NCBI RefSeq assembly: GCF_037095755.1
Contig: NZ_JBAWKJ010000001.1
Coordinates: 2,235,001 to 2,299,000 of the forward strand
Direction: 5' to 3'
DNA: 64,000 nt
Source: Sphingopyxis sp. CCNWLW2
Lineage (GTDB): Bacteria > Pseudomonadota > Alphaproteobacteria > Sphingomonadales > Sphingomonadaceae
The translations under genes were made by a program, and so were the position numbers. Below the pieces are notes generated by a model. It saw nothing but the letters and a program-made list of their open reading frames with translations, was not told the origin of the DNA and searched no databases. Each line of letters opens with the position of its first letter. Within the stretch, counting starts at the first letter, position 1. Of this stretch, positions 1 to 64,000 are shown piece after piece.

Positions 1-809
1 CCGACAACATAGGTGCCCGATGCGAGGTTCAGTGTAGGGTTGCTGGCGTTGTTCTTGATTTCGATGCCGGCACAGAATTGCCCAGCGGAATAGCTGCCGC
101 CATTCGTGATCTTCGCCGAGTTGGTGCAGGACCCGGGCGACGGAACATCGGCGTAGGGGTCGGGAACGGGCGTTACGCCGGTGACTTCCTGACCGATCAT
201 GATCTGGCTGGCATTCTGCTTGTCGATGGAGCCTGCCACGAAGGCTGCACCATTGATCGTACTGCCGTTTTTCATCGACATGTTGGCGTTCGAATAAACG
301 GCGCATCCCGGATTGCTGATGCTGTTGTTGTTGTCGATCGAGATGGCCGTGCCGCTGGTTTTCAGCCCGATGATACAGGCGGCGCCGCCCGATGCGGTTC
401 CGGCAACGGCGCGCGCGCGCGCTGTCGGCGCGCTGCCGAGGAAAAGCGCCGCAAGCCCCATCGACTGCGGCTTCTCTATGATGACTTCCCAGAACTCGCC
501 CGACTTCCCGTCAAGGCTGTCGAGCTTGGTCGTCTCTACGGTGACCTCGTCCTGCCCGTCGACGAAACCCACGCTGGCCGCGACGGCTTTGCCTTCGAGG
601 TGTCCGGCATCGTCGTCGTCGGCCTTCGCGGCGATCGCGGCCGAAAAAGCCGCCTGATCCGCGGCGCCCTGCGCTTCGCGTTTCTGCACCGTCCAGAGTC
701 CAACATCGACGGCGAGTGCGCCCATGCCAACCAGAACGGGCATGGCGATCGCGAAAATAGCAGCCGTTGCGCCGCGGCTGTCTCTGGCTAAATTGGTCCT
801 ATTCCGCAC
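1..809 (-). CDS. TadG-like Flp pilus-assembly protein, 3' end off the window
   Basis: The gene starts at a GTG (807-809) preceded by GGGGAG about 7 bases upstream, and stays open to the left edge, giving at least 269 residues. The N-terminus carries the TadE/TadG-like signature: a short basic stretch with RGATAAIFAIA, one hydrophobic segment at about residues 15-36, then a helical QKREAQGAADQAAFSAA region. The rest is Asn/Ser/Thr-rich with two-cysteine patches (GGAACIIG, NPGCAVYS), which fits the extracytoplasmic part of TadG proteins. Family knowledge: these are inner-membrane-anchored pseudopilin-like components of tight-adherence secretion systems. No other tad gene is in the window, so its operon, if any, lies to the left. 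Its role as TadG is an inference from the N-terminal domain. Confidence 0.75.
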   Translation of the reverse strand, partial: MRNRTNLARDSRGATAAIFAIAMPVLVGMGALAVDVGLWTVQKREAQGAADQAAFSAAIAAKADDDDAGHLEGKAVAASVGFVDGQDEVTVETTKLDSLDGKSGEFWEVIIEKPQSMGLAALFLGSAPTARARAVAGTASGGAACIIGLKTSGTAISIDNNNSISNPGCAVYSNANMSMKNGSTINGAAFVAGSIDKQNASQIMIGQEVTGVTPVPDPYADVPSPGSCTNSAKITNGGSYSAGQFCAGIEIKNNASNPTLNLASGTYVV

Positions 810-1702
810 GCGAGATCTCCCCAAAAGAATCACGCTGCAACCCTGAATGAAATTAGATCGTAGTTTATGACTCTTCAATCAATAAAATGACGCAAAGCAG
901 GGTTTTTGACACAAAACGAGACGCTTCGGAGCGTATCCGGAACCGAATGAAAGGTGTCGGCAGTTTTTCCTGGCTTTTGGTAGTCCGCGCCAGATGGGGC
1001 TGCATTTCTGAGGCGCTTACCTTGCGATATTGAGATGTGGATAAGGGGCTAAACAAGTAACTATAATTTTATTATAAAACAGAGAATTGCTTCATAGACT
1101 GGGTGTTTTTTCGTTCCGCCCAGCGATCTGAAAATGTCAAAGAGCTATGATCGCGCTTGCGTATTCAAATGCACTAACGCTTCATCCCGTCTTTACCTTA
1201 TTCCGATATGTGCTCACTGCTCTCCCGCGATCCGGAGGGTATCCCCGCCCCGTCGAGCCACGCGCTCGACGGGGCATCTTATTCCTTATGTGGCGATGTG
1301 GCCTCGCATCGAGCCATGTTTGTGAAATGGGAATTTCAAAACCGCATCCGACCGGTCTCTCGCGTCCTGAACCCTATTTCCAGAGATGTTCGGCAGTTTT
1401 TGCCGAAACGACGAGAAATGCGGCCTATCGGTGTTCGGTAGTGAGCAACTGTTATCGTCGGCACGACCGCGAAGGTCAGTTTTTCACAATTTGCGCCGGA
1501 AAGCAGACAGTCCGCTAACGGCCAGAGGAGGCCACTGACCGCAGTCGTCATGCGCGAGACCAAAATGTCACAGGTCCACTCTATGGAGTCGGCAGCTGGA
1601 GTAGGCTGTGTGGCCAAGCGCGGCAGAAAGCGGAAAGACGTCAAGCGACTTCGGGGCGTAGATGCGTTTCGAGAGTTTGAGCCGCGGATGTTTTGAGCAA
1701 AA
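810..1702. other. gene-poor stretch
   Basis: No convincing coding region on either strand. The part next to the pilus gene (about 860-1090) is visibly AT-richer than the rest of the window and probably holds the pilus gene promoter. A strong hairpin sits at 1247-1275. Only short ORFs with no recognisable features occur. The stretch ends in the conjugative-element debris. Confidence 0.6.
1247..1275. repeat. perfect 11-bp inverted repeat (hairpin)
   Basis: GCCCCGTCGAG (1247-1257) and CTCGACGGGGC (1265-1275) are exact reverse complements around a 7-base loop. There is no T-run on either side, so a simple intrinsic terminator is not clear. It lies in an otherwise gene-less stretch beside mobile-element debris. 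Confidence 0.6.
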
Positions 1703-1849
1703 TTGGTCGAAGAGACCAAGGCGTTCTGGGAACCCTATTATGGTCGGTCGCTGTCCGATTGCGAGGCACGTGATCTGCTCGCAAATGCGTGCAACGTTTA
1801 TCTTCTGCTCATTGCCGCGAACAAGCGTTCGGACAAGGATTCAGATTAA
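1703..1849 (+). CDS. small conserved mobile-element ORF (truncated remnant?)
   Basis: A 48-residue frame from TTG 1703 to TAA 1847-1849. It reads VEETKAFWEPYYGRSLSDCE followed by ARDLLANACNVYLLL. This resembles the small ETKAFWEP-x-YGRPL-x-DAREI protein common beside replication or resolvase genes on proteobacterial plasmids and conjugative elements; that recognition is from memory. The frame has a stop just before the TTG and no Shine-Dalgarno sequence, so it is likely a 5'-truncated relic and probably not expressed. It supports the view that 1.7-4.7 kb is eroded mobile DNA. No function is known to me. Confidence 0.35.
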   Translation: MVEETKAFWEPYYGRSLSDCEARDLLANACNVYLLLIAANKRSDKDSD

Positions 1850-2105
1850 CCCACGCTACGGTCTACCTGGATCCACGGTTGATAGCGGGCTCCGCCAGTA
1901 ATCATTTATTACAAGATTCCGCATTCCAGCTTGCGGCTGGAGGCAATATTATTTCACGAAGTTCCGCAACACCCTGCTGGGATTCGAACTTTTTTCGAAA
2001 AAAATCGCAAAGTAGTTTCAGACGTTTACGGGCATATCGTCCGACCGCCCCCTCCGTGGAGGAAATTCGAACTTCGCCATTAAATCCCTGAAATATCAGG
2101 GAAAA

Positions 2106-2419
2106 ATGGATAAATTAAGAGATGCTGGCTCCCCGGCGACGGTGGTGATGAGTACCTGTGGTCGGAAGACCTTGAAAAACCACAAAAACATGGGCGTACT
2201 CCAGCGAAAGTTGTTTCTAAGCCACTTCCGGTATCGCTCCGAGACCGGGCGATTGCGTTGGTGACTGAGCATGGCACGGTCCGAACCAGCGACTTCGAAG
2301 CCATCGGCGTTCCGCGTCAATACCCACCCATGATGTGCCGCGAAGGGAGCCTCGAGAAGGTCGGATACGGTCGCTATCGGTTGGCGTCCTCCGAGGTAGC
2401 AAAGCGTACGAGCGAGTAG
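2106..2419 (+). pseudogene. AbiEi-like winged-helix protein, frameshifted
   Basis: An ATG at 2106 follows AGGGAAAA and opens with MDKLRDAGSP. A second frame, open from 2114 to TAG 2417-2419, continues with GDGGDEYLWSEDLEKPQKHG and then RAIALVTEHGTVRTSDFEAI and GYGRYRLA. The last part matches the N-terminal winged-helix module of AbiEi-type antitoxins (ALAxVxxHGxVxTxxLxAxGV...GxYRLA). The second frame has no ATG start before the domain, and one missing base near 2125-2140 would join the two frames. The C-terminal effector part of a full AbiEi is also absent. I infer a decayed antitoxin or regulator gene from a mobile element. A perfect 6-bp hairpin (CCCTGA/TCAGGG) lies just upstream at 2086-2101. 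Confidence 0.45.
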
Positions 2420-2663
2420 TGATGCGGAGTCGTTACGGTTTATTGCATCGCACGAAAGTTCGCCGTTCGCCTTCGTGGGGGTAAGCGCGCGCACTTGGCT
2501 CCTCAAGCCCGGTGCCATTCCCCGGTCGCCTTTCTGCGCGTCGCGCTCACCTTCGCCGTCAACCCCTGCGGGGTTCGCCCTCGCTTCGCTCGGTGACGGC
2601 AGTTCGCGGACGCTCCTTGTGGCGCCATCGGGGATGGTCCCCGAGCACTTCAGGAGACAGAAC

Positions 2664-3257
2664 ATGCCGACTATCGCAACCCTCACCGTCAAGGCCGACG
2701 GCAGCCTCGAAGGCACCCTCGCCACGCTCAACGTCACCGCGCCGATCACCATTGTCGCCAACGGCCGCAAGTCGAAGGACAGCGAGCCCGTCATCAACAC
2801 CGACCGTCGCACCTATCATGTCGAACTGCGCGCGACCGCAGCCGCCTACATGGCCTCGGTCTCCTGGACCTATCCCGCCGACGAACTCATCGCCCTGCAG
2901 GCGGCCGAGGCCGAGGCGGCGCGCTTGGCCCCGGTCGCCGGGGCCATCGACCTCGCGGCGCTCAACTTCCGCTACCGGATAACGGGGGACAAGGTTGACT
3001 GGCGCCCGGTGCGCGCCTTCGACGACTCGCGCCAGCTCTTTATCGAATTCGGCGAGGCTATCGCTGCAGGCGAGATGCCGCCGCTCTTCGTCACGGGCGG
3101 CGACGGCGAAGTGGAACTGGTCAACTACCGGGTAAAGGGCCGCTATATGATCGTCGACCGCCTCTTCGAGCGCGGCGAGCTCCGGCTGGGCGCCGGCAAG
3201 CAGGCCCGCATGGTCCGGATCGAGCGCGATGTGCCGCGCCGCCGGGGGCGGTCATGA
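2664..3257 (+). CDS. chimera: DUF736 N-terminus fused to TrbG (VirB9-like) C-terminus
   Basis: The frame encodes 197 residues from ATG 2664, preceded by AGGAGA at 2652-2657. Residues 1 to about 43 look like the start of a DUF736 protein (MPTIATLTVKADGSLEGTL ... GRKSKDSEP). From about residue 45 (near base 2793) the sequence becomes TrbG/VirB9 from its middle onward: NTDRRTYHVELRATAAAYMA, IDLAALNFRYRI, FDDSRQLFIEF, GEMPPLFV, ELVNYRVKGRYMIVDRLF. A normal TrbG is about 300 residues and has a signal peptide; here that half is gone. An in-frame deletion joining two genes of one conjugative element explains this. The product lacks export and is unlikely to work in the mating channel. Its stop overlaps the trbI start as ATGA, the usual trbG-trbI arrangement. 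Confidence 0.8.
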   Translation: MPTIATLTVKADGSLEGTLATLNVTAPITIVANGRKSKDSEPVINTDRRTYHVELRATAAAYMASVSWTYPADELIALQAAEAEAARLAPVAGAIDLAALNFRYRITGDKVDWRPVRAFDDSRQLFIEFGEAIAAGEMPPLFVTGGDGEVELVNYRVKGRYMIVDRLFERGELRLGAGKQARMVRIERDVPRRRGRS

Positions 3258-4480
3258 ACGAGCGGGAGGCGGACGCGGCGCCGGGCACCGCGGCGGCGGG
3301 AGAGGAGGCGGCAACGGCGCAGCGGCTGGACCCGGACGCGTTTCGGCTGCGCGGCGACCCGCCGCGCGTTATGCGCTTGTCGCGCAAGGCACTGGCGATC
3401 GCTGGGGCTGCGGCCGCGACGGCGATCGGCGGCGCCCTGCTATGGGCGCTCCAGCCTGCGGTGCCCAAGGCGCCCCGGAATCTCTACGCGGCCGAGCGGG
3501 CGAACCGTCCCGACGCGGTGACCGACGCGGCCGCCGACTATGGAACGGTGCCCAAGCTCGGTCCCCCGCTTCCTGGCGATCTCGGGCGGCCGATCGTGTC
3601 TGCGCAGCGCGATGGCGACATCGTTCCGGTTCCCCCCATGGGGACAGCACCGGCCGATACCCGCTCGCCCGCCGATACGGCGCGCGAACGCGCGCGGCAG
3701 GAACGCGGGGGCGCGCGGGCCAGCCGGCTTTTTCTCGGGGAAGGGGCACCGCGTGCGTCGGCGGCAGATATGGGGCGCGGAATGGTCGAGGCGCCCGCCT
3801 TGTCCGCCGCCGACGGCGGCGTGCAATCGGCGACGGCGTCGCGGCGCACCTTTCCCGAGGGAGGCCCCGGCAGGCCCGTCGAAAGCGCGGAGCGGGTTCG
3901 CGCGCCGAGTTCACCGAACATCCTTCAAGCCGGAAGCGTGATACCTGCGGCGCTGATCACGGGTATAAGGTCTGACCTGCCCGGGCAGGTGACTGCGCAG
4001 GTCACGCAAAATGTCTATGACAGTCCGACCGGCCGCTTCCTGCTCATCCCGCAAGGCGCGCGCCTCGTCGGCGAATATGAGAGCGAGGTCGCAGCTGGCC
4101 AGAGCCGCGTTCTGCTCGCCTGGGATCGTCTCCTTCTCCCCGGCGGCCGATCGATCGGGCTCGATCGGCAACCCGGTGCCGACGCCTCGGGAATGGCCGG
4201 GCTGGAAGATCGTGTTGACAATCATTGGGGCCGAATGCTGCGCGCGGCCTTTGTCTCCACGCTACTTGGCGTTGGCGACGAACTCGCCGGCGGCGGCGAC
4301 AGCGCGTTGCTTCGGGCATTGCGCTACGGCGCGCAGGATACGGCCGGACAGGCTGGCCGCCGTGTTGTCGAACGCGAACTTGGCGTGCCGCCGACGCTGA
4401 CCATCCGACCGGGCGCTGTGCTTCGCGTCGTCGTGACCCGCGACCTCGTTCTGGAGCCGATCACAGGAGATCGGTCGTGA
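3254..4480 (+). CDS. trbI: conjugal transfer protein TrbI (VirB10 family)
   Basis: A 408-residue protein, normal for TrbI. It has a cytoplasmic N-terminus, one membrane segment at about residues 47-65 (ALAIAGAAAATAIGGALLWAL region), a Pro/Ala/Arg-rich periplasmic linker to about residue 220, and the VirB10 beta-barrel domain after it (ILQAGSVIPAALITGIRSDL, VYDSPTGRFLLIPQGARLVG, RVLLAWDRLLLPGG, IRPGAVLRVVVTRDL). In mating channels TrbI/VirB10 spans both membranes and gates the outer-membrane pore. It overlaps the chimeric upstream gene by 4 bases and the DUF2274 gene downstream. The rest of the trb operon is missing, so this intact gene is probably a non-functional relic. Confidence 0.92.
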   Translation: MNEREADAAPGTAAAGEEAATAQRLDPDAFRLRGDPPRVMRLSRKALAIAGAAAATAIGGALLWALQPAVPKAPRNLYAAERANRPDAVTDAAADYGTVPKLGPPLPGDLGRPIVSAQRDGDIVPVPPMGTAPADTRSPADTARERARQERGGARASRLFLGEGAPRASAADMGRGMVEAPALSAADGGVQSATASRRTFPEGGPGRPVESAERVRAPSSPNILQAGSVIPAALITGIRSDLPGQVTAQVTQNVYDSPTGRFLLIPQGARLVGEYESEVAAGQSRVLLAWDRLLLPGGRSIGLDRQPGADASGMAGLEDRVDNHWGRMLRAAFVSTLLGVGDELAGGGDSALLRALRYGAQDTAGQAGRRVVERELGVPPTLTIRPGAVLRVVVTRDLVLEPITGDRS

Positions 4481-4701
4481 GCCGGCTTCGGCTTGGCGCC
4501 ATCGCAGACAACAAGCCTGTCAAAATGACGATCGAGATGTCCGGCTCATTGGTTCGCGACCTCGCCGACTATGCGGATGTCCATGCTCGCCTGACCGGAA
4601 TGGCGTCGCCGATATCGCCGGAGAAGCTGATCCCCGCCATGATCGAGCGATTCATCGCAAGCGACCGCGAGTTCAGCAGGCAACGCCGGAACGGTCGCTG
4701 A
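4477..4701 (+). CDS. DUF2274 family protein
   Basis: A 74-residue protein starting at GTG 4477, overlapping the trbI stop by four bases. The sequence SRLRLGAIADNKPVKMTIEM ... LIPAMIERFIASDREF matches the DUF2274 proteins that follow trbI in conjugative elements of the Tn4371 type; this is family knowledge from gene order. It looks like a small helical, ribbon-helix-helix-sized protein. Its function is unknown. It marks the right end of the conjugative remnant, since the next gene, on the opposite strand, is metabolic. Confidence 0.8.
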   Translation: MSRLRLGAIADNKPVKMTIEMSGSLVRDLADYADVHARLTGMASPISPEKLIPAMIERFIASDREFSRQRRNGR

Positions 4702-4737
4702 CACCGGGGCGTGAAACCCCGTCCGGTGCGGTCGATC

Positions 4738-6387
4738 TCAATCTGCCGGGGCCGCGTTCGCGACTTCCTGGGCGCGCAGCACGAACCGTTGAACTTTTCC
4801 GCTGGGCGTCTTGGGCAGCGAATCGACAAACTCGATCTCGCGAGGATAGGCATGCGCCGACAGCTTGGCCTTAACATGAAGCCGCAACGCCTCCGCCAAA
4901 GCCTCGTCCGGCTGATATGCGGGCTTCAGTACGACGAACGCCTTGATGATTTCGGTCCGCTCGGGGTCGGGCTTTCCGATCACTGCCGACTCGAACACCG
5001 CCTCATGCTCGATCAGCGCACTTTCTACGTCGAACGGTCCCACGCGATACCCTGACGTGGTGATCACATCGTCGGCGCGTCCGACGAAGGAGATGCTTGC
5101 ATCGTCGTTCAGTTCGACAGTGTCCCCGCTCAGATAGTAGCCGCCTTGAAAGGCGGCCGTCTTTGCCTCGCGATAGCCGCCGAACCAGAAGAGCGGCGAG
5201 CGGGCAATATCCAGCGCCAGGATACCGGGCTGTCCCGCGCCCAGTTCCTCGCCCTCGGGCGACAGCACCACCACCCGGTGGCCGGGCGAGGCGACCCCCG
5301 CCGAGCCGATCCGGACGGGATGCTTCAATGCATGATGATTGCACAGCACCATGCCAAGCTCGGTCTGGCCATAATGGTCGTAGATCGGCGCGTTGAGATG
5401 CCGTTCGAACCAGCGGATGATTTCGGGGTTGAGCGGTTCGCCCGCGCTGCTGACGACGCGCAGCCGATCCCGTATCCGCGCGACCTGTTCCGTCCCTTCG
5501 CCCATGAGCAGCCGATATGCGGTGGGCGAGCCGGCAAGGTTCGTGATGCCATATTCGACGATCGTGTCATAAGCGGAGTCGACGCTGAACGCGCCCTCGT
5601 GGAAGATGGTGGTCGCTCCGATCGCCAGGGGACCGGTGACCGCATAATAGAGCCCATAGGCCCAGCCCGGATCGGCCAGATTCCAGAAGCGGTCGTCGGG
5701 CCGCAAATCGACCGCATCGCGCATGTAATTCGCAAAGGCGGCGATCGCCTTTATCGGGACGAACAGCGACTTGGGCAGACCGGTCGTGCCGGAGGTGAAC
5801 ATGATCAGGAAAGGGTCGTCGAGGGTGCAGGCGACTGGCTCGAGGCAGTCATCCTGGGCTTCGACCAGCGACCAGAAGTCATGATCGTCCGGGCTCGCCG
5901 ACGCCACGGTGACGATCGCCACATCCACTGCGGCCTCTGACAGCTTCGGCCGATTTGTCATATCGGTGACAATCAGGCGGGTACTTGCCGCCAATATGCG
6001 ATGCTCGATGGCTTTCGGGCCGAATGCGGTGAACAGCGGCTGATATACTGCTCCGAGCCGCCATGTCGCGAGGATGGTGATGAGCAGCTCGGGGGTTCGT
6101 GGCAGCAGTCCGGCGATGCAATCGCCCTTGCCAACACCGAGGTGGGCAAGCGCGCCCGCAAGCTGCGCCGAACGCTGCTTCAGTTCGGCAAATGTCCAGT
6201 CGCGCGTCTCGCCGGCCGGCGAGCGGTGTCGCAGCCCCACCTTATCATACTGTCCGGCATGCCGGTCGCAGCAGATCTCTGCGGCATTTGCGTGGCCCGC
6301 AGCATCCATCGCCAGGATCTGGAGCGTCGCGACCGGGTCGAATTCGATCATCGCCTTCTCGTAGCTGATCGGCCGACCGGCCGACAT
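4738..6387 (-). CDS. AMP-forming acyl-CoA synthetase (acetyl/medium-chain type)
   Basis: A 549-residue ANL-superfamily enzyme that activates a carboxylic acid to its CoA thioester via an acyl-adenylate. Visible motifs: the phosphate loop FTSGTTGLPKS, the A5 motif YDHYGQTELG, the hinge region SGDTVELNDDASISFVGRAD followed by DVITTSGYRVGP, and the C-terminal catalytic Lys in PKTPSGKVQR. WNLADPGWAYGLYY resembles the acetyl-CoA/medium-chain branch (AcsA, ACSM). Start: ATG 6387 was chosen; the frame extends to a TTG at 6459 and a GTG at 6411, neither with a good ribosome site. It is divergent from a LysR gene about 540 bp away, which may control it. Substrate unknown; short or branched organic acids are likely. 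Confidence 0.85.
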   Translation of the reverse strand: MSAGRPISYEKAMIEFDPVATLQILAMDAAGHANAAEICCDRHAGQYDKVGLRHRSPAGETRDWTFAELKQRSAQLAGALAHLGVGKGDCIAGLLPRTPELLITILATWRLGAVYQPLFTAFGPKAIEHRILAASTRLIVTDMTNRPKLSEAAVDVAIVTVASASPDDHDFWSLVEAQDDCLEPVACTLDDPFLIMFTSGTTGLPKSLFVPIKAIAAFANYMRDAVDLRPDDRFWNLADPGWAYGLYYAVTGPLAIGATTIFHEGAFSVDSAYDTIVEYGITNLAGSPTAYRLLMGEGTEQVARIRDRLRVVSSAGEPLNPEIIRWFERHLNAPIYDHYGQTELGMVLCNHHALKHPVRIGSAGVASPGHRVVVLSPEGEELGAGQPGILALDIARSPLFWFGGYREAKTAAFQGGYYLSGDTVELNDDASISFVGRADDVITTSGYRVGPFDVESALIEHEAVFESAVIGKPDPERTEIIKAFVVLKPAYQPDEALAEALRLHVKAKLSAHAYPREIEFVDSLPKTPSGKVQRFVLRAQEVANAAPAD

Positions 6388-6927
6388 ATCCGTTACGGGC
6401 CGGCTCACGCGTGCTGCCCTTCGCTGCCCGGTCCGCGGGCTGGCGGAACCCAATGGCAAAGCGTCCCGGCGGCTCCGGTCATTCGTGTCCGATTAGCGCT
6501 GCGGGCGAACCCGGCGGCGACATCCAGCGTATAGCGATGCACAAACTCTCCCTTCAATTTCGTCTCGCGCGCGGCGATCGAATCTATCCGACCATGACCG
6601 CCGGGGCAGCTTGTGTCTAAGCCGAAATCGCGCTCGATTTAGTCGATATCCGACTTAGTTGCGATCAGTGCCGCCGGCTGGCCGCTCCGTTCCCTGAAAG
6701 CTCAGCGCGCGCTTACAGTCAGCTGTGATTGTTCAATGGTCATGGGCGGATCCTGGTGCTAGAAGAGCGAGGTCCCGGACGGCGCCGAACCGACCTGCAC
6801 CGGCGAGGAGTGTCTGACCAGATTATGAGGAAAGATAACATGCGGCGTATCGCCGGCAAACTTCTGCCGGGCATGGGCTATCTGACCCTCGGGCGGGCCG
6901 GGGGCGCTTGGAAGCAGGGCCCTGCGC
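6388..6927. other. divergent intergenic region, acyl-CoA synthetase / LysR
   Basis: No gene seen. It holds the upstream regions of the divergent acyl-CoA synthetase and LysR genes, and an interrupted palindrome at 6639-6657. Confidence 0.6.
6639..6657. promoter_or_regulatory. interrupted palindrome, possible LysR box
   Basis: TTAGTCGATATCCGACTTA: AGTCG and CGACT are inverted repeats around ATATC, roughly midway between the LysR gene and its divergent neighbour. LysR regulators usually bind such interrupted dyads between divergent genes. It resembles, but does not match, the 7-4-7 operator found elsewhere in the window. Confidence 0.35.
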
Positions 6928-7818
6928 GTGCGAATTGATCCCAAGCTCGTCACCGAGTTCGCGGCGATCGCGGAAGAAGGGTCGTTCACGCGGGCCGCGC
7001 AGCGGCTGCGCGTCAATCAGCCATGGTTGTCGACCCGCCTCCAGAAGCTCGAACAGCAGCTTGGCTTTCGGCTCTTCGACCGCACAACGAGACGCCTTGC
7101 GCTGACCGATCGCGGCGCGCAGCTCTTTCACGCCGCCAGCGCTGCAGCGAAAGCATTCGAAAATGTCGACCAGCTCGCGACGCAACTCAGCCGGAGCAAT
7201 CAGGGCATATTGAGGATCGGCGCCGCGCCCTACACGAAGATCATCCGGCAGCGGGGCAAACTGATCCACGATTTTGCTCTCGCCTATCCGAATGTTCATC
7301 TGGAACTGGAAACCGGCTGGTCGCTGGCCTTGCTGGGCCGGCTGGACGCGGGCGAACTCGATCTGACCTTCATGGTCGGCGAGGTCGATGAGGCCCGCTA
7401 TGAAGGCCTCGAACTCAGGCGGTTCGGCGTTTCGGTCACGCTGTCGCGCGAGCATCGGCTGGCCGGCTCGGATGTGCTACCCGCAGCGGCCCTGGTGGAC
7501 TATCCGGTGCATGTTTTTACCCGAAGCTTGAACCCACCGTTGTGGGATGCACTCCATGCGCCGCTCCTTGAGGCAGGCTGCCGCCTCGTCGAAATTCCCG
7601 AGATGGCGGAGGGCGCCCCCAGCCGCATGGATGCCCCGACCGAAGCGGCGGCCTTTTTCGATTTTGGCGAGGACGAAATCGGCGCCGTCGAAGTGGTGCG
7701 GGTCCCGATCGCCGCGCCCGCGACGCTCCCCTTCCAACTGCTCCGTCGCCGCGGGGCGGCGGGTTACGCACAGCAGAAATTCTGGGAGCTCGCGCTGAAG
7801 CTTGTCGAAAGACGATGA
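6928..7818 (+). CDS. LysR-family transcriptional regulator
   Basis: A 296-residue protein with the LysR N-terminal helix-turn-helix: LVTEFAAIAEEGSFTRAAQR, then LRVNQPWLSTRLQKLEQQLG and FRLFDRTTRRLALTDRG (residues about 5-65), followed by a periplasmic-binding-like effector domain (residues about 90-290). Start is GTG 6928; no in-frame ATG lies close upstream. It is divergent from the acyl-CoA synthetase and precedes a TonB receptor on the same strand. It is the only transcription factor recognised in the window. It probably controls its divergent neighbour. It is not an obvious binder of the shared 7-4-7 operator, because that repeat is far more widespread and lacks the usual T-N11-A form. 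Confidence 0.9.
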   Translation: MRIDPKLVTEFAAIAEEGSFTRAAQRLRVNQPWLSTRLQKLEQQLGFRLFDRTTRRLALTDRGAQLFHAASAAAKAFENVDQLATQLSRSNQGILRIGAAPYTKIIRQRGKLIHDFALAYPNVHLELETGWSLALLGRLDAGELDLTFMVGEVDEARYEGLELRRFGVSVTLSREHRLAGSDVLPAAALVDYPVHVFTRSLNPPLWDALHAPLLEAGCRLVEIPEMAEGAPSRMDAPTEAAAFFDFGEDEIGAVEVVRVPIAAPATLPFQLLRRRGAAGYAQQKFWELALKLVERR

Positions 7819-8156
7819 CGGGCAGGGCGCCGCGACGGGCGAACCAGGGCCACACCGGAGGCTTCGGTATACTCTGATTTATCCGAATTTGCAATCAATC
7901 GTGACTGCATTGGGATTAGACTTCCCCAAGCGGTAGCCGCAGAACCACGCCTGAAGACCGGGCGCTAAAGCGGCGGATAACGGTCGATTTGGAGGAGATG
8001 GATTGCGCGATCCGTATCGGCGGCCGCGCGTAAAGGCTTGCGCCGTGGGGCGCGGCGCGCGCTCGGTCGCGTAGCAAATTCATCTAAAAACACAGCGTCG
8101 GATGGCTCGAACGTCGAGCCGTGATGTGCGCGAAAAACGACATGGGGAGGATAGAT
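7819..8156. other. upstream region of the first TonB receptor
   Basis: No gene. It contains one copy of the shared operator at 7891-7908, 248 bp before the receptor start. Confidence 0.6.
7891..7908. promoter_or_regulatory. shared operator site 1
   Basis: GCAATCA-ATCG-TGACTGC, an inverted repeat with one mismatch. It lies 248 bp before the TonB receptor at 8157. Confidence 0.55.
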
Positions 8157-10751
8157 ATGACCAAGGCAACCAATATTCGGTATCTCGTCGGCGCGTCGGC
8201 GCTGATCCTGGCGCTCGCTGGGCAATCTGCCTATGCGCAGACCGTCGATACGGCGCCCCAGGAGGGCCTTGCGGACGAGCAGGGCTCGAGCCAGAGCGGC
8301 GATATTGTCGTCACCGGCACACTCATTCGCGGCATTGCTCCCGTCGGCACCAACGTCGTCGGCGTGTCGCGCGAAGAGATCGTCGCGACCGGTGCGACGA
8401 GCGCGAATGAAATCCTCGCCAATATTCCGCAGGTATCGAACACCTTCCTGCAGGGGCCTAACCCGGGGCGTCCGATCCTGCGGTCGCTCGGCGCGAGCAG
8501 TGGCTCGACAACGCTGATCCTGATCGACGGTCACCGGGTCGTCGGCGGCGGCGGCGCCAGCGCCGATCCGGACCTGATCCCGCCGGCGGTCATCGAACGG
8601 GTCGAGCTCGTGCTTGACGGTGGGTCCGCCATTTACGGGTCGGACGCGATCGGCGGCGTGATCAACTTCATCACCCGCCGACGCTTCGATGGGCTCGAAG
8701 CCAACGCCCGCGTCGGGATCGCCGACCATTACAACGCCTTCGACGGCAGTATCACTGCCGGCAAGAGCTGGGATACGGGATCGGCTTATCTCTCCTATTC
8801 CTTCTCGCGAAACGATCCTCTCTTCGGCCGCGATCGAGACTTTGTATTCCAGGTGATCCCGAACACCGAGGGCTTTTGCGCGCCCGGAACGGTCTTCACC
8901 AGAGGCGGAACGGTGAACGGCAATGCCTATGCGTTGCCGGGCCGGACGCCCGGGATCCTGCCATGCGACAATACGGATGACGCCCAGTTCGCGCCGAAGT
9001 CGGAGCGGCACAATGTCTACGCCGGATTCAACCAGAACATAACCGACTCGATCGAGTTCGATGTTCGGGCTTTCTACTCGCGCAAAACGCTGTCGACCTT
9101 CCAGGGTCCGGTCCGCTCCCGGATCGACATCACGCCGACCAATCCTTATTTCGTGCGGATCGGCGACGAGACCTCGCAAAGCATCTTCACGTCCTTTATC
9201 GGCAATGCGTTTGAAGATCGCAGCAGGAGCGAGCTCCAGCAATATGGGGTCACGTCGACCTTGACGGCCGAGCTCGGCAGCAGCTGGCGATTGACCGTTT
9301 CGGGCAATTACCAGCGCTCGCGGTTCGAAGGCGGCCAGCCGCTGACCGATGCCGGCGCGATCGCCGCGGCGGCGGCAGGCACTACCACTGCGACTGCGCT
9401 CAACCCCTATAATCTCAGCGCCACCAATCCCACGGTGCTGGCCGGCATCCTCCGCGAGCAATATCAGAAATCGAACCAGCATATTTATAGCGGCCGCGCT
9501 ATCGCCGAAGGGCCGTTGTTCCGCTTGCCGGGTGGCAGCGCGCGATTGGCCGTGGGCGTGGATTATCTCGACGAGGCGCAGTGGGACATCGTCAACGCGT
9601 CGATCATCCCCGGGCGCCGGGCCCAGACCCCGGACACCGTCAAGCCCGAGAAGCGCACGACAAAGTCTGCCTTTTTCGAATTCGCGGCGCCGATCGTCGG
9701 GGCCGACAACGCCAGCCCGGGTCTTCACTCGCTGACCTTGTCGCTTTCGGGGCGTTATAATGACTATTCGGACTCGGAGGGGTCGTTCAACCCGAAGGTC
9801 GGCCTGACCTATGAGCCTTTCGAAGGCCTGAAACTGAGAGGCAACTGGGGCCGGTCGTTCAGCTCGCCCGGGCCTGGCCTCAAGGCTGCGTCAGGCTTCG
9901 ACCTCGTGCAGGTTTTGCCAACTGTACTTGTTCCGGGCCAGCAGGCACCCTTCGCTGCGGTCTACGCGGGCTTCGTCGACCAGATCGACCCGCAGAAAGC
10001 CACCACCTGGTCGGTCGGCGTGGACGTCGAGCCCACCGCCACCCCCGGCCTGAAGGCGAGCGTCAGCTACTATAATATCCATCTCAAGGATATGGTCGGC
10101 TTGCTGTCGACGCCTTTCTTCACCCCGGCGCTGAATCAATATGTGCGCGACAATCAGAGCTGCGCGCAGATGGGCTTCCTTAGCGGCGAGCAACAGATAC
10201 CGCTCACGATCGCAGGCCTCTGTGCGCTCAATCCGGCAACCACCTTTGCCTATTACGACCTTCGGCAACAGAATCTGGGGCAGCTGAAACAGGATGGTAT
10301 CGACTTCAATGTGGGCTATCGCCACGAATATGGCTTCGGCACAGTGCACGCCCGTGTGGCCGGGACCTACATCTTGAACCGCGAAAATGCGGTCGTTGCT
10401 GGCTTGCCGTTCGTGTCCGAATTCGACACGCCCGGTGCCAGCCGTTGGAGCGCGGTCGCTTCGGCAGGGCTCCAAACTGGCGGGCTCACCTTCTCGGTCG
10501 ATGTCAACCACCGCGCCGGCTATGACCGCAACGCCGTACCGCTCGTTCAGGCGAGCGTCGGCTCGTTCACGACCGTCGATGCGTTTGCCGCACTCGACCT
10601 GCCTGTGGCCTTTGCGCAGGACCTGCAGTTGACGTTGAATGTCACCAACCTCTTCGATCAGGACCCGCCCTTCTTCGCTGCCGATAAGGGCTTTACGAAC
10701 GGGTCGACGCTCGGACGATTGCTGCAGATCGGGATCCGTACGAAATTCTAG
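8157..10751 (+). CDS. TonB-dependent receptor 1
   Basis: An 864-residue outer-membrane active transporter. A signal peptide ends near SAYAQ (about residue 28). It is followed by a TonB-box-like GDIVVTGTLI and a plug domain (SANEILANIPQV, STTLILIDGHRVVGGG, VIERVELVLDGGSAIYGSDA). A 22-strand barrel follows, ending in LGRLLQIGIRTKF with the typical terminal Phe. Start ATG 8157 follows GGGGAGGATAGAT. Many sphingomonad receptors of this type take up plant-derived oligomers or siderophores. Here the neighbour at 10906 is a tannase-family esterase, so an ester-bearing glycoside or aromatic is likely. It is clearly paralogous to the receptor at 26523-29192 (shared LIRGIAP-x-GTNVV and FDQDPPF ... TNGST). 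Confidence 0.93.
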   Translation: MTKATNIRYLVGASALILALAGQSAYAQTVDTAPQEGLADEQGSSQSGDIVVTGTLIRGIAPVGTNVVGVSREEIVATGATSANEILANIPQVSNTFLQGPNPGRPILRSLGASSGSTTLILIDGHRVVGGGGASADPDLIPPAVIERVELVLDGGSAIYGSDAIGGVINFITRRRFDGLEANARVGIADHYNAFDGSITAGKSWDTGSAYLSYSFSRNDPLFGRDRDFVFQVIPNTEGFCAPGTVFTRGGTVNGNAYALPGRTPGILPCDNTDDAQFAPKSERHNVYAGFNQNITDSIEFDVRAFYSRKTLSTFQGPVRSRIDITPTNPYFVRIGDETSQSIFTSFIGNAFEDRSRSELQQYGVTSTLTAELGSSWRLTVSGNYQRSRFEGGQPLTDAGAIAAAAAGTTTATALNPYNLSATNPTVLAGILREQYQKSNQHIYSGRAIAEGPLFRLPGGSARLAVGVDYLDEAQWDIVNASIIPGRRAQTPDTVKPEKRTTKSAFFEFAAPIVGADNASPGLHSLTLSLSGRYNDYSDSEGSFNPKVGLTYEPFEGLKLRGNWGRSFSSPGPGLKAASGFDLVQVLPTVLVPGQQAPFAAVYAGFVDQIDPQKATTWSVGVDVEPTATPGLKASVSYYNIHLKDMVGLLSTPFFTPALNQYVRDNQSCAQMGFLSGEQQIPLTIAGLCALNPATTFAYYDLRQQNLGQLKQDGIDFNVGYRHEYGFGTVHARVAGTYILNRENAVVAGLPFVSEFDTPGASRWSAVASAGLQTGGLTFSVDVNHRAGYDRNAVPLVQASVGSFTTVDAFAALDLPVAFAQDLQLTLNVTNLFDQDPPFFAADKGFTNGSTLGRLLQIGIRTKF

Positions 10752-10814
10752 ATAAAGGGCAGCGCCGGCGCGTCGGTGCGGGCGCTGCTTGCGGTCGTGA
10801 AATACGCGTTTGCG

Positions 10815-10832
10815 GCTGCCGATACTGTTTGG
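10815..10832. promoter_or_regulatory. degenerate operator-like sequence
   Basis: GCTGCCG-ATAC-TGTTTGG is only a weak match to the shared operator. It is listed because it sits 73 bp before the tannase start at 10906, exactly the spacing of the better sites before the tannase genes at 12816 and 18383. Confidence 0.2.
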
Positions 10833-10905
10833 TTGGAAAGGCCGTGTTCTCGTTGCTCAGATGACGTGTTGGCAACGGCGGGCCTTGAAGTCGAAAGGAC
10901 AAGAG

Positions 10906-12495
10906 ATGGCGAGAATAGGGCAGCTGCGACTGGGGGGATCGCTTGTCGGGCTTGCGGCCTTGATGAGCGGCATATCCTATAGTTTCCCGGTTCCCGCACG
11001 TTCGGCCGAGGACAAGGCGCCGGCGGCGAGCGGGAGCGCGGAAACTTGTGCAGCCCTGGAGGGCCGTCAGGTCGGCAGCGCGGTCATTGACAAGGCTGAA
11101 TTTCTTGCAGTCGGCACAGCAACAAGCCCTTATGGACAAAAGGCCGCGACCGAAATCTGCAAGGTGTCGGCGCGTGTCTCGGCCGGCCCCGATTCAGAAA
11201 TCAAGATCCGCGTGTGGTTGCCGGCCAATTGGAACGGCAAGATGTACGGGGTCGGAGGCGGTGGTTTCAGCGGAAGCTTGGTGATTGACGGCATCGCGCT
11301 GACCGACCCCGTCAACAAAGGCTATGCATCCGTGGCCACCGATGCAGGGCATGATCATTCCGACAAGGTCATATGGGCTTTGAACCATCCGGAGAAGATT
11401 GCCGACTTCGGGCACCGGGCGAACCACCTTGGCGCGGTCGCGGCAAAGGCAATCCTGAATCAATATTATGGTGCTCCTGCCAAACGCTCCTATTTTCACG
11501 GATGCTCGAATGGCGGGCGGGATGCGCTCATGTTGGCGCAGCGCTATCCAGGCGACTATGACGGGATCATAGTCGGGGCACCGGCGAACAGATGGACAGC
11601 CTTGATGTCTTCGTTTCGGCGCAACGAGCAGGTCGTGCGCCTGTCGCCCGGTGTGGATACACTCGGACCGAAACTTGGGCTGGTCCACGACGCCGTGATG
11701 AAACAATGCGATGCGCTCGACGGAGCCAGGGACGGGCTGATCGGGAACCCGAACCAGTGCCGGTTTAATCCGGCGGTGCTTCAGTGCAAATCCAATGCGA
11801 CGTCGACCGCGAGCTGCCTCTCCAAGCCAGAGGTAGCCGCTTTTCGGGGCATTTATCAGGGCACGCGCACCCGCGACGGTAAATTGATCATGGCCGGCTA
11901 TTCGCCTGGCAGCGAATATCAGTGGAGCAGCTGGTTCACCAAACCCGATGGCCCGGCTCCGGGGATGGGCCGGGATTTCTTCCGCTTCATGGTTTACAAT
12001 GATCCGAAGTGGGATGAAAATTCGTTCGTGCTCGACCGCGACTATCCGCGGGCAAAACGGGACACCGGCCCGCTCGTCGATGCCACCGACACCGACCTGC
12101 GCCCGTTCCTTCGCAGCGGCGGCAAGCTGCTGATGTATCATGGCTGGGATGACGCGGCGATACCTGCCCGAAATTCGATCGACTATTTCGGTGCGGCCCG
12201 TCGCACCGCGGGATCGAGAGCCGACCAAATGCGCCTCTTCATGGTGCCGGGGATGGCCCACTGCGGCGGAGGCAACGGCCCGGGGTCGCTCGATACGCTT
12301 GGCGCGCTCGAGACCTGGGTCGAGAACGGAACGGCACCGGAACAGCTCGTCGCCACCAAATATGAAAATGAAATCCAGGCCAAGCTCGGCCAGCCGACGA
12401 AGGTGCTGAAAACGCACCCCGCTTGTCCGTGGCCGAAAACACCGCATTACAGGTCAGGTCCCGTCGAAGATGCCAGCAGTTTTGTCTGTCGATGA
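10906..12495 (+). CDS. tannase/feruloyl esterase family protein 1
   Basis: A 529-residue exported serine esterase of the tannase family (PF07519), which includes fungal tannases, feruloyl esterases and MHETase. ATG 10906 follows AAAGGAC at a good distance; an upstream in-frame ATG (10810) would bury the signal peptide. The signal peptide runs through LVGLAALMSGISYSFPVPARSA. The family's CS-D-HC arrangement is complete: Ser201 in FHGCSNGGRDA, Asp416 in YHGWDDAAIP, His452 in GMAHCGGG, with cysteines next to Ser and His. The region between about residues 215 and 400 is the lid domain that sets substrate choice. It likely removes an acyl or aroyl group from a sugar or polyol in the periplasm. It lies 154 bp after receptor 1 and may be co-transcribed. 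The real ester is unknown. Confidence 0.9.
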   Translation: MARIGQLRLGGSLVGLAALMSGISYSFPVPARSAEDKAPAASGSAETCAALEGRQVGSAVIDKAEFLAVGTATSPYGQKAATEICKVSARVSAGPDSEIKIRVWLPANWNGKMYGVGGGGFSGSLVIDGIALTDPVNKGYASVATDAGHDHSDKVIWALNHPEKIADFGHRANHLGAVAAKAILNQYYGAPAKRSYFHGCSNGGRDALMLAQRYPGDYDGIIVGAPANRWTALMSSFRRNEQVVRLSPGVDTLGPKLGLVHDAVMKQCDALDGARDGLIGNPNQCRFNPAVLQCKSNATSTASCLSKPEVAAFRGIYQGTRTRDGKLIMAGYSPGSEYQWSSWFTKPDGPAPGMGRDFFRFMVYNDPKWDENSFVLDRDYPRAKRDTGPLVDATDTDLRPFLRSGGKLLMYHGWDDAAIPARNSIDYFGAARRTAGSRADQMRLFMVPGMAHCGGGNGPGSLDTLGALETWVENGTAPEQLVATKYENEIQAKLGQPTKVLKTHPACPWPKTPHYRSGPVEDASSFVCR

Positions 12496-12815
12496 GGGAT
12501 CTAGCGGCTTTACGGTTCTGCAGTCCCGTGGATCGCCGCGAGGGGCCTTGATGCCGATCGCGTCCTATTGACCCGACTGGCTGTGCGCCTGTGCGTTCAC
12601 GCCGGGGGCAGTATGGCACGAACGGTCGTTCTTCGAATGAACCCTCGCTTGCCGGCTCTGGTCGGGGAACGGTGGACGCGGGTTGCCGAACCTCCCGAGC
12701 CATATGTCGGGGAGCTCGATACATACGGTCAGAACTGATCGTAATATGTTGATCTTGCTGCAGGAGCGTGCAACCTTTCCGTTCACTTGCAGCGAAGATA
12801 GGGCGTGGGGTTGAA
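12496..12815. other. intergenic region between esterases 1 and 2
   Basis: No gene. It contains the shared operator at 12725-12742 and an AT-rich -10-like TAATAT next to it. Confidence 0.6.
12725..12742. promoter_or_regulatory. shared operator site 2
   Basis: ACGGTCA-GAAC-TGATCGT, followed by TAATAT as a possible -10 box. It is 73 bp before the start at 12816. The core CAGAACTGAT is identical to site 4. Confidence 0.65.
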
Positions 12816-14423
12816 ATGACGACGTTTAAGCTTTTGCCGAAGATCGCGCTTTGTTGCTCGGCTGCGGTCGCTGCCGGCTGGGCGACGCTGCCCCTCGCGG
12901 CCGCGCCGGGGACGCCCACCGGCGCCGCGCCACCTGTGGCATCTGACAACACGGCTTGTGTGCGGCTGGTGGGTACGAGCGTGGGCGGAGGCCAGATCAT
13001 GAGCGCTGTTAGCGTCGCTTCCGGCGGAAGCCTCGCATCGGGGCCGTTGTCGGCCCTGAAGGCGACGGCACCCTTCTGCCGCGTGAGCGCGGTCCTGCGG
13101 CCGGTCGCGGGATCCGAAATCCAGGTCGAGGTCTGGCTCCCCGAGGCGTGGAATGGAAAGCTGCTTGCCGTTGGCGGTGGCGGCTTCAGCGGCGGACTTG
13201 ACTCGGTTGCGATCACGCTTCGTTCAGGGTTGGCTGAAGGATATGCGGGCCTCGCTACCGACGCCGGCCACAAGACGGCTGATGGCGCCAGCTGGGCGGC
13301 AGGACAGCCCGAAAAGGTGGTCGACTGGGGGCACCGGGCGAACCATGTCGGTGCGGCTTTTGCCAAGTCGCTGATCGAGGCGCACTACGGCCGCCCGGCG
13401 AGCCGGGCCTATTTCAACGCCTGTTCGAATGGCGGGCGTGACGCCTTGATGGAGGCAAATCGCTTTCCCGAGGATTATGATGGCATCATCGCCGGCGCCC
13501 CTGCGTTCGACTGGACCGGGATGACGTCTGCCTTCCTCTGGTACCACCAGACGATATTCCAGACGCCAGGGGCGGCAACGCTCCCCACGAAGATCAAGGC
13601 CGTGTCCGAGGCGATCCGTGCGAAATGCGACGCGCTCGACGGAGTCACGGACGGCATTCTCGAAAATCCGAGAGCCTGCCGCTTCGACCCGGCTGAACTT
13701 GCGTGCAAGGGCGGTGACGACAAGTCTTGCCTCACGACGGCTGAAGCGGATGCGCTGCGCAAGATTTACGACGGACCGCGCCTCCAGACCGGCAAGCGCA
13801 TCTATTCGGGTCTCGCGCTGGGCGACGAGGATATTCCGGCCAATGCCAATGGCTGGCTCGACCCCTCGCAGCAGGGAACAGGCGCCTTCGGGACGGAATT
13901 CTTCCGGTGGATGGTCTATCAGGACCCGAACTGGAAACCCGAGAGCTTCCAGCTCGACCGCGATTATCCGCTGGCGGTGCAGAAGACGGGATCGATTGTC
14001 GATGTCGGCCCCGATCTTCGGGCGTTCGCAGCACGTGGCGGCAAGCTCATCCTGTGGCACGGCTGGTCGGACGCGCGCGTTCCCGCCGACCATACGATCG
14101 ACTATTATGAAGATGTGCGGCGCAAGATCGGTGCGACTTCGGCAAAGAAGAGCGTGCGACTGTTCATGGCGCCCGGGATGGCGCATTGCTTCGCTGGCCC
14201 CGGTCCGAACAAGTTCGACATGGTGCGCGAACTCGATCGTTGGGTCGAGCAGGGAAAGCCGCCCGAGCGGGTCATCGCCACCAAATTCGACAACGACATA
14301 CTCGCGCTGATCGGACAGCCAGCCAAGACGCTCCGCACCCGGCCGCTTTGCCCATGGCCGAAGACGGCGCACTATAAAGGCAAAGGGTCTACCGACGATG
14401 CCGCGAGCTTTGTCTGTCGTTGA
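12816..14423 (+). CDS. tannase/feruloyl esterase family protein 2
   Basis: A 535-residue exported esterase of the same family, but the most divergent of the four. ATG 12816 follows GGGG-TTGAA. A signal peptide runs to about residue 34 (AAGWATLPLAAA). The catalytic triad with its flanking cysteines is present: Ser204 in FNACSNGGRDA, Asp in WHGWSDARVP, His in GMAHCFAGPGP. It ends in TDDAASFVCR, a C-terminal tail shared by all four paralogues. It has its own operator and -10-like element, so it is probably independently transcribed. The decayed fragment at 17998-18209 resembles the C-terminus of this gene (KFDNDxLALIGQP) more than the others, so this gene may have been duplicated once. Substrate unknown; an acylated sugar or phenolic ester is inferred. 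Confidence 0.9.
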   Translation: MTTFKLLPKIALCCSAAVAAGWATLPLAAAPGTPTGAAPPVASDNTACVRLVGTSVGGGQIMSAVSVASGGSLASGPLSALKATAPFCRVSAVLRPVAGSEIQVEVWLPEAWNGKLLAVGGGGFSGGLDSVAITLRSGLAEGYAGLATDAGHKTADGASWAAGQPEKVVDWGHRANHVGAAFAKSLIEAHYGRPASRAYFNACSNGGRDALMEANRFPEDYDGIIAGAPAFDWTGMTSAFLWYHQTIFQTPGAATLPTKIKAVSEAIRAKCDALDGVTDGILENPRACRFDPAELACKGGDDKSCLTTAEADALRKIYDGPRLQTGKRIYSGLALGDEDIPANANGWLDPSQQGTGAFGTEFFRWMVYQDPNWKPESFQLDRDYPLAVQKTGSIVDVGPDLRAFAARGGKLILWHGWSDARVPADHTIDYYEDVRRKIGATSAKKSVRLFMAPGMAHCFAGPGPNKFDMVRELDRWVEQGKPPERVIATKFDNDILALIGQPAKTLRTRPLCPWPKTAHYKGKGSTDDAASFVCR

Positions 14424-14883
14424 TTTCGGCGAGCGGCTGAGGCGCGCCAAGCCATCTCCCGTCGCGGCAGCGGAGGCCGCGCTCGGGTGCGTCATTGGCG
14501 GGTGGCGCGATGATTACCACCGGCTTCGGCCGCATAGCAGCCACGGATATAGACAGTGGCCGTAAAACTGATCGTCGTTTGCGTATGGGGCAGGCCGCCA
14601 ACGATCCGGCAAAATGCGATTCTTTCAATCGAGGAAGCCGCCCCGTTCATCCGTCTTGGGCGGCGGCGATGAAGAGCGAAGGCGCGTCGGCGGAATTCAT
14701 TCGCGTCGATTTGGTCTGCGGCGCGAGCGACTGGCTATCAGTAATAACATGCAGTCAAGCCCGCTTATAAATTGACAAGCAACCATGTCGCGTTATCCCG
14801 GTTGTGTCCCGGTTTTAAGCGAGTCGTTCGTATTCGCGAGCCGGGAAATGATGGCTCGAAAGCTAATCGATGGGGGAGGGCTT
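14424..14883. other. intergenic region before receptor 2
   Basis: No gene seen in about 460 bases. It holds the shared operator at 14751-14768 with a -10-like TTATAAA overlapping its right arm. Confidence 0.6.
14751..14768. promoter_or_regulatory. shared operator site 3
   Basis: GCAGTCA-AGCC-CGCTTAT; the right arm runs straight into TATAAA, a good -10 box. It is 115 bp before the receptor start at 14884. Confidence 0.65.
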
Positions 14884-17800
14884 GTGACAAAAACTGCAAT
14901 ATCACTGCGTCTTGCGTGCAGCACTGCTGCGCTGGTTCTGGCTGGCGTGACGGGGACCGTATTCGCACAATCCACAACATCCGAACCGGACGCGGTCTCA
15001 AGCACCGGCAGTTCCACGGACGCCGACGAACGTGCCGCCGACGAGGCGATCATCGTTACCGGGACCAATATTTCCGGCGTGAAGCCGGTCGGCAATCTGT
15101 CGACCGTGGTAACGGCCGACGATGCTGTTAAAGCCGGCTATTCCACCCCGGCCGAGTTGCTCCGCACGTTGCCGCAGGTCCGTTCCGGGGAATATGACAG
15201 CGACGGCGGTCGCAGCACCATTTCTCTCCAGAATTCTTCGGGCGCAAACACGGTTAGTCTTCGTGGTCTTGGGGGAAGCGCGGGCACGCTGATCCTGATC
15301 GACGGACGCCGGAGCGTCCAGGTGGGTACAAACACCAATGGAACCGAAGTGAACCAGGTTCCGCTCGCAGCTCTGCAGCGTATCGAGGTCATCGCCGACG
15401 GCGCCTCGGCTGTTTACGGCTCCGACGCCGTCGCCGGGGTGATCAACTATATCATCCGCAAGGATTATGACGGCGCCGAAGTCACATTCCGCGCGAACAA
15501 CAATAGCGGCGGCATGGAATATGGCGCGGACGCCACGGTCGGAACGAAGTGGGACACCGGCAATATATTGGTCGCCTATGGCTACACTCACCGTGATTCC
15601 GTCAGAGCCGGCAAAAGCCCCTATCTCGATTTCGACGGACGCCCTCTCGGCGGCTATGATCGTCGGATCGACGGTGCCAACGCAACGACCGGCTTCGTGC
15701 CGAACATCGTCGTTGCCGGGCCCGCCAACGCGACCATACCGCGCGCCTTTGCGAATACCTATTATGGTCTCCCTACCGGTGCCAACGTCGGCCTCAGTCC
15801 CGCTCAGCTTCGTCTGAACGATCCAAATCTCTCCGATCTCGCGGACTTCACCGACTATGTTGGCGATCTGGAGCGGCACCAGGTTGCGATCTATGCCAAC
15901 CAGCAATTGGGCGACAATGTCGAAGTCTTTCTCCAGGGCAATTATCTCAACCGAGAGACTCTGACCCGCTCGGGCGAGGGCGTAAGCTCCGTCACGCCGG
16001 TCGTCCTGCGCCAGTTCCTGCGCAACAGTGCCGGCGCCGTGACGGCGACACCCAACCCTTTTTATATCAGCGGGATCCCCGGCGTGGCCCCCGGTGCCGA
16101 TCTCAACGTGCAATATGCTACGCTGAAGGATGGTGGACCGAAGTTGTTCAAGGGCTCGGACGAGACCTATAATGTGACTGCCGGGGTGCGGGCCAGCCTG
16201 CCATTCGAGTGGAAGGTCGAGGCCTTTTATACCTACGGTCGTAACAAGGGGTGCGGCTATTGTCTCGTCGAGGGGAGCTATACCAACCCCGTCGCACTGC
16301 AATATCAGATTGATATCGGCGCGATCAACCCGCTGAGCAGCAATTCCGTGACGGCCGCGCAGCTTGCAACCTTCCGCGGCAACCAAACCCAGATTGGGCA
16401 CAATGGCCTCGATGACGCCGTTATCAAGTTCAACGGTCCGCTTTTCGATCTTCCGGGCGGCACTGTTCGGGCCGCTGTGGGCGGGGAACGCATCAAGACG
16501 TTCAATTACAATGTGAACACCTCGGTCGCCGGCACCAACAATGCGGTGGTCCAGCTCACGAACAAGGCAAACAGCCTTGCCGACCGGACTGTCTGGTCGG
16601 CGTTTGGCGAAGTTTATGTGCCGTTCGTCGGCGAGGAAATGAACGTTCCGCTCATCAAGAGTTTCGTGGTCAACGCAGCCGTTCGCTATGACGATTACAG
16701 CGACGTCGGTCAGACCACCAACCCGAAGTTCGGAGCGACCTGGGAAGTGAACGACTTCCTGACGCTTTATGGAAGCTGGGGCACCTCCTACACGGCACCG
16801 ACGCTGGCCGATCTCAATCCGTCTGCCTATGTGTCTGGAACGGTCACCAATCTCATCCAGCCCTATAACGCGGGCCAGGCGACGGCGGCAGGACGCCTCG
16901 CGCAGGTCGATCTGCGCTTCTCGCCGATCTCATTCTTGCCCGAAGCGTTTTGCGGCAACATCATTCCGGGTCAGTGCGTCATTCCGAACATGGCGCTGCT
17001 GTTCGGCGCTAATCCCAACATCCGGCCTCAAACCTCGACGAACTGGACGCTTGGCGCGGAACTGAAGCCGGGTGGCGGTTTCCGGGCGAGCATCAACTAC
17101 TATAATATCGATTTCAAGAACCGGGTCGTGTTCCCGCTGACGCTGCAGAAATTCCTTGAGGGCAGGGATCCTGGCAGCACGCCGCCGACCTATCGCGGCT
17201 ATGAGCAGTTCGTCATCCCGATCAGCAATCCGGCCACCTGTTCGAACGCCGACCTTTCGACTGCCGATCCGACCTTGCAGGGATATTTGTCGAGGCCCAT
17301 TTACGGCTCGACGAGCGGTGTGGGGGCCTTGGCCGCTTTTCCGAATTTCTGCGGCATAAAGGGACTGATCGACTCGCGCTTCATCAATCTTGGCCGAACC
17401 CGGACCGAAGGCCTGGACGTTGACCTGAGTTGGATGGGTACGGCAGGCGAGGTATCGCTCAATGCGACGGCGTCGGCGAACGTCATCTTGCGCAACGACG
17501 AGTCCATCGGCCCGGGCGCGCCCGTGGAATCGCGGATCAACCTGATCAACACGCCGATCAAATGGCGCGGGCGCGCGGGCGTGGGCGCTGCATATCGCGG
17601 TTTCACAACGACCCTGTTTGCCAACTATCTTGGGTCGTTCACGAACGACGACAATCGCGACCCGGTATTCGGCCAGAAAACCCCGATCCCGGTGAAAATA
17701 CCTTCCTACACCACCTTCGATCTCAACCTTGGCTATTCGACTGACTTCAAAGGCCGAGACGCCGGCATCCTCAAGGGGCTCAGGGGATCGATCACGATCC

Positions 17801-17916
17801 TCAACCTGTTCGACAAGGATCCGCAGACGGTCGTGAACGGCTTTGGCAGCTATTATGCCGGCCGCGGCACGCCGTTCGGACGGTCGGTGTCGCTGCAGGT
17901 GACCGGGTCTTTCTGA
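14884..17916 (+). CDS. TonB-dependent receptor 2
   Basis: A 1010-residue outer-membrane receptor, longer than the other two. GTG 14884 is preceded by GGGGGAGG; ATG codons at 14848/14851 are alternatives with poorer context. The signal peptide ends at TVFAQ. The plug has EAIIVTGTNISGVKPVGNLS, TPAELLRTLPQV, GSAGTLILIDGRRSV and IEVIADGASAVYGSDAVAGV. The barrel ends in GRSVSLQVTGSF with a terminal Phe. Two cysteine pairs are visible in extracellular-loop positions (NKGCGYCLVEG and FCGNIIPGQCVI), which suggests disulphide-braced loops. It is not a close paralogue of receptors 1 and 3, so it may import a different part or size of the same substrate. A strong terminator follows immediately. Confidence 0.93.
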   Translation: MTKTAISLRLACSTAALVLAGVTGTVFAQSTTSEPDAVSSTGSSTDADERAADEAIIVTGTNISGVKPVGNLSTVVTADDAVKAGYSTPAELLRTLPQVRSGEYDSDGGRSTISLQNSSGANTVSLRGLGGSAGTLILIDGRRSVQVGTNTNGTEVNQVPLAALQRIEVIADGASAVYGSDAVAGVINYIIRKDYDGAEVTFRANNNSGGMEYGADATVGTKWDTGNILVAYGYTHRDSVRAGKSPYLDFDGRPLGGYDRRIDGANATTGFVPNIVVAGPANATIPRAFANTYYGLPTGANVGLSPAQLRLNDPNLSDLADFTDYVGDLERHQVAIYANQQLGDNVEVFLQGNYLNRETLTRSGEGVSSVTPVVLRQFLRNSAGAVTATPNPFYISGIPGVAPGADLNVQYATLKDGGPKLFKGSDETYNVTAGVRASLPFEWKVEAFYTYGRNKGCGYCLVEGSYTNPVALQYQIDIGAINPLSSNSVTAAQLATFRGNQTQIGHNGLDDAVIKFNGPLFDLPGGTVRAAVGGERIKTFNYNVNTSVAGTNNAVVQLTNKANSLADRTVWSAFGEVYVPFVGEEMNVPLIKSFVVNAAVRYDDYSDVGQTTNPKFGATWEVNDFLTLYGSWGTSYTAPTLADLNPSAYVSGTVTNLIQPYNAGQATAAGRLAQVDLRFSPISFLPEAFCGNIIPGQCVIPNMALLFGANPNIRPQTSTNWTLGAELKPGGGFRASINYYNIDFKNRVVFPLTLQKFLEGRDPGSTPPTYRGYEQFVIPISNPATCSNADLSTADPTLQGYLSRPIYGSTSGVGALAAFPNFCGIKGLIDSRFINLGRTRTEGLDVDLSWMGTAGEVSLNATASANVILRNDESIGPGAPVESRINLINTPIKWRGRAGVGAAYRGFTTTLFANYLGSFTNDDNRDPVFGQKTPIPVKIPSYTTFDLNLGYSTDFKGRDAGILKGLRGSITILNLFDKDPQTVVNGFGSYYAGRGTPFGRSVSLQVTGSF

Positions 17917-17932
17917 ACCGGGCGAACGAAAC

Positions 17933-17970
17933 AGGACTGCCTGCCGCTGCTTGCGGCAGGCAGTCCTTTT
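17933..17970 (+). terminator. intrinsic terminator after receptor 2
   Basis: A perfect 15-bp stem (AGGACTGCCTGCCGC with its complement, 17933-17947 and 17953-17967), 5-base loop, then TTTTCATTTT. It starts 16 bases after the receptor stop codon. Confidence 0.92.
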
Positions 17971-17997
17971 CATTTTGGCGCTTGAGACAATCGAGGA

Positions 17998-18209
17998 CGG
18001 AAGACGTTCGGGGCGGGCCGGATCATCGAGGATGACGAGCGCTGGCGCCCGACGCGACGCCTGCCCGGCAAGTTCGACAATGATTTGTTGGCATTGATCG
18101 GCCAGCCGACCAGGCCACTTCGCACCCGACTGCTTTGCCCCCGGCCAGGATGGTGCGCTATACCCGCCGGGGCTCCACCGACGATGCTGCCAATTTTATA
18201 TGCCGCTGA
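17998..18209 (+). pseudogene. frameshifted C-terminal remnant of a tannase-family esterase
   Basis: About 210 bases after the terminator encode the tail of another tannase-family protein. One frame gives KFDNDLLALIGQPTRPLRTR and LLCPRP. A second frame, shifted near 18135-18150, gives MVRYTRRGSTDDAANFICR and stops at TGA 18207-18209. The intact paralogues end with KFDND ... ALIGQP ... LCPWPK ... GSTDDAASFVCR. The rest of the gene, including the catalytic residues, is absent. It is therefore the scar of a fifth copy, lost by deletion and frameshift, and it resembles esterase 2 most. Confidence 0.82.
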
Positions 18210-18291
18210 CAATGTCAGCTGCGACGCGTCCCGGCGTGACGGGACTGGCGGCCCATCTCGGATCAACCGGCACATGGGAAACTGTTAACTT

Positions 18292-18309
18292 ACGAACAGA
18301 ACTGATTGC
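18292..18309. promoter_or_regulatory. shared operator site 4
   Basis: ACGAACA-GAAC-TGATTGC followed by AAATAT as a -10-like box; 73 bp before the esterase start at 18383, the same spacing as site 2. Confidence 0.6.
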
Positions 18310-18382
18310 AAATATGGCATGCGGATTATATGCCTGAGCGGAGTTATCGGCCTGGTCGAGGTGGCATCGGGAAGGGGAGCAC

Positions 18383-19969
18383 ATGCGCAAGAGCAACTTG
18401 AGGGTTTTCGGGCTATCGATTTCCGGAGCTGCCGCGGCGGCGGCCGCGATGTTCGGAGCACCGGCAGCACCGGTGCCGTCCGCCACGGCGCAATCCGCCG
18501 CCACGGCGTCGACCAGGGATCGCTGTTCCTCGTTTACAGGCCAGCAAATAGGCGGCGCAACGATCGACAAGGCGGATTTCCTCGATGTCGGTGCATCGAC
18601 CAGCATGTTCGGAACAAAGTCCGACGTTGCTGTGTGCCGCTTGTCCGCGCGCCTCTCGCCTGCCGCTGGATCGGAAATCAAAATTCGGGTCTGGCTTCCC
18701 GCTAACTGGAACGGCAAGATGTTGGGGTTCGGCGGCGGCGGCTTCAACGGCAGTCTGAGCATCGACGGACTGGTGCTGACGAAACCCGTAAACAATGGTT
18801 ACGCGGGCCTGACTACCGACGCAGGACATGATGTGTCCGATGGCGCGAAATGGGCGCTCGGAAACCCCGAGAAGATCGTCGATTTCGCACATCGCGCCAA
18901 CCATGTCGGGGCCGTTGCCACAAAGGCGATCATCTCCGCTTATTATGGTGCTCCAGCCAAGCGCTCATATTTTTGGGGCTGTTCTAACGGAGGGCGCGAC
19001 GCCTTGATGCTCGCACAGCGTTATCCCGAGGATTATGACGGCATCATCGCAGGAGCGCCTGCGAACAGCTGGACTGCGCTCATGTCGTCCTTCGCGCGAA
19101 ATGGTGCGCTGACGAGTCTGTCTCCCGGCGTCGATGCGCTGGGACCCAAGCTCAAGCTGGTCCATGAAGCTGCAGTCAGGAAATGCGACGCCCTCGACGG
19201 CGCAAAGGATGCACTGATCAGCAATCCGGCAAAATGCCGTTTCGATCCCGCTGTTCTGCAGTGCAAGGCTGGCGCAGGGCCGAGCTGCCTTTCCAAGCCC
19301 GAGGTGGCCGCCGTTCGCGCCATCTACAAGGGTACGCGCACGGGCGATGGAGCGTTGATCATGCCGGGATTTCCGCCGGGGAGCGAACTCGAATGGTCGA
19401 ACTGGTTCACCGCTCCCAAGAGCCAGGCGCCGAGCATGGCCGAGGATTTCTTCCGCAACATGGTCTATAGCGATGCAGCCTGGGAGCGCTCGCGCTTCGT
19501 GCTCGATCGCGACTATCCGGTCGCGAAACAGCGCATGGCCGCGATCATCGATGCCACTGCCACCGATCTGCGGCCATTCATGGATCGTGGCGGCAAATTG
19601 CTGATGTACCATGGCTGGGACGATCCGGCGATTCCGGCGGGTAATTCAATCCGTTATTTCGAATCGGCGCGCGCTGCGGCGGGCAAGCGCGCGGACCAGA
19701 TGCGTCTCTTCATGGTACCGGGCATGGCGCACTGCGGCGGGGGGACCGGTCCAGGCAACCTCGATTCGCTTGGCGCTCTGGACGACTGGGTCCAGACCGG
19801 GGCCGCGCCCGAGCGTTTGATCGCAACCAAATATGAGGATGACAAGCTGGCTTTCGCCGGTCTTGCGACCAAGCCCATCCAGACCCGTCCGGCTTGCGCC
19901 TGGCCCAAGACTCCCCGCTACAAGGGATCGGGACCGACGACCGAAGCCGCCAGCTTCGTTTGCAAATAG
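18383..19969 (+). CDS. tannase/feruloyl esterase family protein 3
   Basis: A 528-residue exported serine esterase. ATG 18383 follows AAGGGGAG at 5 bases. The signal region is Ala-rich (GLSISGAAAAAAAMFGAPAA). The CS-D-HC triad is complete: Ser201 in FWGCSNGGRDA, Asp in YHGWDDPAIP, His in GMAHCGGG. It is highly similar to esterase 1 along its length (shared SEIKIRVWLPANWNGKM, AYYGAPAKRSYF-type segment, SLSPGVDALGPKLKLVHEA), so these two are recent paralogues. It is a single-gene unit between its operator and a downstream hairpin. The periplasm is the likely place of action. Paralogy with retained catalytic residues suggests different acyl or sugar preferences rather than redundancy; that is inference. 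Confidence 0.9.
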   Translation: MRKSNLRVFGLSISGAAAAAAAMFGAPAAPVPSATAQSAATASTRDRCSSFTGQQIGGATIDKADFLDVGASTSMFGTKSDVAVCRLSARLSPAAGSEIKIRVWLPANWNGKMLGFGGGGFNGSLSIDGLVLTKPVNNGYAGLTTDAGHDVSDGAKWALGNPEKIVDFAHRANHVGAVATKAIISAYYGAPAKRSYFWGCSNGGRDALMLAQRYPEDYDGIIAGAPANSWTALMSSFARNGALTSLSPGVDALGPKLKLVHEAAVRKCDALDGAKDALISNPAKCRFDPAVLQCKAGAGPSCLSKPEVAAVRAIYKGTRTGDGALIMPGFPPGSELEWSNWFTAPKSQAPSMAEDFFRNMVYSDAAWERSRFVLDRDYPVAKQRMAAIIDATATDLRPFMDRGGKLLMYHGWDDPAIPAGNSIRYFESARAAAGKRADQMRLFMVPGMAHCGGGTGPGNLDSLGALDDWVQTGAAPERLIATKYEDDKLAFAGLATKPIQTRPACAWPKTPRYKGSGPTTEAASFVCK

Positions 19970-19981
19970 GGCGCCGGGCAA

Positions 19982-20002
19982 GGGGCCGTCTCCGACGGCC
20001 CC
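19982..20002. terminator. hairpin between convergent genes
   Basis: GGGGCCGTC/GACGGCCCC, a perfect 9-bp stem with a 3-base loop, 13 bases after esterase 3 and before the convergent MaoC gene. It lacks a T-run, so termination is only suggested. Confidence 0.5.
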
Positions 20003-20048
20003 GATTCCTGGTCGCGGCCGGAGCTGCGGCCAAGGGCCGGTTGCCGGA

Positions 20049-20504
20049 CTAGAGGATTTTGTCCGGGGGACCCGGCTTTGGCGAGAAAGGCCGTGCGACG
20101 AGCGCCTCGGCCACAACCGTTTCCTTGCCCTTCACGCGCACAATAAGTTCGACCTCGATCTCGCGGTTCGATTTGCCAAGCTTGATGGCACGTACGCGGC
20201 CACCTACGACAATCTCATCGCCGACATGAGTGATCGCGGTGAATTTGCCTGCGAGATGACGTACCGTGTCGGCGCCCGCCCATTCCGAGACGAGCCGCGC
20301 GGCCAGGCCGAATGACAGCATTCCATGTGCGATGACATCCTCGCCCCCCGCAGCGCGCGCAAAGTCGGTATCGGTATGGATGGGGTTGAAGTCGAGCGAA
20401 GCGGCGGCATAGCGCGCGAGCATCGCCCGCGTCACCGGACCGAACCGAAGCGTAGGCAGGCTGTCGCCGACTGCAACATCGTCTGGCGAATGAATTACCG
20501 TCAT
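20049..20504 (-). CDS. MaoC-family (hot-dog) hydratase, C-terminal-type subunit
   Basis: A 151-residue protein with the MaoC dehydratase/hydratase fold. The hydratase motif is visible as SLDFNPIHTDTDFARAAGGE followed by DVIAHGMLSFGLAARLV, containing the Asp and His used in (R)-specific enoyl-CoA hydration. It starts with ATG 20504, overlapping the stop of the next upstream gene by four bases, so the two are translationally coupled. Pairs of single-hot-dog proteins of this kind act as heterodimeric hydratases on CoA esters. It probably hydrates an enoyl-CoA formed from the acid released by the esterases. It is last in an operon with the second MaoC gene and an acyl-CoA ligase. Exact substrate unknown. 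Confidence 0.85.
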   Translation of the reverse strand: MTVIHSPDDVAVGDSLPTLRFGPVTRAMLARYAAASLDFNPIHTDTDFARAAGGEDVIAHGMLSFGLAARLVSEWAGADTVRHLAGKFTAITHVGDEIVVGGRVRAIKLGKSNREIEVELIVRVKGKETVVAEALVARPFSPKPGPPDKIL

Positions 20505-20938
20505 GCGATCATCCTGTGAATATAGACCCGGCGCGCCCGAAGCAGGAGGCCGCGCGCCTCCTCGACGGCACTTTGCTCGATGACCGCAAACTCGAGATGG
20601 CCCCTGCTGCTGTCGTAGAAGTCTGCGATCCGGGCACGGACCGTAAGCCGGTCGCCCGCGCGGATTGAATCCATCAAATCATAGCTCTCCTCTCCATGCA
20701 GGAGATAATTCTGATCGCAGCGGATCCGCTCGAGAATTGTCGGCTCGCCCCGTCGGCGCCGGGCGACGTCAGCCGCTGCATCGACGAATGTGAAAAAGGT
20801 CGGCGGCGCCGATCCATCGGGCGCCGGCGGCATCCCGAGCGTCTCGGCAAAGAAGGAAACCGCCCGCGCATCCACCGTCAGGGTGACGTCGGGCAAGCTC
20901 AGGCCGCGCGTCGTCCTGTCGAAGAGCCCAGGGTTCAC
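20501..20938 (-). CDS. MaoC-like N-terminal-type hydratase subunit (FAS1-like dehydratase domain)
   Basis: A 145-residue hot-dog protein of the MaoC_dehydrat_N type (DVTLTVDARAVSFFAETLGM, PTFFTFVDAAADVARRRRGE, ILERIRCDQNYLLHGEESYD, AGDRLTVRARIADFYDSSRG). It lacks the full hydratase motif, as expected for the partner subunit. Start: GTG 20938 with GGAG 8 bases upstream; a longer frame to 21085 would overlap the ligase gene and has no sensible N-terminus. It overlaps its partner by ATGA. The gap to the upstream ligase is about 100 bp, on the same strand. Together the two likely form one hydratase with a pseudo-active and an active half. Confidence 0.8.
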   Translation of the reverse strand: MNPGLFDRTTRGLSLPDVTLTVDARAVSFFAETLGMPPAPDGSAPPTFFTFVDAAADVARRRRGEPTILERIRCDQNYLLHGEESYDLMDSIRAGDRLTVRARIADFYDSSRGHLEFAVIEQSAVEEARGLLLRARRVYIHRMIA

Positions 20939-21035
20939 GTGCGCCGCTCCGGCGTGTGCGCGTGAATTGCAAAAGATCCGCCAGCGAACACACGGGCCGC
21001 GGGATCCCGGCGACGAGGTTGCGGCATCGCGAGTC

Positions 21036-22550
21036 TTACTCCGGCCAGTAAGCAGCGCGCAGTTCGCGCTTGAGAAGCTTGCCATTGGGGTTGCGAGGAA
21101 GGTCGGGCCGCAGTGCGACCGCGCTCACCTTTTGCTGACGACCGAGGCGTTCGTTCGCCCAGACCAGAACTGTTCCCGGGTCGAACACCGCCTTGTCGCG
21201 CGGCACCACGAGCGCGAGCGGCGTCTCGCCCCATTTCTCGCTCGGAACGCCAATGACCGCGCAGTCGCTCACATCGGGGTGCCCGAGAATCACGGCTTCA
21301 ATGTCGGCAGGATAAATATTCTGCCCGCCCGAAATGATCATGTCCTTCTTGCGGTCGGTAATCGTGAGATAGCCGTCTGCGTCGATGCGACCGATGTCGC
21401 CCGAACGGAGCCAGCGCTTGCCGTCTTCGTCGGTCCAGGTCATTTCGGCAGTGGCATCCGGGCGGCGCCAATAGCCCTCCATAGCGAACCGGCTCTGCGC
21501 CACGACTTCCCCGGCTTCTCCAGGTGGGAGCGCGTGATCGTCGTTGCCCACTATCGCAAGACTTTCTCCCGGAAGCGGACGACCCACCGATGCGAGATGC
21601 GCGATTGCCTCCTCGGGGGCGAGCGTGGTGATGATCCCTTCGGTTGATCCGTAGAGTTCGAAGAAAGCCGCGGGAAGAAGCTCGATGAGCTTCGACTTGA
21701 GGTCCGCCGCGAGCGGCGAGCCGCAGCACATGACACTTTGCAGCGACCCGAAAGCCGCGGGGTCGAAACCTGGAAGGTCGACGATCCGCTGGAGCTGGAT
21801 CGGAACCATCGAGACGTGCGTGATCCGCTCGTATCGAAACGCGTCGAGGACCTCGGCCGCATCGAAGCTAGCCTGCAGGACGAGCGTGCCGCCGAGCATC
21901 AGCGTCGGCAGCATGCCAACCCACGTAATGTTCGAATAAAGCCCCGTCGTAAGCAGCGTCCGCGCGCCCGAATGATAGCGGAGCGCATGCGCAAGATCAT
22001 GGACCCAGTTCGCTCGCGCCTGATGCGAATGGACGATTCCCTTGGGCGCGCCTGTCGTGCCCGACGAATAGATGATGTTGCAGAGCACGTCGCCGGAAGG
22101 GAAGGGCCGGGCAGAGAGGATGGGCTGGCGGTCGCGCCAGGACGTGAAGGATTGCCAGCCATCCGCCGCATCGCCCGTCGATATCTGGAGGGTCGCCAGG
22201 CCGCGCGCACGTCCGCCGATGCGCCCGCGATGCGCCGGCGACACGAACAGACCCTTTATGTCGGCATCGACGAGCAGCGTCTCGATCGTCGCATCCGACA
22301 CCGAAATGTTGAGGGGAACGGCGACCGCGCCTGCGCGCATCGCGCCGCAGATGATTTCGATCGCGGCCGGCTCATTGTCCATGACGATGCCGACACGTTC
22401 TCCGGCAAGACCCGCCGCTTCCAGTCCTGCGGCGATCCGGTCTATCCGCGCCGCGAAATCGGCCCAATTCAGCGTTCCGCCGCGGCTGACGATGGCAGGG
22501 TGACGCGACCGCCAGCGGCCATTGTGACTGATAAGTTCTGGCAAGAGCAT
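21036..22550 (-). CDS. AMP-forming acyl-CoA ligase (class I, fatty-acid/aromatic type)
   Basis: A 504-residue ANL ligase. Motifs: YSSGTTGAPKGIVHSH (phosphate loop), FFELYGSTEGI (A5), SGDIGRIDADGYLTITDRKK followed by DMIISGGQNIYPADIE (hinge and A8), PRNPNGKLLKRELR (catalytic Lys). The overall form matches long-chain fatty acid or hydroxycinnamate CoA ligases; the binding pocket cannot be read by eye. ATG 22550 follows GGGAGATATG. It leads the ligase-MaoC-MaoC operon and is divergent from the GntP permease, with an operator-like site (22629-22646) between them. It probably activates an organic acid released from ester bonds so that the MaoC pair can act on its enoyl-CoA. Confidence 0.88.
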   Translation of the reverse strand: MLLPELISHNGRWRSRHPAIVSRGGTLNWADFAARIDRIAAGLEAAGLAGERVGIVMDNEPAAIEIICGAMRAGAVAVPLNISVSDATIETLLVDADIKGLFVSPAHRGRIGGRARGLATLQISTGDAADGWQSFTSWRDRQPILSARPFPSGDVLCNIIYSSGTTGAPKGIVHSHQARANWVHDLAHALRYHSGARTLLTTGLYSNITWVGMLPTLMLGGTLVLQASFDAAEVLDAFRYERITHVSMVPIQLQRIVDLPGFDPAAFGSLQSVMCCGSPLAADLKSKLIELLPAAFFELYGSTEGIITTLAPEEAIAHLASVGRPLPGESLAIVGNDDHALPPGEAGEVVAQSRFAMEGYWRRPDATAEMTWTDEDGKRWLRSGDIGRIDADGYLTITDRKKDMIISGGQNIYPADIEAVILGHPDVSDCAVIGVPSEKWGETPLALVVPRDKAVFDPGTVLVWANERLGRQQKVSAVALRPDLPRNPNGKLLKRELRAAYWPE

Positions 22551-22628
22551 ATCATATCTCCCAAGCTGCTGGCAGGTTGCTCCGGGTCCGGCCGTCGGGT
22601 CACTCTATATGCACTTTCAATATAATTT

Positions 22629-22646
22629 ACGAGTAGTCACGACTGT
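22629..22646. promoter_or_regulatory. shared operator site 5 (one good arm)
   Basis: The right arm CGACTGT followed by a T-tract matches sites 6 and 7; the left arm (ACGAGTA) is poor. It lies 61 bp before the permease start at 22708 and 78 bp from the divergent ligase start. Confidence 0.45.
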
Positions 22647-22707
22647 TTTTTTGTGCATGACACCGTCGGCAAAGGCGCCGCGGCGTCGGAGAAGGGGAGA
22701 CGGTGAA

Positions 22708-24108
22708 ATGGGGCTGGTGATTTGTCTCGGCGCGCTCGCGGCGCTCATCTTTCTCGCCTATCGCGGCTTCAGCGTCATTCTGATCGCCCCGCTCATCGCG
22801 ATGACCGCCGTGTTGCTCACCGACCCCGGTGCGGTGGCGCCGGCGTTCAGCGGCCTGTTCATGGACAAGCTCGCGACCTTCGTGAAACTCTATTTCCCTG
22901 TCTTTCTCCTGGGTGCGATCTTCGGCAAGCTCATCGAAGTGTCGGGTGCCGCGCGCTCGATTGTCGCCGGCATCACACGCTTCATGGGCGCGGAACGCGC
23001 CATTCTTGCGATCGCCGTTGTCGGCATGATCCTCACCTATGGCGGCGTGTCGGTGTTTGTGGTCGTTTTCGCGACCTATCCCTTTGCCGCCGAGATGTTC
23101 CGGCGCGCCGATATTCCCAAACGCCTGGTGCCGGCGACCATCGCCTTTTCTGCCTTCACGATCACCATGGACGCGCTTCCCGGGACGCCGCAGATTCAGA
23201 ATATCATTCCCACCACTTTCTTTCGCACCGACGCCTATGCCGCACCCTATCTGAGCCTGCTCGCCGCCGCCTTCACCTTCGGTTGCTGCCTCGCCTATCT
23301 CGAATGGCAGCGGCGCCGCGCGCTCGCCCGCGGCGAAGGCTATGGCACGGAGCATCGCAACGAGCCCGAGCAGGTCGAGGAGGCCTCGGGCATGCCCTTG
23401 TGGCTCGCTCTCCTGCCGCTCCTGATCGTGGGTCTTGGCAATCGCCTCATTCTCTCGGTCCTGCCGGAAGCCTATGGGCCGACGGCGACCGCGCATCTCG
23501 ATCCCGCCTCGCCCGCTTCGATGCTGATTTCACAGGACGTAAAGGCCAACGCCGCTTTGTGGGCCGTCGAGGGCGCATTGCTTCTCGGCATTGCGGTCAC
23601 ATTGATCATCGGCTGGACGGCTATCCGGGGACGCTTCGCCAGTGCGGGGCAGAGCGCCGTCGCGGGGTCCTTGCTCGCGGCGCTTAATACCGCCTCCGAA
23701 TATGGTTTCGGCGCGGTCATAGCCGCCCTGCCGGGTTTTCGTCAGATCGCGACCGCGCTCGCGACCATCAAAGATCCGCTGCTCAATGCCGCGATCACCA
23801 CCAACATCCTCTGCGGGATCACCGGGTCGGCGTCGGGCGGCCTCAGCCTCACGCTCGGCGCCTTTGCCGACCGTTTCATCGCCTCGGCGGAAGCGCACGA
23901 TATTCCGCTCGAAGTCATGCACCGCATCGCGTCGCTGGCGTCTGGCGGCATGGACACGCTGCCGCACAATGGCGCGATTATAACGCTGCTCGCGGTAACC
24001 GGTCTCACCCACCGCGAAGCCTATAAGGATATTTTCGTGATCACGTTGATCAAGACGGCGACCGCCTTCGTCGCGATTGGCATTTTCTATGCAACGTCGC
24101 TTGTCTAG
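22708..24108 (+). CDS. GntP-family permease
   Basis: A 466-residue multi-pass inner-membrane protein made almost wholly of hydrophobic segments. ATG 22708 follows GGGGAGACGGTGAA; an upstream in-frame ATG (22609) would add a basic, non-membrane leader. Features typical of GntP gluconate/hydroxy-acid:H+ symporters: FVKLYFPVFLLGAIFGKLIE, ILTYGGVSVFVVVFATYPFA, DALPGTPQIQNIIPTTFF, ITGSASGGLSLTLGAF and LPHNGAIITLL. GntP proteins carry gluconate, other sugar acids or short hydroxy acids. Here it is divergent from the acyl-CoA ligase operon and follows an operator-like site, so it may import the free hydroxy acid or sugar acid. Substrate cannot be deduced. Confidence 0.85.
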   Translation: MGLVICLGALAALIFLAYRGFSVILIAPLIAMTAVLLTDPGAVAPAFSGLFMDKLATFVKLYFPVFLLGAIFGKLIEVSGAARSIVAGITRFMGAERAILAIAVVGMILTYGGVSVFVVVFATYPFAAEMFRRADIPKRLVPATIAFSAFTITMDALPGTPQIQNIIPTTFFRTDAYAAPYLSLLAAAFTFGCCLAYLEWQRRRALARGEGYGTEHRNEPEQVEEASGMPLWLALLPLLIVGLGNRLILSVLPEAYGPTATAHLDPASPASMLISQDVKANAALWAVEGALLLGIAVTLIIGWTAIRGRFASAGQSAVAGSLLAALNTASEYGFGAVIAALPGFRQIATALATIKDPLLNAAITTNILCGITGSASGGLSLTLGAFADRFIASAEAHDIPLEVMHRIASLASGGMDTLPHNGAIITLLAVTGLTHREAYKDIFVITLIKTATAFVAIGIFYATSLV

Positions 24109-24670
24109 CGGGGTAGCGGGTGCGCGCCCTTCGAGGGCTTGGATCGGGGAGGGCGTCGGCTGCGTGCGAAGACAGGCCGTACGGGGAAGAGGATATGCAA
24201 GGTGGGCTGCCGTTCGCATCGACGCATTCAACTCGGGCTCTTTCGGGCGGCCGGCGCCCGTTAGTTGCTCGCGAAACAATGTGATGCAACAAAGCCGCAC
24301 TGGGAAGGAAAATTGCAAGTTGCAGTCAAGTTTGACTGTTTTTTGTTCACGAATCATACGGCCGAGCCTAGTCCGGCCGCGCTGGCCCGGTCCTTGCTCG
24401 GGTGGGGGGCCCTCCCGGTGCTCGTCCAGCATCCGCCGGTCTGGAATGCGACCCTCTCGGCCGGCGGATCTGCAGCGGCGCCCCTGCGTCCGCCTGTTGG
24501 GAGATGCGGGTGCGGGGGCGCTCTTGCCTCGATGATTGCGGGTGCCTCTCACCAGGGACGGGGATGATCGGGCCTTGCAACCTGGTTGCATTTTGCGGCC
24601 GGGGATCGGATCGTAAGGATGGAGACTCGCGCCGCCAGGAGCCGCGTGGGCAAAAGCGGAGATGATGTCG
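24109..24670. other. long intergenic region before acyl-CoA ligase 3
   Basis: No gene recognised in about 560 bases. It holds a very good shared-operator copy at 24322-24339 and a short inverted repeat TGCAACC-T-GGTTGCA at 24576-24590. The distance from operator to gene is large, so either a long leader or an unseen small gene lies between. Confidence 0.5.
24322..24339. promoter_or_regulatory. shared operator site 6
   Basis: GCAGTCA-AGTT-TGACTGT followed by TTTTTTG; one of the best copies of the dyad (one mismatch between arms). It is 331 bp before the start at 24671. Confidence 0.7.
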
Positions 24671-26425
24671 ATGGCGCATGAACCGACCGGCGAGCCGATC
24701 GTACCGCTCGATCCGGCCTGGCCGGCAATGTCGCTTGCCGACGCGACCGCGGCCCTGACCGGTCCGGGCAGCAAGTTCGAGATCGAGAGCGTCGAGATCG
24801 ACGGCATCATGACGCGCGTCTGGAAGCATGCGCCGCACGATCTGGGTCAGCTTCTCGATCTGTCGCGTGGGCATGGCGAGCGGGTTTTCACCATCCTCGA
24901 AGACGAGCGCGTCAGCTACGAAGCGAACTGGCGCGCAACCGCTGCGCTCGCCCATGCGCTGGTCGGCATGGGAATTGCGAAAGGCGACCGCGTCGCGTTC
25001 GCGATGCGCAATCTTCCCGAATGGCCTGTCATCTTCTTCGCGATCGCGTCGATCGGCGCGATCGCCGTCCCGCTCAACGCGTGGTGGACCGGTGCCGAAC
25101 TGGCCTATGGCATCCAGGATTCGGGTGCCAAACTGCTGATCGTCGATGGCGAACGGCATGAGCGTATTCGCGAACATATCGGTGCGATGCCCGCGATCGA
25201 GAATGTGATTGTCGCGCGCTCGGCGGATAAGGCCGACAACTTTCTGGCGCTCGAAGACCTCATCGGGCATCCGCGCGACTGGGCGGGACTCGTCGTTGCG
25301 TCCCGGCCAGTGGTGGTCCTCGAGAGCGACGATCCAGCGACCATTTTCTACACAAGCGGGACAACCGGCCATCCAAAGGGAGCACTAGGGACGCACCGCA
25401 ATCTCGTTACCAATATCCTGTCCGGCGGGTTCGCCGGTGCGCGGAGCTTCCTGCGTCGCGGCGAGCCGGTACCTGAGCCCGCGCCGCGCACGGTTCTGCT
25501 CGTCATCCCGATGTTCCATGTCACCGCCTGTTCCGCGTCGCTCATGGGCAGCCTCGTCGCCGGCAACACGATCATCTTCATGCGCAAATGGGACACGGTG
25601 CAGGCTATGGAAATCATCGAGCGCGAGCGGGTTCATGCTACGGGTGGCGTTCCGACGATCGCATGGCAGCTCATCGAGCATCCCGACCGCGCGAAATATG
25701 ATCTCTCGTCGCTTGAAGCTATCGCCTATGGCGGCGCCCCTTCGGCACCCGAACTGGTAAAGCGCATTTACGAGGAATTCGGCGCGCTGCCCGGAAATGG
25801 CTGGGGCATGACCGAAACCATGGCGACGGTCACATCGCATTCGTCAGAGGATTATCTGAACCGGCCGACGAGCGCGGGCCCGCCGGTCCCGGTCGCCGAT
25901 CTGGAAATACGCGACGATGACGGGGTGAGCCTGCTCCCTGTCGGGACGGTCGGCGAACTTTGGGTACGCGGCCCGATGATCGTGAAGGGCTATTGGCATC
26001 AGCCGGATGCCACTGCCGAGACCTTCGTGAACGGCTGGGTGCGAACCGGCGACCTCGCGCGGCTCGACGCCGAAGGGTTCCTCTACATCGTCGATCGCGC
26101 GAAGGACATGGTGCTGCGCGGCGGCGAGAATATCTATTCGTCCGAGGTTGAGAATGCGCTCTACGCGCATCCGGCGGTGACCGATTGCGCGGTCATCGGC
26201 CTGCCGCACCGCACCCTGGGCGAGGAGCCGGCTGCAGTGGTCCATCTTGCGCCCGGCGCTACTGCGACCGAGGCCGAACTGCAGGACTGGGTTCGCGTTC
26301 GGCTCGCGGCGTTCAAGGTGCCGGTCGCGATCCGATTCTCAGCCGACACATTGCCGCGCAACGCCAATGGCAAGATATTGAAGAAGGATCTGAAGGCGCT
26401 CTTCGCCGCCGCACATGCCGCCTAG
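24671..26425 (+). CDS. AMP-forming acyl-CoA ligase (class I) 3
   Basis: A 584-residue ANL ligase. Motifs: FYTSGTTGHPKGALGTH, GNGWGMTETMA, TGDLARLDAEGFLYIVDRAK followed by DMVLRGGENIYSSEVE, PRNANGKILKKDLK. It carries an extra N-terminal stretch of about 50 residues relative to simple ligases, as in some fatty-acid-CoA ligases. Start: ATG codons at 24662, 24665 and 24671 compete; 24671 has the best distance to AGCGGAG. It is a monocistronic gene between a long leader and the convergent receptor 3. It is the third CoA ligase in 22 kb, which suggests that several different acids are released from the substrate, or that one serves a sugar-derived acid; this is inference. Confidence 0.87.
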   Translation: MAHEPTGEPIVPLDPAWPAMSLADATAALTGPGSKFEIESVEIDGIMTRVWKHAPHDLGQLLDLSRGHGERVFTILEDERVSYEANWRATAALAHALVGMGIAKGDRVAFAMRNLPEWPVIFFAIASIGAIAVPLNAWWTGAELAYGIQDSGAKLLIVDGERHERIREHIGAMPAIENVIVARSADKADNFLALEDLIGHPRDWAGLVVASRPVVVLESDDPATIFYTSGTTGHPKGALGTHRNLVTNILSGGFAGARSFLRRGEPVPEPAPRTVLLVIPMFHVTACSASLMGSLVAGNTIIFMRKWDTVQAMEIIERERVHATGGVPTIAWQLIEHPDRAKYDLSSLEAIAYGGAPSAPELVKRIYEEFGALPGNGWGMTETMATVTSHSSEDYLNRPTSAGPPVPVADLEIRDDDGVSLLPVGTVGELWVRGPMIVKGYWHQPDATAETFVNGWVRTGDLARLDAEGFLYIVDRAKDMVLRGGENIYSSEVENALYAHPAVTDCAVIGLPHRTLGEEPAAVVHLAPGATATEAELQDWVRVRLAAFKVPVAIRFSADTLPRNANGKILKKDLKALFAAAHAA

Positions 26426-26464
26426 CCTGCGGGCTCGCTGCCCCGGTTCGTTCTCAACGGCCAG

Positions 26465-26497
26465 AAAAAGGGCTGCGGCGCTGTGCGCCGCAGCCCT
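26465..26497 (-). terminator. intrinsic terminator for receptor 3
   Basis: AGGGCTGCGGCG (26469-26480) pairs perfectly with 26486-26497 across a 5-base loop. On the minus strand it is followed by TTTTT (A65-A69 of the plus strand). It lies about 25 bases after the receptor stop and between convergent genes. Confidence 0.88.
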
Positions 26498-26522
26498 GCG
26501 GTGCAATCCGGAGCAGGTCCGA

Positions 26523-29192
26523 TCAGAATTTCTTGCGGACGCCCAACTGGACCAGGCGACCGTAGGTCGAGCCGTTGGTGTAGCCTGTCCCCGAGTTGAT
26601 GAACGGCGGATCCTGGTCGAACACATTGTTCACGCTGAGGGTGAAGGCGAGGTCGTTGAACACTCCCTCGCCGCGCACGTCATAAGCGAAGAAGAGATCG
26701 ACGACATTGAACGCTTTCACACGTGTCTGGTTCGGGACATTCTGCAGCTTGAAGCCGGCGCTATGGTACCAGGTGGCATTGGCGCTGAAGCCGCCGATGG
26801 TCGCACCGAGCGTCGCCGACAGATTGAGGCGGCTGGTGTTCGCCGCAAGATCGTCGATGGGGGTCTGCCCGGCGACCGCGGTCACCTTGCGGTTCAGGAT
26901 GTAGGTGCCCGTGACATTGGCGTTGATCGATCCGAACCCGGTCTGGGTGAGATAGGAGGCATTGAAGTCGAGGCCGTCCTGATCGACCGCTCCAACATTC
27001 TGAACCCTCGCGTCATAGAGAAGATAGGGAGCCAGAAGCGGGTTGGCATAGAGCGCCGCGATCGACGACGCGCCCGAGATCGGAAGGGTGTCGGGGACGG
27101 CATCGACCTGCGCCTGCGTCGGGTTGAAGGTCAGGAAGCGGGCATAGGCCGGCGAGAAGAGCACGGCCGTGTTCGACGAGAAGGCGATCGTGATCTGGTC
27201 CTTGAGCGCGATATTATAATAGGTCGCGCTGAGGTTCAGGCCTGGAACGAAAGCCGGTTTGATGTCCATGCCGATCGAGTAGGTCTTGGCCGTCTGCGGG
27301 CGCAGATCGGGATCGACGCCGGCGATCAGGATCGTCGGGCGGAACAAGGTCGGAATGCCGCCCGGACCCAGCTCTTCACCGGGCCGGATGAAGGGGCTCA
27401 CGCCAAGATTCTGGAGCTGAACCTGCGGAACTTTGTCAGGCATGCTTGGCGCATTGAACGACTCGCCATAATTGCCTCGGATCGACACGCCGTCGACCGG
27501 CTTCCAGGTCAGGCCGACCTTCGGATTGAAGGTGCTGCCGACGTCGCTGTAGTCATCGTAGCGACCCGAGGCCGACAGGGTGAGCGAGCGCATGCCGGTG
27601 AAGCCGTTGTCGCTTCCGAACACGGGGATGGCGATTTCGCCGAAGAGCGACTTGGTGTCGCGTTCATGCTTTCCCTGCGGCGTCGCAAGCGGACTGAAAT
27701 CGCCAGGAACATGATTGCCGGCGATGCGCTTGAAGACCTCATGGCTATATTCCGCGCCGAACGCGATGCGCACCGCGCCGCCCGGCAGGTCGAATAGCGA
27801 GCCGTCGGCAATGGCACGCGTGTTGAACAGGTCCTGCTCGGCTTCGCCATAGGCCTCATAATTGAGGATCGAGTCGAGAACCGCCGCGGGGGTCGAAGGG
27901 AGGTCATAGGGATCGAGCGCGGTCGCCGAGTTACTGCTGCCAAGAGCCACCGCTTCCGCGACCGCATTCACGGCCGGCTGAATGTTCCGGGTGACACTGC
28001 GCCCATAGTTGCCGAGCACGCGCAGGCGCCAGTCGCCTCCAAGCTTGAACGTCATCTCGGGGGTCACACCCCACTCGTTGAGCGTCGTGCTGTTCCGGCT
28101 GCTAGGCCCGACGACCGGGCCATAGCTGAAGTTGATCGTCTGGCTGGCGTTGCCGGCAAAGGCCGGGATGAAATTGGGGTTCGCGGACGTAATCGTGCGT
28201 GAGGCGCGAAACTGGTCGCTGAAACTATGGGTTTCGCGGCGCGTGTAGAAGGCGCGGACGTCGATAGAGACATTGTCGCTAAGCTCATTGTTGAGCCCCG
28301 CGAACACCGAGTGCCGCTTCTGCGCCGGAATGAACGCAGCATTGTCGCTCGTGTCGCAACTGTTCGCAGTGCCGGCAACACGTCCAGGAAGCGCGTAGGT
28401 CGTCGAACCAACGAGGATCGTGCCCGGGGAACAGGAGTTGGTCGGGGTGATCTGCCGCACATAGTCGCGGTCGCGGCCATAGATCGCGTCATTCTCATTA
28501 TAGACATAAGATAGATAGGCTGACCCGCTGTCCCAGCTCTTGCCGACAGTCCCGTTGATGTCGAACTGCTGATAATTGTCGGCGAAACCATAGCGTCCCG
28601 ATACTTCTACGCCGTCGAACTGTTTGCGCGTGATGATATTGATCACGCCGCCGATGGCGTCGGAGCCGTAGATCGATGAACCGCCGTCGGGAACAATTTC
28701 AATCCGCTCGATGACACCCGGTGGAACGATGTCGGGGTCGGGAACCGACGACAGAACGCCGGCGCCCACCAGACGATGGCCATCGACGAGGACGAGCGTT
28801 GTGTTGGCGCCGCTTGCTGCGAGGTTGCGGATATTCGGTTTGTAGATCGTCGTCCCGGCGTCGCCGGTTGAGGATACCGGAACCCGGTTGAAACTGTTCG
28901 AGATCTGAGGAATTTTTGCGAGAACATCGACCGTGCTGATCGCGCCGGTGGCCTCGATCTTTTCCGCGTTCACGCTGACGACGTTTGTCCCCGTCGGCGC
29001 GATGCCGCGGATCAGCGTCCCGGTAACGATAATCTCTTCATCGGTGGGCGTTCCATCAGCTTCCAGCGCGTCCTGCGTGGCGGCATCGTTTTCCAGGAGC
29101 TCCTGAGCGAAGGCGGGCGAACCCGATACCACAGCCAGAAGAGCGGTCGTTGCAGCGAGCGTGCTGACGAGACTTGCTGTTCCGCGAACCAT
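26523..29192 (-). CDS. TonB-dependent receptor 3
   Basis: An 889-residue outer-membrane receptor. The start ATG 29192 follows AAGGATG. The signal peptide runs to GSPAFAQ. A TonB-box-like EEIIVTGTLIRGIAPTGTNV leads into the plug (ISTVDVLAKIPQI, NTTLVLVDGHRLVGAG, VIERIEIVPDGGSSIYGSDA) and a barrel ending in YGRLVQLGVRKKF. It is a paralogue of receptor 1 with matching ends (both contain LIRGIAP and FDQDPPF ... GSTxGRLxQxGxRxKF). It lies on the minus strand, downstream of a small membrane-protein gene and close to esterase 4, which points the other way. The shared operator at 29281-29298 is 88 bp before its start. Cargo is inferred to be the ester-decorated glycoside. Confidence 0.93.
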   Translation of the reverse strand: MVRGTASLVSTLAATTALLAVVSGSPAFAQELLENDAATQDALEADGTPTDEEIIVTGTLIRGIAPTGTNVVSVNAEKIEATGAISTVDVLAKIPQISNSFNRVPVSSTGDAGTTIYKPNIRNLAASGANTTLVLVDGHRLVGAGVLSSVPDPDIVPPGVIERIEIVPDGGSSIYGSDAIGGVINIITRKQFDGVEVSGRYGFADNYQQFDINGTVGKSWDSGSAYLSYVYNENDAIYGRDRDYVRQITPTNSCSPGTILVGSTTYALPGRVAGTANSCDTSDNAAFIPAQKRHSVFAGLNNELSDNVSIDVRAFYTRRETHSFSDQFRASRTITSANPNFIPAFAGNASQTINFSYGPVVGPSSRNSTTLNEWGVTPEMTFKLGGDWRLRVLGNYGRSVTRNIQPAVNAVAEAVALGSSNSATALDPYDLPSTPAAVLDSILNYEAYGEAEQDLFNTRAIADGSLFDLPGGAVRIAFGAEYSHEVFKRIAGNHVPGDFSPLATPQGKHERDTKSLFGEIAIPVFGSDNGFTGMRSLTLSASGRYDDYSDVGSTFNPKVGLTWKPVDGVSIRGNYGESFNAPSMPDKVPQVQLQNLGVSPFIRPGEELGPGGIPTLFRPTILIAGVDPDLRPQTAKTYSIGMDIKPAFVPGLNLSATYYNIALKDQITIAFSSNTAVLFSPAYARFLTFNPTQAQVDAVPDTLPISGASSIAALYANPLLAPYLLYDARVQNVGAVDQDGLDFNASYLTQTGFGSINANVTGTYILNRKVTAVAGQTPIDDLAANTSRLNLSATLGATIGGFSANATWYHSAGFKLQNVPNQTRVKAFNVVDLFFAYDVRGEGVFNDLAFTLSVNNVFDQDPPFINSGTGYTNGSTYGRLVQLGVRKKF

Positions 29193-29280
29193 TTTCTTGA
29201 CATCCTTCCCATTTTCGCCGCGCTCACCGGGCTTTCTTCGAGGCGCTTTTCGAGCGAGCCACGATGCGAGTCAACAAAAA

Positions 29281-29298
29281 ACAGTCAAGCATGCTTGT
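29281..29298. promoter_or_regulatory. shared operator site 7
   Basis: ACAGTCA-AGCA-TGCTTGT embedded in AAAAA on the left and TTTTAATT on the right; its centre CAAGCATGCTTG is a perfect palindrome. It is 88 bp before the receptor 3 start. Confidence 0.7.
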
Positions 29299-29363
29299 TT
29301 TAATTGTGGCGTGATGCTTTGTTGCAGTGTCTTCTCGGCCGGGAATCTCCGCAAGAATATTAC

Positions 29364-29606
29364 CTAATCGGCAAAGAGAATCCGCATCGCTTCCATGATC
29401 GCCATGACGGCGGGAATGAGGATCGCCCCTAACAGCACGCCATTGACGCGCGGCAGGTTCGGCGTCCTCATTCCGGTCCTCAGCGTCTTGGCGCCCGGGG
29501 TTTCGTCCTCCGCGCGCATAGGGGGGAGGGAGGGCGCTTTGAAGTTCAAGATCGTCGCGGTTGCTGTTGCCTGTGCCGCATGATCTTGGTGTGTGGCCTG
29601 CTGCAT
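29364..29606 (-). CDS. small single-span membrane protein, unknown function
   Basis: An 80-residue protein beginning at ATG 29606, 9 bases after GGGAG. An earlier ATG at 29615 abuts the ribosome site and is less likely. The N-terminal half is polar (MQQATHQDHAAQATATATIL ... MRAEDETPGAKTLRTG). The last 25 residues form one hydrophobic span (VLLGAILIPAVMAIMEAMRI) with only a few residues after it, as in tail-anchored proteins. It lies between the paired operators 8-9 and receptor 3, on the receptor strand, so it could be the first gene of the receptor's transcript. I do not recognise a family. A role beside the TonB system is possible but unsupported. Confidence 0.5.
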   Translation of the reverse strand: MQQATHQDHAAQATATATILNFKAPSLPPMRAEDETPGAKTLRTGMRTPNLPRVNGVLLGAILIPAVMAIMEAMRILFAD

Positions 29607-29699
29607 CGATCCCATCTCCCTGTCGCCACGGTGATCCCGTGTGCGTCACGATCCCGGCTGCTCCCCGGACTATCATCGTCGCCTTTCCTCATGTCAATT

Positions 29700-29717
29700 G
29701 CAATCAGAGGTGATTGC
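29700..29717. promoter_or_regulatory. shared operator site 8
   Basis: GCAATCA-GAGG-TGATTGC, a perfect dyad that extends to TTGCAATCA/TGATTGCAA. It lies between the small membrane-protein gene (minus) and esterase 4 (plus). Confidence 0.7.
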
Positions 29718-29734
29718 AATTTAGAATCTACTAT

Positions 29735-29752
29735 ACGGTCAGGCTTGACTGA
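29735..29752. promoter_or_regulatory. shared operator site 9
   Basis: ACGGTCA-GGCT-TGACTGA running into GAATAT, a -10-like box. It is 35 bp from site 8 (start to start) and 64 bp before esterase 4. Confidence 0.6.
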
Positions 29753-29816
29753 ATATGGCGATATCGCCAAGCTGCTGAAAGCCACTGCAGCCAGCGGTGA
29801 CTGGTGGAGGGATGGG

Positions 29817-31412
29817 ATGACCGGAAAGATTTATCTCGCAATGGGGGCGGCGACCCTCGCCCTGTTTGGACCGGTGTCCGATAAGGGCGGCCCGAGCCTG
29901 GCGGAGGCCATGCAGCCCAGCGCCGAGCCTGCCAGCCTGTCCTCCGCGCAGGGAGCCACGCGCTGTAACGGCTTCGTCGGCAAGCAGGTGGCGGGAGCGA
30001 CCGTCGATAAGACCGAGTTTATTGCTGCGGGGTCAGCCCTGCCGCCGTTCGGTAGCAAGAATGTTCCTGAATTCTGCCGGGTCCACGCCCGGATTGCGCC
30101 CGTCGATGGGTCCGAGATCAAGCTGCAGGTCTGGCTGCCGACAAACTGGAACGGAAAGTTCGTCGGCTTCGGCGGCGCGGGCTTCGAAGGGGGGCTTGCC
30201 TTCTCGGCCGTCTCGCTAAAGGGGCCCGTCGGAAAGGGATATGCCGCGGTCGTCACCAATGCCGGTCACGATCCGACTTTCGTGCCCACTTGGGCCCTTG
30301 GACAGCCCGAGAAGATCGTCGACTTTGGCCACCGGGCCAACCATCTGGGCGCGATTTTCGGCAAGGCATTGTCTGCGGACTATTATGGAACGGCTGTGAA
30401 ACGTGCCTTTTTCCAGGGTTGCTCGAACGGCGGACGCGATGCGCTGATGCTCGCACAGCGCTATCCGGACGATTATGACGCGATTGTTGCCGGCGCTCCG
30501 GCCAATGACTTCACCGGCCTCATGGCCTCCTTTGCACGGATCGGGCGTCTCGCGCGGGCAACGCCCGTCGCCGATACGCTTGGCCCGAAGCTCAAGCTTG
30601 TCCATGAGGCCGCCATCGCGAAATGCGACGGGCTTGATGGCCTGAGGGATGGTTTGATTGATCGACCGGCGGCGTGCCGCTTTGACCCCGCAGTGCTTCA
30701 ATGCAAGGGCGCCGCCGGAGCAAGCTGTCTTTCGAAATCGGAAGTCGGCACCGTGAAGGCGATCTACCGCGGCACCTATGATCGTCAGGGACGCGAAATC
30801 ATGCCCGGTTTGCCCGTCGGCAGCGAATATGAGTGGGAAGCATGGCTGACAGGCGCCAAAGCTGGCGGGCCGGGGATGGCGACCAACCTGATGCGTTACA
30901 TGGTATACAGCGATCCCGCATGGTCGCCGGAAAACTTCGATCTCGACCGGGATTTCGCAGCGTCGCGACGTTTTCCGGGCCAGGCCATCGATGCGGTCAA
31001 TCCCGACCTTCGGCCTTTCTTCGGGCGCGGTGGCAAGCTGCTCATGTACCATGGTTGGGACGATGCAGCGATTCCCGCGGGCAACAGCCTGCGCTACCAT
31101 GCCGCTGTTCAGAGGAGTGTCGGGCGCCGTGCGGAGGAGCATGTGCGCCTCTTCATGCTGCCTGGAGTCGCGCATTGCGACGGCGGCCACGGCCCTGACA
31201 CGATCGATTATCTGGAAGCTCTGGACCGATGGGCCGGGTCCGGCACGGCGCCTGAAGCCCTGGTTGCCATAAAATATGACAATCCGGTGGCGTTGAAGAC
31301 CGGCCAGCCCGCCCATGTCGTGCGGAGCCGCCTCGCCTGCGCCTGGCCGAAGAAAGCCAAATATAAGGGGAGCGGCTCGATCGACGATGCTGCGAACTTC
31401 ACATGCCGGTGA
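29817..31412 (+). CDS. tannase/feruloyl esterase family protein 4
   Basis: A 531-residue exported serine esterase. ATG 29817 follows GGAGG by 6 bases; the long frame upstream crosses the operators and is not coding. The N-terminus has a short signal-like segment (KIYLAMGAATLALFGP). The CS-D-HC triad is complete: Ser203 in FQGCSNGGRDA, Asp in YHGWDDAAIP, His in GVAHCDGGHGP. It ends with GSGSIDDAANFTCR. It is followed after 66 bases by a type-B carboxylesterase, probably in one operon, so two different esterases are made together. Two operators precede it, the only double arrangement seen. Substrate unknown; the pairing suggests stepwise removal of different acyl groups. Confidence 0.9.
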   Translation: MTGKIYLAMGAATLALFGPVSDKGGPSLAEAMQPSAEPASLSSAQGATRCNGFVGKQVAGATVDKTEFIAAGSALPPFGSKNVPEFCRVHARIAPVDGSEIKLQVWLPTNWNGKFVGFGGAGFEGGLAFSAVSLKGPVGKGYAAVVTNAGHDPTFVPTWALGQPEKIVDFGHRANHLGAIFGKALSADYYGTAVKRAFFQGCSNGGRDALMLAQRYPDDYDAIVAGAPANDFTGLMASFARIGRLARATPVADTLGPKLKLVHEAAIAKCDGLDGLRDGLIDRPAACRFDPAVLQCKGAAGASCLSKSEVGTVKAIYRGTYDRQGREIMPGLPVGSEYEWEAWLTGAKAGGPGMATNLMRYMVYSDPAWSPENFDLDRDFAASRRFPGQAIDAVNPDLRPFFGRGGKLLMYHGWDDAAIPAGNSLRYHAAVQRSVGRRAEEHVRLFMLPGVAHCDGGHGPDTIDYLEALDRWAGSGTAPEALVAIKYDNPVALKTGQPAHVVRSRLACAWPKKAKYKGSGSIDDAANFTCR

Positions 31413-31478
31413 ACGGCAAGACAGCCGATCGCTCGAGGCGACAACAAGCTGCGCGCGTGCGCAAGGGGAATTGAGACA

Positions 31479-33014
31479 ATGCGAAATCTGCTTCTAGTCG
31501 CATCGCTGGCCGGCGGCCTCATGGTCGCAAGTCCGGCGCTTGCACAGCCGACCGCAAAGATCGCTGCGGGCACGATCGAGGGCATCAAGAAGGAGGGCGT
31601 ACGCGTGTTCCTTGGCGTTCCTTACGCCGAACCGCCCGTCGGGGACCTGCGCTGGCGCGAGCCGCAGCCGGTCAAGCCATGGCCGGGCGTGCGTGCGGCA
31701 ACGCGGTTCGCACCCTCCTGCCAGCAGGACGAAGGAAAACCGTTCGGACCCTATACAGCCTCGTTTCTGACAGCAGGGGAGCGGTCGGAAGACTGTCTCT
31801 ATCTCAACGTCTGGACCCCCGAAAAGACCAAGGCCAAGCGGCCCGTTTATGTCTTCATCCATGGCGGCGGCTTCCAGGCTGGCGGTGCCGATATTGCCGC
31901 ATATGACGGGGCCGGGCTCGCGCGCAAAGGCGCAGTTGTGGTCACGATCAATTACCGGCTCGGCGCCTTCGGTTTCTTCGCCCACCCCGAGCTTTCGCGC
32001 GCTTCGCCGCTCGGCGTTTCGGGCAATCAGGGCCTTCTCGACGCGATGGAATCGCTGCGATGGGTTCGTGCCAATATCGCGCAATTTGGCGGGGATCCGG
32101 CCAATGTGACCGTCGCTGGCCAATCGGCGGGATCAGGCATCGTCAATGCGTTGCTCGTATCGCCGCTCGCCCATGGCCTCTTCGACCGCGCCATTCTTCA
32201 GAGTGGCCCGGAACTCGGGATACCGACAATGCCGTACGCGCTCGCCGAAAGCATGGGCGCTGCGACCATGGCGAAAGCGAAGGTCGCTGATCTCGCTGGC
32301 CTTCGGGCCATACCTGGCTCCGATTTCGTCAAGACGGCGGGCGCCGGCTTTCCGCTGCCGATCGTCGATGGCAAGATTCTTCCCATCAGTCCGGAGGACC
32401 GCGCTGCGCGTCTCGCGACAAGGGTTCCGATCATCATCGGTTACAATCGCGACGAGTCTCCGGCCGCGCAGGGCCCGCAAACCGTTGCTGCATTCAAGCA
32501 AGAGGTTGAGAAACGATATGGCGCGGTGGCCGAGCGATTGCTGGCGCTGTACCCGCACGCCACCGATGCCGAGGCCGCGCGCTCGGGCGCTCGGCTGGCG
32601 CGCGATCGCCGCGTCGCCGGACTTCTTCTGTGGGCCGAACGCCGTTCCGCCGAAGGCGTGCCGGTCTACGCCTATCATTTCGAGCAGGTTCTGCGCGGGG
32701 CCGATCCGGCACAATTTGGCGCGTTTCACACGGCCGAGGTGCCCTACATCTTCGGTGCGCTGAACTTCGCAGATGCGACCTTCGACGCGACGGACAGGAA
32801 AGTCTCGGACGCGATCCAGGATCGCTGGCTCGCGTTCATGCGAAGCGGAAATCCGGGGCTCGCGCGCTCGCGCCCGAAATGGCAGCGTGCCAGCTTGGAC
32901 CCCGCCTCGATCTGGAGGATTGCGCCGGCAGACGCCGAGCCGTTGCTCGATGCTGACAAGCTTTCGTTGTTCAGGGAATTTGAAGCCAAAGGCGGAAAGC
33001 TCGGCCTTCTTTGA
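31479..33014 (+). CDS. type-B carboxylesterase (exported)
   Basis: A 511-residue carboxylesterase of the type-B (COesterase) family. A signal peptide ends at SPALAQ. Family motifs in order: FLGVPYAEPPVGDLRWREP, SEDCLYLNVWTP, HGGGFQAGG (oxyanion hole), AGQSAGS with Ser216 as nucleophile, and FGAFHTAEVPYIFG around the catalytic His. Start ATG 31479 follows AGGGGAATT. These enzymes hydrolyse short acyl or aromatic esters. It shares a transcript with esterase 4 and is a paralogue in type of the enzyme at 57348-58889. The nucleophile loop reads GQSAGS instead of the common GESAGG, a minor variation. It probably acts in the periplasm. Confidence 0.9.
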   Translation: MRNLLLVASLAGGLMVASPALAQPTAKIAAGTIEGIKKEGVRVFLGVPYAEPPVGDLRWREPQPVKPWPGVRAATRFAPSCQQDEGKPFGPYTASFLTAGERSEDCLYLNVWTPEKTKAKRPVYVFIHGGGFQAGGADIAAYDGAGLARKGAVVVTINYRLGAFGFFAHPELSRASPLGVSGNQGLLDAMESLRWVRANIAQFGGDPANVTVAGQSAGSGIVNALLVSPLAHGLFDRAILQSGPELGIPTMPYALAESMGAATMAKAKVADLAGLRAIPGSDFVKTAGAGFPLPIVDGKILPISPEDRAARLATRVPIIIGYNRDESPAAQGPQTVAAFKQEVEKRYGAVAERLLALYPHATDAEAARSGARLARDRRVAGLLLWAERRSAEGVPVYAYHFEQVLRGADPAQFGAFHTAEVPYIFGALNFADATFDATDRKVSDAIQDRWLAFMRSGNPGLARSRPKWQRASLDPASIWRIAPADAEPLLDADKLSLFREFEAKGGKLGLL

Positions 33015-33017
33015 TCG

Positions 33018-33051
33018 TTGCGAGGCGATGGCCCAGGCCGTCGCCTCGCAA
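33018..33051. terminator. hairpin after the carboxylesterase
   Basis: TTGCGAGGCGA and TCGCCTCGCAA are perfect 11-bp complements, starting 3 bases after the stop codon. No T-run follows. A second perfect 9-bp hairpin, GCCGGGTGC/GCACCCGGC, is at 33108-33131. Both lie between convergent genes. Confidence 0.55.
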
Positions 33052-33180
33052 GATGGCACCGCAAACCTTCTCGTCTCGAATAGCGTCGCGGATCGACCAT
33101 CATCGTCGCCGGGTGCGATCGAGCACCCGGCAAGTCGATCGACCAATGCTGGACGCGGCGCGCGCGCGCCGGTCGGGCAA

Positions 33181-34869
33181 TCAGATCGTCCCGGCCTTCA
33201 GAAACTCGGTGGCGTGGTGCGCAGCGCGTGCGCTGAGGGCCATATAGGTAAGCGACGGGTTCTGGCATCCGCCCGATGCCATGGCCGCGCCGTCGGTGAC
33301 GAACAGGTTCGAGACGCCATGGACCTGATTATATTTGTTCAGAACCGAGGTTCCCGGGTCATTGCCCATGCAGGCGGTGCCCATTTCGTGGATGGCATCG
33401 CCGGGAATGGTAAGCTTGGCGCCGCCCATGACCACGCGTCCGCCTGCGACTTCGATCATCGCCTTGGCGTCGGCAATCATCTGCTTGCCCATCTTGAGCT
33501 CGTTCTCGCCATGCACGCATTCGATATGGGCTTGCGGAATGCCCCACTGGTCGGTCTTGGTCGGATGCAGGGTGATGCGATTGTCGCGGTTGGGCAGCAT
33601 TTCCCCGAAGCCGCTCAAAAAGACGAGCCACGAACCGGGACTGCGAAGGCGTTGCTTGAGTTCTGCGCCCACGATGCTCGGACCGCCGAGCTTTGATTTC
33701 AGACCCCAGCCCGAGCGCGAAGCGCCGCCCTGGAAGCCGAAGCCGCGCAGGAAGTCGCCAGACTCGGTCACATTGCGGAAACGCGGAATATAGAAACCGG
33801 TGGGGCGGCGGCCACGATAGAAGCTGTTCTCCAGTCCGGGATAGAGACCGGCGGCCCCCACGCCGAAATGGTCCATCAGATTGCGCCCGAGCATGTCGGA
33901 CGCGTTTCCGAGGCCGTGCGGGTTGGCCTCGGATTTCGAATTGAGCAGTATCTGTGTCGTCGGGATCGTAGAGGCGCACAGGAACACGACCTTCGCCTTG
34001 TAGATCTTCGTTTTCTTCGTGTTTGAATCGATGACGCGAACGCCCGTTACCTTGCCGGTCTTGGCGTCATGGACGAGGCTGTGCACGACGGCGTCGGTGA
34101 CGATGGTGCAATTGCCCGTGCGCATCGCGGCCGGGAGCGACGAACTGAGACTCGAGTGATAGGCGCCGAAGGTACAGCCTCGCTCGCACAGCGAGCGGAC
34201 CTGGCACTGCGAGCGTCCGAGCTCCTCATGATGCGGCCGCGCCTCGGACAGATGCGCGCAGCGCCCGGGAATGACGCGCCGGCCCGGGAACTTGTCTGCG
34301 ACCTTGCCGGCGAAATCCTTTTCTGCATCGTTGAGCCCGAAAGGCGGCAGGAATTCGCCGTCCGGAAGCTGCGGCAGGCCTTCCTTCGAGCCTGATACGC
34401 CGATGAAGCGTTCGACATGGTCATACCAGGGGGCGATGTCGGCGTAGCGGATCGGCCAGTCCGATCCATGCCCGTCCTTCTTGTTGGCCTCGAAATCCAT
34501 TTCGCTCAGGCGGTAGGTCTGGCGGCCCCACATGATCGACCGGCCACCGAGATGATTGCCGCGAAACCAGCCGAACGGCTTGTCTTCGGGCGTGCTGTAG
34601 GGATGCTCGGGGTCCTTGACCCAATATTGCTTGGTCGCGGCGCTCATCGCGTAACTGCGCCCCTGGATCGGATAGTCGCGCGCGAGTTCCTCTTCGGGGA
34701 TCATGTTCGCATTGCTGAGTTCCCAGGGGAGCACCGAGTCGGTGTAGGATGCCCCATGTTCCAGTTTGCGGCCGCGCTCGAGGACGAGGGTCTTCAAGCC
34801 GCGCTCGCTCAATTCCTTGGCGGCAATCCCGCCGCTCATTCCCGATCCGATGACGATGGCGTCGAACAC
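33181..34869 (-). CDS. GMC-family FAD dehydrogenase, glucoside 3-dehydrogenase / FAD-GDH-like catalytic subunit
   Basis: A 562-residue GMC oxidoreductase. The N-terminal FAD motif is DAIVIGSGMSGGIAAKELSE, and the C-terminal GMC signature includes HEMGTACMGNDP and FVTDGAAMASGGCQNPSLTY. Cys222, Cys228 and Cys232 (CQVRSLCERGC) have the spacing of the cysteines that bind a 3Fe-4S cluster in FAD-dependent glucose dehydrogenase complexes. So it should pass electrons to a cytochrome and not to oxygen. Start GTG 34869 is 6 bases after GGAGAA. It has no signal peptide of its own and follows the Tat-signal small subunit by 22 bp, consistent with co-export as a complex. Relatives oxidise sugars or glycosides at C1 or C3; C3 oxidation fits the neighbours best, but this is inferred. 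Confidence 0.88.
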   Translation of the reverse strand: MFDAIVIGSGMSGGIAAKELSERGLKTLVLERGRKLEHGASYTDSVLPWELSNANMIPEEELARDYPIQGRSYAMSAATKQYWVKDPEHPYSTPEDKPFGWFRGNHLGGRSIMWGRQTYRLSEMDFEANKKDGHGSDWPIRYADIAPWYDHVERFIGVSGSKEGLPQLPDGEFLPPFGLNDAEKDFAGKVADKFPGRRVIPGRCAHLSEARPHHEELGRSQCQVRSLCERGCTFGAYHSSLSSSLPAAMRTGNCTIVTDAVVHSLVHDAKTGKVTGVRVIDSNTKKTKIYKAKVVFLCASTIPTTQILLNSKSEANPHGLGNASDMLGRNLMDHFGVGAAGLYPGLENSFYRGRRPTGFYIPRFRNVTESGDFLRGFGFQGGASRSGWGLKSKLGGPSIVGAELKQRLRSPGSWLVFLSGFGEMLPNRDNRITLHPTKTDQWGIPQAHIECVHGENELKMGKQMIADAKAMIEVAGGRVVMGGAKLTIPGDAIHEMGTACMGNDPGTSVLNKYNQVHGVSNLFVTDGAAMASGGCQNPSLTYMALSARAAHHATEFLKAGTI

Positions 34870-34891
34870 TGATTTTCTCCAAACTGGTCGA

Positions 34892-35431
34892 TTAGAGCCC
34901 GGGCCCGCCATAGTTGCGGGTGTCGGCCGTGACGGGGATCGAAGGCTCCCAGGCGCCCGGATTATGCTCGTAGCGAAGCTCCTCGGTCGCGCCGGCTTCC
35001 GAATAATAATAGAGCTGGATCACGAGTTCCTTGAACTTCGAATAACCGGGATTCAACGCATTGGCCTTGTCGAACCCGCTCAGTGTCTTCAGCCGATCGG
35101 CTGGCGAGAGCGCAACAAATGCCGAGCCGGCATCGGTGCGGGCGGCGGTGTCGATCGCCTGCAAGGCGCCGAGCATTTCGTCGCGGCGCTTCGCCGTCGC
35201 CCAGTTGGCGAGCATTTTCTGAAGCTGTTCGGGCACGCCCGCATCCGCTGCGCCCGGCGTGTCGGTTGCAGGAATGATGGTGTCGGCGACGGCGCTGAGC
35301 AGGGCCATCGTTTCCGGAGGGAGCGACGCGGGTCCGGTGAAAAGCGCGTTGGCAGCGCCGTGCGGGATCGCGGCGACCCCGGCCAGCAGCATGATGTTGC
35401 GCAGCATGCCGCGCCGGCTGAGTTGATCCAT
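34892..35431 (-). CDS. gluconate 2-dehydrogenase subunit 3-like protein (small Tat-exported subunit)
   Basis: A 179-residue protein of the gluconate 2-dehydrogenase subunit 3 family. The N-terminus has a twin-arginine signal (QLSRRGMLRNIMLLAGVAAI). The body has LLSAVADTIIPATDTPGAAD, then a helical region and FKELVIQLYYYSEAGATEEL followed by RYEHNPGAWEPS. In family complexes this subunit carries the FAD subunit through the Tat pathway and helps its maturation. Start ATG 35431 has AAAGG about 8 bases upstream. It is the first gene of a two-gene operon with the GMC subunit. The usual third component, a cytochrome c, is not adjacent; the c-type cytochrome at 55391-55780 could serve. Confidence 0.88.
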   Translation of the reverse strand: MDQLSRRGMLRNIMLLAGVAAIPHGAANALFTGPASLPPETMALLSAVADTIIPATDTPGAADAGVPEQLQKMLANWATAKRRDEMLGALQAIDTAARTDAGSAFVALSPADRLKTLSGFDKANALNPGYSKFKELVIQLYYYSEAGATEELRYEHNPGAWEPSIPVTADTRNYGGPGL

Positions 35432-35478
35432 CCTCTCCACCTTTCTTTCCGGTCACCTAATCCTGTTTCGGAATACTT

Positions 35479-35490
35479 ACAAGCATATTG
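35479..35490. promoter_or_regulatory. shared operator site 10 (half-site)
   Basis: ACAAGCATATTG carries one good arm (reverse complement TGCTTGT, as in site 7); the other arm is degraded. It lies in the 132-bp space between the divergent dehydrogenase operon and the MFS operon. Confidence 0.35.
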
Positions 35491-35563
35491 TCCCGGAAGT
35501 TGCAACGCGCTAGGCAGGGCCGAACGGTAGGAACCGGATTCGAATATTGGGGGAGCGTGAGCG

Positions 35564-36799
35564 ATGAGCGTCTGGTTACGACTGTTCTTGATGATGGTGC
35601 TTCAGGTCGCGATCTGGGGCGCCTGGCAGCCGAAGATCTTCCCCTATATGGCTTTGCTCGGCTTCACGCCGGGTCAGCAGGGACTGGTCGGCATGAGCTG
35701 GGGCATCGCCGCGATCGTTGGCATCTTCTTTTCGAACCAGTTCGCTGACCGCAGCTTTGCTGCCGAGCGTTTCCTCGCCGCCAGCCACGCGATTGGCGGC
35801 GTCTGTCTGCTCGGCACTGCCTTCAGCACGTCTTTCCTGCCCTTCTTCCTCTTCTATCTCGGCTTCAGCCTCGTTTACGTCCCGACGCTGTCGGTCTCGA
35901 ACAGCCTCGCGTTCGCGAACCTCTCGAATCCGGCGCGCCAGTTCGGCTCGGTCCGGATGGGCGGGACGATCGGCTGGGTGATGGCGAGCTGGCCCTTCAT
36001 CCTGCTCCTCGGAAGCGAAGCCGACGCTGGAGAAATACGTTCGATCTTCATCGTCGCTGCACTCATCTCCTTCGCTATGGCGGCCTATTCGCTGACCCTG
36101 CCGCACACGCCGCCGCGGTCGGGTGAGGGCGTCGACCGGCTCGCCTGGCGCCGCGCGATCGCTCAGCTGCGTACACCCTTCATCGGCGTCCTGTTCGTCG
36201 TCACCTTCATTGATGCCGTCGTCCACAATGGCTATTTCGTGATGGCCGACGCGTTTCTCACGCAGCGCGTGGGCATCGCCGGCAATCTTTCGATGGTGGT
36301 GCTCAGCCTGGGACAGGTCGCGGAAATCGTCACGATGCTCGTCCTCGGCACCGTGCTGGCGAAGCTCGGGTGGCGGCCGGTTCTGATCATCGGCATCCTT
36401 GGGCATGCCGCCCGCTTTCTCGTTTTCGCCTTCATGCCGGACAGTATCCCGACGATCATCGCGGTGCAGTTGCTCCACGGCATCTGCTATGCTTTCTTCT
36501 TTGCCACCGTCTATATTTTCGTCGACGAGGCCTTCCCCGGGGATGTGCGTTCGAGCGCCCAGGGATTGTTCAACCTCCTGATCCTTGGCGTCGGAATGGT
36601 CGTGGCGAGCTTCCTGTTCCCCTGGCTCATGTCGACGCTGACGATCGACACTCCCATGGGCCCGGTAACGGATTTCCGAACCCTCTTCCTCATTCCCTCG
36701 GGCCTCGCGCTCATCGGCGCGCTGCTGCTCCTCGTCGCGTTTCGCCCGCCACAGGCTCGCCCTCTCGAGCGCCATGGCGACGTCGCGCCCGGCGCCTGA
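35564..36799 (+). CDS. MFS transporter, nucleoside:H+ symporter (NupG/XapB)-like
   Basis: A 411-residue inner-membrane carrier with about twelve hydrophobic segments. The N-terminus WLRLFLMMVLQVAIWGAWQP and segments such as VYVPTLSVSNSLAFANL and FGSVRMGGTIGWVMASWPFI match the nucleoside:H+ symporter branch, whose members also occur in sugar and glycoside operons of bacteroidetes and sphingomonads. Start ATG 35564 follows GGGGGAGCGTGAGCG. It heads an operon with two isomerase/epimerase genes and a Gfo/Idh gene (gap to next gene 25 bp). It is divergent from the GMC dehydrogenase, so it probably brings the oxidised (3-keto) glycoside or the free sugar into the cytoplasm. Substrate is inferred from context only. 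Confidence 0.85.
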   Translation: MSVWLRLFLMMVLQVAIWGAWQPKIFPYMALLGFTPGQQGLVGMSWGIAAIVGIFFSNQFADRSFAAERFLAASHAIGGVCLLGTAFSTSFLPFFLFYLGFSLVYVPTLSVSNSLAFANLSNPARQFGSVRMGGTIGWVMASWPFILLLGSEADAGEIRSIFIVAALISFAMAAYSLTLPHTPPRSGEGVDRLAWRRAIAQLRTPFIGVLFVVTFIDAVVHNGYFVMADAFLTQRVGIAGNLSMVVLSLGQVAEIVTMLVLGTVLAKLGWRPVLIIGILGHAARFLVFAFMPDSIPTIIAVQLLHGICYAFFFATVYIFVDEAFPGDVRSSAQGLFNLLILGVGMVVASFLFPWLMSTLTIDTPMGPVTDFRTLFLIPSGLALIGALLLLVAFRPPQARPLERHGDVAPGA

Positions 36800-36823
36800 T
36801 AAAGTCCTCATCTGGAGATCATC

Positions 36824-37777
36824 ATGAACCCTTCGCTAAACCGCCGCACGATGCTGGCCGGCGCTTTCACCGCTGGCGCAGCGCTGGCTTTGCCTGCCTG
36901 TGTCACGCGCCCGGACACCCGGGCTTTCTTTGATCGCAAGAGCCTTCCGATCGGCATCCAGCTCTACGCCCTCGGGGACGAACCCCAGAAGGATCTTGAA
37001 GGGACGCTGAAGAAAGTGGCAGCGATCGGCTTTCGCGATATTGAAATGCCCGGACTGCTCGGGCGTGAGCCGGCCGACGTGCGCCGGGCCGCCGACGCGG
37101 CAGGAGTCGCGATCAGCTCGGTGCATATCGGCACGACCGGCGATCTCTCGGTGCGCACGGACCCGCAGCGGCTCGCAGATGTCCTCGGTGTGCTCGGCGC
37201 GCGCCAGGCGGTCGTGCCGATGTTTCCGATGCCGTCGGGCTTCAAGCTCCTGCCCGGCGAGAATCTCGCCACCGCATTCGCGCGGGCGGTCAAGGAAGGC
37301 GGTGAAAAGATGTGGACCGACCTTGCGGCGTTGCTGAACGAAAGGGGCGCATCACTGAAGGCGCACGGCATCGCGCTCGGCTATCACAATCACAGCGTCG
37401 AATTCATGCAGGTCGGCGAGCGAACGGCTTGGGAAATCCTCGCGGACGAAACCGATCCGGCGCTTGTTCATTTCGAGGCCGACGTCGGGTGGATCGTGTC
37501 CGCCGGTGTCGACCCGCTGGCCTTTTTCAAGCGCTACAGCGGGCGCGTTCGTCAGCTTCACGTCAAGGATGTGAAAGCTGGGCTCGTCCCCAACACGGCG
37601 ATGCGCACCGATCCGACCGAGGTTGGATCGGGCACTGTCGACTGGGCCCGGGTCCTGCCCGCGGCCTATGCGGCGGGCGCACGTCATTTCTACTATGAAC
37701 AGGAACCGCCCTTTGCGATCCCTCGCATCGAGGCTGCTGCAAAGTCCTACGCCTTTCTTGCGCAGCTTCGCGCCTGA
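36824..37777 (+). CDS. exported sugar-phosphate isomerase/epimerase-like TIM-barrel protein
   Basis: A 317-residue protein of the xylose isomerase-like TIM-barrel family (AP endonuclease 2 fold). It begins with a twin-arginine-like signal (NRRTMLAGAFTAGAALALPA followed by C), so it is periplasmic and may be a lipoprotein. Barrel landmarks: IGIQLYALGDEPQKDLEGTL, IGFRDIEMPG, GIALGYHNHSVEFM, HFEADVGWIVSAGVDPL and VRQLHVKDVKAG, with the His/Glu/Asp metal ligands of the family. Known relatives epimerise or eliminate 3-keto-sugars, for example YcjR and deglycosidase subunits. Export matches the periplasmic GMC dehydrogenase next door, so it may act on the 3-keto product. Second gene of the MFS operon. 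Confidence 0.82.
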   Translation: MNPSLNRRTMLAGAFTAGAALALPACVTRPDTRAFFDRKSLPIGIQLYALGDEPQKDLEGTLKKVAAIGFRDIEMPGLLGREPADVRRAADAAGVAISSVHIGTTGDLSVRTDPQRLADVLGVLGARQAVVPMFPMPSGFKLLPGENLATAFARAVKEGGEKMWTDLAALLNERGASLKAHGIALGYHNHSVEFMQVGERTAWEILADETDPALVHFEADVGWIVSAGVDPLAFFKRYSGRVRQLHVKDVKAGLVPNTAMRTDPTEVGSGTVDWARVLPAAYAAGARHFYYEQEPPFAIPRIEAAAKSYAFLAQLRA

Positions 37778-37810
37778 TGCGGGGCGCGGCCAATGCCCGG
37801 GGTAACTGAT

Positions 37811-38923
37811 ATGCGGCGCTTGCGGATGGGAATGATCGGCGGCGGCCCGGGCTCTTTCATCGGTCCCGTGCACCGCATTGCCGCCGAGCTCGATCGCGAG
37901 ATCGAGCTGGTTGCCGGCGCCTTCAGTAGCGATGCGGGGCGCTCGCGCGAGGCAGGGCAGGCCTATCGCATCGATCCCGAGCGCGCCTATGCCGATGTCG
38001 CCTCGATGCTGGCGGGAGAAGTCGCCCGGAGCGACGGCATCGATTTTGTCGCGATCGTATCGCCCAATCATCATCATCTGCCGGCCGCGCGCGCGGCGCT
38101 CGCCTCGGGCCTTCCCGTGCTCTGCGACAAGCCCGTCACCGCGACGCTTGCCGAAGCGCGGGAGCTGGCAGGCGCGGTGTCCGACGCGGGGCTGCCTTTC
38201 GGTATCACCTACACTTATTCGGGCTATCCGATGGTGCGCGAGGCGCGCGAACGCATCGCAGCGGGCGATCTTGGAGCAATCCGCAAGGTCGTCGTCGAAT
38301 ATCCGCAGGGCTGGCTCGCCGGCGAGGCCGAGGGAAAGCAGGCCGAGTGGCGCCTTGATCCGTCGCGCGCCGGTGAGGGCGGCTGTATCGGCGATATTGG
38401 CACCCATGCCTTTCACCTCGCCGAATTTGTCACGAGTTTGCGCGTGACGCGTCTGTTTGCCGATCTGGCCGCCGTGGTTCCAGGCCGGCAGCTTGACGAC
38501 GATGTCGCGGTGCTCCTGCGCTTCGACAATGGCGCGAGGGGCGTGCTCCTCGCTTCGCAGATCGAAACCGGCGAGCTCAATGGTCTGCGCATCCGGGTCT
38601 ACGGCGACAAAGGCGGGCTCGTCTGGCGCCAGGAGGATCAGACCAATCTTGTTCTGCACCGGTTCGATGGCAGCAGCGAGATCATACGCGCCGGTTCGGT
38701 GGTCGGCGATGCCGCCCGCCGTGCAACCCGGTTACCCGGCGGTCATCCCGAAGGCTATCTTGAGGCGTTCGCGAACATTTATCGCGATTTTGCACAGCAG
38801 GTTCGCGGCGGGTCCGGTTTCCCGGTGCCCGGGATCGATGACGGGCTGCGCGGCATGGCCTTTGTAAGCGCCGCCGTAGCAGCCAGCCGCAACGCGAGCG
38901 GCTGGGTCGATTTCGACATTTGA
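37811..38923 (+). CDS. Gfo/Idh/MocA-family oxidoreductase
   Basis: A 370-residue NAD(P)-dependent dehydrogenase. The nucleotide site is [20 protein letters not shown], the family EKP-like motif is DKPVT ([20 protein letters not shown]), and the catalytic-side motif is [17 protein letters not shown]. The [13 protein letters not shown] start defines a subgroup often coded beside isomerase/epimerase genes in sugar operons; this is family knowledge from gene order. Start ATG 37811 has GGGG about 8 bases upstream; ATG 37793 is an alternative. Such enzymes reduce or oxidise the C3 carbonyl of keto-sugars (YcjS, ThuB-like). It is third in the MFS operon, 34 bp after the exported isomerase and 12 bp before the next. 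Expected to be cytoplasmic. Confidence 0.85.
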
Positions 38924-38934
38924 AGGACGATTCC

Positions 38935-39990
38935 ATGCACACGATCAAGGGTCCCGGCATCTTTCTCGCGCAATTCGCGGGCGACACGGCGCCATTCGAC
39001 AGCCTCGAAGCAATTGCGGGCTGGTCTGCCGGCCTCGGCTATAAGGGCGTTCAGATCCCGAGCTGGGACGCGCGGCTCTTCGACCTCGCACGCGCCGCCG
39101 AAAGCACCGGCTATTGCGACGAGATCAAGGGTATGCTCGCGGACAAGGGTCTCGAGATCACCGAGATTTCGACCCATCTGCAAGGTCAGCTCGTCGCGGT
39201 GCATCCCGCCTACGATGCGCAGTTCGACGCCTTCGCGGCCCCCGAGGTTCGCGGCAATCCGGCCGCGCGCCAGCGCTGGGCGGTCGATCAGCTTCTGCTG
39301 GCGGCCAAAGCCAGCCGCAATCTCGGCCTCAACGCCCATGCCACTTTTTCCGGCGCGTTCGCCTGGCCTTATCTCTACCCCTGGCCGCAGCGGCCGGCTG
39401 GCCTGGTCGAAGACGCGTTCGCCGAGCTGGGCCGGCGCTGGACGCCGATCCTCGATGCGTTCGACGAGGCGGGTGTCGATGTCGCTTATGAGATTCATCC
39501 CGGCGAGGACCTTCACGACGGCATCACCTTCGAGATGTTTCTCGATGCCGTCGGCGGTCACACACGCGCAAATATTCTATATGATCCGAGCCATTTCCTG
39601 CTCCAGCAGCTCGACTATCTCGCGTTCATCGACATCTATCATGAGCGCATCAAATGCTTTCATGTGAAGGACGCGGAATTCAATCCGTCGGGGCGCGCCG
39701 GTGTCTATGGCGGCTATCAGTCCTGGGTGGACCGTCCCGGCCGTTTCCGCTCGCTTGGCGATGGTCAGGTTGATTTCGGCGGCATCTTTTCGCGCATGGC
39801 CCAATATGATTTTCCTGGCTGGGCGGTTCTCGAATGGGAATGTGCGCTCAAGCATCCCGAGGACGGAGCGGCCGAAGGCGCGCCCTTCATCCGCGATCAT
39901 ATCATTCGGGTGACCGATCATGCCTTCGACGATTTCGCCGCGAGCGACCCCGACCCCGCCGTGAACCGGCGCCTCATGGGCCTCGGCTGA
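38935..39990 (+). CDS. cytoplasmic sugar isomerase/epimerase-like TIM-barrel protein
   Basis: A 351-residue xylose isomerase-like TIM-barrel protein with no signal peptide. Start ATG 38935 follows GAAGGACG. Landmarks: GLGYKGVQIPSWDARLFDLA, DVAYEIHPGEDLHDG, ANILYDPSHFLLQQLDYLAF, ERIKCFHVKDAEFNPSG and DFPGWAVLEWECALKHPED. These carry the Glu, Asp, His and Glu positions that bind the divalent metal in the family. It pairs with the Gfo/Idh enzyme in the same operon. It differs from the exported paralogue in length and sequence, so the two likely work on different intermediates in different compartments. Epimerase, isomerase or keto-glycoside lyase activity is possible; the reaction cannot be told from sequence by eye. 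Confidence 0.84.
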   Translation: MHTIKGPGIFLAQFAGDTAPFDSLEAIAGWSAGLGYKGVQIPSWDARLFDLARAAESTGYCDEIKGMLADKGLEITEISTHLQGQLVAVHPAYDAQFDAFAAPEVRGNPAARQRWAVDQLLLAAKASRNLGLNAHATFSGAFAWPYLYPWPQRPAGLVEDAFAELGRRWTPILDAFDEAGVDVAYEIHPGEDLHDGITFEMFLDAVGGHTRANILYDPSHFLLQQLDYLAFIDIYHERIKCFHVKDAEFNPSGRAGVYGGYQSWVDRPGRFRSLGDGQVDFGGIFSRMAQYDFPGWAVLEWECALKHPEDGAAEGAPFIRDHIIRVTDHAFDDFAASDPDPAVNRRLMGLG

Positions 39991-40081
39991 GGGCGAACGG
40001 CGCAATGCCCGGACGGGCGAGGCGCAGCCGTGGCGGTCGATGCGCGGTCGCACTGATGGACGGCACGGCGAAAGGTCATTT

Positions 40082-40099
40082 GCAATCGGATCTGCTCAC
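40082..40099. promoter_or_regulatory. degenerate operator-like site
   Basis: GCAATCG-GATC-TGCTCAC resembles the shared operator arms (compare GCAATCA and TGCTTAT). It lies in the 146-bp gap before the FAH-family gene, 37 bp from its start, and may mark an internal promoter. Confidence 0.25.
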
Positions 40100-40136
40100 A
40101 TGGGGCGGCTCGAATTGAGGATTGGAGAATAATTTC

Positions 40137-40991
40137 ATGAAGCTTGTGCGATTTGGGGCGGTTGGCGAGGAGCGGCCGGGACTTGTCGATGAAGATGGCC
40201 AGCTGCGCGACCTTGGCGGCGTCGTCGCGGACATCGACGGCGAGACGCTGTCGCGCGCCGGGCTTGCCCGGCTGCGCGCCCTCGACTGGCGGAGCCTGCC
40301 TCTCGTCGAGGGGCCGGTACGCTATGCGCCCCCCGTTGCCGGGACCCGCCAGTTCATCGCGATCGGCCTTAACTATGCGGATCATGCTGCGGAAACCGGC
40401 CAGGCCGCGCCGCCCGAGCCTGTGATCTTCACCAAGGCCGTGTCGTGCATCCAGGGCTGCGATGACGATGTTCGCAAGCCGCGGCTCGCCACCAAGATGG
40501 ACTGGGAGGTCGAACTCGGCATCGTTATCGGCGAGCGCGCATCCTATGTCGATGAGGGGGACGCGCTCGATCATGTCGCGGGTTTCCTCGTCGTGGACGA
40601 CCTGTCCGAGCGCCAGTTCCAGATGGAACGCGGCCAGACTTGGGACCGCGGCAAGGGTTGCGAAACCTTCGGGCCGGTGGGCCCATGGCTGGTGACGGCC
40701 GACGAAGTCGGCGATCCGCAGGCACTCGACATGTGGCTCGACGTCAACGGCAAGCGCATGCAGACGGGCAATACCCGCACGATGATCTTCGATTGTGCGG
40801 CGCTGGTCAGTTATGTGAGCGAGTTCATGGTGCTGCTGCCCGGCGACATCATCACGACGGGAACACCGCCGGGTGTCGGCATGGGAATGAAACCGCAGGT
40901 CTGGCTCGAGGAGGGCGATGTCATCGAGCTTGGGATCGAGAAACTCGGACGCCAGCGTCATAAGGTGATTGCCTGGAATCATGACCGCTGA
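40137..40991 (+). CDS. FAH-family hydrolase, likely 2,4-diketo-3-deoxy-sugar-acid hydrolase
   Basis: A 284-residue member of the fumarylacetoacetate hydrolase family. Start ATG 40137 has GGAG about 9 bases upstream. Motifs: GLNYADHAAETG, PVIFTKAVSCIQG, MDWEVELGIVIG with the metal-binding Glu residues, FLVVDDLSERQFQMERGQTW, KGCETFGPVGPWLV, and PGDIITTGTPPGVGMGMKP. In non-phosphorylative 6-deoxyhexose pathways this type (as in L-fucose or L-rhamnose route III) splits 2,4-diketo-3-deoxy acid into pyruvate and lactate. It overlaps the D-lactate dehydrogenase gene by 11 bases, supporting lactate as its product. The stereochemistry cannot be read from this gene itself. Confidence 0.85.
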   Translation: MKLVRFGAVGEERPGLVDEDGQLRDLGGVVADIDGETLSRAGLARLRALDWRSLPLVEGPVRYAPPVAGTRQFIAIGLNYADHAAETGQAAPPEPVIFTKAVSCIQGCDDDVRKPRLATKMDWEVELGIVIGERASYVDEGDALDHVAGFLVVDDLSERQFQMERGQTWDRGKGCETFGPVGPWLVTADEVGDPQALDMWLDVNGKRMQTGNTRTMIFDCAALVSYVSEFMVLLPGDIITTGTPPGVGMGMKPQVWLEEGDVIELGIEKLGRQRHKVIAWNHDR

Positions 40992-42681
40992 CCAGGACGC
41001 GGGCGGTGATCTGATCGCGCGTCTTCGCGATATCGCCGGACGCGCGCATGTGCTTACCGGGAGCGCAGCCGAACCCTTCGCACGGGGCTATCGCTTCGGT
41101 GAAGGGCCGGTCGAAGCGGCCGTCCGTCCGGCAACGCTCGTCGAGATGTGGCGGATCGCCGAGGCTTGTGTCGCGGCGGATCGCATTATCATCGTGCAAG
41201 CGGCCAATACCGGGCTCACGGGGGGATCGACACCCGACGGCATTTACGACCGCCCGGTCGTGGTGATGAACACGGCGCGGATTGCCGGCGTGTATCCGAT
41301 CCGCGGCGGAACGCAGGTCATATGCCTTGCCGGCGCCACGCTGCACGCGCTCGAACAGCAGCTGGCGCCGCTTGACCGAGAACCCCATTCGGTGATCGGC
41401 TCCTCCTGTATCGGCGCTTCGATCATTGGTGGGATCTGCAATAATTCGGGCGGCGCGCTCGTCCGGCGGGGTCCCGCTTACACCGAATATGCGCTCTTCG
41501 CGCGTGTCTCGGGCGAAGGGCAGCTCGAACTGTGCAATCATCTCGGCATTGCGCTGGGCGAGGAGCCGGAGACGATCCTGGCCAATCTCGAGGCCGGCCG
41601 GTTTGGCGACGCCGACATCCTGCCCGAGGAACGGTCAGCCTCGGCCGCCGAGGATTATGCCTCGATCGTTCGCGCGGTCGACGCCCCGACGCCGGCTCGC
41701 TTCAATGCCGATCCCGCCCGGCTCTTCGAGGCGTCGGGAAGCGCGGGCAAACTGATCGTTTTCGCGGTTCGCGTCGACAGCTTCGCGCGCGAGGTCGATC
41801 CCCTTGTCGTCTACGTGGGCACCAATGACATCCACGAGCTTACGCGCATCCGGCGTCGCCTCCTGCTCGATGCGCCGTCGCTGCCGATTTCCGGCGAATA
41901 TATCCATCGCGATGCCTTCGATCTCGCGGATCGCTATGGCAAGGATATGGTGCTCGCAATCGCAAGGCTGGGTACGGCGCGTCTTCCGACGCTTTTTCGG
42001 GTGAAGGCATGGATCGATCGCTGGACGCGCCGGCTGCGCTGGCTCCCGGCATCGCTTGCCGACCGCCTACTCCAACGGACGGCCGGCTGGGCGGGCGACC
42101 ATCTGCCGCCGCGGATGCGCGCCTTTCGCGACTCCTATGAGCATCATCTGATCCTCAAGCTGCCGAGGGACTGCGTCGGGTTCGCGCAGCGCATGTTCAC
42201 CGCCATGTTCCCGAGCCCGTCGGGCGAGATGTTCGAATGCAGTGCGGAAGAGGCAGAACGCGCGATGCTCCACCGCTTTGCCGTTGCGGGCGCGGCGGTG
42301 CGCTATAGAGCGCTTCATCCAGACGAGATCGAGGATATCGTCGCGCTCGATATCGCGCTGCCGCGCAACAGCCTCGACTGGTTCGAGACGCTCCCGGAGG
42401 AGATCGAGCGCGATCTCGTCGGGAAGCTCTACTACGGCCACTTTTTCTGTCATGTCTTCCACCAGGACTATCTCGTGCGAAAGGGCGCCGACCCGGTCGC
42501 GCTCGAGCATCGGCTCCTCGAACTGATCCGTGCGCGCGGCGGCGAATACCCCGCCGAGCATAATGTCGGGCATCTCTATCCTGCGGCGCCCGCGCTTCAC
42601 GATCATTATCGCAGCCTCGATCCGGTCAATGCGCTCAATCCCGGCATTGGCGGCACGAGCAGGGAAAAATTCTGGACATGA
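40981..42681 (+). CDS. dld: quinone-dependent D-lactate dehydrogenase (Dld type)
   Basis: A 566-residue peripheral membrane flavoenzyme, close to E. coli Dld in length (571). Start ATG 40981 overlaps the FAH gene. The FAD-binding PCMH domain is visible in IIVQAANTGLTGGSTPDGIY, VIGSSCIGASIIGGICNNSG and GPAYTEYALFARVSGEGQLE. The Dld-specific middle and C-terminal domains include YVGTNDIHELTRIRRRLL, the basic membrane-binding patch around RWLPASLADRLL, and YPAEHNVGHLYPA with DPVNALNPGIG. It oxidises D-lactate to pyruvate and reduces quinone. The specific pairing with the diketo-acid hydrolase implies that the sugar pathway releases D-lactate, i.e. that C5 of the sugar has the D-configuration. 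Confidence 0.92.
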   Translation: MTADQDAGGDLIARLRDIAGRAHVLTGSAAEPFARGYRFGEGPVEAAVRPATLVEMWRIAEACVAADRIIIVQAANTGLTGGSTPDGIYDRPVVVMNTARIAGVYPIRGGTQVICLAGATLHALEQQLAPLDREPHSVIGSSCIGASIIGGICNNSGGALVRRGPAYTEYALFARVSGEGQLELCNHLGIALGEEPETILANLEAGRFGDADILPEERSASAAEDYASIVRAVDAPTPARFNADPARLFEASGSAGKLIVFAVRVDSFAREVDPLVVYVGTNDIHELTRIRRRLLLDAPSLPISGEYIHRDAFDLADRYGKDMVLAIARLGTARLPTLFRVKAWIDRWTRRLRWLPASLADRLLQRTAGWAGDHLPPRMRAFRDSYEHHLILKLPRDCVGFAQRMFTAMFPSPSGEMFECSAEEAERAMLHRFAVAGAAVRYRALHPDEIEDIVALDIALPRNSLDWFETLPEEIERDLVGKLYYGHFFCHVFHQDYLVRKGADPVALEHRLLELIRARGGEYPAEHNVGHLYPAAPALHDHYRSLDPVNALNPGIGGTSREKFWT

Positions 42682-43553
42682 CAGTAGCGACAGGTGAGGC
42701 GATCCACGCCTTCGCGCTTCGGGCGGAGCTTGGCGAAGGACCGGTCTGGGATGCCACACGGTCATGCCTGTGGTGCGTCGATATTCTGGCGCCAGCAATT
42801 CATCGCCTCGACCTCGTCACGCGCGAGAGGAACAGCTGGCAGGCGCCGGCCAAGATCGGGTGGGTGCTACCCGCGAAGCCGGACTATCTGGTCGCTGGTC
42901 TCGCTGACGGACTTTACCGATTTACACCGGACGATGGCGCGTTCCGCCTGATGGCGGCTGTCGAACCCGATCGCCCGGGAAACCGGCTTAACGATGCGAC
43001 CCTGGGCGCCGATGGTTCGATATGGTTCGGGACCATGGACGACTCCGAGCGGATCGAGAGCGGACGTTTCTACCGCTTCGACGGGACAGTTTCGGACTGC
43101 GGCATTGCGCCGACGACAATCACCAACGGTCCGGCGCTGTCGCCGGACGGCGGGACGCTCTACGCGGTCGATACCTTGGCGGGCGAAATCCGCGCATATT
43201 CGGTGGATGCTGGCGGAGCTCTCGGCGCGGGGCGATCTTTCGTCCGGATCGATCCGGACGACGGCTATCCCGACGGCATTTGCTGCGACGCCGAAGGCGG
43301 CCTTTGGGTGGGGCTCTGGGGCGGCTGGTGCGCGCGCCGTTACGATGCGGGCGGAACGCTGACCGACGTGACCCGGTTTCCGGTGGCGAATGTCACCAAA
43401 GTGGCGCTCGGCGGCCCCGATGGTCGTACCGCTTACGCGACGACGGCGCGCAAGGGGCTCGGTGTTGCCGCTCTCGCCGCGCAGCCGCTGGCGGGCGACA
43501 TTTTCTGCTTCACGGTGCGGGTCGGCGCGCCGCCCCGCACCCTATTCATCTGA
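42678..43553 (+). CDS. SMP-30/gluconolactonase family sugar lactonase
   Basis: A 291-residue six-bladed propeller lactonase. Landmarks: LGEGPVWDATRSCLWCVDIL, with the metal-binding Glu in GEGPVWD; GNRLNDATLGADGSIWFGTM with the metal-binding Asn; ITNGPALSPDGGTLYAVDTL, with the second Asn; and PDGICCDAEGGLWVGLWGGW, with the catalytic Asp. It hydrolyses an aldono-lactone to the aldonic acid. It overlaps dld as ATGA and is the last gene of the run that starts at the FAH gene or earlier. It supplies step two of the oxidative sugar route. No signal peptide, so cytoplasmic. Confidence 0.9.
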   Translation: MTVATGEAIHAFALRAELGEGPVWDATRSCLWCVDILAPAIHRLDLVTRERNSWQAPAKIGWVLPAKPDYLVAGLADGLYRFTPDDGAFRLMAAVEPDRPGNRLNDATLGADGSIWFGTMDDSERIESGRFYRFDGTVSDCGIAPTTITNGPALSPDGGTLYAVDTLAGEIRAYSVDAGGALGAGRSFVRIDPDDGYPDGICCDAEGGLWVGLWGGWCARRYDAGGTLTDVTRFPVANVTKVALGGPDGRTAYATTARKGLGVAALAAQPLAGDIFCFTVRVGAPPRTLFI

Positions 43554-43745
43554 CGGGCAGCCTGCCCAGTTCAGGACCTCGCACCAGACCCTCTCGCAGC
43601 AGCGCAACCATCGGCTGGGATGCAAGGGAGCGAAAAATGGCAATCTAGAAGAGCGTAGCCGCACTTGCATCAGGTGAGGCTCGCCTCTGGATGTCCGCCC
43701 TTGGCGGACGTCATGCGCCAAGCCCGCGCGCCGGCGGCCGGGGCG

Positions 43746-44702
43746 CTAGCGCCAGCTCTCCCGGACACGTTCGATCGCTTCCATCGACTTGACGAAATCA
43801 TCGTCGGGACAAAGGAAGGCCGCGCCCTCCTGCAGCGAGGCACGGATTGCCAGCAATTGCTCTTCATAGCTGCTCGGACCCTCGATCGTCTCGCTTCGCT
43901 CGCCTGCGCTGTCGCGCACGACAAGCTGGTGGCCGCGCTGGGGCGCCACGGGATTGACCACGGCGATCAGGCCGGTCTCGCCTTCGACGGTCAGCCGCGC
44001 TGCAACAGGCGCCGCCATCGAAGCCTCGATCCGCGCAGTCGTCCCATTGGGGAAGGCGAGCCTGACCTCGAAACTTTCGTCGACATCCTGGCGCATGGTC
44101 ACATGCCCCTCCGAGACGTTGAAATCCTCGCCCGCGATCCGCCGCACCCATGTCAGCGGATACACCCCGAGGTCCATGAGGGCGCCGCCGCCGAGCTCGC
44201 CGTTCCAGCGGATCGGATCCTCGGGGTCGATCGGCGCCGTGAACGAGGCTTCGATATGGCGCACGGCACCGATCGTTCCATCGTTTATCAACTTGAGGAC
44301 ATGCTTGAAGAGGCGATGGTGCGGCGAATGCATCGCCTCGAACAGCGGAACCCCGGCGGCGCGCGCTGCGGCAAGGACGCGCCGGGCTTCGGCGGACGAG
44401 ATGGCAAAGGGCTTCTCGACGAGGACCGGCTTTCCCTTTGCGATCGCAGCCAGCGCCTGATCCGGATGAGAAAGCGGCGGTGTCGCGATATAGACCAGGT
44501 CGACCTCCGGATCGGAGATCAGCGCCTCATAGTCGGCGCTGAAGCGCGGGATCCCATGCTCCTCGGCATAGGCCCTCGCGCGCTCCGGATCGCGCGCCGC
44601 AACGGTCACGACCTCGATACCCCCGAGTGCCTTCGCCGGCGCGATCACCGCGTAAGTCGCGACGCGCGAGGCACCGATCAGTCCAATTCGCAAACTGTTC
44701 AT
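43746..44702 (-). CDS. Gfo/Idh/MocA oxidoreductase (dihydrodiol/xylose dehydrogenase-like)
   Basis: A 318-residue NAD(P)-dependent dehydrogenase. Start ATG 44702 is 6 bases after AAGGAG. Nucleotide site: IGLIGASRVATYAVIAPAKA. The catalytic Lys lies in GKPVLVEKPFAIS. GGGALMDLGVYPLTWVRRIA matches the D-xylose 1-dehydrogenase/dihydrodiol dehydrogenase branch. Enzymes of this branch can oxidise aldoses at C1, so it is an alternative to the SDR at 45215 for the first step of the sugar route. It is last in an SDR-SDR-GlcG-Gfo operon on the minus strand. It is distinct from the [13 protein letters not shown] enzyme at 37811. Confidence 0.85.
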   Translation of the reverse strand: MNSLRIGLIGASRVATYAVIAPAKALGGIEVVTVAARDPERARAYAEEHGIPRFSADYEALISDPEVDLVYIATPPLSHPDQALAAIAKGKPVLVEKPFAISSAEARRVLAAARAAGVPLFEAMHSPHHRLFKHVLKLINDGTIGAVRHIEASFTAPIDPEDPIRWNGELGGGALMDLGVYPLTWVRRIAGEDFNVSEGHVTMRQDVDESFEVRLAFPNGTTARIEASMAAPVAARLTVEGETGLIAVVNPVAPQRGHQLVVRDSAGERSETIEGPSSYEEQLLAIRASLQEGAAFLCPDDDFVKSMEAIERVRESWR

Positions 44703-44745
44703 CCCAATCTCCTTATGTCCCAAACAGGCTGTAATCGCGCCGAGG

Positions 44746-45186
44746 TCAGGGCACGTCGAACCCCAGCCGCCGCATTGCTTCGCAGGCTGCGTCCTGGTCC
44801 TGCTGGGTTGTGCCTCCCGAGATCGCGAACCCGCCAACTACCTTGCCATTTTCAATCAGCGGATACCCGCCGCCGACCGCGATCACGCGGGGGAGATTGG
44901 CCAGCGGCGCGACCCCCGGATTGGCGGTGAGCGCGTTCCACACATGGGTGGGATGGCCGAGCGACGCGGCCGTCCACGCCTTGTTGATGGCGATCTCCGC
45001 GGTAAGAAAGGGGGCACCATCGGTGCGCTGAAACGCGCGCAGCACGCCGGCCTCGTCGACCACCGCGATCGCAGCCTGGAATCCGCCCGCTTCGGCGAGC
45101 TCCAGCGCGGTGTGGACCAGCGACGCGGCCGCGGACCGGGTCACCGACTTCTGGTCGCGCGTCCGTTGGCCTTCGTCTTGCATCAT
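44746..45186 (-). CDS. GlcG/HbpS-family protein
   Basis: A 146-residue GlcG/HbpS-like protein. Start ATG 45186 follows GGAGGG. Signature parts: ELAEAGGFQAAIAVVDEAGV, RTDGAPFLTAEIAINKAWTA, IAVGGGYPLIENGKVVGGFA and ISGGTTQQDQ. HbpS binds haem in streptomycetes and GlcG sits in the glycolate operon of E. coli, but the biochemical role of most members is unknown. It is often found in operons for oxidised organic acids. Here it lies between an SDR and the Gfo/Idh gene. It could be a small accessory or an isomerase; no firm function is proposed. Confidence 0.85.
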   Translation of the reverse strand: MMQDEGQRTRDQKSVTRSAAASLVHTALELAEAGGFQAAIAVVDEAGVLRAFQRTDGAPFLTAEIAINKAWTAASLGHPTHVWNALTANPGVAPLANLPRVIAVGGGYPLIENGKVVGGFAISGGTTQQDQDAACEAMRRLGFDVP

Positions 45187-45214
45187 GATAAATTTCCCTC
45201 CGGACCGGGGCGCA

Positions 45215-45973
45215 TCAATAGGGCCAAGCGGCGCGGGTGAAGACGCCGCCATCGACCCAGAGGGTCTGCCCGGTTACGAAGCGCGCCGCGGGGCTTGCGA
45301 AAAACAGGACGACGTCGGCCACGTCGGAGGGTGTCCCGACGCGCCCGAGCGGCGTGATCGGTGCCCAGCTCGCTTCATAGTCCGGCGCTTCCTCGAAGGT
45401 GCGCTCGGTTGCGATCGCCCCCGGTGCCACGCAGTTGACGCGAATCCCGAACGCGCCGAGCTCAACCGCAGCCGACTTGGTGAACTGCTCGATACCGCCC
45501 TTGGACGCGGTGTAATCGACGAGATTCGGGAAGGCGAGCTTGTTGCAGCCCGATCCGAGATTGACGATGGCGCCGCCGCCCGCCTCCTTCATCAGCCGCG
45601 CCGCGGCTTGCGTATTGAGAAAACAGCCTTTGAGATTGGTGCGAAGCACATCGTCCCACCGGTCTTCTTCGAGGTCGAGCAGGGGTGACCAGGTCTGGAT
45701 GCCCGCATTGTTCACGAGCAGCGACGGCGCGGAGCCATGCCAGGCGACCGCGCGTGCGTGAAAATCGTCGACGTCGCTCTTGATCCCGACATCGCAGGGC
45801 AGCGCGAGAATCCGGCGACCCTCCGTCGCCAGCGCCGTGGCGAAGGCCTCGGCGGCATCTCCCTTCGCGCGATAGTTGAAGGCGACGGCATAGCCCGCGG
45901 CGGCGCATGCCTCGACGAGGTGGCGACCGATGCCCGAGCTTCCCCCGGTCACGATAGCGAGTGGGCTGGTCAA
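45215..45973 (-). CDS. SDR-family dehydrogenase, possible aldose 1-dehydrogenase
   Basis: A 252-residue classical short-chain dehydrogenase. Motifs: the nucleotide site TGGSSGIG (residues about 9-16), NNAG in SLLVNNAGIQTWSPL, the active-site YTASK, and the C-terminal VDGGVF. The overall form is like glucose or rhamnose 1-dehydrogenases of non-phosphorylative sugar routes. ATG 45973 overlaps the upstream SDR stop by 4 bases. It would oxidise the free sugar to its lactone. The alternative for that step is the Gfo/Idh enzyme in the same operon. The cofactor (NAD or NADP) is not decided by eye. Confidence 0.82.
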   Translation of the reverse strand: MTSPLAIVTGGSSGIGRHLVEACAAAGYAVAFNYRAKGDAAEAFATALATEGRRILALPCDVGIKSDVDDFHARAVAWHGSAPSLLVNNAGIQTWSPLLDLEEDRWDDVLRTNLKGCFLNTQAAARLMKEAGGGAIVNLGSGCNKLAFPNLVDYTASKGGIEQFTKSAAVELGAFGIRVNCVAPGAIATERTFEEAPDYEASWAPITPLGRVGTPSDVADVVLFFASPAARFVTGQTLWVDGGVFTRAAWPY

Positions 45974-46713
45974 AGGCTCATCCCTCCGTCGATCACAAGA
46001 TTGGTCCCGGTTGCGAATCCCGCTTCGTCGGACGCGAGATAGGCGGCCGCGGCGGCGACTTCCTCCGCGGTGCCCAGCCTTCCCATCGCCTGGCGCGCAA
46101 TGAAGGCGGCGCGGGCTGTCTCGACGTCGCCGGTCGCCGCCCAGCGCTCGTGAAGCGATGGCGTATCGACGGTGCCGGGGCTGATCGAATTGCAGCGGAT
46201 GCCCTGCTTCACATAATCGCGTGCAACCGACATGGTGAGCCCGATGACCGCCGCCTTGGTCGTGCCATAGGCGAAGCGGTTCGGGGCTGCCATGACCGAC
46301 GAAACGACCGAAGCGATGTTGACGATCGACCCCGACCGGCGATCGATCATCGCCGGAAGAAAGGCCTGGATCATCTTCGCCATGCTGCGGACATTCAGCG
46401 AATAACTCCGATCAAGATCCTCGAGGCTCGATTCAAGCAGTGGACCCGAGGCCACGAAGCCGACGCAGTTGACGAGGACATCGATCGCGCCGGATTGCGC
46501 GGCGGCGGCATCGACCGCCCGATCATCGGTCACGTCGAGAATGACGTGCCGGACACCGGGCACGGGTTCGTGGGCAAAGCGGATGTCGGCGCCCACGACG
46601 TCAGCGCCTTCGCGGGCAAGGCGCTCGGCGATGCTGCGTCCGATCCCCTGGCCGGCCGCGGTCACGAAACAATGCTTGCCGGCAAGCCGGCCGGCGCAAA
46701 CTCGGTCAGTCAT
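45970..46713 (-). CDS. SDR-family dehydrogenase, likely 3-deoxy-2-keto-sugar-acid 4-dehydrogenase
   Basis: A 247-residue short-chain dehydrogenase. GRLAGKHCFVTAAGQGIGRS has the TAAGQGIG nucleotide motif typical of the branch that holds sphingomonad L-2-keto-3-deoxyrhamnonate 4-dehydrogenase and human BDH2. The active site is YGTTK; the C-terminus has LASDEAGFATGTNLVIDGGM. In the non-phosphorylative route it would oxidise C4 of the 2-keto-3-deoxy acid to give the 2,4-diketo acid split by the FAH-family enzyme. It heads a tight operon with three more genes on the minus strand. The placement of this SDR at step four is an inference from motif and context. Confidence 0.82.
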   Translation of the reverse strand: MTDRVCAGRLAGKHCFVTAAGQGIGRSIAERLAREGADVVGADIRFAHEPVPGVRHVILDVTDDRAVDAAAAQSGAIDVLVNCVGFVASGPLLESSLEDLDRSYSLNVRSMAKMIQAFLPAMIDRRSGSIVNIASVVSSVMAAPNRFAYGTTKAAVIGLTMSVARDYVKQGIRCNSISPGTVDTPSLHERWAATGDVETARAAFIARQAMGRLGTAEEVAAAAAYLASDEAGFATGTNLVIDGGMSL

Positions 46714-46785
46714 TCAGATATCTCCCATATAAGATCACGGGCGGCGTGGCGGCGACCCAAATATTGTCACGGGCCGCTGCCCGTC

Positions 46786-47250
46786 TCAGGACCGCGACGT
46801 GCATACGTTCGCGGCATGTTGACGAAAATCCTCCGACCCGTCGTCGACCCGCCCGGTCTTCATCGTGTCGATGTGGAAGAAGCGCTTGAAGGTGACGCCA
46901 CCGTCGCTCGACACTTCGCCGCACCGGATGCCAAGATCGCGCGACAAGAGCTGGACGTCGCGAATGATCGCGGTCGGTGCAAGCGCGAGCGCGTGCGCCA
47001 TATCCCCGGGGGGAGCGGTGCCTTTACTCGCGGCTTCTGCAGCCCGCGTGCCTGACGGCGCGTTCGCCGCTGCGGCGCCCGCCGGCGTCGTCGGGAGGGT
47101 TACTGCCCAATGGTCGCGCTGCGGCTCGGCCGACGGTGTTGTGCGCGCGTAGAATAGCGCGATCAGCAGCATCGCTGCCGCTACGAGCGATGCGATGACA
47201 AGGATGCGCGCAAGCATCCGGGGCGGCTGGCCCGTTTCCATCTGTTCCAT
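46786..47250 (-). CDS. hypothetical membrane-anchored protein
   Basis: A 154-residue protein with one N-terminal membrane span (residues about 13-33, ARILVIASLVAAAMLLIALF), then an Ala/Pro/Thr-rich low-complexity linker to about residue 85, then a small soluble domain with two cysteines (LSRDLGIRCGEVSSDGGVTF and HAANVCTSRS). Start ATG 47250 has AAGGAG 9 bases upstream; ATG 47238 is possible. It sits between the cutinase-like hydrolase and the SDR operon, same strand, with 71-72 bp gaps on both sides. I do not recognise a family. The two cysteines could form a disulphide in the periplasm. Confidence 0.6.
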   Translation of the reverse strand: MEQMETGQPPRMLARILVIASLVAAAMLLIALFYARTTPSAEPQRDHWAVTLPTTPAGAAAANAPSGTRAAEAASKGTAPPGDMAHALALAPTAIIRDVQLLSRDLGIRCGEVSSDGGVTFKRFFHIDTMKTGRVDDGSEDFRQHAANVCTSRS

Positions 47251-47280
47251 CTCCTATATCTCCTTCGCCGGCCCGGCGAC

Positions 47281-47308
47281 CCTCCCGCTGCGACGTCGCG
47301 GCGGGAGG
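47281..47308. repeat. hairpin downstream of the cutinase-like gene
   Basis: CCTCCCGC (47281-47288) pairs with GCGGGAGG (47301-47308); the loop itself contains GCGACGTCGC. It begins 13 bases after the hydrolase stop on the minus strand. No clear T-run, so it may attenuate read-through into the next gene. Confidence 0.5.
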
Positions 47309-47321
47309 AGGCGCCTCGGTG

Positions 47322-48251
47322 TCAGGGCACGTTGGAGAGATTCATTGTCCAGTTGACGTTGGGCAGGAAGAATTCGCCGCCCTGCTTGAAGGCATTGCCG
47401 CCATCGGTGGCACCCTGCAGTTGCCACATCAGCCAGGCCGTCGAGTAGCCGAGATAGGGATAGGCGCCCTGCGCGCAGCCCGAGTTGGGGCAATTGGGAG
47501 TCGCGCCGCTCCCCACGTCGCCGTGATTGGCATATTTGAGGAGCGCATAGGCCTTGAGAGCCGGGGCAGGCACGGGATTATACCAGTCGGGTGTGCCGCT
47601 GTCTGGCGTGCTGCTCCACTGGAAGATCGACTTGGTCACGCCGGAGCCGTTGTAGGTGCCCGGAATGACGTTGCAGCACAGAAGCGAGAAGAACCAGGGC
47701 GCGGTGTGGAAGCCGACGTAGGTCTTGAACAGAGGGCTCTTGCGCGCGTGGAGGTTGGTAACCGAAGCGCCGCCCTGCGAGTGACCCGCTGCGGCAAAAT
47801 TGGTGGTGTCGATCTTGTTGTAGAAGATGCTCGACGCGCTGTTTCCCTGGTTGATGATATATTGGGCCGCGTCGGCCGTCGTCTTGCCGTTCCCGGTGCC
47901 GTCGTCGCGTGACGCGACAACGACGAATCCCCACGACGCCAGATGCTTGAGATAATATTCGTAAACCACCGGCGTCTGGCCCGAGCCATTTGCCCAACTC
48001 ACCACGGGGTGCTTGAAGCCGCTTGCCAATCCCTTGATCGGGTTGGTGCCAAGATTTGTCGGGTACCAGATGTCGCACAATCTGTTCTCGGTGTCACAGG
48101 CGACCGCCGAGACGGTCTTGGTGACGGCCCATGGTCCGAGGGCCTGATACTTGGCCTCGATCGGCCCTTTGGTCGTATAGGCTGGAACCTGCGCAGCGGC
48201 AGGCACGGTTAGGGTGGCCGCCAGGGCAGCGGCAATGAACGCTTTCAGCAT
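47322..48251 (-). CDS. exported alpha/beta hydrolase of the cutinase/PET hydrolase-like type
   Basis: A 309-residue secreted serine hydrolase. ATG 48251 follows GGGAG at 7 bases; the signal peptide ends at TVPAAAQ. Domain order: [47 protein letters not shown] with Ser158 as nucleophile, then an Asp/His region near the C-terminus. This is the alpha/beta hydrolase group that holds dienelactone-hydrolase-like, PET hydrolase and chlorophyllase-like enzymes. Two cysteines near residue 180 (LLCCNV) and two near 275 ([10 protein letters not shown]) may form disulphides. No Met/Trp site typical of true PETase was established. It adds another esterase type to the locus; target could be a fatty or hydroxy-fatty ester. 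It is preceded by an operator at 48326-48343. Confidence 0.8.
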
Positions 48252-48325
48252 CCTGTTTCTCCCATGTTGCTTTCGGCTCGGAAGCCGACGGCGAGGATGG
48301 CACCGCAGTATGAGCTTCGCAAGAT

Positions 48326-48343
48326 ATAAACATGCTGGATTGT
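48326..48343. promoter_or_regulatory. shared operator site 11
   Basis: On the minus strand ACAATCC-AGCA-TGTTTAT, running into a -10-like TATATC. It is 74 bp before the hydrolase start at 48251. Confidence 0.55.
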
Positions 48344-48428
48344 TTTTTAGTTGTCTTATTTGCGCGCCTTGGGCATCTTCGGATTCGGTTCGATATGGTC
48401 GGAACTCGTCCGATCTACTTCGAAAAAT

Positions 48429-48446
48429 GCAGTCAATCATGCTTGC
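48429..48446. promoter_or_regulatory. shared operator site 12
   Basis: GCAGTCA-ATCA-TGCTTGC followed by AAAT; 76 bp before the dehydratase start at 48523 and divergent from site 11. Confidence 0.68.
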
Positions 48447-48522
48447 AAATTCGCTCGATCGGAATAGGCGGTCAGCAAGAAAAGGCGCGACGGCAATTGG
48501 CGTGCGCGAGGGGAGATTTCCA

Positions 48523-50313
48523 GTGACAAAAGAGCAGCGCCTGCGGTCGCGAGCCTGGTTCGACAATCCCGCGAACCCGGACATGACTGCGCTCTATCTT
48601 GGCTGGTATCTGAGCTACGGCCTGACTCGCGAGGAACTGCAGTCGGGCAAGCCGATCATCGGCATCGCGCAGACCGGCAGCGATCTTGCACCATGCAACC
48701 GCCAGCATGTCGAACTGGCGAAGCGCATCCGTGAGGGAATCCGCGAAGCGGGCGGCGTCGCCATTGAATTTCCGGTCCACCCGATCCAGGAAACAGGCAA
48801 GCGCCCGACGGCAGGGCTCGACCGCAACCTTGCCTATCTGTCGCTGGTCGAGAGCCTCTACGGCTATCCGCTCGACGGCGTGGTGCTAACGATCGGCTGT
48901 GACAAGACGACGCCTGCGCTGCTGATGGCAGCGGCGACGGTCGATGTTCCTGCCATTGCCTTCTCGGTCGGGCCAATGCTCAACGGCTGGCACCGCGGCC
49001 GCCGGACCGGCTCGGGGACGATCGTCTGGGAAGCGCGTCAGCGCATGGCGGCTGGCGAAATCGACTATGCCGAGTTTCTCGATCTCGTCGCGAGCTCGGC
49101 GCCATCGCCCGGCTATTGCAATACGATGGGCACCGCGACGACGATGAATTCTCTCGCCGAGGTGCTCGGCATGCAGCTCCCGGGCTCGGCCGCGATCCCG
49201 GCGCCCTATCGCGAACGTGGCCAGATGGCTTATCGCACCGGCCTGCGCATCGTCGACATGGTGCGCGAGGATTTGCGGCCATCGCGCATCCTGACGCGCG
49301 ATGCCTTTCACAATGCGATCGTGGTGAACTCGGCGCTCGGCGGATCGAGCAACGCGCCCGTACATCTCGCTGCAATCGCGCGGCACGCGGGCGTCGATCT
49401 GCCGCTCGAGGACTGGCAGCGCGTCGGCCTCGACGTGCCCCTGCTCGTCAATCTCCAGCCCGCCGGCGAATATCTCGGCGAGGATTTCCACCACGCGGGC
49501 GGCGTCCCGGCCGTGGTCGCCCAGCTGATGGGCGCCGGGCTCATTCGCGAGGATGCCTTGACCGCCAACGGCCGGACGATCGGCGACAATTGCCGCGGCG
49601 CCGAAACGATCTTGCCGGAGGTCATCCGGCCGTTCGGCGAGCCGCTGAAGGCGCGCGCCGGCTTCCTCGTCCTCACCGGCAATCTGTTCGATGCGGCGAT
49701 CATGAAGACAAGCGTGATCTCCGAGGAGTATCGCGAGCGCTATTTGTCCAATCCGGCCGATCCCGAAGCGTTCGAGGGCCGTGCCTTCGTGTTCGACGGG
49801 CCCGAAGACTATCACGCGCGCATCGACGATCCGGCGCTCGACATAACGGCCGACGATATCTTGGTGATGCGGGGCGCGGGTCCCATCGGTTTTCCCGGTG
49901 CGGCCGAAGTCGTGAACATGCAGCCGCCAGCCCGGCTCATCCGCGCCGGTGTGCGGTCGATGCCCTGCATCGGAGACGGGCGGCAATCGGGGACGTCGGG
50001 CTCGCCCTCGATTCTCAACGCATCACCCGAAGCGGCGGCAGGCGGCAATCTGGCGCTGCTGCGTACCGGCGATCGCGTGCGGATCGACCTCGCCAAGGGG
50101 CGCGTCGATCTCCTGCTTCCGGTTGAAGAAATTGCCATGAGACGCGCGGAGCTCGATGCGGACAGGGGATATCGCTATCCGCCCTCGCAAACGCCCTGGC
50201 AGGCGCTTCAGCGCGCGTCGGTCGGACATCTTAGCGAAGGCGCGATATTGGAAGGGGCCGAAGCCTTCCAGCGTATCAGCACCATCTTCGGTGTCCCGCG
50301 GGACAATCACTGA
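48523..50313 (+). CDS. IlvD/Edd-family sugar-acid dehydratase
   Basis: A 596-residue Fe-S dehydratase, the length of xylonate or arabonate dehydratases. GTG 48523 follows GGGGAG at 8 bases. Landmarks: [20 protein letters not shown] with the first Cys, [20 protein letters not shown] (Cys126), [20 protein letters not shown] (Cys199), and [17 protein letters not shown] and [20 protein letters not shown]. These supply the cysteines that hold the iron-sulphur cluster. It converts an aldonic acid to its 2-keto-3-deoxy form, step three of the non-phosphorylative route. It is in the IlvD/Edd family and not the enolase family used by L-rhamnonate or L-fuconate dehydratases. So the sugar may differ from those two. 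Confidence 0.88.
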
Positions 50314-50481
50314 TGGCCATTCGGATCGCCGGACCGAGGAGACGACCGCGATGATCTGTTTCCTGCTCTCTGACGAATGCAGCTTCTCGACCGCGGCGAC
50401 CTTCGACACATCCGGCGGCCGCGCGACCTACGAGGGCTAGCTTGCCAAAGCCGCTTGACAGAATCTGCGGCAGAGTCAAAA

Positions 50482-50499
50482 ACAGTCAGATAATCCTGT
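50482..50499. promoter_or_regulatory. shared operator site 13
   Basis: ACAGTCA-GATA-ATCCTGT; strong left arm preceded by AAAA. It is 94 bp before the GPH transporter start used here (50594). Confidence 0.6.
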
Positions 50500-50593
50500 T
50501 TGTTGACAGGTTCGGGAGATGACAAGTGGCGCAACATTCGGGCGCGGGCGCGCTGCACAGGGACCGTGCGAACGGTCAGATCGGGCACCGGAC

Positions 50594-51982
50594 ATGACCG
50601 CCGCAGCCACGACCGCGCAAGTGTCGGGTCGCCTCGGGATGGGCCGGATCATCGGCTACGGCGCCGGCGATTTCGCGTTCAACCTGAGCTTCACCTTCGC
50701 GTCGCTCTTCCTCCTCTATTTCTACACCGACGTGCTCGAGATCCCGGCCGGGACCGCCGGCCTCATCATCATGGTCGCGCTGATCTGGGAAGGGATCACC
50801 GATCCCGTCATCGGGATGATCGCGAACCGGACGCGCTCGCGCTGGGGCCGCTATCGCCCCTATCTCCTGTTCGGATCGGTCCCGCTCGCGCTGTCGGTCG
50901 CCGCGATGTTCCTGCCGCTCGGTCTCACTGGCGGCGCGCTTGTCGCTTATTGTTTCGCGACGCACCTCGTCTACCGCACCGTCTTCACCTTCGTGAACAT
51001 CCCCTATATCGCGCTTTCGGCGCAGATGACGCAGGACAGCGACGCGCGGGGGCAACTCGCGGCGGCGCGCATGCTCTTTGCGATCACATGCGGTCTCCTG
51101 CTCGCGTCGCTCACCCTGCCGCTGGCCAAGGCATTGGGCGGCGGTCAAACGGGCTTTTTCTTCGTCAGCATCCTCTATTCGGCGCTCGCCGCGGCGATCC
51201 TGCTGCTGACCTTCGCGACAACGCGCGAGGATGTCACCGCGGCGACCGGCGATCATCCGAGCCTCAAGGACATGATCGCGACCTTGCGGGCCAACCGCGC
51301 CTTCCTGCTTCTCTTCGCGGCAACGGCGGCGGGCGCGACGGGCTACACCATGTCGGGCAAGGCGCTCATCTATTATCTCAAATATTGGGTCGGCTCGGAG
51401 GCGTTCGTGACGCTCGGTCTCGTCGTCTCGCTCGGGGCATCGGCGTTGGCGATGATCCCCTGGATGATCGTGGCGCGGCGGCGCAGCAAACGCTTCGTCT
51501 GGCTCGCTGGCGCCGGGCTCAACATGCTCGCCTATCTTATCATTCTTGCGCTCGCACCGCGCGGCGGCGCGGCGCTCTGGCTGCCGCTGGTGATGATCGG
51601 GATCGGCAATTCTGCGTTCATCCTGACCTTCTGGTCGATGCTCCCCGACACCGTCGAATATGGCGAGTGGAAGACCGGTACGCGCGCCGAGGGGGCGGTC
51701 TTCGGCCTCATCGCATTCTCGCAGAAAGTCGCGCTGGGGATCGGTACCGGTTTCATCGGGCTGATCATGGGCTGGATCGGCTATGTGCCCAACCGTCCGC
51801 AGTCGCCCGAGACGCTCCACGGGATTGTCCTGCTCTACGGCACCGGCCCGCTCCTTCTCTTCGCCGCAAGCGTCGCCGTCATCTGGTTCTATCCGCTCTC
51901 GGGCGATACCCATCGCCGCATCGTGCGGATCATCGAGCGTCGCCGTGCGCGCGTGGTCCCGGACCCGGTGGCCGTTCCATGA
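50594..51982 (+). CDS. GPH-family (MelB-like) sugar:cation symporter
   Basis: A 462-residue membrane carrier of the glycoside-pentoside-hexuronide family. Landmarks: IIGYGAGDFAFNLSFTFASL, DPVIGMIANRTRSRWGRYRP with the DPxxGxxxxRTRxRWGRxRP family motif, and FWSMLPDTVEYGEWKTGTRA. Start 50594 was chosen because the earlier ATG at 50519 abuts its ribosome-site-like GGGAG and adds a non-family basic leader. Substrates of GPH carriers include melibiose, xylosides and isoprimeverose. It heads a GPH-ThuA-GH42 operon with four-base or shorter overlaps, so it should carry a glycoside cleaved by the GH42 enzyme in the cytoplasm. Confidence 0.88.
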   Translation: MTAAATTAQVSGRLGMGRIIGYGAGDFAFNLSFTFASLFLLYFYTDVLEIPAGTAGLIIMVALIWEGITDPVIGMIANRTRSRWGRYRPYLLFGSVPLALSVAAMFLPLGLTGGALVAYCFATHLVYRTVFTFVNIPYIALSAQMTQDSDARGQLAAARMLFAITCGLLLASLTLPLAKALGGGQTGFFFVSILYSALAAAILLLTFATTREDVTAATGDHPSLKDMIATLRANRAFLLLFAATAAGATGYTMSGKALIYYLKYWVGSEAFVTLGLVVSLGASALAMIPWMIVARRRSKRFVWLAGAGLNMLAYLIILALAPRGGAALWLPLVMIGIGNSAFILTFWSMLPDTVEYGEWKTGTRAEGAVFGLIAFSQKVALGIGTGFIGLIMGWIGYVPNRPQSPETLHGIVLLYGTGPLLLFAASVAVIWFYPLSGDTHRRIVRIIERRRARVVPDPVAVP

Positions 51983-53148
51983 ACGCATCATCGTCCCCGG
52001 CCCGCCGCTTGCGCGCCTTCGCGGGCCTTGCCCTGGCGCTCGGCGTCTCCGTTACGGGAGGCGCGAACGCGGCGACCGGTGGGGTTCGCGATTGCCCGCT
52101 CGCGCGCACGGCCTATTCGGCCGATACGCCTGTCATCGATCTCCTCCTTGACGAGAGAGCGAAGGCCATCGTCGAATCGGCGGGCGTTTTTGCGAAGATG
52201 CCGCCCATCGCACTGCGAACGACACCGCCCAGCTTTGCATCGATTCTCTCGCTCAGGGTCATGGCCCGGACCCTTCCGCTCGATGAGAAGATGGTCGCGG
52301 ATCTCGAAAAGCGACTCGCCGTTTTGCCGATCCGGCCCGAGGACAGCATCGCGCGCTGTGCGCGCTACGAGGCGGACAAGGCGGATGCGCTCGCCGTCCC
52401 GGCAGGCGCGCCGGCGGTCCTGATTTTCGACCGCAGCAACGGCTTTCGCGACGGGCCTTCGATTCTCGCCGCCACCGAGGCGCTTCAGGCGATCGGGGAA
52501 CGACGCGGCTGGACTTTCGTCTTCTCGAGCAGCGCCGGCGACTTTACGCCGCGCAACCTCTCGCGTTTCCGCGCCATTCTCTGGAACAATGTCAGCGGCG
52601 ACATGCTGACCCTTGGCCAGCGCGCGGCGCTTCGCCGCTTCGTCGAGCGGGGCGGGGGCTTCGCCGCCATCCATGGCTCGGGCGGTGACCCGATCTATCT
52701 GTGGGACTGGTATGCCGACGAGCTGATCGGCGCGCGCTTCATCGGTCATCCCGACGCACATCAGAAGGGCCGGATCATCGTCGAAAATCCCGCGGATCCC
52801 CTGACCGCCGGCATTGCCCGCGACTGGGCACCCGTCGAGGAATGGTACAGCTTCGCAAAGAGCCCGCGCGGGCCGCGCACGCGCGTCCTGCTCAGCCTTG
52901 ACGAGACGAGCTACAAGCCGGTTTCCGGGGGCCGCGATCTCAGCATGGGCGATCATCCGATCGCCTGGATCCGCTGCGTCGGTCGCGGCCGCTCCTTCTA
53001 TTCCGCCATCGGACACCGGCCGGAAAATTATCGCGATCCCAACAATGTGCGGCTGATCGAACAAGGTATCGCGTGGACCATGGGGCTCGCGCCTTCGGGC
53101 TGCCGCCGCGACGGTCTTATGTCTCCCTCTCTTCCCGGAACCCCGTAG
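51979..53148 (+). CDS. exported ThuA-domain protein with an N-terminal extension
   Basis: A 389-residue protein. It starts at ATG 51979, overlapping the GPH gene as ATGA. A signal peptide runs to about residue 32 (LALALGVSVTGGANAA). Residues about 35-140 form a helical region I do not recognise, with cysteines in RDCPLART and IARCARYEADKA. Residues about 145-380 form a ThuA-like class I glutamine amidotransferase fold (VLIFDRSNGFRDGPSILAAT, AILWNNVSGDMLTLGQRAAL, FVERGGGFAAIHGSGG, PIAWIRCVGRGRSFYSAIGH). ThuA proteins co-occur with ThuB dehydrogenases that make 3-keto-trehalose, and with 3-keto-glycoside enzymes. It is probably periplasmic. The reaction is not known to me. Confidence 0.82.
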   Translation: MNASSSPARRLRAFAGLALALGVSVTGGANAATGGVRDCPLARTAYSADTPVIDLLLDERAKAIVESAGVFAKMPPIALRTTPPSFASILSLRVMARTLPLDEKMVADLEKRLAVLPIRPEDSIARCARYEADKADALAVPAGAPAVLIFDRSNGFRDGPSILAATEALQAIGERRGWTFVFSSSAGDFTPRNLSRFRAILWNNVSGDMLTLGQRAALRRFVERGGGFAAIHGSGGDPIYLWDWYADELIGARFIGHPDAHQKGRIIVENPADPLTAGIARDWAPVEEWYSFAKSPRGPRTRVLLSLDETSYKPVSGGRDLSMGDHPIAWIRCVGRGRSFYSAIGHRPENYRDPNNVRLIEQGIAWTMGLAPSGCRRDGLMSPSLPGTP

Positions 53149-55238
53149 TGACCCACCCATCGATCCCATGGCGTCCGCTTTCGCGTCCGCGCTTTCTTCT
53201 CGGCATTTGCCATTTTCCCGAACAGGAACCGCGCGAGCATCTGGCGGCCGACGCCGCGCTGATGGCCGAAGCGGGGATTGAGACTGTCCGCATGGGGGAA
53301 TTCGCCTGGAGCGTCATCGAACCCGAAGAAGGCCGCTATGATTTCAGCCTCTTCGACGAGGCGATCGCGGAGCTGGCGAGCCGGGGGATCGACACCATCT
53401 TCTGCACCCCGACCGCCACCCCGCCGCGCTGGCTGACATATCGCCATCCCGACATGCTGCGCGTCGATCAGGCCGGCGTCGCGCAGCGGCATGGGTCGCG
53501 CCAGCATGTCGATATCATGCACCCGCAGTTTCGTGACTATAGCCGGCGCATTACCCGCGCCCTCGCCGAGCATTATCGGGACAATCCGCACGTCATCGGC
53601 TGGCAGACCGACAATGAGCTCAACACCCATTTTTCCGAAAGTCATTCGGCGGTGGCGCAGGACGCCTTCCGGGGCTGGCTTGTCGCGCGATACGGCAGCA
53701 TCGAAGCGCTGAACGAGGCGTGGGGGACGGTCTTCTGGAATCGCCAATATGACGCGTTCGCGCAGGTCGAGACGCCGGTGAGCAATCGGCCGGCCTCGGC
53801 CGACCCGTCGCACCTTCTCGACTATCGCCGTTTCCTCGCCGACATGACCCGCGATTTTCAGTCCGAGCAGGTCGCGATTCTGCGCGAGACGAACCCGGGC
53901 TGGTTCGTCTTTCACAATATCGGCCGGCTCAACGACATCGACCTGCGCGATTTCGGTTCCGGTCTCGATTTTCTCGGGACCGACCTCTATCCGGGACTTC
54001 GCGACGAGTTCATGAAGATGGGCCTCGGCTATGCGCAGGCGATGCAACTCGACAGCTTCCGCGGCTGGGCCGGCAATTTCATCGTCCCCGAACTCCAACT
54101 GGGCGCCGGGGCGCACCCGGCCTTTGCCATCCCGGCCCTCGAGCCGGGCGAACTCAACCGCTTTGCCTTCTCGTCGGTCGCGCGCGGTGCCGACGGCCTG
54201 ATCTGGTTTCGCTGGACGAGCGCCCGATACGGGTCCGAAGCCTATTGGATGGGCGCGCTCGACCATGACCGCGTGCCGCGCCGCCGCTACGCCGAACTCA
54301 AGCAGACGATTTCGCAGCTCAAGGCGGTACGCGACGAGGTGATCGGGACCAGCGTCGATATCGATGTCGCGATCCTCGGCGCCGACTGGGACAATGAAAT
54401 CGCGCAATCGACCTTTTCGCTCGGTCTCCCAAGCCTCGCCGAACTGGCCTTGCCGCTCCATCATCATTGCTACATGCGCAATATTCGCTGCGGCTTCGCG
54501 GCGCCCGGCGACGACCTGTCGAAAGTCAAGATCGCTTTCGTGCCGCATCTCGCGATCTGGGACGAGCGGTGGAGCGCGTCGCTGTCGCGCTTCGTCGAAG
54601 CGGGCGGCATCCTCGTGGTTGGCGCGCGCACCGCGACACGCACCGCGAACAATCATGTGTCGACCGAGACCCCGCCCGGGCCGCTTGCCGAGCTCTGCGG
54701 GGTGCGCGTTGCCGAATTCGGCCGGCTTCCGGCGCTCGGTGCAGCATCGGTGCTCTCGGGCGCCGTCTTCCAGGTCGAGACCCTGCGAAGCGGGCGCATG
54801 GCGGAATCGGCGCGGCGCGAGCAATTCGTCGATTTTGGCGGCGAACCGGTTCAGGCCCAGCACGGCTACGAGATTTTGGAGCCCGCCGCCGGAGTCGAAG
54901 TGCTGGCGCGCTGGAATGCGCGCTTTCTGGCGGGCGAGCCCGCGATCACCCGCCGCTGGCTGGGGGCCGGGTCGGTCATATACGTCGGGACCTATCTCAC
55001 GCACCCGCTGGTGGCACGGCTCTTCGAGCCCCTGTTCGCCGAGGCCGGCGTGCGGCCGCCCATGACCCTGCCCGCCGGGGTCGAGGTCACGACGCGCAGC
55101 GGACCCGGAACCGTCCTCACATTCCTTCAGAACACGACAGACGAGCCGCGGACGTTCGGCACGCCGGATGGCGCGATCGAACTACCCGCCTTCGGGTCGA
55201 CGATCTTGAGCGCGCGCGCAGCGGGGGCAGGGCCGTAA
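53148..55238 (+). CDS. GH42 beta-galactosidase-type glycosidase (cytoplasmic)
   Basis: A 696-residue glycoside hydrolase family 42 protein. The start GTG 53148 overlaps the ThuA stop by one base (TAGTG), implying coupled translation. Landmarks: RFLLGICHFPEQEP, GIETVRMGEFAWSVIEPEEG, GIDTIFCTPTATPPRWLTYR, the acid/base Glu157 in WQTDNELNTH, and the nucleophile Glu315 in FIVPELQLGAG; these agree in position with GH42 enzymes of known structure. A C-terminal trimerisation and small beta domain follow. It has no signal peptide. GH42 enzymes usually cut beta-D-galactosides, and some act on beta-D-fucosides, the 6-deoxy form of galactose, or alpha-L-arabinosides. Beta-D-fucoside would suit the D-6-deoxyhexose model. 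A terminator follows. Confidence 0.9.
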   Translation: MTHPSIPWRPLSRPRFLLGICHFPEQEPREHLAADAALMAEAGIETVRMGEFAWSVIEPEEGRYDFSLFDEAIAELASRGIDTIFCTPTATPPRWLTYRHPDMLRVDQAGVAQRHGSRQHVDIMHPQFRDYSRRITRALAEHYRDNPHVIGWQTDNELNTHFSESHSAVAQDAFRGWLVARYGSIEALNEAWGTVFWNRQYDAFAQVETPVSNRPASADPSHLLDYRRFLADMTRDFQSEQVAILRETNPGWFVFHNIGRLNDIDLRDFGSGLDFLGTDLYPGLRDEFMKMGLGYAQAMQLDSFRGWAGNFIVPELQLGAGAHPAFAIPALEPGELNRFAFSSVARGADGLIWFRWTSARYGSEAYWMGALDHDRVPRRRYAELKQTISQLKAVRDEVIGTSVDIDVAILGADWDNEIAQSTFSLGLPSLAELALPLHHHCYMRNIRCGFAAPGDDLSKVKIAFVPHLAIWDERWSASLSRFVEAGGILVVGARTATRTANNHVSTETPPGPLAELCGVRVAEFGRLPALGAASVLSGAVFQVETLRSGRMAESARREQFVDFGGEPVQAQHGYEILEPAAGVEVLARWNARFLAGEPAITRRWLGAGSVIYVGTYLTHPLVARLFEPLFAEAGVRPPMTLPAGVEVTTRSGPGTVLTFLQNTTDEPRTFGTPDGAIELPAFGSTILSARAAGAGP

Positions 55239-55320
55239 CGCGGCGCCGTCGATGCGCGGCCGACACGGGCCAACGCTTGCCACCTGATGTCTTTCCGGTG
55301 TCCTCTCGCCGGTCAAAACT

Positions 55321-55362
55321 GGCGGCATCTTCCCGTTTTCGAGGGAGATGCCGCCGTTTTTT
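55321..55362 (+). terminator. intrinsic terminator after the GH42 gene
   Basis: GGCGGCATCT (55321-55330) pairs with AGATGCCGCC (55346-55355), with partial extra pairing inside the loop, then GTTTTTTC. It lies between the GH42 gene and the convergent cytochrome gene. Confidence 0.9.
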
Positions 55363-55390
55363 CATTCATTTATTGGCGCGGTCTAAGCGC

Positions 55391-55780
55391 CTATTTTCCC
55401 GCGGCGAGATAGCGCACGATCGCCGCGCGATCCTCGGGCTTGCTCACCGAAATGACCATCTTCGTCCCCGGGATCATTTTCGTGGGAGCGGCGAGATATT
55501 TGTCGAGCGTCGCGGCATTCCAGACCGTTTTCGATGCCTTCATCGCGGAGGAATAGGCGTAGGTCGTGCTTCCGGCCTTGCGTCCGATGACGGCCGTCAG
55601 GTCGGGGCCGATCTTGCCGCCCTTGCCGCTGCGCGTGTGACACATCGCGCAGCGCTGCTGATACAGGGTCGCGCCGCGCGCGGCATCGGCCTGCGGCGCC
55701 GCCCGGACCGGAACCGACATCTGGCTTGCCGCTCCGACGGCGAGGCAAAGGGCGATGGCAGGAAACATCAGGCGTTTCAT
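55391..55780 (-). CDS. class I cytochrome c (periplasmic)
   Basis: A 129-residue monohaem cytochrome c. The start ATG 55780 follows GGAGAG. The signal peptide ends at about VRAAPQ. The haem motif is CAMCH (Cys44, Cys47, His48) and the Met ligand lies in MIPGTKMVIS. It matches small cytochrome c550/c2-like carriers (GKGGKIGPDL, GRKAGSTTYAYSSAMKASKT). It stands alone with its own operator, which is only 26 bp from its start. Because a GMC dehydrogenase of the 3Fe-4S type with its Tat subunit lies in the same regulon, this cytochrome is the natural electron acceptor that such complexes need; this is inferred from co-occurrence. Confidence 0.9.
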   Translation of the reverse strand: MKRLMFPAIALCLAVGAASQMSVPVRAAPQADAARGATLYQQRCAMCHTRSGKGGKIGPDLTAVIGRKAGSTTYAYSSAMKASKTVWNAATLDKYLAAPTKMIPGTKMVISVSKPEDRAAIVRYLAAGK

Positions 55781-55806
55781 TTGTTTCTCTCCTGTCGGGT
55801 TAATTT

Positions 55807-55824
55807 GCAGTCATCTTTGACTGT
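55807..55824. promoter_or_regulatory. shared operator site 14
   Basis: GCAGTCA-TCTT-TGACTGT, one mismatch between arms. On the minus strand the right end runs into GCAAATTAA. It is 26 bp before the cytochrome start. Confidence 0.7.
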
Positions 55825-55920
55825 AAAAAGATTGCCCGGACCTGAACAGGCGCCGGTACGCGCAGGCACCGGCCAACGACCGGCTGCCTTGCTTTCCCGG
55901 TGCGAGGATGTCCGCACCGC

Positions 55921-57249
55921 TCAGCTCTTGCGAATGTCCGCCGGAAGGCCCTTGCGGGCGATCTTGCCGAGGAAGGCGGCGCTGGGCTTCGGCGTGCGCT
56001 TGAAGGTCTTCCGGTCGACCGACACGAGCCCGAACTTGGGCGTGTAGCCGTAGAACCATTCATAATTGTCGAGCAGTGACCAGTGGAGATAGCCGCGCAC
56101 GTCAATGCCCTCGCGCAGGCAGTCGAACACGCCCTTCAGCGCATTTTCGATCATGTAGACGCGCCGGCTGTCGTCCTCGGTCGAGCAGCCATGTTCGGTG
56201 ACGATAATCGGCTTCTTCGTGCGGCTGGCGACCATCCTGATCACATTGCCCAGCGTTTCGGGCGCCAGCGGATAGCCGTTCTGCGTCAGCTCGACGCCCT
56301 CGGGATATGGCAGGTCGGTGGTGGGTCCGACCAGATTATAGGTATAGTTCTGAACGCCGACGAAATCATAGTCTGCCGCCAGCCAGGGATAGACATAATC
56401 CGCGCGCTTGCGCTCGACGCCGCTCGCGCCGCTCGGCGGTGCCCGGTCGTCGGGGAGCGACAGGGTGAAGCCGACGTCGATCCGGCCGCCCGAGGCTTGC
56501 CGGATCGCTTCGCGGGCGCGGTTGTGCGCCTCGATCATGACCGGCTGCTGCACCTTCCAGTCGGACAGGGTCGGGGAGGCGAAGATGTCCGATCCCTCGG
56601 CCTTCGCCGCGGCCTTGTTGGCCGCGTCGAATGCAGCTCTTAGTCGCGGATAGGTTGGCGACCAGGCAAGCTGAGCCCACAGATTGGGTTCGTTTTGCGT
56701 GATCGCGATATCGAACAGATCTCCGAGCTGCTCGGTCACGAAGCGGCAGTAGCGCACGAAAGGTTCGACACCGGCCGGGTTGGTGAAGCCACCGGCCGAG
56801 GCAAACCAGCGCGGCACGGTGAAATGGTTGTAGACCACTACCGGAGTCATGCCCTGCTTGCGGATCGCCTCGATGACACGGCGATAATAAGCGATCGCGG
56901 CGAGCGAAAATTGGCCGGGTTCGGGCTCGATCCGCGACCACTCGATCGAGAAGCGGTGGGCATTGTAGCCGAAGGAGGCGGCCAGCGCGATGTCTTCGCC
57001 ATAGCGATGATAGGTATCGGCAGCGTCGCCCGACACTTCCTTGAACAGGGTGGGCTTGAGATGCTCGAGCAGCCAGATGTCGCTCCCGACATTGTTGCCT
57101 TCGATCTGGTAGGCCGCGCCCGCCGTTCCCCAGAGGAAGCGCGGCCGCGCGGGTCGCGCCGGCATTTTCGCTTTCGCGGCATGCGCCGCCGCCAGGGTCG
57201 CGGCCGAAGCGCCGAGCAACATGGTCCGGCGGTCGAGATTCTCAATCAT
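55921..57249 (-). CDS. GH1 beta-glucosidase-type glycosidase with Tat signal
   Basis: A 442-residue glycoside hydrolase family 1 protein. The start ATG 57249 is followed by a twin-arginine signal (ENLDRRTMLLGASAATLAAA). Landmarks: LWGTAGAAYQIEGN, RFSIEWSRIEPEPGQFS, the acid/base Glu187 in TQNEPNLW, the nucleophile Glu352 in IIVTEHGCST, and the C-terminal LDNYEWFYGYTPKFGLVSVD. The expected substrates are beta-D-glucosides, beta-D-galactosides or beta-D-fucosides. Tat export is unusual for GH1 enzymes, most of which are cytoplasmic, and would place it in the periplasm. Own operator 61 bp upstream. The exact linkage is not decided. Confidence 0.9.
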   Translation of the reverse strand: MIENLDRRTMLLGASAATLAAAHAAKAKMPARPARPRFLWGTAGAAYQIEGNNVGSDIWLLEHLKPTLFKEVSGDAADTYHRYGEDIALAASFGYNAHRFSIEWSRIEPEPGQFSLAAIAYYRRVIEAIRKQGMTPVVVYNHFTVPRWFASAGGFTNPAGVEPFVRYCRFVTEQLGDLFDIAITQNEPNLWAQLAWSPTYPRLRAAFDAANKAAAKAEGSDIFASPTLSDWKVQQPVMIEAHNRAREAIRQASGGRIDVGFTLSLPDDRAPPSGASGVERKRADYVYPWLAADYDFVGVQNYTYNLVGPTTDLPYPEGVELTQNGYPLAPETLGNVIRMVASRTKKPIIVTEHGCSTEDDSRRVYMIENALKGVFDCLREGIDVRGYLHWSLLDNYEWFYGYTPKFGLVSVDRKTFKRTPKPSAAFLGKIARKGLPADIRKS

Positions 57250-57310
57250 TCCAGCATCCTCTCATGCCTCGCGCGAGGCGGTTACAGCGGCTCTACTCAA
57301 GGCCGATATT

Positions 57311-57328
57311 ATGGTCAATCGTGACTGT
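57311..57328. promoter_or_regulatory. shared operator site 15
   Basis: ATGGTCA-ATCG-TGACTGT; on the minus strand the gene-proximal arm runs into CATAATAT, a -10-like box. It is 61 bp before the GH1 start. Confidence 0.65.
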
Positions 57329-57347
57329 AAGTTAGTACCCGCGGCGG

Positions 57348-58889
57348 CTAATCCTGCTTCTCCCCAACCGCGGTCACAGGCTCGCCCGGCGCATCATGCG
57401 CCGTAGCGATCATCTCTATGGCAGCTGCGCGCGGTATGTCGGCGGCCATCGGGCCCGCCCCGGTGAAATCGATTAGCCGTGCCTGTGCCGGATCGAAACG
57501 CGGCCAGGGCGGACGCGCGCCACCGTTCGGATTGCCGGTGGTCGCGAAGCCAGCCCAATAGCTGCTGATCGTGCGCGCCTGCGCGGCATCGTTCGCGTCG
57601 GTCGGCCAGTTGGAAGCGCCGAGCGTCTGAAAGACATATTCGCGATCCGACGCGTGGACGGCGCCCTTCAGCATGCTTTGCGCGGCTTTCGGAACGATCG
57701 AGAATTGATAGACAAAGGTGGGATTGCCTTGCCGTGCATGGAGCCGTGCGAGCGCTATTGCCGGTTCGACGAACAACATGTCGCTGAGAAAATTGAGACT
57801 GTAGCTGTCCTTGTCGGGATAAGCGGGCTCGGCGCGCGCGAGGAGGCCCGTGGGAATGGCCGAACTCAAGGGATTTGCGCTGGAAAGAGCGGCCGCGGGA
57901 ACGGGGAATTCGAGGCTGTTCCAGCCGATGACATAGGGAATTCGCGCCTGTTCGCCGCGCCGGAAGCTGTCGATCGGTGCGCGGGTCAGGATCGTCCCGT
58001 CGACCATCGGTCCGCCGCCGGTGAATATCTGCGGGTCGCCTCCCTTCAGTATCGCCTCCGCGCTCAGCCCGCGCAATGTGTCGGCCGTTGCATCCCGCGC
58101 ACCGACGTTGGCGGCAAAGGCGTCGCCCGCGCTTTCAGCCTCGGCGAGCGAAAGCACCGTCTCGCGGCCCAGGCCGGATTGCACGATGCCACGGACGAAG
58201 AGTCCGCGCGCTGCCGGCGACGTCATGAGCGCGTTGACGGCCGCGCCCCCCGCCGATTCGCCGAATATGGTGACCTGCCTCGGGTCGCCGCCGAAGCGCG
58301 CGGCATTATCGCGGACCCATTTCAGGGCCGCGATCATATCCATCAGCCCGTAATTGCCGACCGCCTCGCCGTCCGCGTCCGCGGTCAGCGCCGGATGCGC
58401 AAAGAAGCCGAACCGCCCGAGACGATAGTTGAGCGTCACGACGACGACGCCCTCGCGGGCGAGGGCGGAGCCGTCGTACAGCGCCGCCGTCCCCGAACCA
58501 TTCACATAGCCGCCGCCATGGATCCACACCATGACCGGCGCTTTCTTCGCCGCGACCGGCGCGAAGACATTGAGCGTGAGACAATCCTCGCTCATCGGCA
58601 GCGGACCGACACCATTGTCTTTCGGCTGATGGATTTGCTGGCAGATCGCTCCATATGTATCCGCTTTCCTCGTGCCGCTCCAGCGTTCGGCCTTTTTTGG
58701 CGCTCTCCAGCGCAGGTCTCCGACCGGAGGCGCCGCATAAGGAAGGCCCTTGAAGCTGACCACGTCGCCGTCCGACGTCCCTGCGACGCGGCCGCTCGCG
58801 ATCTTGACCTCGGGCTGCCCCGAATGCGCCGCCGCAGAGCCCGGGAAGGCCAGGGCGATCGCGACGAGGGGAAGGACTGAACGCAGCAT
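57348..58889 (-). CDS. type-B carboxylesterase (exported) 2
   Basis: A 513-residue carboxylesterase. A signal peptide ends near FPGSAAAHS. Motifs in order: FKGLPYAAPPVGDLRWRAPK, SEDCLTLNVFAP, HGGGYVNGSG (oxyanion hole), FGESAGGAAVNALM with nucleophile Ser212, and GAVHASDREYVFQTL around the His. The start ATG 58889 lies 39 bp after the GH3 stop on the same strand, so it belongs to a GH3-esterase operon. Pairing an esterase with a glycosidase suggests deacylation before or during glycoside cleavage. Compared with the enzyme at 31479 it has the ordinary GESAGG nucleophile loop. The ester it cuts is unknown. Confidence 0.9.
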   Translation of the reverse strand: MLRSVLPLVAIALAFPGSAAAHSGQPEVKIASGRVAGTSDGDVVSFKGLPYAAPPVGDLRWRAPKKAERWSGTRKADTYGAICQQIHQPKDNGVGPLPMSEDCLTLNVFAPVAAKKAPVMVWIHGGGYVNGSGTAALYDGSALAREGVVVVTLNYRLGRFGFFAHPALTADADGEAVGNYGLMDMIAALKWVRDNAARFGGDPRQVTIFGESAGGAAVNALMTSPAARGLFVRGIVQSGLGRETVLSLAEAESAGDAFAANVGARDATADTLRGLSAEAILKGGDPQIFTGGGPMVDGTILTRAPIDSFRRGEQARIPYVIGWNSLEFPVPAAALSSANPLSSAIPTGLLARAEPAYPDKDSYSLNFLSDMLFVEPAIALARLHARQGNPTFVYQFSIVPKAAQSMLKGAVHASDREYVFQTLGASNWPTDANDAAQARTISSYWAGFATTGNPNGGARPPWPRFDPAQARLIDFTGAGPMAADIPRAAAIEMIATAHDAPGEPVTAVGEKQD

Positions 58890-58928
58890 ATCTTATTCTC
58901 CGTTGAAGCGAGCGCCGTGGCCGGCCGG

Positions 58929-61154
58929 CTAGCGGCCGCCAGCCGCGAGCGGGACGCTCGCCTGAAGGCCGTCAAGCTTGGCCGAGGCTGCGACGCGGAC
59001 ATCATAGGTGCCGCCCACGCGGCGCCAGCCGGCCGCATCCCAGGATGCGAGGATCCGCGGATCCGCCTTGACTGTCACGCGCCGGCTTTCACCCGCCTTC
59101 AACGTGACCCTCTCCCACCCCGCGAGACGATGGGTGCGTCCCGGGGGAGCGACATAAAGCTGCGGAACATCGGTTCCTTCGCGCTTGCCGACGTTGGTCA
59201 CTGTGAAGCTCACCATGAGCTGCTTGCCGCCCTTCACCTTGAGGTCGCTATGCTCGAACCGCGTATAGCTCAGGCCGAAACCGAACGGAAAAAGCGGCTC
59301 GGCGCGTGTCCGTTCGAACCAGCGATATCCGACGTCGCTGCCTTCGTGATAATCGACCGGGAAAGGAGCGGGAGGCGGAGAAAAGAGCGTTGCCTTGGGA
59401 TCATAACCGTCGAGTTTCGGGCGCGGCAACTGGGCGACCGCCTGCGGGAAGCTGATCGGCAGGCGGCCCGATGGTGATATCTTTCCGCTGAGAATCGCGG
59501 CGATGGCCTCGCCGCCGCGCTGACCCGGATACCAGGCCTGCAGCACGGCGCTGACCGACCCGAGCCATGGCATCGATACGGGATTGCCCGTTTCGAGAAT
59601 GACCGCCGTTCGGGAGTTGGCGGCCGCGACCGCGGCGATGAGGGTGTCCTGGCCGCGCGGCAGGGACAGGTCCGCCGAATCGAAATTCTCTGTTTCCTGC
59701 TTGAGCGCGAAGACGATCGCGACCTCGGCCTTTGCCGCGGCCGCGGCCGCGCGGGCCGGGTCGGTTCCATCATCGAAGGTGATGTCGAGATCGGGGCGCA
59801 GCGCTCTCAGCGCCGCGAGCGGCGAGGAGGGTACGAACGCCCACTTGCCAAGCGACGCCATGCCGATCCGGTTCTCCTCGTTGACGATGCCGCCATAGGG
59901 ATTCACCATCGACCCGCCGCCCCCCACCAGCACGCCGATGTCGGCAAAGCCGCCGATGACCGCGACGCGGCGCACGCCCTCGAGCGGCAGGACACCCTCA
60001 TTCTTGAGGAGGACTGCGCCCGCCTCGGCCTGGGCCTGGGCGACCGCGAGATGCGCGTCGCGATCGATCGGCCCGCCGGCGCGCGCCGGGTTGTCGATCG
60101 CGCCCACGGCGATCATCGACCGGACGATGCGGAACGCCATATCGCGGATGCGCTCGCGCGGCACCGCGCCGCTTTTGACGGCGTCGGCGAGGCTGGCGAA
60201 CAGATCTTTGCCCTGCGGCGATTGCTGATCGAGCCCGGCGGCAACGGCTTTGCGCATATTATGAACGCCGCCCCAGTCGGACATCACCCAGCCGCGAAAT
60301 CCCCAATCCTTCTTCAGCACGTTGTTCAGCAACCAGTCGTTCTCGCAGGCATGGTCGCCGTTGACGCGGTTATAGGAACACATGACCGAGCCGGGCTTGC
60401 CTGCCGCCACGGCAATTTCGAATGCGAGAAGATCGGATTCGCGCGCGCCTGCTTCCGAAATGCGCGCATCCAGAACGCCGCGGCCGCTTTCCTGGTCGTT
60501 GAGTGCATAATGCTTGATCGTCGATACGATGTTTCGGCTCTGGATGCCTGCGACCGTAGCGCCTGCGATGCGGCCAGCGAGAAGCGGGTCCTCGCCCACA
60601 TATTCGAAGTTGCGGCCCCCACGCGGGTCGCGTGAGAGATTGACCCCGCCGGCAAGCATGACGTTGAAGCCCTTGGCGTGCGCTTCCTGCCCGATGACCG
60701 CGCCGACACGGTGCGCCAGCGTCGGGTCGAAGCTTGCCGCCCAGGCGATGCTCGACGGGAAGTTGGTCGCCTGGTCATCGATCCCCCGAATCCAGCCCTT
60801 CATGTTGGCAACGCCGATCGGGCCGTCGGATTCCTGCAGCGCCGGCCAGCGGAGCCGCGCGATCGAGGGCACATAGCCCGCCGAGCTGATCGCGCCCGCC
60901 GGCGGTGGCGTTCGCATGCCTTCGGGGAAGCTGTTGGCTCCGGGAGCGAATTGATAGGATGTCGCGGCGAGCGGACGGATCAGCTGCAACTGTTCCTCTA
61001 GCGTCATGGCATCCACCAGCTTGGCGGCGCGCCGATCGGCTTCGGCGTCGCTCAGCCGGGGCTTCGCGGCGGCCGCTTCATCGCTGGCAAGGCTTGCGAC
61101 CGGCCAGACGGTCTGGCTCAGCGCCAATACCGTTGCGAGCGTCCAGCGTAGCAT
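58929..61154 (-). CDS. GH3 beta-glycosidase (exported)
   Basis: A 741-residue glycoside hydrolase family 3 protein. ATG 61154 follows GGGAG at 8 bases; the signal peptide runs to SLASDEA. Domain order: N-terminal TIM barrel with ESDGPIGVANM, KGFNVMLAGGVNLSRDPRGG, KHYALNDQESGR and the nucleophile Asp293 in WVMSDWGGVHN; then the alpha/beta sandwich (VAVIGGFADIGVLVGGGGS), and a fibronectin-III-like C-terminal domain (FPFGFGLSYTRF). Likely cuts beta-glucosides or beta-xylosides in the periplasm. First gene of an operon with the carboxylesterase. It is divergent from a second GH3 gene, and each has its own operator. Confidence 0.92.
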   Translation of the reverse strand: MLRWTLATVLALSQTVWPVASLASDEAAAAKPRLSDAEADRRAAKLVDAMTLEEQLQLIRPLAATSYQFAPGANSFPEGMRTPPPAGAISSAGYVPSIARLRWPALQESDGPIGVANMKGWIRGIDDQATNFPSSIAWAASFDPTLAHRVGAVIGQEAHAKGFNVMLAGGVNLSRDPRGGRNFEYVGEDPLLAGRIAGATVAGIQSRNIVSTIKHYALNDQESGRGVLDARISEAGARESDLLAFEIAVAAGKPGSVMCSYNRVNGDHACENDWLLNNVLKKDWGFRGWVMSDWGGVHNMRKAVAAGLDQQSPQGKDLFASLADAVKSGAVPRERIRDMAFRIVRSMIAVGAIDNPARAGGPIDRDAHLAVAQAQAEAGAVLLKNEGVLPLEGVRRVAVIGGFADIGVLVGGGGSMVNPYGGIVNEENRIGMASLGKWAFVPSSPLAALRALRPDLDITFDDGTDPARAAAAAAKAEVAIVFALKQETENFDSADLSLPRGQDTLIAAVAAANSRTAVILETGNPVSMPWLGSVSAVLQAWYPGQRGGEAIAAILSGKISPSGRLPISFPQAVAQLPRPKLDGYDPKATLFSPPPAPFPVDYHEGSDVGYRWFERTRAEPLFPFGFGLSYTRFEHSDLKVKGGKQLMVSFTVTNVGKREGTDVPQLYVAPPGRTHRLAGWERVTLKAGESRRVTVKADPRILASWDAAGWRRVGGTYDVRVAASAKLDGLQASVPLAAGGR

Positions 61155-61211
61155 TTTTGTATCTCCCTCATGGCCCCGGCCCGGTGCGAGGCTTTTTCGC
61201 GATTCAAACTT

Positions 61212-61229
61212 ATAAGCAAATCTGACTGT
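61212..61229. promoter_or_regulatory. shared operator site 16
   Basis: Read on the minus strand: ACAGTCA-GATT-TGCTTAT running into TATAAG, a -10-like box. It is 57 bp before the exported GH3 start. Confidence 0.68.
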
Positions 61230-61285
61230 TTCATCGAGATTGCGCAAGAGGGGTTGTGCGATGCCTGTTGTCCCGTCGGCAACAA

Positions 61286-61303
61286 ACAGTCAATTTGGCT
61301 TGT
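61286..61303. promoter_or_regulatory. shared operator site 17
   Basis: ACAGTCA-ATTT-GGCTTGT, 59 bp before the cytoplasmic GH3 start and divergent from site 16. Confidence 0.65.
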
Positions 61304-61362
61304 TAGTTGATCGTCGTCCGCGTAGCGTGGGGGGCAGGCAAATCGGGAAAACGGAAAGACGC

Positions 61363-63591
61363 ATGGATTTGGATGATATCGGGGTGATGGCAGATATGGC
61401 GAAGTCGGCGAGCCGCGGGTCGGCGGACAATGGCGGACGCGCGACGTCAGGTGAAGCACGCATTGCGGCCGAGGCGCTGGTCTCCAGCATGACCCTCGAC
61501 GAGAAGCTCTCTTTCGTCATCAGCTATTTCCCGCTCATTTCTCCGCGGGCCGCCGAATTGGGGATGATCCCGTCCTCAGGGTTCACGCCGGGCCTTGCGC
61601 GGCTCGGCATTCCGCCGCTCACCATTACCGACGCCAGCCTCGGGGTGGCCAACACGCTCAATGCGCGCGTCGATGATACGGCGACCGCCTTGCCCGCGGC
61701 GCTGGCGACAGGCGCCAGTTTCGATCCGGAGATTGCGCGGGCCGGGGGAGCAATGATCGGCAGCGAGGCTTATTCCAAGGGCTTCAACGTCATGCTCGCG
61801 GGCGGGATCAACCTCACGCGTGATCCCTGGTGCGGTCGCAATTTCGAATATATCGGCGAAGATCCGCTGCTGAGCGGCCGCCTCGGCGGCGCCGCCGTTG
61901 CTGGTATCCAGTCCAATCATATCGCGGCAACGGTCAAGCATTATGTGCTGAACTCGCAGGAAACCGGACGAATGATCGTCGATGCTAGGATTGACCCTGT
62001 CGACCTTCGCGAAAGCGATCTGCTGGCATTCGAAATCGCCATCGAGGATGGCAAACCGGCATCGGTGATGACGGGCTACAACCGGATCAACGGCGATTAT
62101 GCCGGTGAGCATGCCGTGCTGATCAACGACATTCTCAAGGGCGACTGGAACTATCCGGGCTGGGTCATGTCCGACTGGGGGGCTGTCCATTCGACCGAAA
62201 AATCTGTCCTGGCAGGCTTGGACCAGGAATCGGGTATCGAACTCGACTCGGTGCTCAACGGCGCCATCTTCTTCACCGACCGGCTGAAGGACGCCGTGTC
62301 CGAGGGTCGCGTGCCCGAGGTTCGGCTCGACGATATGGTCGCGCGCATCCTTGGCGCAATGATCGGGGTTGGCGCTTTCGACGTTCCTGTACCGGCCACG
62401 CCGCAGCCTTCGCCCGTCGCAGCGAATGGTGCGGTTGCCCAACGCGTAGCCGAAACGGGCTCGGTCCTGCTCCGCAACGAAGGCCATATCCTGCCGCTCT
62501 CGGGCGATGTGGCGAGCATCGCCGTGATCGGCGGGAACGCCGACGTCGGCGTGCCATCGGGCGGCGGATCGTCGCAGGTGCGCTCGATCGGCGGCGCGCC
62601 GATCGAGCGATCGCTCGATTCAGGCGATGGCGCCTGGTTCTGCCGCGAAACCTATCACGCGTCGTCACCGCTTGGCGCGCTTCGCGAACGACTGCCGGCG
62701 GCCGACATCCGCTTCGACAATGGCGCCGATGCGCAGGCGGCGGCGGCATTGGCATCCGAATGCGACGTGGCGATCATCTTTGCCACCCAGTGGCAGACCG
62801 AGGCCGTGGATGCGCTCACGCTCGCGCTCCCCGACGAGCAGGATGCGTTGATCGAGGCCGTGGCGACCGCAAATTCAAAAACAATCATCGTCCTCGAAAC
62901 CGGCGGCCCCGTATTGATGCCCTGGCTCGAGAGGGTGCCCGCCATTCTCGAGGCCTGGTACCCAGGCCAGCGCGGCGGTGAAGCCATTGCGCGGCTGCTG
63001 CTCGGCGACGTCAATCCGTCGGGACGGCTTCCGATCACCTTTCCTGCGACGGACGATCAGGCGCCCAGGCCCCAACCGGCCGGCCTCGCCGAGCTTCGCG
63101 CCCGGGACGCGGCGGTGGCGGCGGGCGACAAAAGCGCTCGTATCGCGCCCTTCGAAGCCGAATATGTCGAGGGTGCGAATGTCGGATATCGTTGGTTCGA
63201 GCAAGCGGGCCGGCCGCCCCTGTTTCCGTTCGGCTTCGGCCTCAGCTACACAAGCTTCGAGCATGCAAATCTGGCGATCGAGCACGGCGACAGGCCGCAG
63301 GTTCTTCTCGATATCGCGAACACCGGCCCGCGCAGCGGTGCCGACGTGCCGCAGATCTACGTGCGGGCGGCCGATCGGAACGGCGTCGAGACCTGGCGGC
63401 TGGCCGGATTTGCGCGGGTAGAGCTTGCTCCGGGCGAATGCCGGCGCGTGGCGATCGACCTCGAGCCGCGCGCTTATGGGAATTGGGACGATGTGGCCGG
63501 AAAATGGCGGAGGACCTCGGCCAGCCTGCCTCTAGCGGTCGGCCGCTCGGCGACCGATTTCACGCTGCGCGGCAGCCTTCCTCCGAACTGA
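61363..63591 (+). CDS. GH3 beta-glycosidase (no signal peptide)
   Basis: A 742-residue GH3 enzyme. ATG 61363 follows GGAAAGACGC; no hydrophobic leader is present, so it should be cytoplasmic. Domain landmarks: TDASLGVANTL, KGFNVMLAGGINLTRDPWCG, KHYVLNSQETGR, the nucleophile Asp271 in WVMSDWGAVHS, the sandwich domain IAVIGGNADVGVPSGGGSSQ, and FPFGFGLSYTSF. It is a paralogue of the exported GH3 enzyme and is transcribed away from it. The active-site neighbour sequence reads TDASLGVANTL where the exported paralogue has ESDGPIGVANM, so the two may differ in sugar preference. A possible division: outer enzyme for the whole glycoside, inner enzyme for the fragments. A bidirectional terminator follows. 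Confidence 0.9.
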   Translation: MDLDDIGVMADMAKSASRGSADNGGRATSGEARIAAEALVSSMTLDEKLSFVISYFPLISPRAAELGMIPSSGFTPGLARLGIPPLTITDASLGVANTLNARVDDTATALPAALATGASFDPEIARAGGAMIGSEAYSKGFNVMLAGGINLTRDPWCGRNFEYIGEDPLLSGRLGGAAVAGIQSNHIAATVKHYVLNSQETGRMIVDARIDPVDLRESDLLAFEIAIEDGKPASVMTGYNRINGDYAGEHAVLINDILKGDWNYPGWVMSDWGAVHSTEKSVLAGLDQESGIELDSVLNGAIFFTDRLKDAVSEGRVPEVRLDDMVARILGAMIGVGAFDVPVPATPQPSPVAANGAVAQRVAETGSVLLRNEGHILPLSGDVASIAVIGGNADVGVPSGGGSSQVRSIGGAPIERSLDSGDGAWFCRETYHASSPLGALRERLPAADIRFDNGADAQAAAALASECDVAIIFATQWQTEAVDALTLALPDEQDALIEAVATANSKTIIVLETGGPVLMPWLERVPAILEAWYPGQRGGEAIARLLLGDVNPSGRLPITFPATDDQAPRPQPAGLAELRARDAAVAAGDKSARIAPFEAEYVEGANVGYRWFEQAGRPPLFPFGFGLSYTSFEHANLAIEHGDRPQVLLDIANTGPRSGADVPQIYVRAADRNGVETWRLAGFARVELAPGECRRVAIDLEPRAYGNWDDVAGKWRRTSASLPLAVGRSATDFTLRGSLPPN

Positions 63592-63611
63592 CGCTGCATC
63601 TGGCGCATGAA

Positions 63612-63644
63612 AAAGCCGCCCGGTTCTGCAAACCGGGCGGCTTT
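63612..63644. terminator. bidirectional terminator after the GH3 gene
   Basis: AAAGCCGCCCGGTT pairs perfectly with AACCGGGCGGCTTT (63631-63644) around CTGCA. T-runs or A-runs flank both sides. It lies between convergent genes. Confidence 0.9.
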
Positions 63645-63670
63645 CTAATGTTGGGTGCGGCTCTGTCGGC

Positions 63671-64000
63671 TTATTTGACATCCTTGAGCGCTGTGTCGAG
63701 CTCGACGAGTTTGTCCTCGGGGAGGGCGCCTGTCGCCTCTGAAATCTGCTTTGCGCTCATGCCTTTGATCATTTCCCAGGCCGGATGCTTGTCGAGGTCG
63801 GGGAAGACCTTCAGCGTGGCTTCCTTGGCCGCCGGGTTGGCCATCAGATTCTCGAGCGTGGTTTCGCGCGAGAAGGGCTGTGTTGCGGCAGTCGCCGCAG
63901 GAGCTGCCGCAACGGGCACCGCAGCGGCTTCGGTTTTGGCGGGTTCGGCGAAGGCCGGCGTGCTCGCGAGGAGCAGCGCGGCGGCGGCGATTTTCAGTTT
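63671..64000 (-). CDS. small exported protein of unknown function, 5' end off the window
   Basis: The frame is open from the right edge to the stop at 63671, at least 109 residues. The first visible residues form a signal peptide (KLKIAAAALLLASTPAFAEP), so the start codon is just beyond the edge. An Ala/Pro/Thr-rich linker follows. The mature part is RETTLENLMANPAAKEATLK followed by VFPDLDKHPAWEMIKGMSAK, a short helical domain seen in sphingomonad proteins of unknown role. No metabolic link to the neighbouring genes is apparent, and the strong terminator separates it from the GH3 gene. Confidence 0.7.
   Translation of the reverse strand, partial: KLKIAAAALLLASTPAFAEPAKTEAAAVPVAAAPAATAATQPFSRETTLENLMANPAAKEATLKVFPDLDKHPAWEMIKGMSAKQISEATGALPEDKLVELDTALKDVK

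Follow-up and report, generated by a model that had tools for sequence, protein, structure and literature searches.

In actinomycetes, two autoregulated TetR-type repressors of cholesterol catabolism, KstR and KstR2, together control more than 70 catabolic genes, which have been traced by motif scanning (PMC3068626). The TetR repressor MbdR of Azoarcus controls an aromatic pathway through an operator of ~18 bp, with a CoA ligase gene as a target and a CoA thioester as the inducer (PMC4424350). QacR and CprB bind as two dimers, to operators of 28 bp and 22 bp, respectively (PMC4150764), and the sphingomonad repressor PheR of Sphingobium SHPJ-2 couples TonB-type uptake to catabolism (PMC13273656). 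These descriptions, and the comparisons with them below, follow excerpts of the four papers.

Here we describe a gene island in Sphingopyxis sp. CCNWLW2 that, judged by comparative sequence evidence, is a genuine, predicted TetR-type catabolic regulon. It shares with the KstR/KstR2 system two TetR-type proteins, palindromic operators, probable autoregulation, catabolic target genes and discovery by motif scanning; however, the KstR and KstR2 operators are 14 bp long, with one per regulator and independent regulons, and belong to another phylum and another substrate (PMC3068626), whereas a single operator of ~28 bp appears to fit both Sphingopyxis paralogues. As with MbdR, control by the TetR family would extend to CoA ligase genes, but the MbdR operator is ATAC-N10-GTAT and serves a few promoters, and the excerpts speak of neither TonB receptors nor glycosidases (PMC4424350). 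Operator length is the likeness to QacR and CprB, as ~28 bp falls within the 22–32 bp of TetR proteins that bind as two dimers in the manner of QacR, although the functions of these proteins concern drugs and butyrolactones (PMC4150764). PheR differs in belonging to the IclR family, in the GCAACG core of its operator, and in the compound concerned, phenanthrene (PMC13273656).

Shape and distribution of the operator

The window, the 64-kb stretch under analysis, comprises bases 2235001–2299000 of contig 1 in a genome of 4.62 Mb; 124 kb were scanned by adding flanks of 20 kb on the left and 40 kb on the right (Table 1). A first-pass annotation of the window had listed 17 copies of an 18-bp inverted repeat over 53 kb. 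Every one of these coordinates carries the dyad, or half of it at 35479, and all were recovered by the matrix. However, the list lacked the strong site at 6715, the series continues for 17 kb beyond the window, and the motif extends past 18 bp. Alignment of 25 sites yields a palindrome of ~28 bp, AAcWW-RCARKCA-N4-TGMYTGY-WWgTT. Its outer arms are specific on both sides at positions −5 to −3, with A over T at 32:11 (−5) and 34:9 (−4) and C over G at 17:4 (−3) among 50 half-sites, and the operator therefore exceeds the 18-bp core. The arm types CAGTCA and CAAGCA differ among sites and are mixed within single palindromes.

Two matrices were used: one of 18 bp, symmetrical, whose 18 training sites came from the CCNWLW2 genome only, and one of 30 bp (the core plus 6 bp on each side) trained on both genomes, with 19 of the 25 sites and 24 from the relative Sphingopyxis sp. 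MSC1_008. An iteratively refined 18-bp matrix drew in coding matches (e.g., 7013, 5871) and was dropped in favor of a fixed training set. Left-one-out scores of the 30-bp training sites were 19.7 or higher. This matrix places 25 sites above 10 in the 124 kb, 18 of them in the window and seven to its right, against means of 1.0 site above 10 and 0.13 above 14 in third-order Markov shuffles. The flanking stretches L016 (left) and L018 (right) hold no site above 10, and among seven 3-kb stretches picked elsewhere in the genome for a loose match, one (L010) scores 10–12. No −10 element was found at a fixed spacing from the operators, and the 124 kb contain no tRNA genes.

Table 1. Predicted operators and genes of the island, in window coordinates (positions above 64,000 lie to the right of the window)
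Feature	Position	Strand	Context or domains	30-bp matrix score; remarks
Operator core	6715..6732		gap between CoA ligase 1 (-) and LysR (+)	24.4; absent from first-pass list
Operator core	7891..7908		before TonB receptor 1	27.5
Operator core	12725..12742		before tannase/feruloyl-esterase 2	29.3
Operator core	14751..14768		before TonB receptor 2	24.0
Operator core	18292..18309		before tannase/feruloyl-esterase 3	29.6; aligned in MSC1_008
Operator core	22629..22646		CoA ligase 2 (-) / permease (+)	18.5; aligned in MSC1_008, 18-bp score 8.5 there
Operator core	24322..24339		before CoA ligase 3	34.6
Operator core	29281..29298		before TonB receptor 3 (-)	32.9
Operator core	29700..29717		before tannase 4 / carboxylesterase 1	33.6
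Second operator core	29735..29752		before tannase 4	23.4
Degenerate operator (first-pass half site)	35479..35496		before symporter operon (+)	13.2; weakest of the 17 first-pass sites
Operator core	48326..48343		before PETase-like hydrolase (-)	25.8; without alignment through site in MSC1_008
Operator core	48429..48446		before IlvD/EDD dehydratase (+)	30.9
Operator core	50482..50499		before GPH symporter-ThuA-GH42 genes (+)	22.8
Operator core	55807..55824		before cytochrome c gene (-)	34.5; 18/18 identical in MSC1_008
Operator core	57311..57328		before GH1 (-)	31.3; GH1 homologues of 8 other loci also with site
Operator core	61212..61229		before GH3a-carboxylesterase 2 (-)	29.2
Operator core	61286..61303		before GH3b (+)	30.9
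Operators right of window	64071, 65007, 69613, 70863, 74840, 80639, 80946			>10
CoA ligase 1	4738-6459	-	PF00501, PF13193	
LysR-type regulator (rival candidate)	6928..7818	+	PF00126, PF03466	
TonB receptor 1	8157..10751	+	PF00593, PF07715	
Two tannase/feruloyl-esterase-family genes	10810..14423	+	PF07519	
TonB receptor 2	14785..17916	+	domain search	
Further tannase/feruloyl-esterase-family genes	18383-19969, 29817-31412		PF07519	
CoA ligase 2	21036-22550	-	PF00501, PF13193	
CoA ligase 3	24662..26425	+	PF00501, PF13193	
TonB receptor 3	26523..29192	-	domain search	
Symporter and sugar-catabolic genes	35564..43553	+	AP_endonuc_2, Gfo/Idh, FAH, D-LDH, SGL	
GH42	53073..55238	+		
GH1	55921..57249	-		
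GH3a	58929..61154	-		
GH3b	61327..63591	+		
TetR1	64130-64855	-	PF00440 TetR_N	outside window
GH106 alpha-L-rhamnosidase	66160-69609			right of window
TetR2	79827-80495	-	PF00440 TetR_N	outside window
Fourth TonB receptor	81016-83373			right of window

Genome-wide, the motif is concentrated at this locus, an enrichment that the first-pass annotation had proposed to look for. All six matches to RCAGTCA-N4-TGACTGY with at most one mismatch lie inside a 74-kb stretch, as do 10 of the 12 exact matches to RCARNCA-N4-TGNYTGY. Looser searches reach the level of noise: at two mismatches the former pattern has 8 of 23 matches in the stretch, with 17 for a control pattern at up to two, and the latter at up to one mismatch has 85 matches versus 160 for its control. 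The two exact matches outside the stretch are C3:119278 and C3:220156. The first precedes a hydrolase gene whose MSC1_008 counterpart is 93% identical and has the same 18-mer; the regulon therefore has at least one distant member, in addition to its span of ~74 kb.

The intergenic placement claimed for nearly every copy applies to all 25 sites with the gene starts chosen, in an island that is 10% intergenic. This count leans on later in-frame starts taken for eight genes (22657, 29817, 48251, 48502, 61154, 61327, 64018, and 64789) where the longest ORF overlapped or crowded a site. The TetR1 start at 64789 is backed by a homologue that has 219 aa and 97% identity, and that of tannase 4 by its domain, which within the long ORF does not start until residue 166. 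A site occurs in 20 of the 27 gaps longer than 90 bp. Five of the seven gaps without one lie between convergent genes and one between genes of the same direction; the last is a promoter gap (46714–47321) serving an SDR/Gfo/HbpS operon, for which no counterpart was found in the MSC1_008 stretch.

Within the genus, enrichment of the motif is confined to two of 40 genomes, G000 (12 hits; control 1) and G545, which is MSC1_008 (17; control 2); the other 38 have 0–6 hits, with controls of 0–4. Clustered TetR proteins at least 46% identical to P0001 number two in G000 and three in MSC1_008. G523 and G536 also encode close TetR proteins, yet each has a single motif hit, which lies 7 to 8 kb away from a tetR gene and is not above controls. 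The MSC1_008 locus is mostly collinear in inverted order, with many proteins 77–96% identical. Conservation in a related genome, which the first-pass annotation had left to be checked, is borne out there: leaving out 35479, 17 of 24 operators align through, while seven do not. Of the aligned sites, 16 score above 12 with a matrix trained on CCNWLW2 alone, the exception being 22629, and identity is 271/306 (89%) at the sites as compared with 2288/3063 (75%) in the flanks (p 5e-9). The counterpart of the degenerate site at 35479, at position 217335 of MSC1_008, scores 14.5. Sites 6715 to 14751 fall in a segment without DNA alignment in MSC1_008; its genes therefore seem to have arrived together with the operator or to have acquired it.

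The TetR subfamily and competing regulators

Both TetR genes lie among the operators. Each product has an N-terminal TetR_N helix-turn-helix (PF00440, 51.7 and 48.3 bits; cut-off 24), and the two share 59% identity across 192 residues, their recognition helices being the same. As in the TetR family, a palindromic operator, here predicted from sequence, precedes each regulator's own gene (65007, scoring 16.9, and 80639, scoring 19.0); these nearest operators rank among the weaker ones. An AF2 model of the ~89% identical MSC1_008 orthologue (pLDDT 87, nine helices) gave Foldseek and VIA lists filled by TetR-family chains; by this model, the ligand-binding domain is all-helical and of the TetR fold. 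The nearest solved structures in Foldseek, those of the mycobacterial EthR2/Rv0078, match the modelled TetR fold over most of its length at 26–30% identity. To our knowledge, there is no regulon relation to the Sphingopyxis proteins. Where names are given among the best 120 of 477 homologous proteins (E ≤ 1e-20), they are generic or hypothetical. The first-pass description of the regulon as undescribed holds within the searches made of open-access PMC papers, in which we found none on the operator or the TetR subfamily.

The link of the motif to the TetR subfamily is evident in the loci of TetR homologues from other bacteria. A site above 10 occurs within 400 bp upstream of tetR in 46 of 78 loci, the best 78 of 306 matches, whereas random places drawn from these loci (those of 15 kb or more) have one in 33 of 1035 cases; because the loci are related and are the best of a larger set, they do not represent 78 independent events. 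Upstream of the same genes, the reversed matrix found 3/78, and matrices with permuted arms found 2.4 on average and 43 at most, with none at 46. Such a site is absent from 32 of the 78, including 5 of the 15 closest homologues (≥48% identity). Over their full length, the 78 loci contain 134 sites above 12, versus 32.8 by shuffling. Homologues of GH3, GH1, TonB receptor, and carboxylesterase genes recur beside the TetR homologues. Several acidobacterial TetR homologues have a variant palindrome such as ACAAACCGGACGGATTGT; the output of a de novo search for palindromes ahead of the TetR homologues was dominated by GC-rich chance palindromes.

Nineteen of the 78 loci, selected chiefly because they have genes in common with the island, come from Sphingomonas, Sphingopyxis, Altererythrobacter, Sphingobium, Novosphingobium, Sandaracinobacteroides, and other sphingomonads, as well as Caulobacter, Brevundimonas, Povalibacter, Xanthomonas, and Collimonas. 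Of their 47 sites, 38 stand no more than 600 bp ahead of a homologue of an island gene: TonB receptors (20 + 2), tetR (13), GH1 (8), carboxylesterases (3), and AP_endonuc_2 (3), in a tally where one site may count for two genes. The other nine sites, including both from Brevundimonas, precede none of these genes.

Chance can be practically discounted as a source of the motif. The sites do sit in AT-richer intergenic DNA, which might seem palindromic by composition, but 25 were found where about one is expected, they are conserved above their flanks, and the excess of A over T in the outer arms is not mere AT-richness. That the LysR-type regulator of the window activates from these sites is highly improbable, though no other regulator gene was recognised in the window and sites 6715 and 7891 lie on either side of this one. 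LysR sites follow a T-N11-A pattern; to fit it, the core half-site would have to carry T as its fourth base, and none of the 50 half-sites does. LysR relatives (E ≤ 1e-30) occur in four of the 40 genus genomes and are absent from MSC1_008, the genome with the most motif hits, and in other genomes the motif tracks TetR homologues instead. The candidate was rejected for its absence alongside the motif in MSC1_008 and its mismatch to T-N11-A. The first-pass annotation had noted no LacI or GntR factor in the window; the window does hold this LysR gene. In the ORFs scanned, which did not include every short one, no LacI, GntR, IclR, or MarR gene was found among the sites; one GntR gene lies beyond the sites (L018:19185–19808).

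It is also quite unlikely that a regulator of some other family, encoded elsewhere, binds the sites and that the tetR genes are simply targets. Dispersed regulons may have unlinked regulators, and one could be hidden among the short ORFs left unscanned; but the motif stands directly upstream of the TetR subfamily across alpha- and gammaproteobacteria while the neighbouring genes differ, and tetR is the only shared gene in several loci (e.g., L124, L146, L150). An arrangement in which the TetR proteins bind but activate, or in which the paralogues divide the sites into two overlapping regulons, is unlikely. The number of paralogues (two here, three or more at the MSC1_008 locus) and the varying arm type would suit a division, but the shared recognition helix and the mixing of arm types inside single palindromes argue against it, and TetR proteins are mostly repressors (PMC4424350, in excerpt). 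We favor, with a probability of about 0.87, the reading in which the operators of the island are predicted targets of the TetR subfamily represented by the two paralogues just right of the window. The proposal of one regulon answering one signal is sustained insofar as one operator stands at nearly every promoter gap, clusters at this locus when the whole genome is scanned, and persists in a syntenic relative; as to the regulator, the evidence points to TetR rather than to LacI, GntR, or IclR.

Likely substrate, mechanism, and significance

Besides the genes in Table 1, the island encodes carboxylesterases, a PETase-like hydrolase, and MaoC-type hydratases. A rhamnulose-1-phosphate aldolase/dehydrogenase scores above its profile cut-off, an L-rhamnose isomerase-like protein falls just under (639.9 bits; cut-off 646.75), and a 2,4-didehydro-3-deoxy-L-rhamnonate hydrolase-like protein lies below (445.7; cut-off 500). 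The receptors, esterases, glycoside hydrolases, rhamnose genes, and CoA ligases of this gene set fit acylated, rhamnose-containing plant glycosides as the probable substrate.

The sequence itself shows the motif, where it lies, its enrichment and conservation, and its tie to the TetR subfamily; direct binding by the TetR proteins, repression rather than activation, the substrate, and the inducer are what we infer in the following model. Ligand-free TetR proteins would occupy the ~28-bp palindrome at about 20 promoter gaps and keep several functions repressed: uptake by TonB receptors and symporters; hydrolysis by esterases of the tannase/feruloyl-esterase type, by carboxylesterases, and by GH1, GH3, GH42, and GH106 enzymes; sugar catabolism through an L-rhamnose route and a rhamnonate-type branch; and the step in which CoA ligases and MaoC hydratases activate the acids set free. 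Their own genes would probably be repressed as well. A product of the glycoside, which may be the liberated aromatic or acyl moiety or the CoA ester of that moiety, would release them, and the whole island would be induced together.

A more speculative and doubtful extension is that the two to three paralogues, with one recognition helix and diverged sensors, share every operator as mixed dimers or dimer pairs, such that a mobile island responds to several ligands in combination, for instance to products from the sugar side and from the aromatic side of one glycoside. A module of tetR, TonB receptor, GH1, GH3, and esterase genes, old and found in alpha-, beta-, and gammaproteobacteria, would then have grown by recruiting operons, each bringing or gaining an operator.

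Conjugation genes seem to surround the island, and the whole regulated pathway may therefore move between strains. The analysis links an uncharacterised TetR subfamily with a probable operator, with a set of genes, and with plausible substrates, namely acylated rhamnosides of plant phenolics. Scans of other genomes for the operator may bring out esterases, receptors, and glycosidases that are regulated together, and it may also be of use in sensors of acylated plant rhamnosides.

Genes under predicted operators

The operator assigned to the small cytochrome c gene is identical in Sphingopyxis sp. MSC1_008, and we infer that the cytochrome might act as electron acceptor of the GMC/gluconate-2-dehydrogenase-type pair. 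The MSC1_008 counterpart of the distant PETase-like hydrolase gene is likewise preceded by an identical 18-mer. Because its promoter gap lacks an operator and no counterpart was found within the MSC1_008 stretch, the SDR/Gfo/HbpS operon was probably inserted later.

Features in and around the catabolic island (window positions unless a locus is named; L018, stretch right of the window; L182, stretch on contig C3 of the source genome, G000)
Feature	Position	Remarks
CagX, TrbI conjugation genes	2475-4480	left of island
GMC/gluconate-2-dehydrogenase-type pair	33181-35440	
SDR/Gfo/HbpS operon	43746-47321	
Small cytochrome c gene	55391-55780	predicted operator among the best
Right-side genes	L018:4700-18277 (about window 88,700-102,280)	ParB (weak match), strawberry-notch-type helicase, YAcAr/SLOG protein, LuxR, LuxI autoinducer synthase
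Distant predicted operator	L182:10278 (G000:C3:119278)	precedes PETase-like hydrolase gene

Further TetR homologues

The MSC1_008 locus encodes two additional TetR paralogues (G545:C4:163707-169057; 46-65% identical to the reference TetR, P0001); predicted operator sites lie upstream of them, at 163565 and 168272. A variant palindrome with ACAAACC-type arms lies upstream of TetR homologues at five Acidobacteria loci (L111, L112, L114, L117 and L123); operator and TetR may co-vary.

Possible mobile-element setting

Homologues of TrbI/CagX (62-73%) and of the ParB region also lie close to the MSC1_008 locus. Given the conjugation genes on its left and the ParB-like, helicase, YAcAr/SLOG, LuxR and LuxI genes on its right, the catabolic island may be seated within a conjugative element with quorum sensing.
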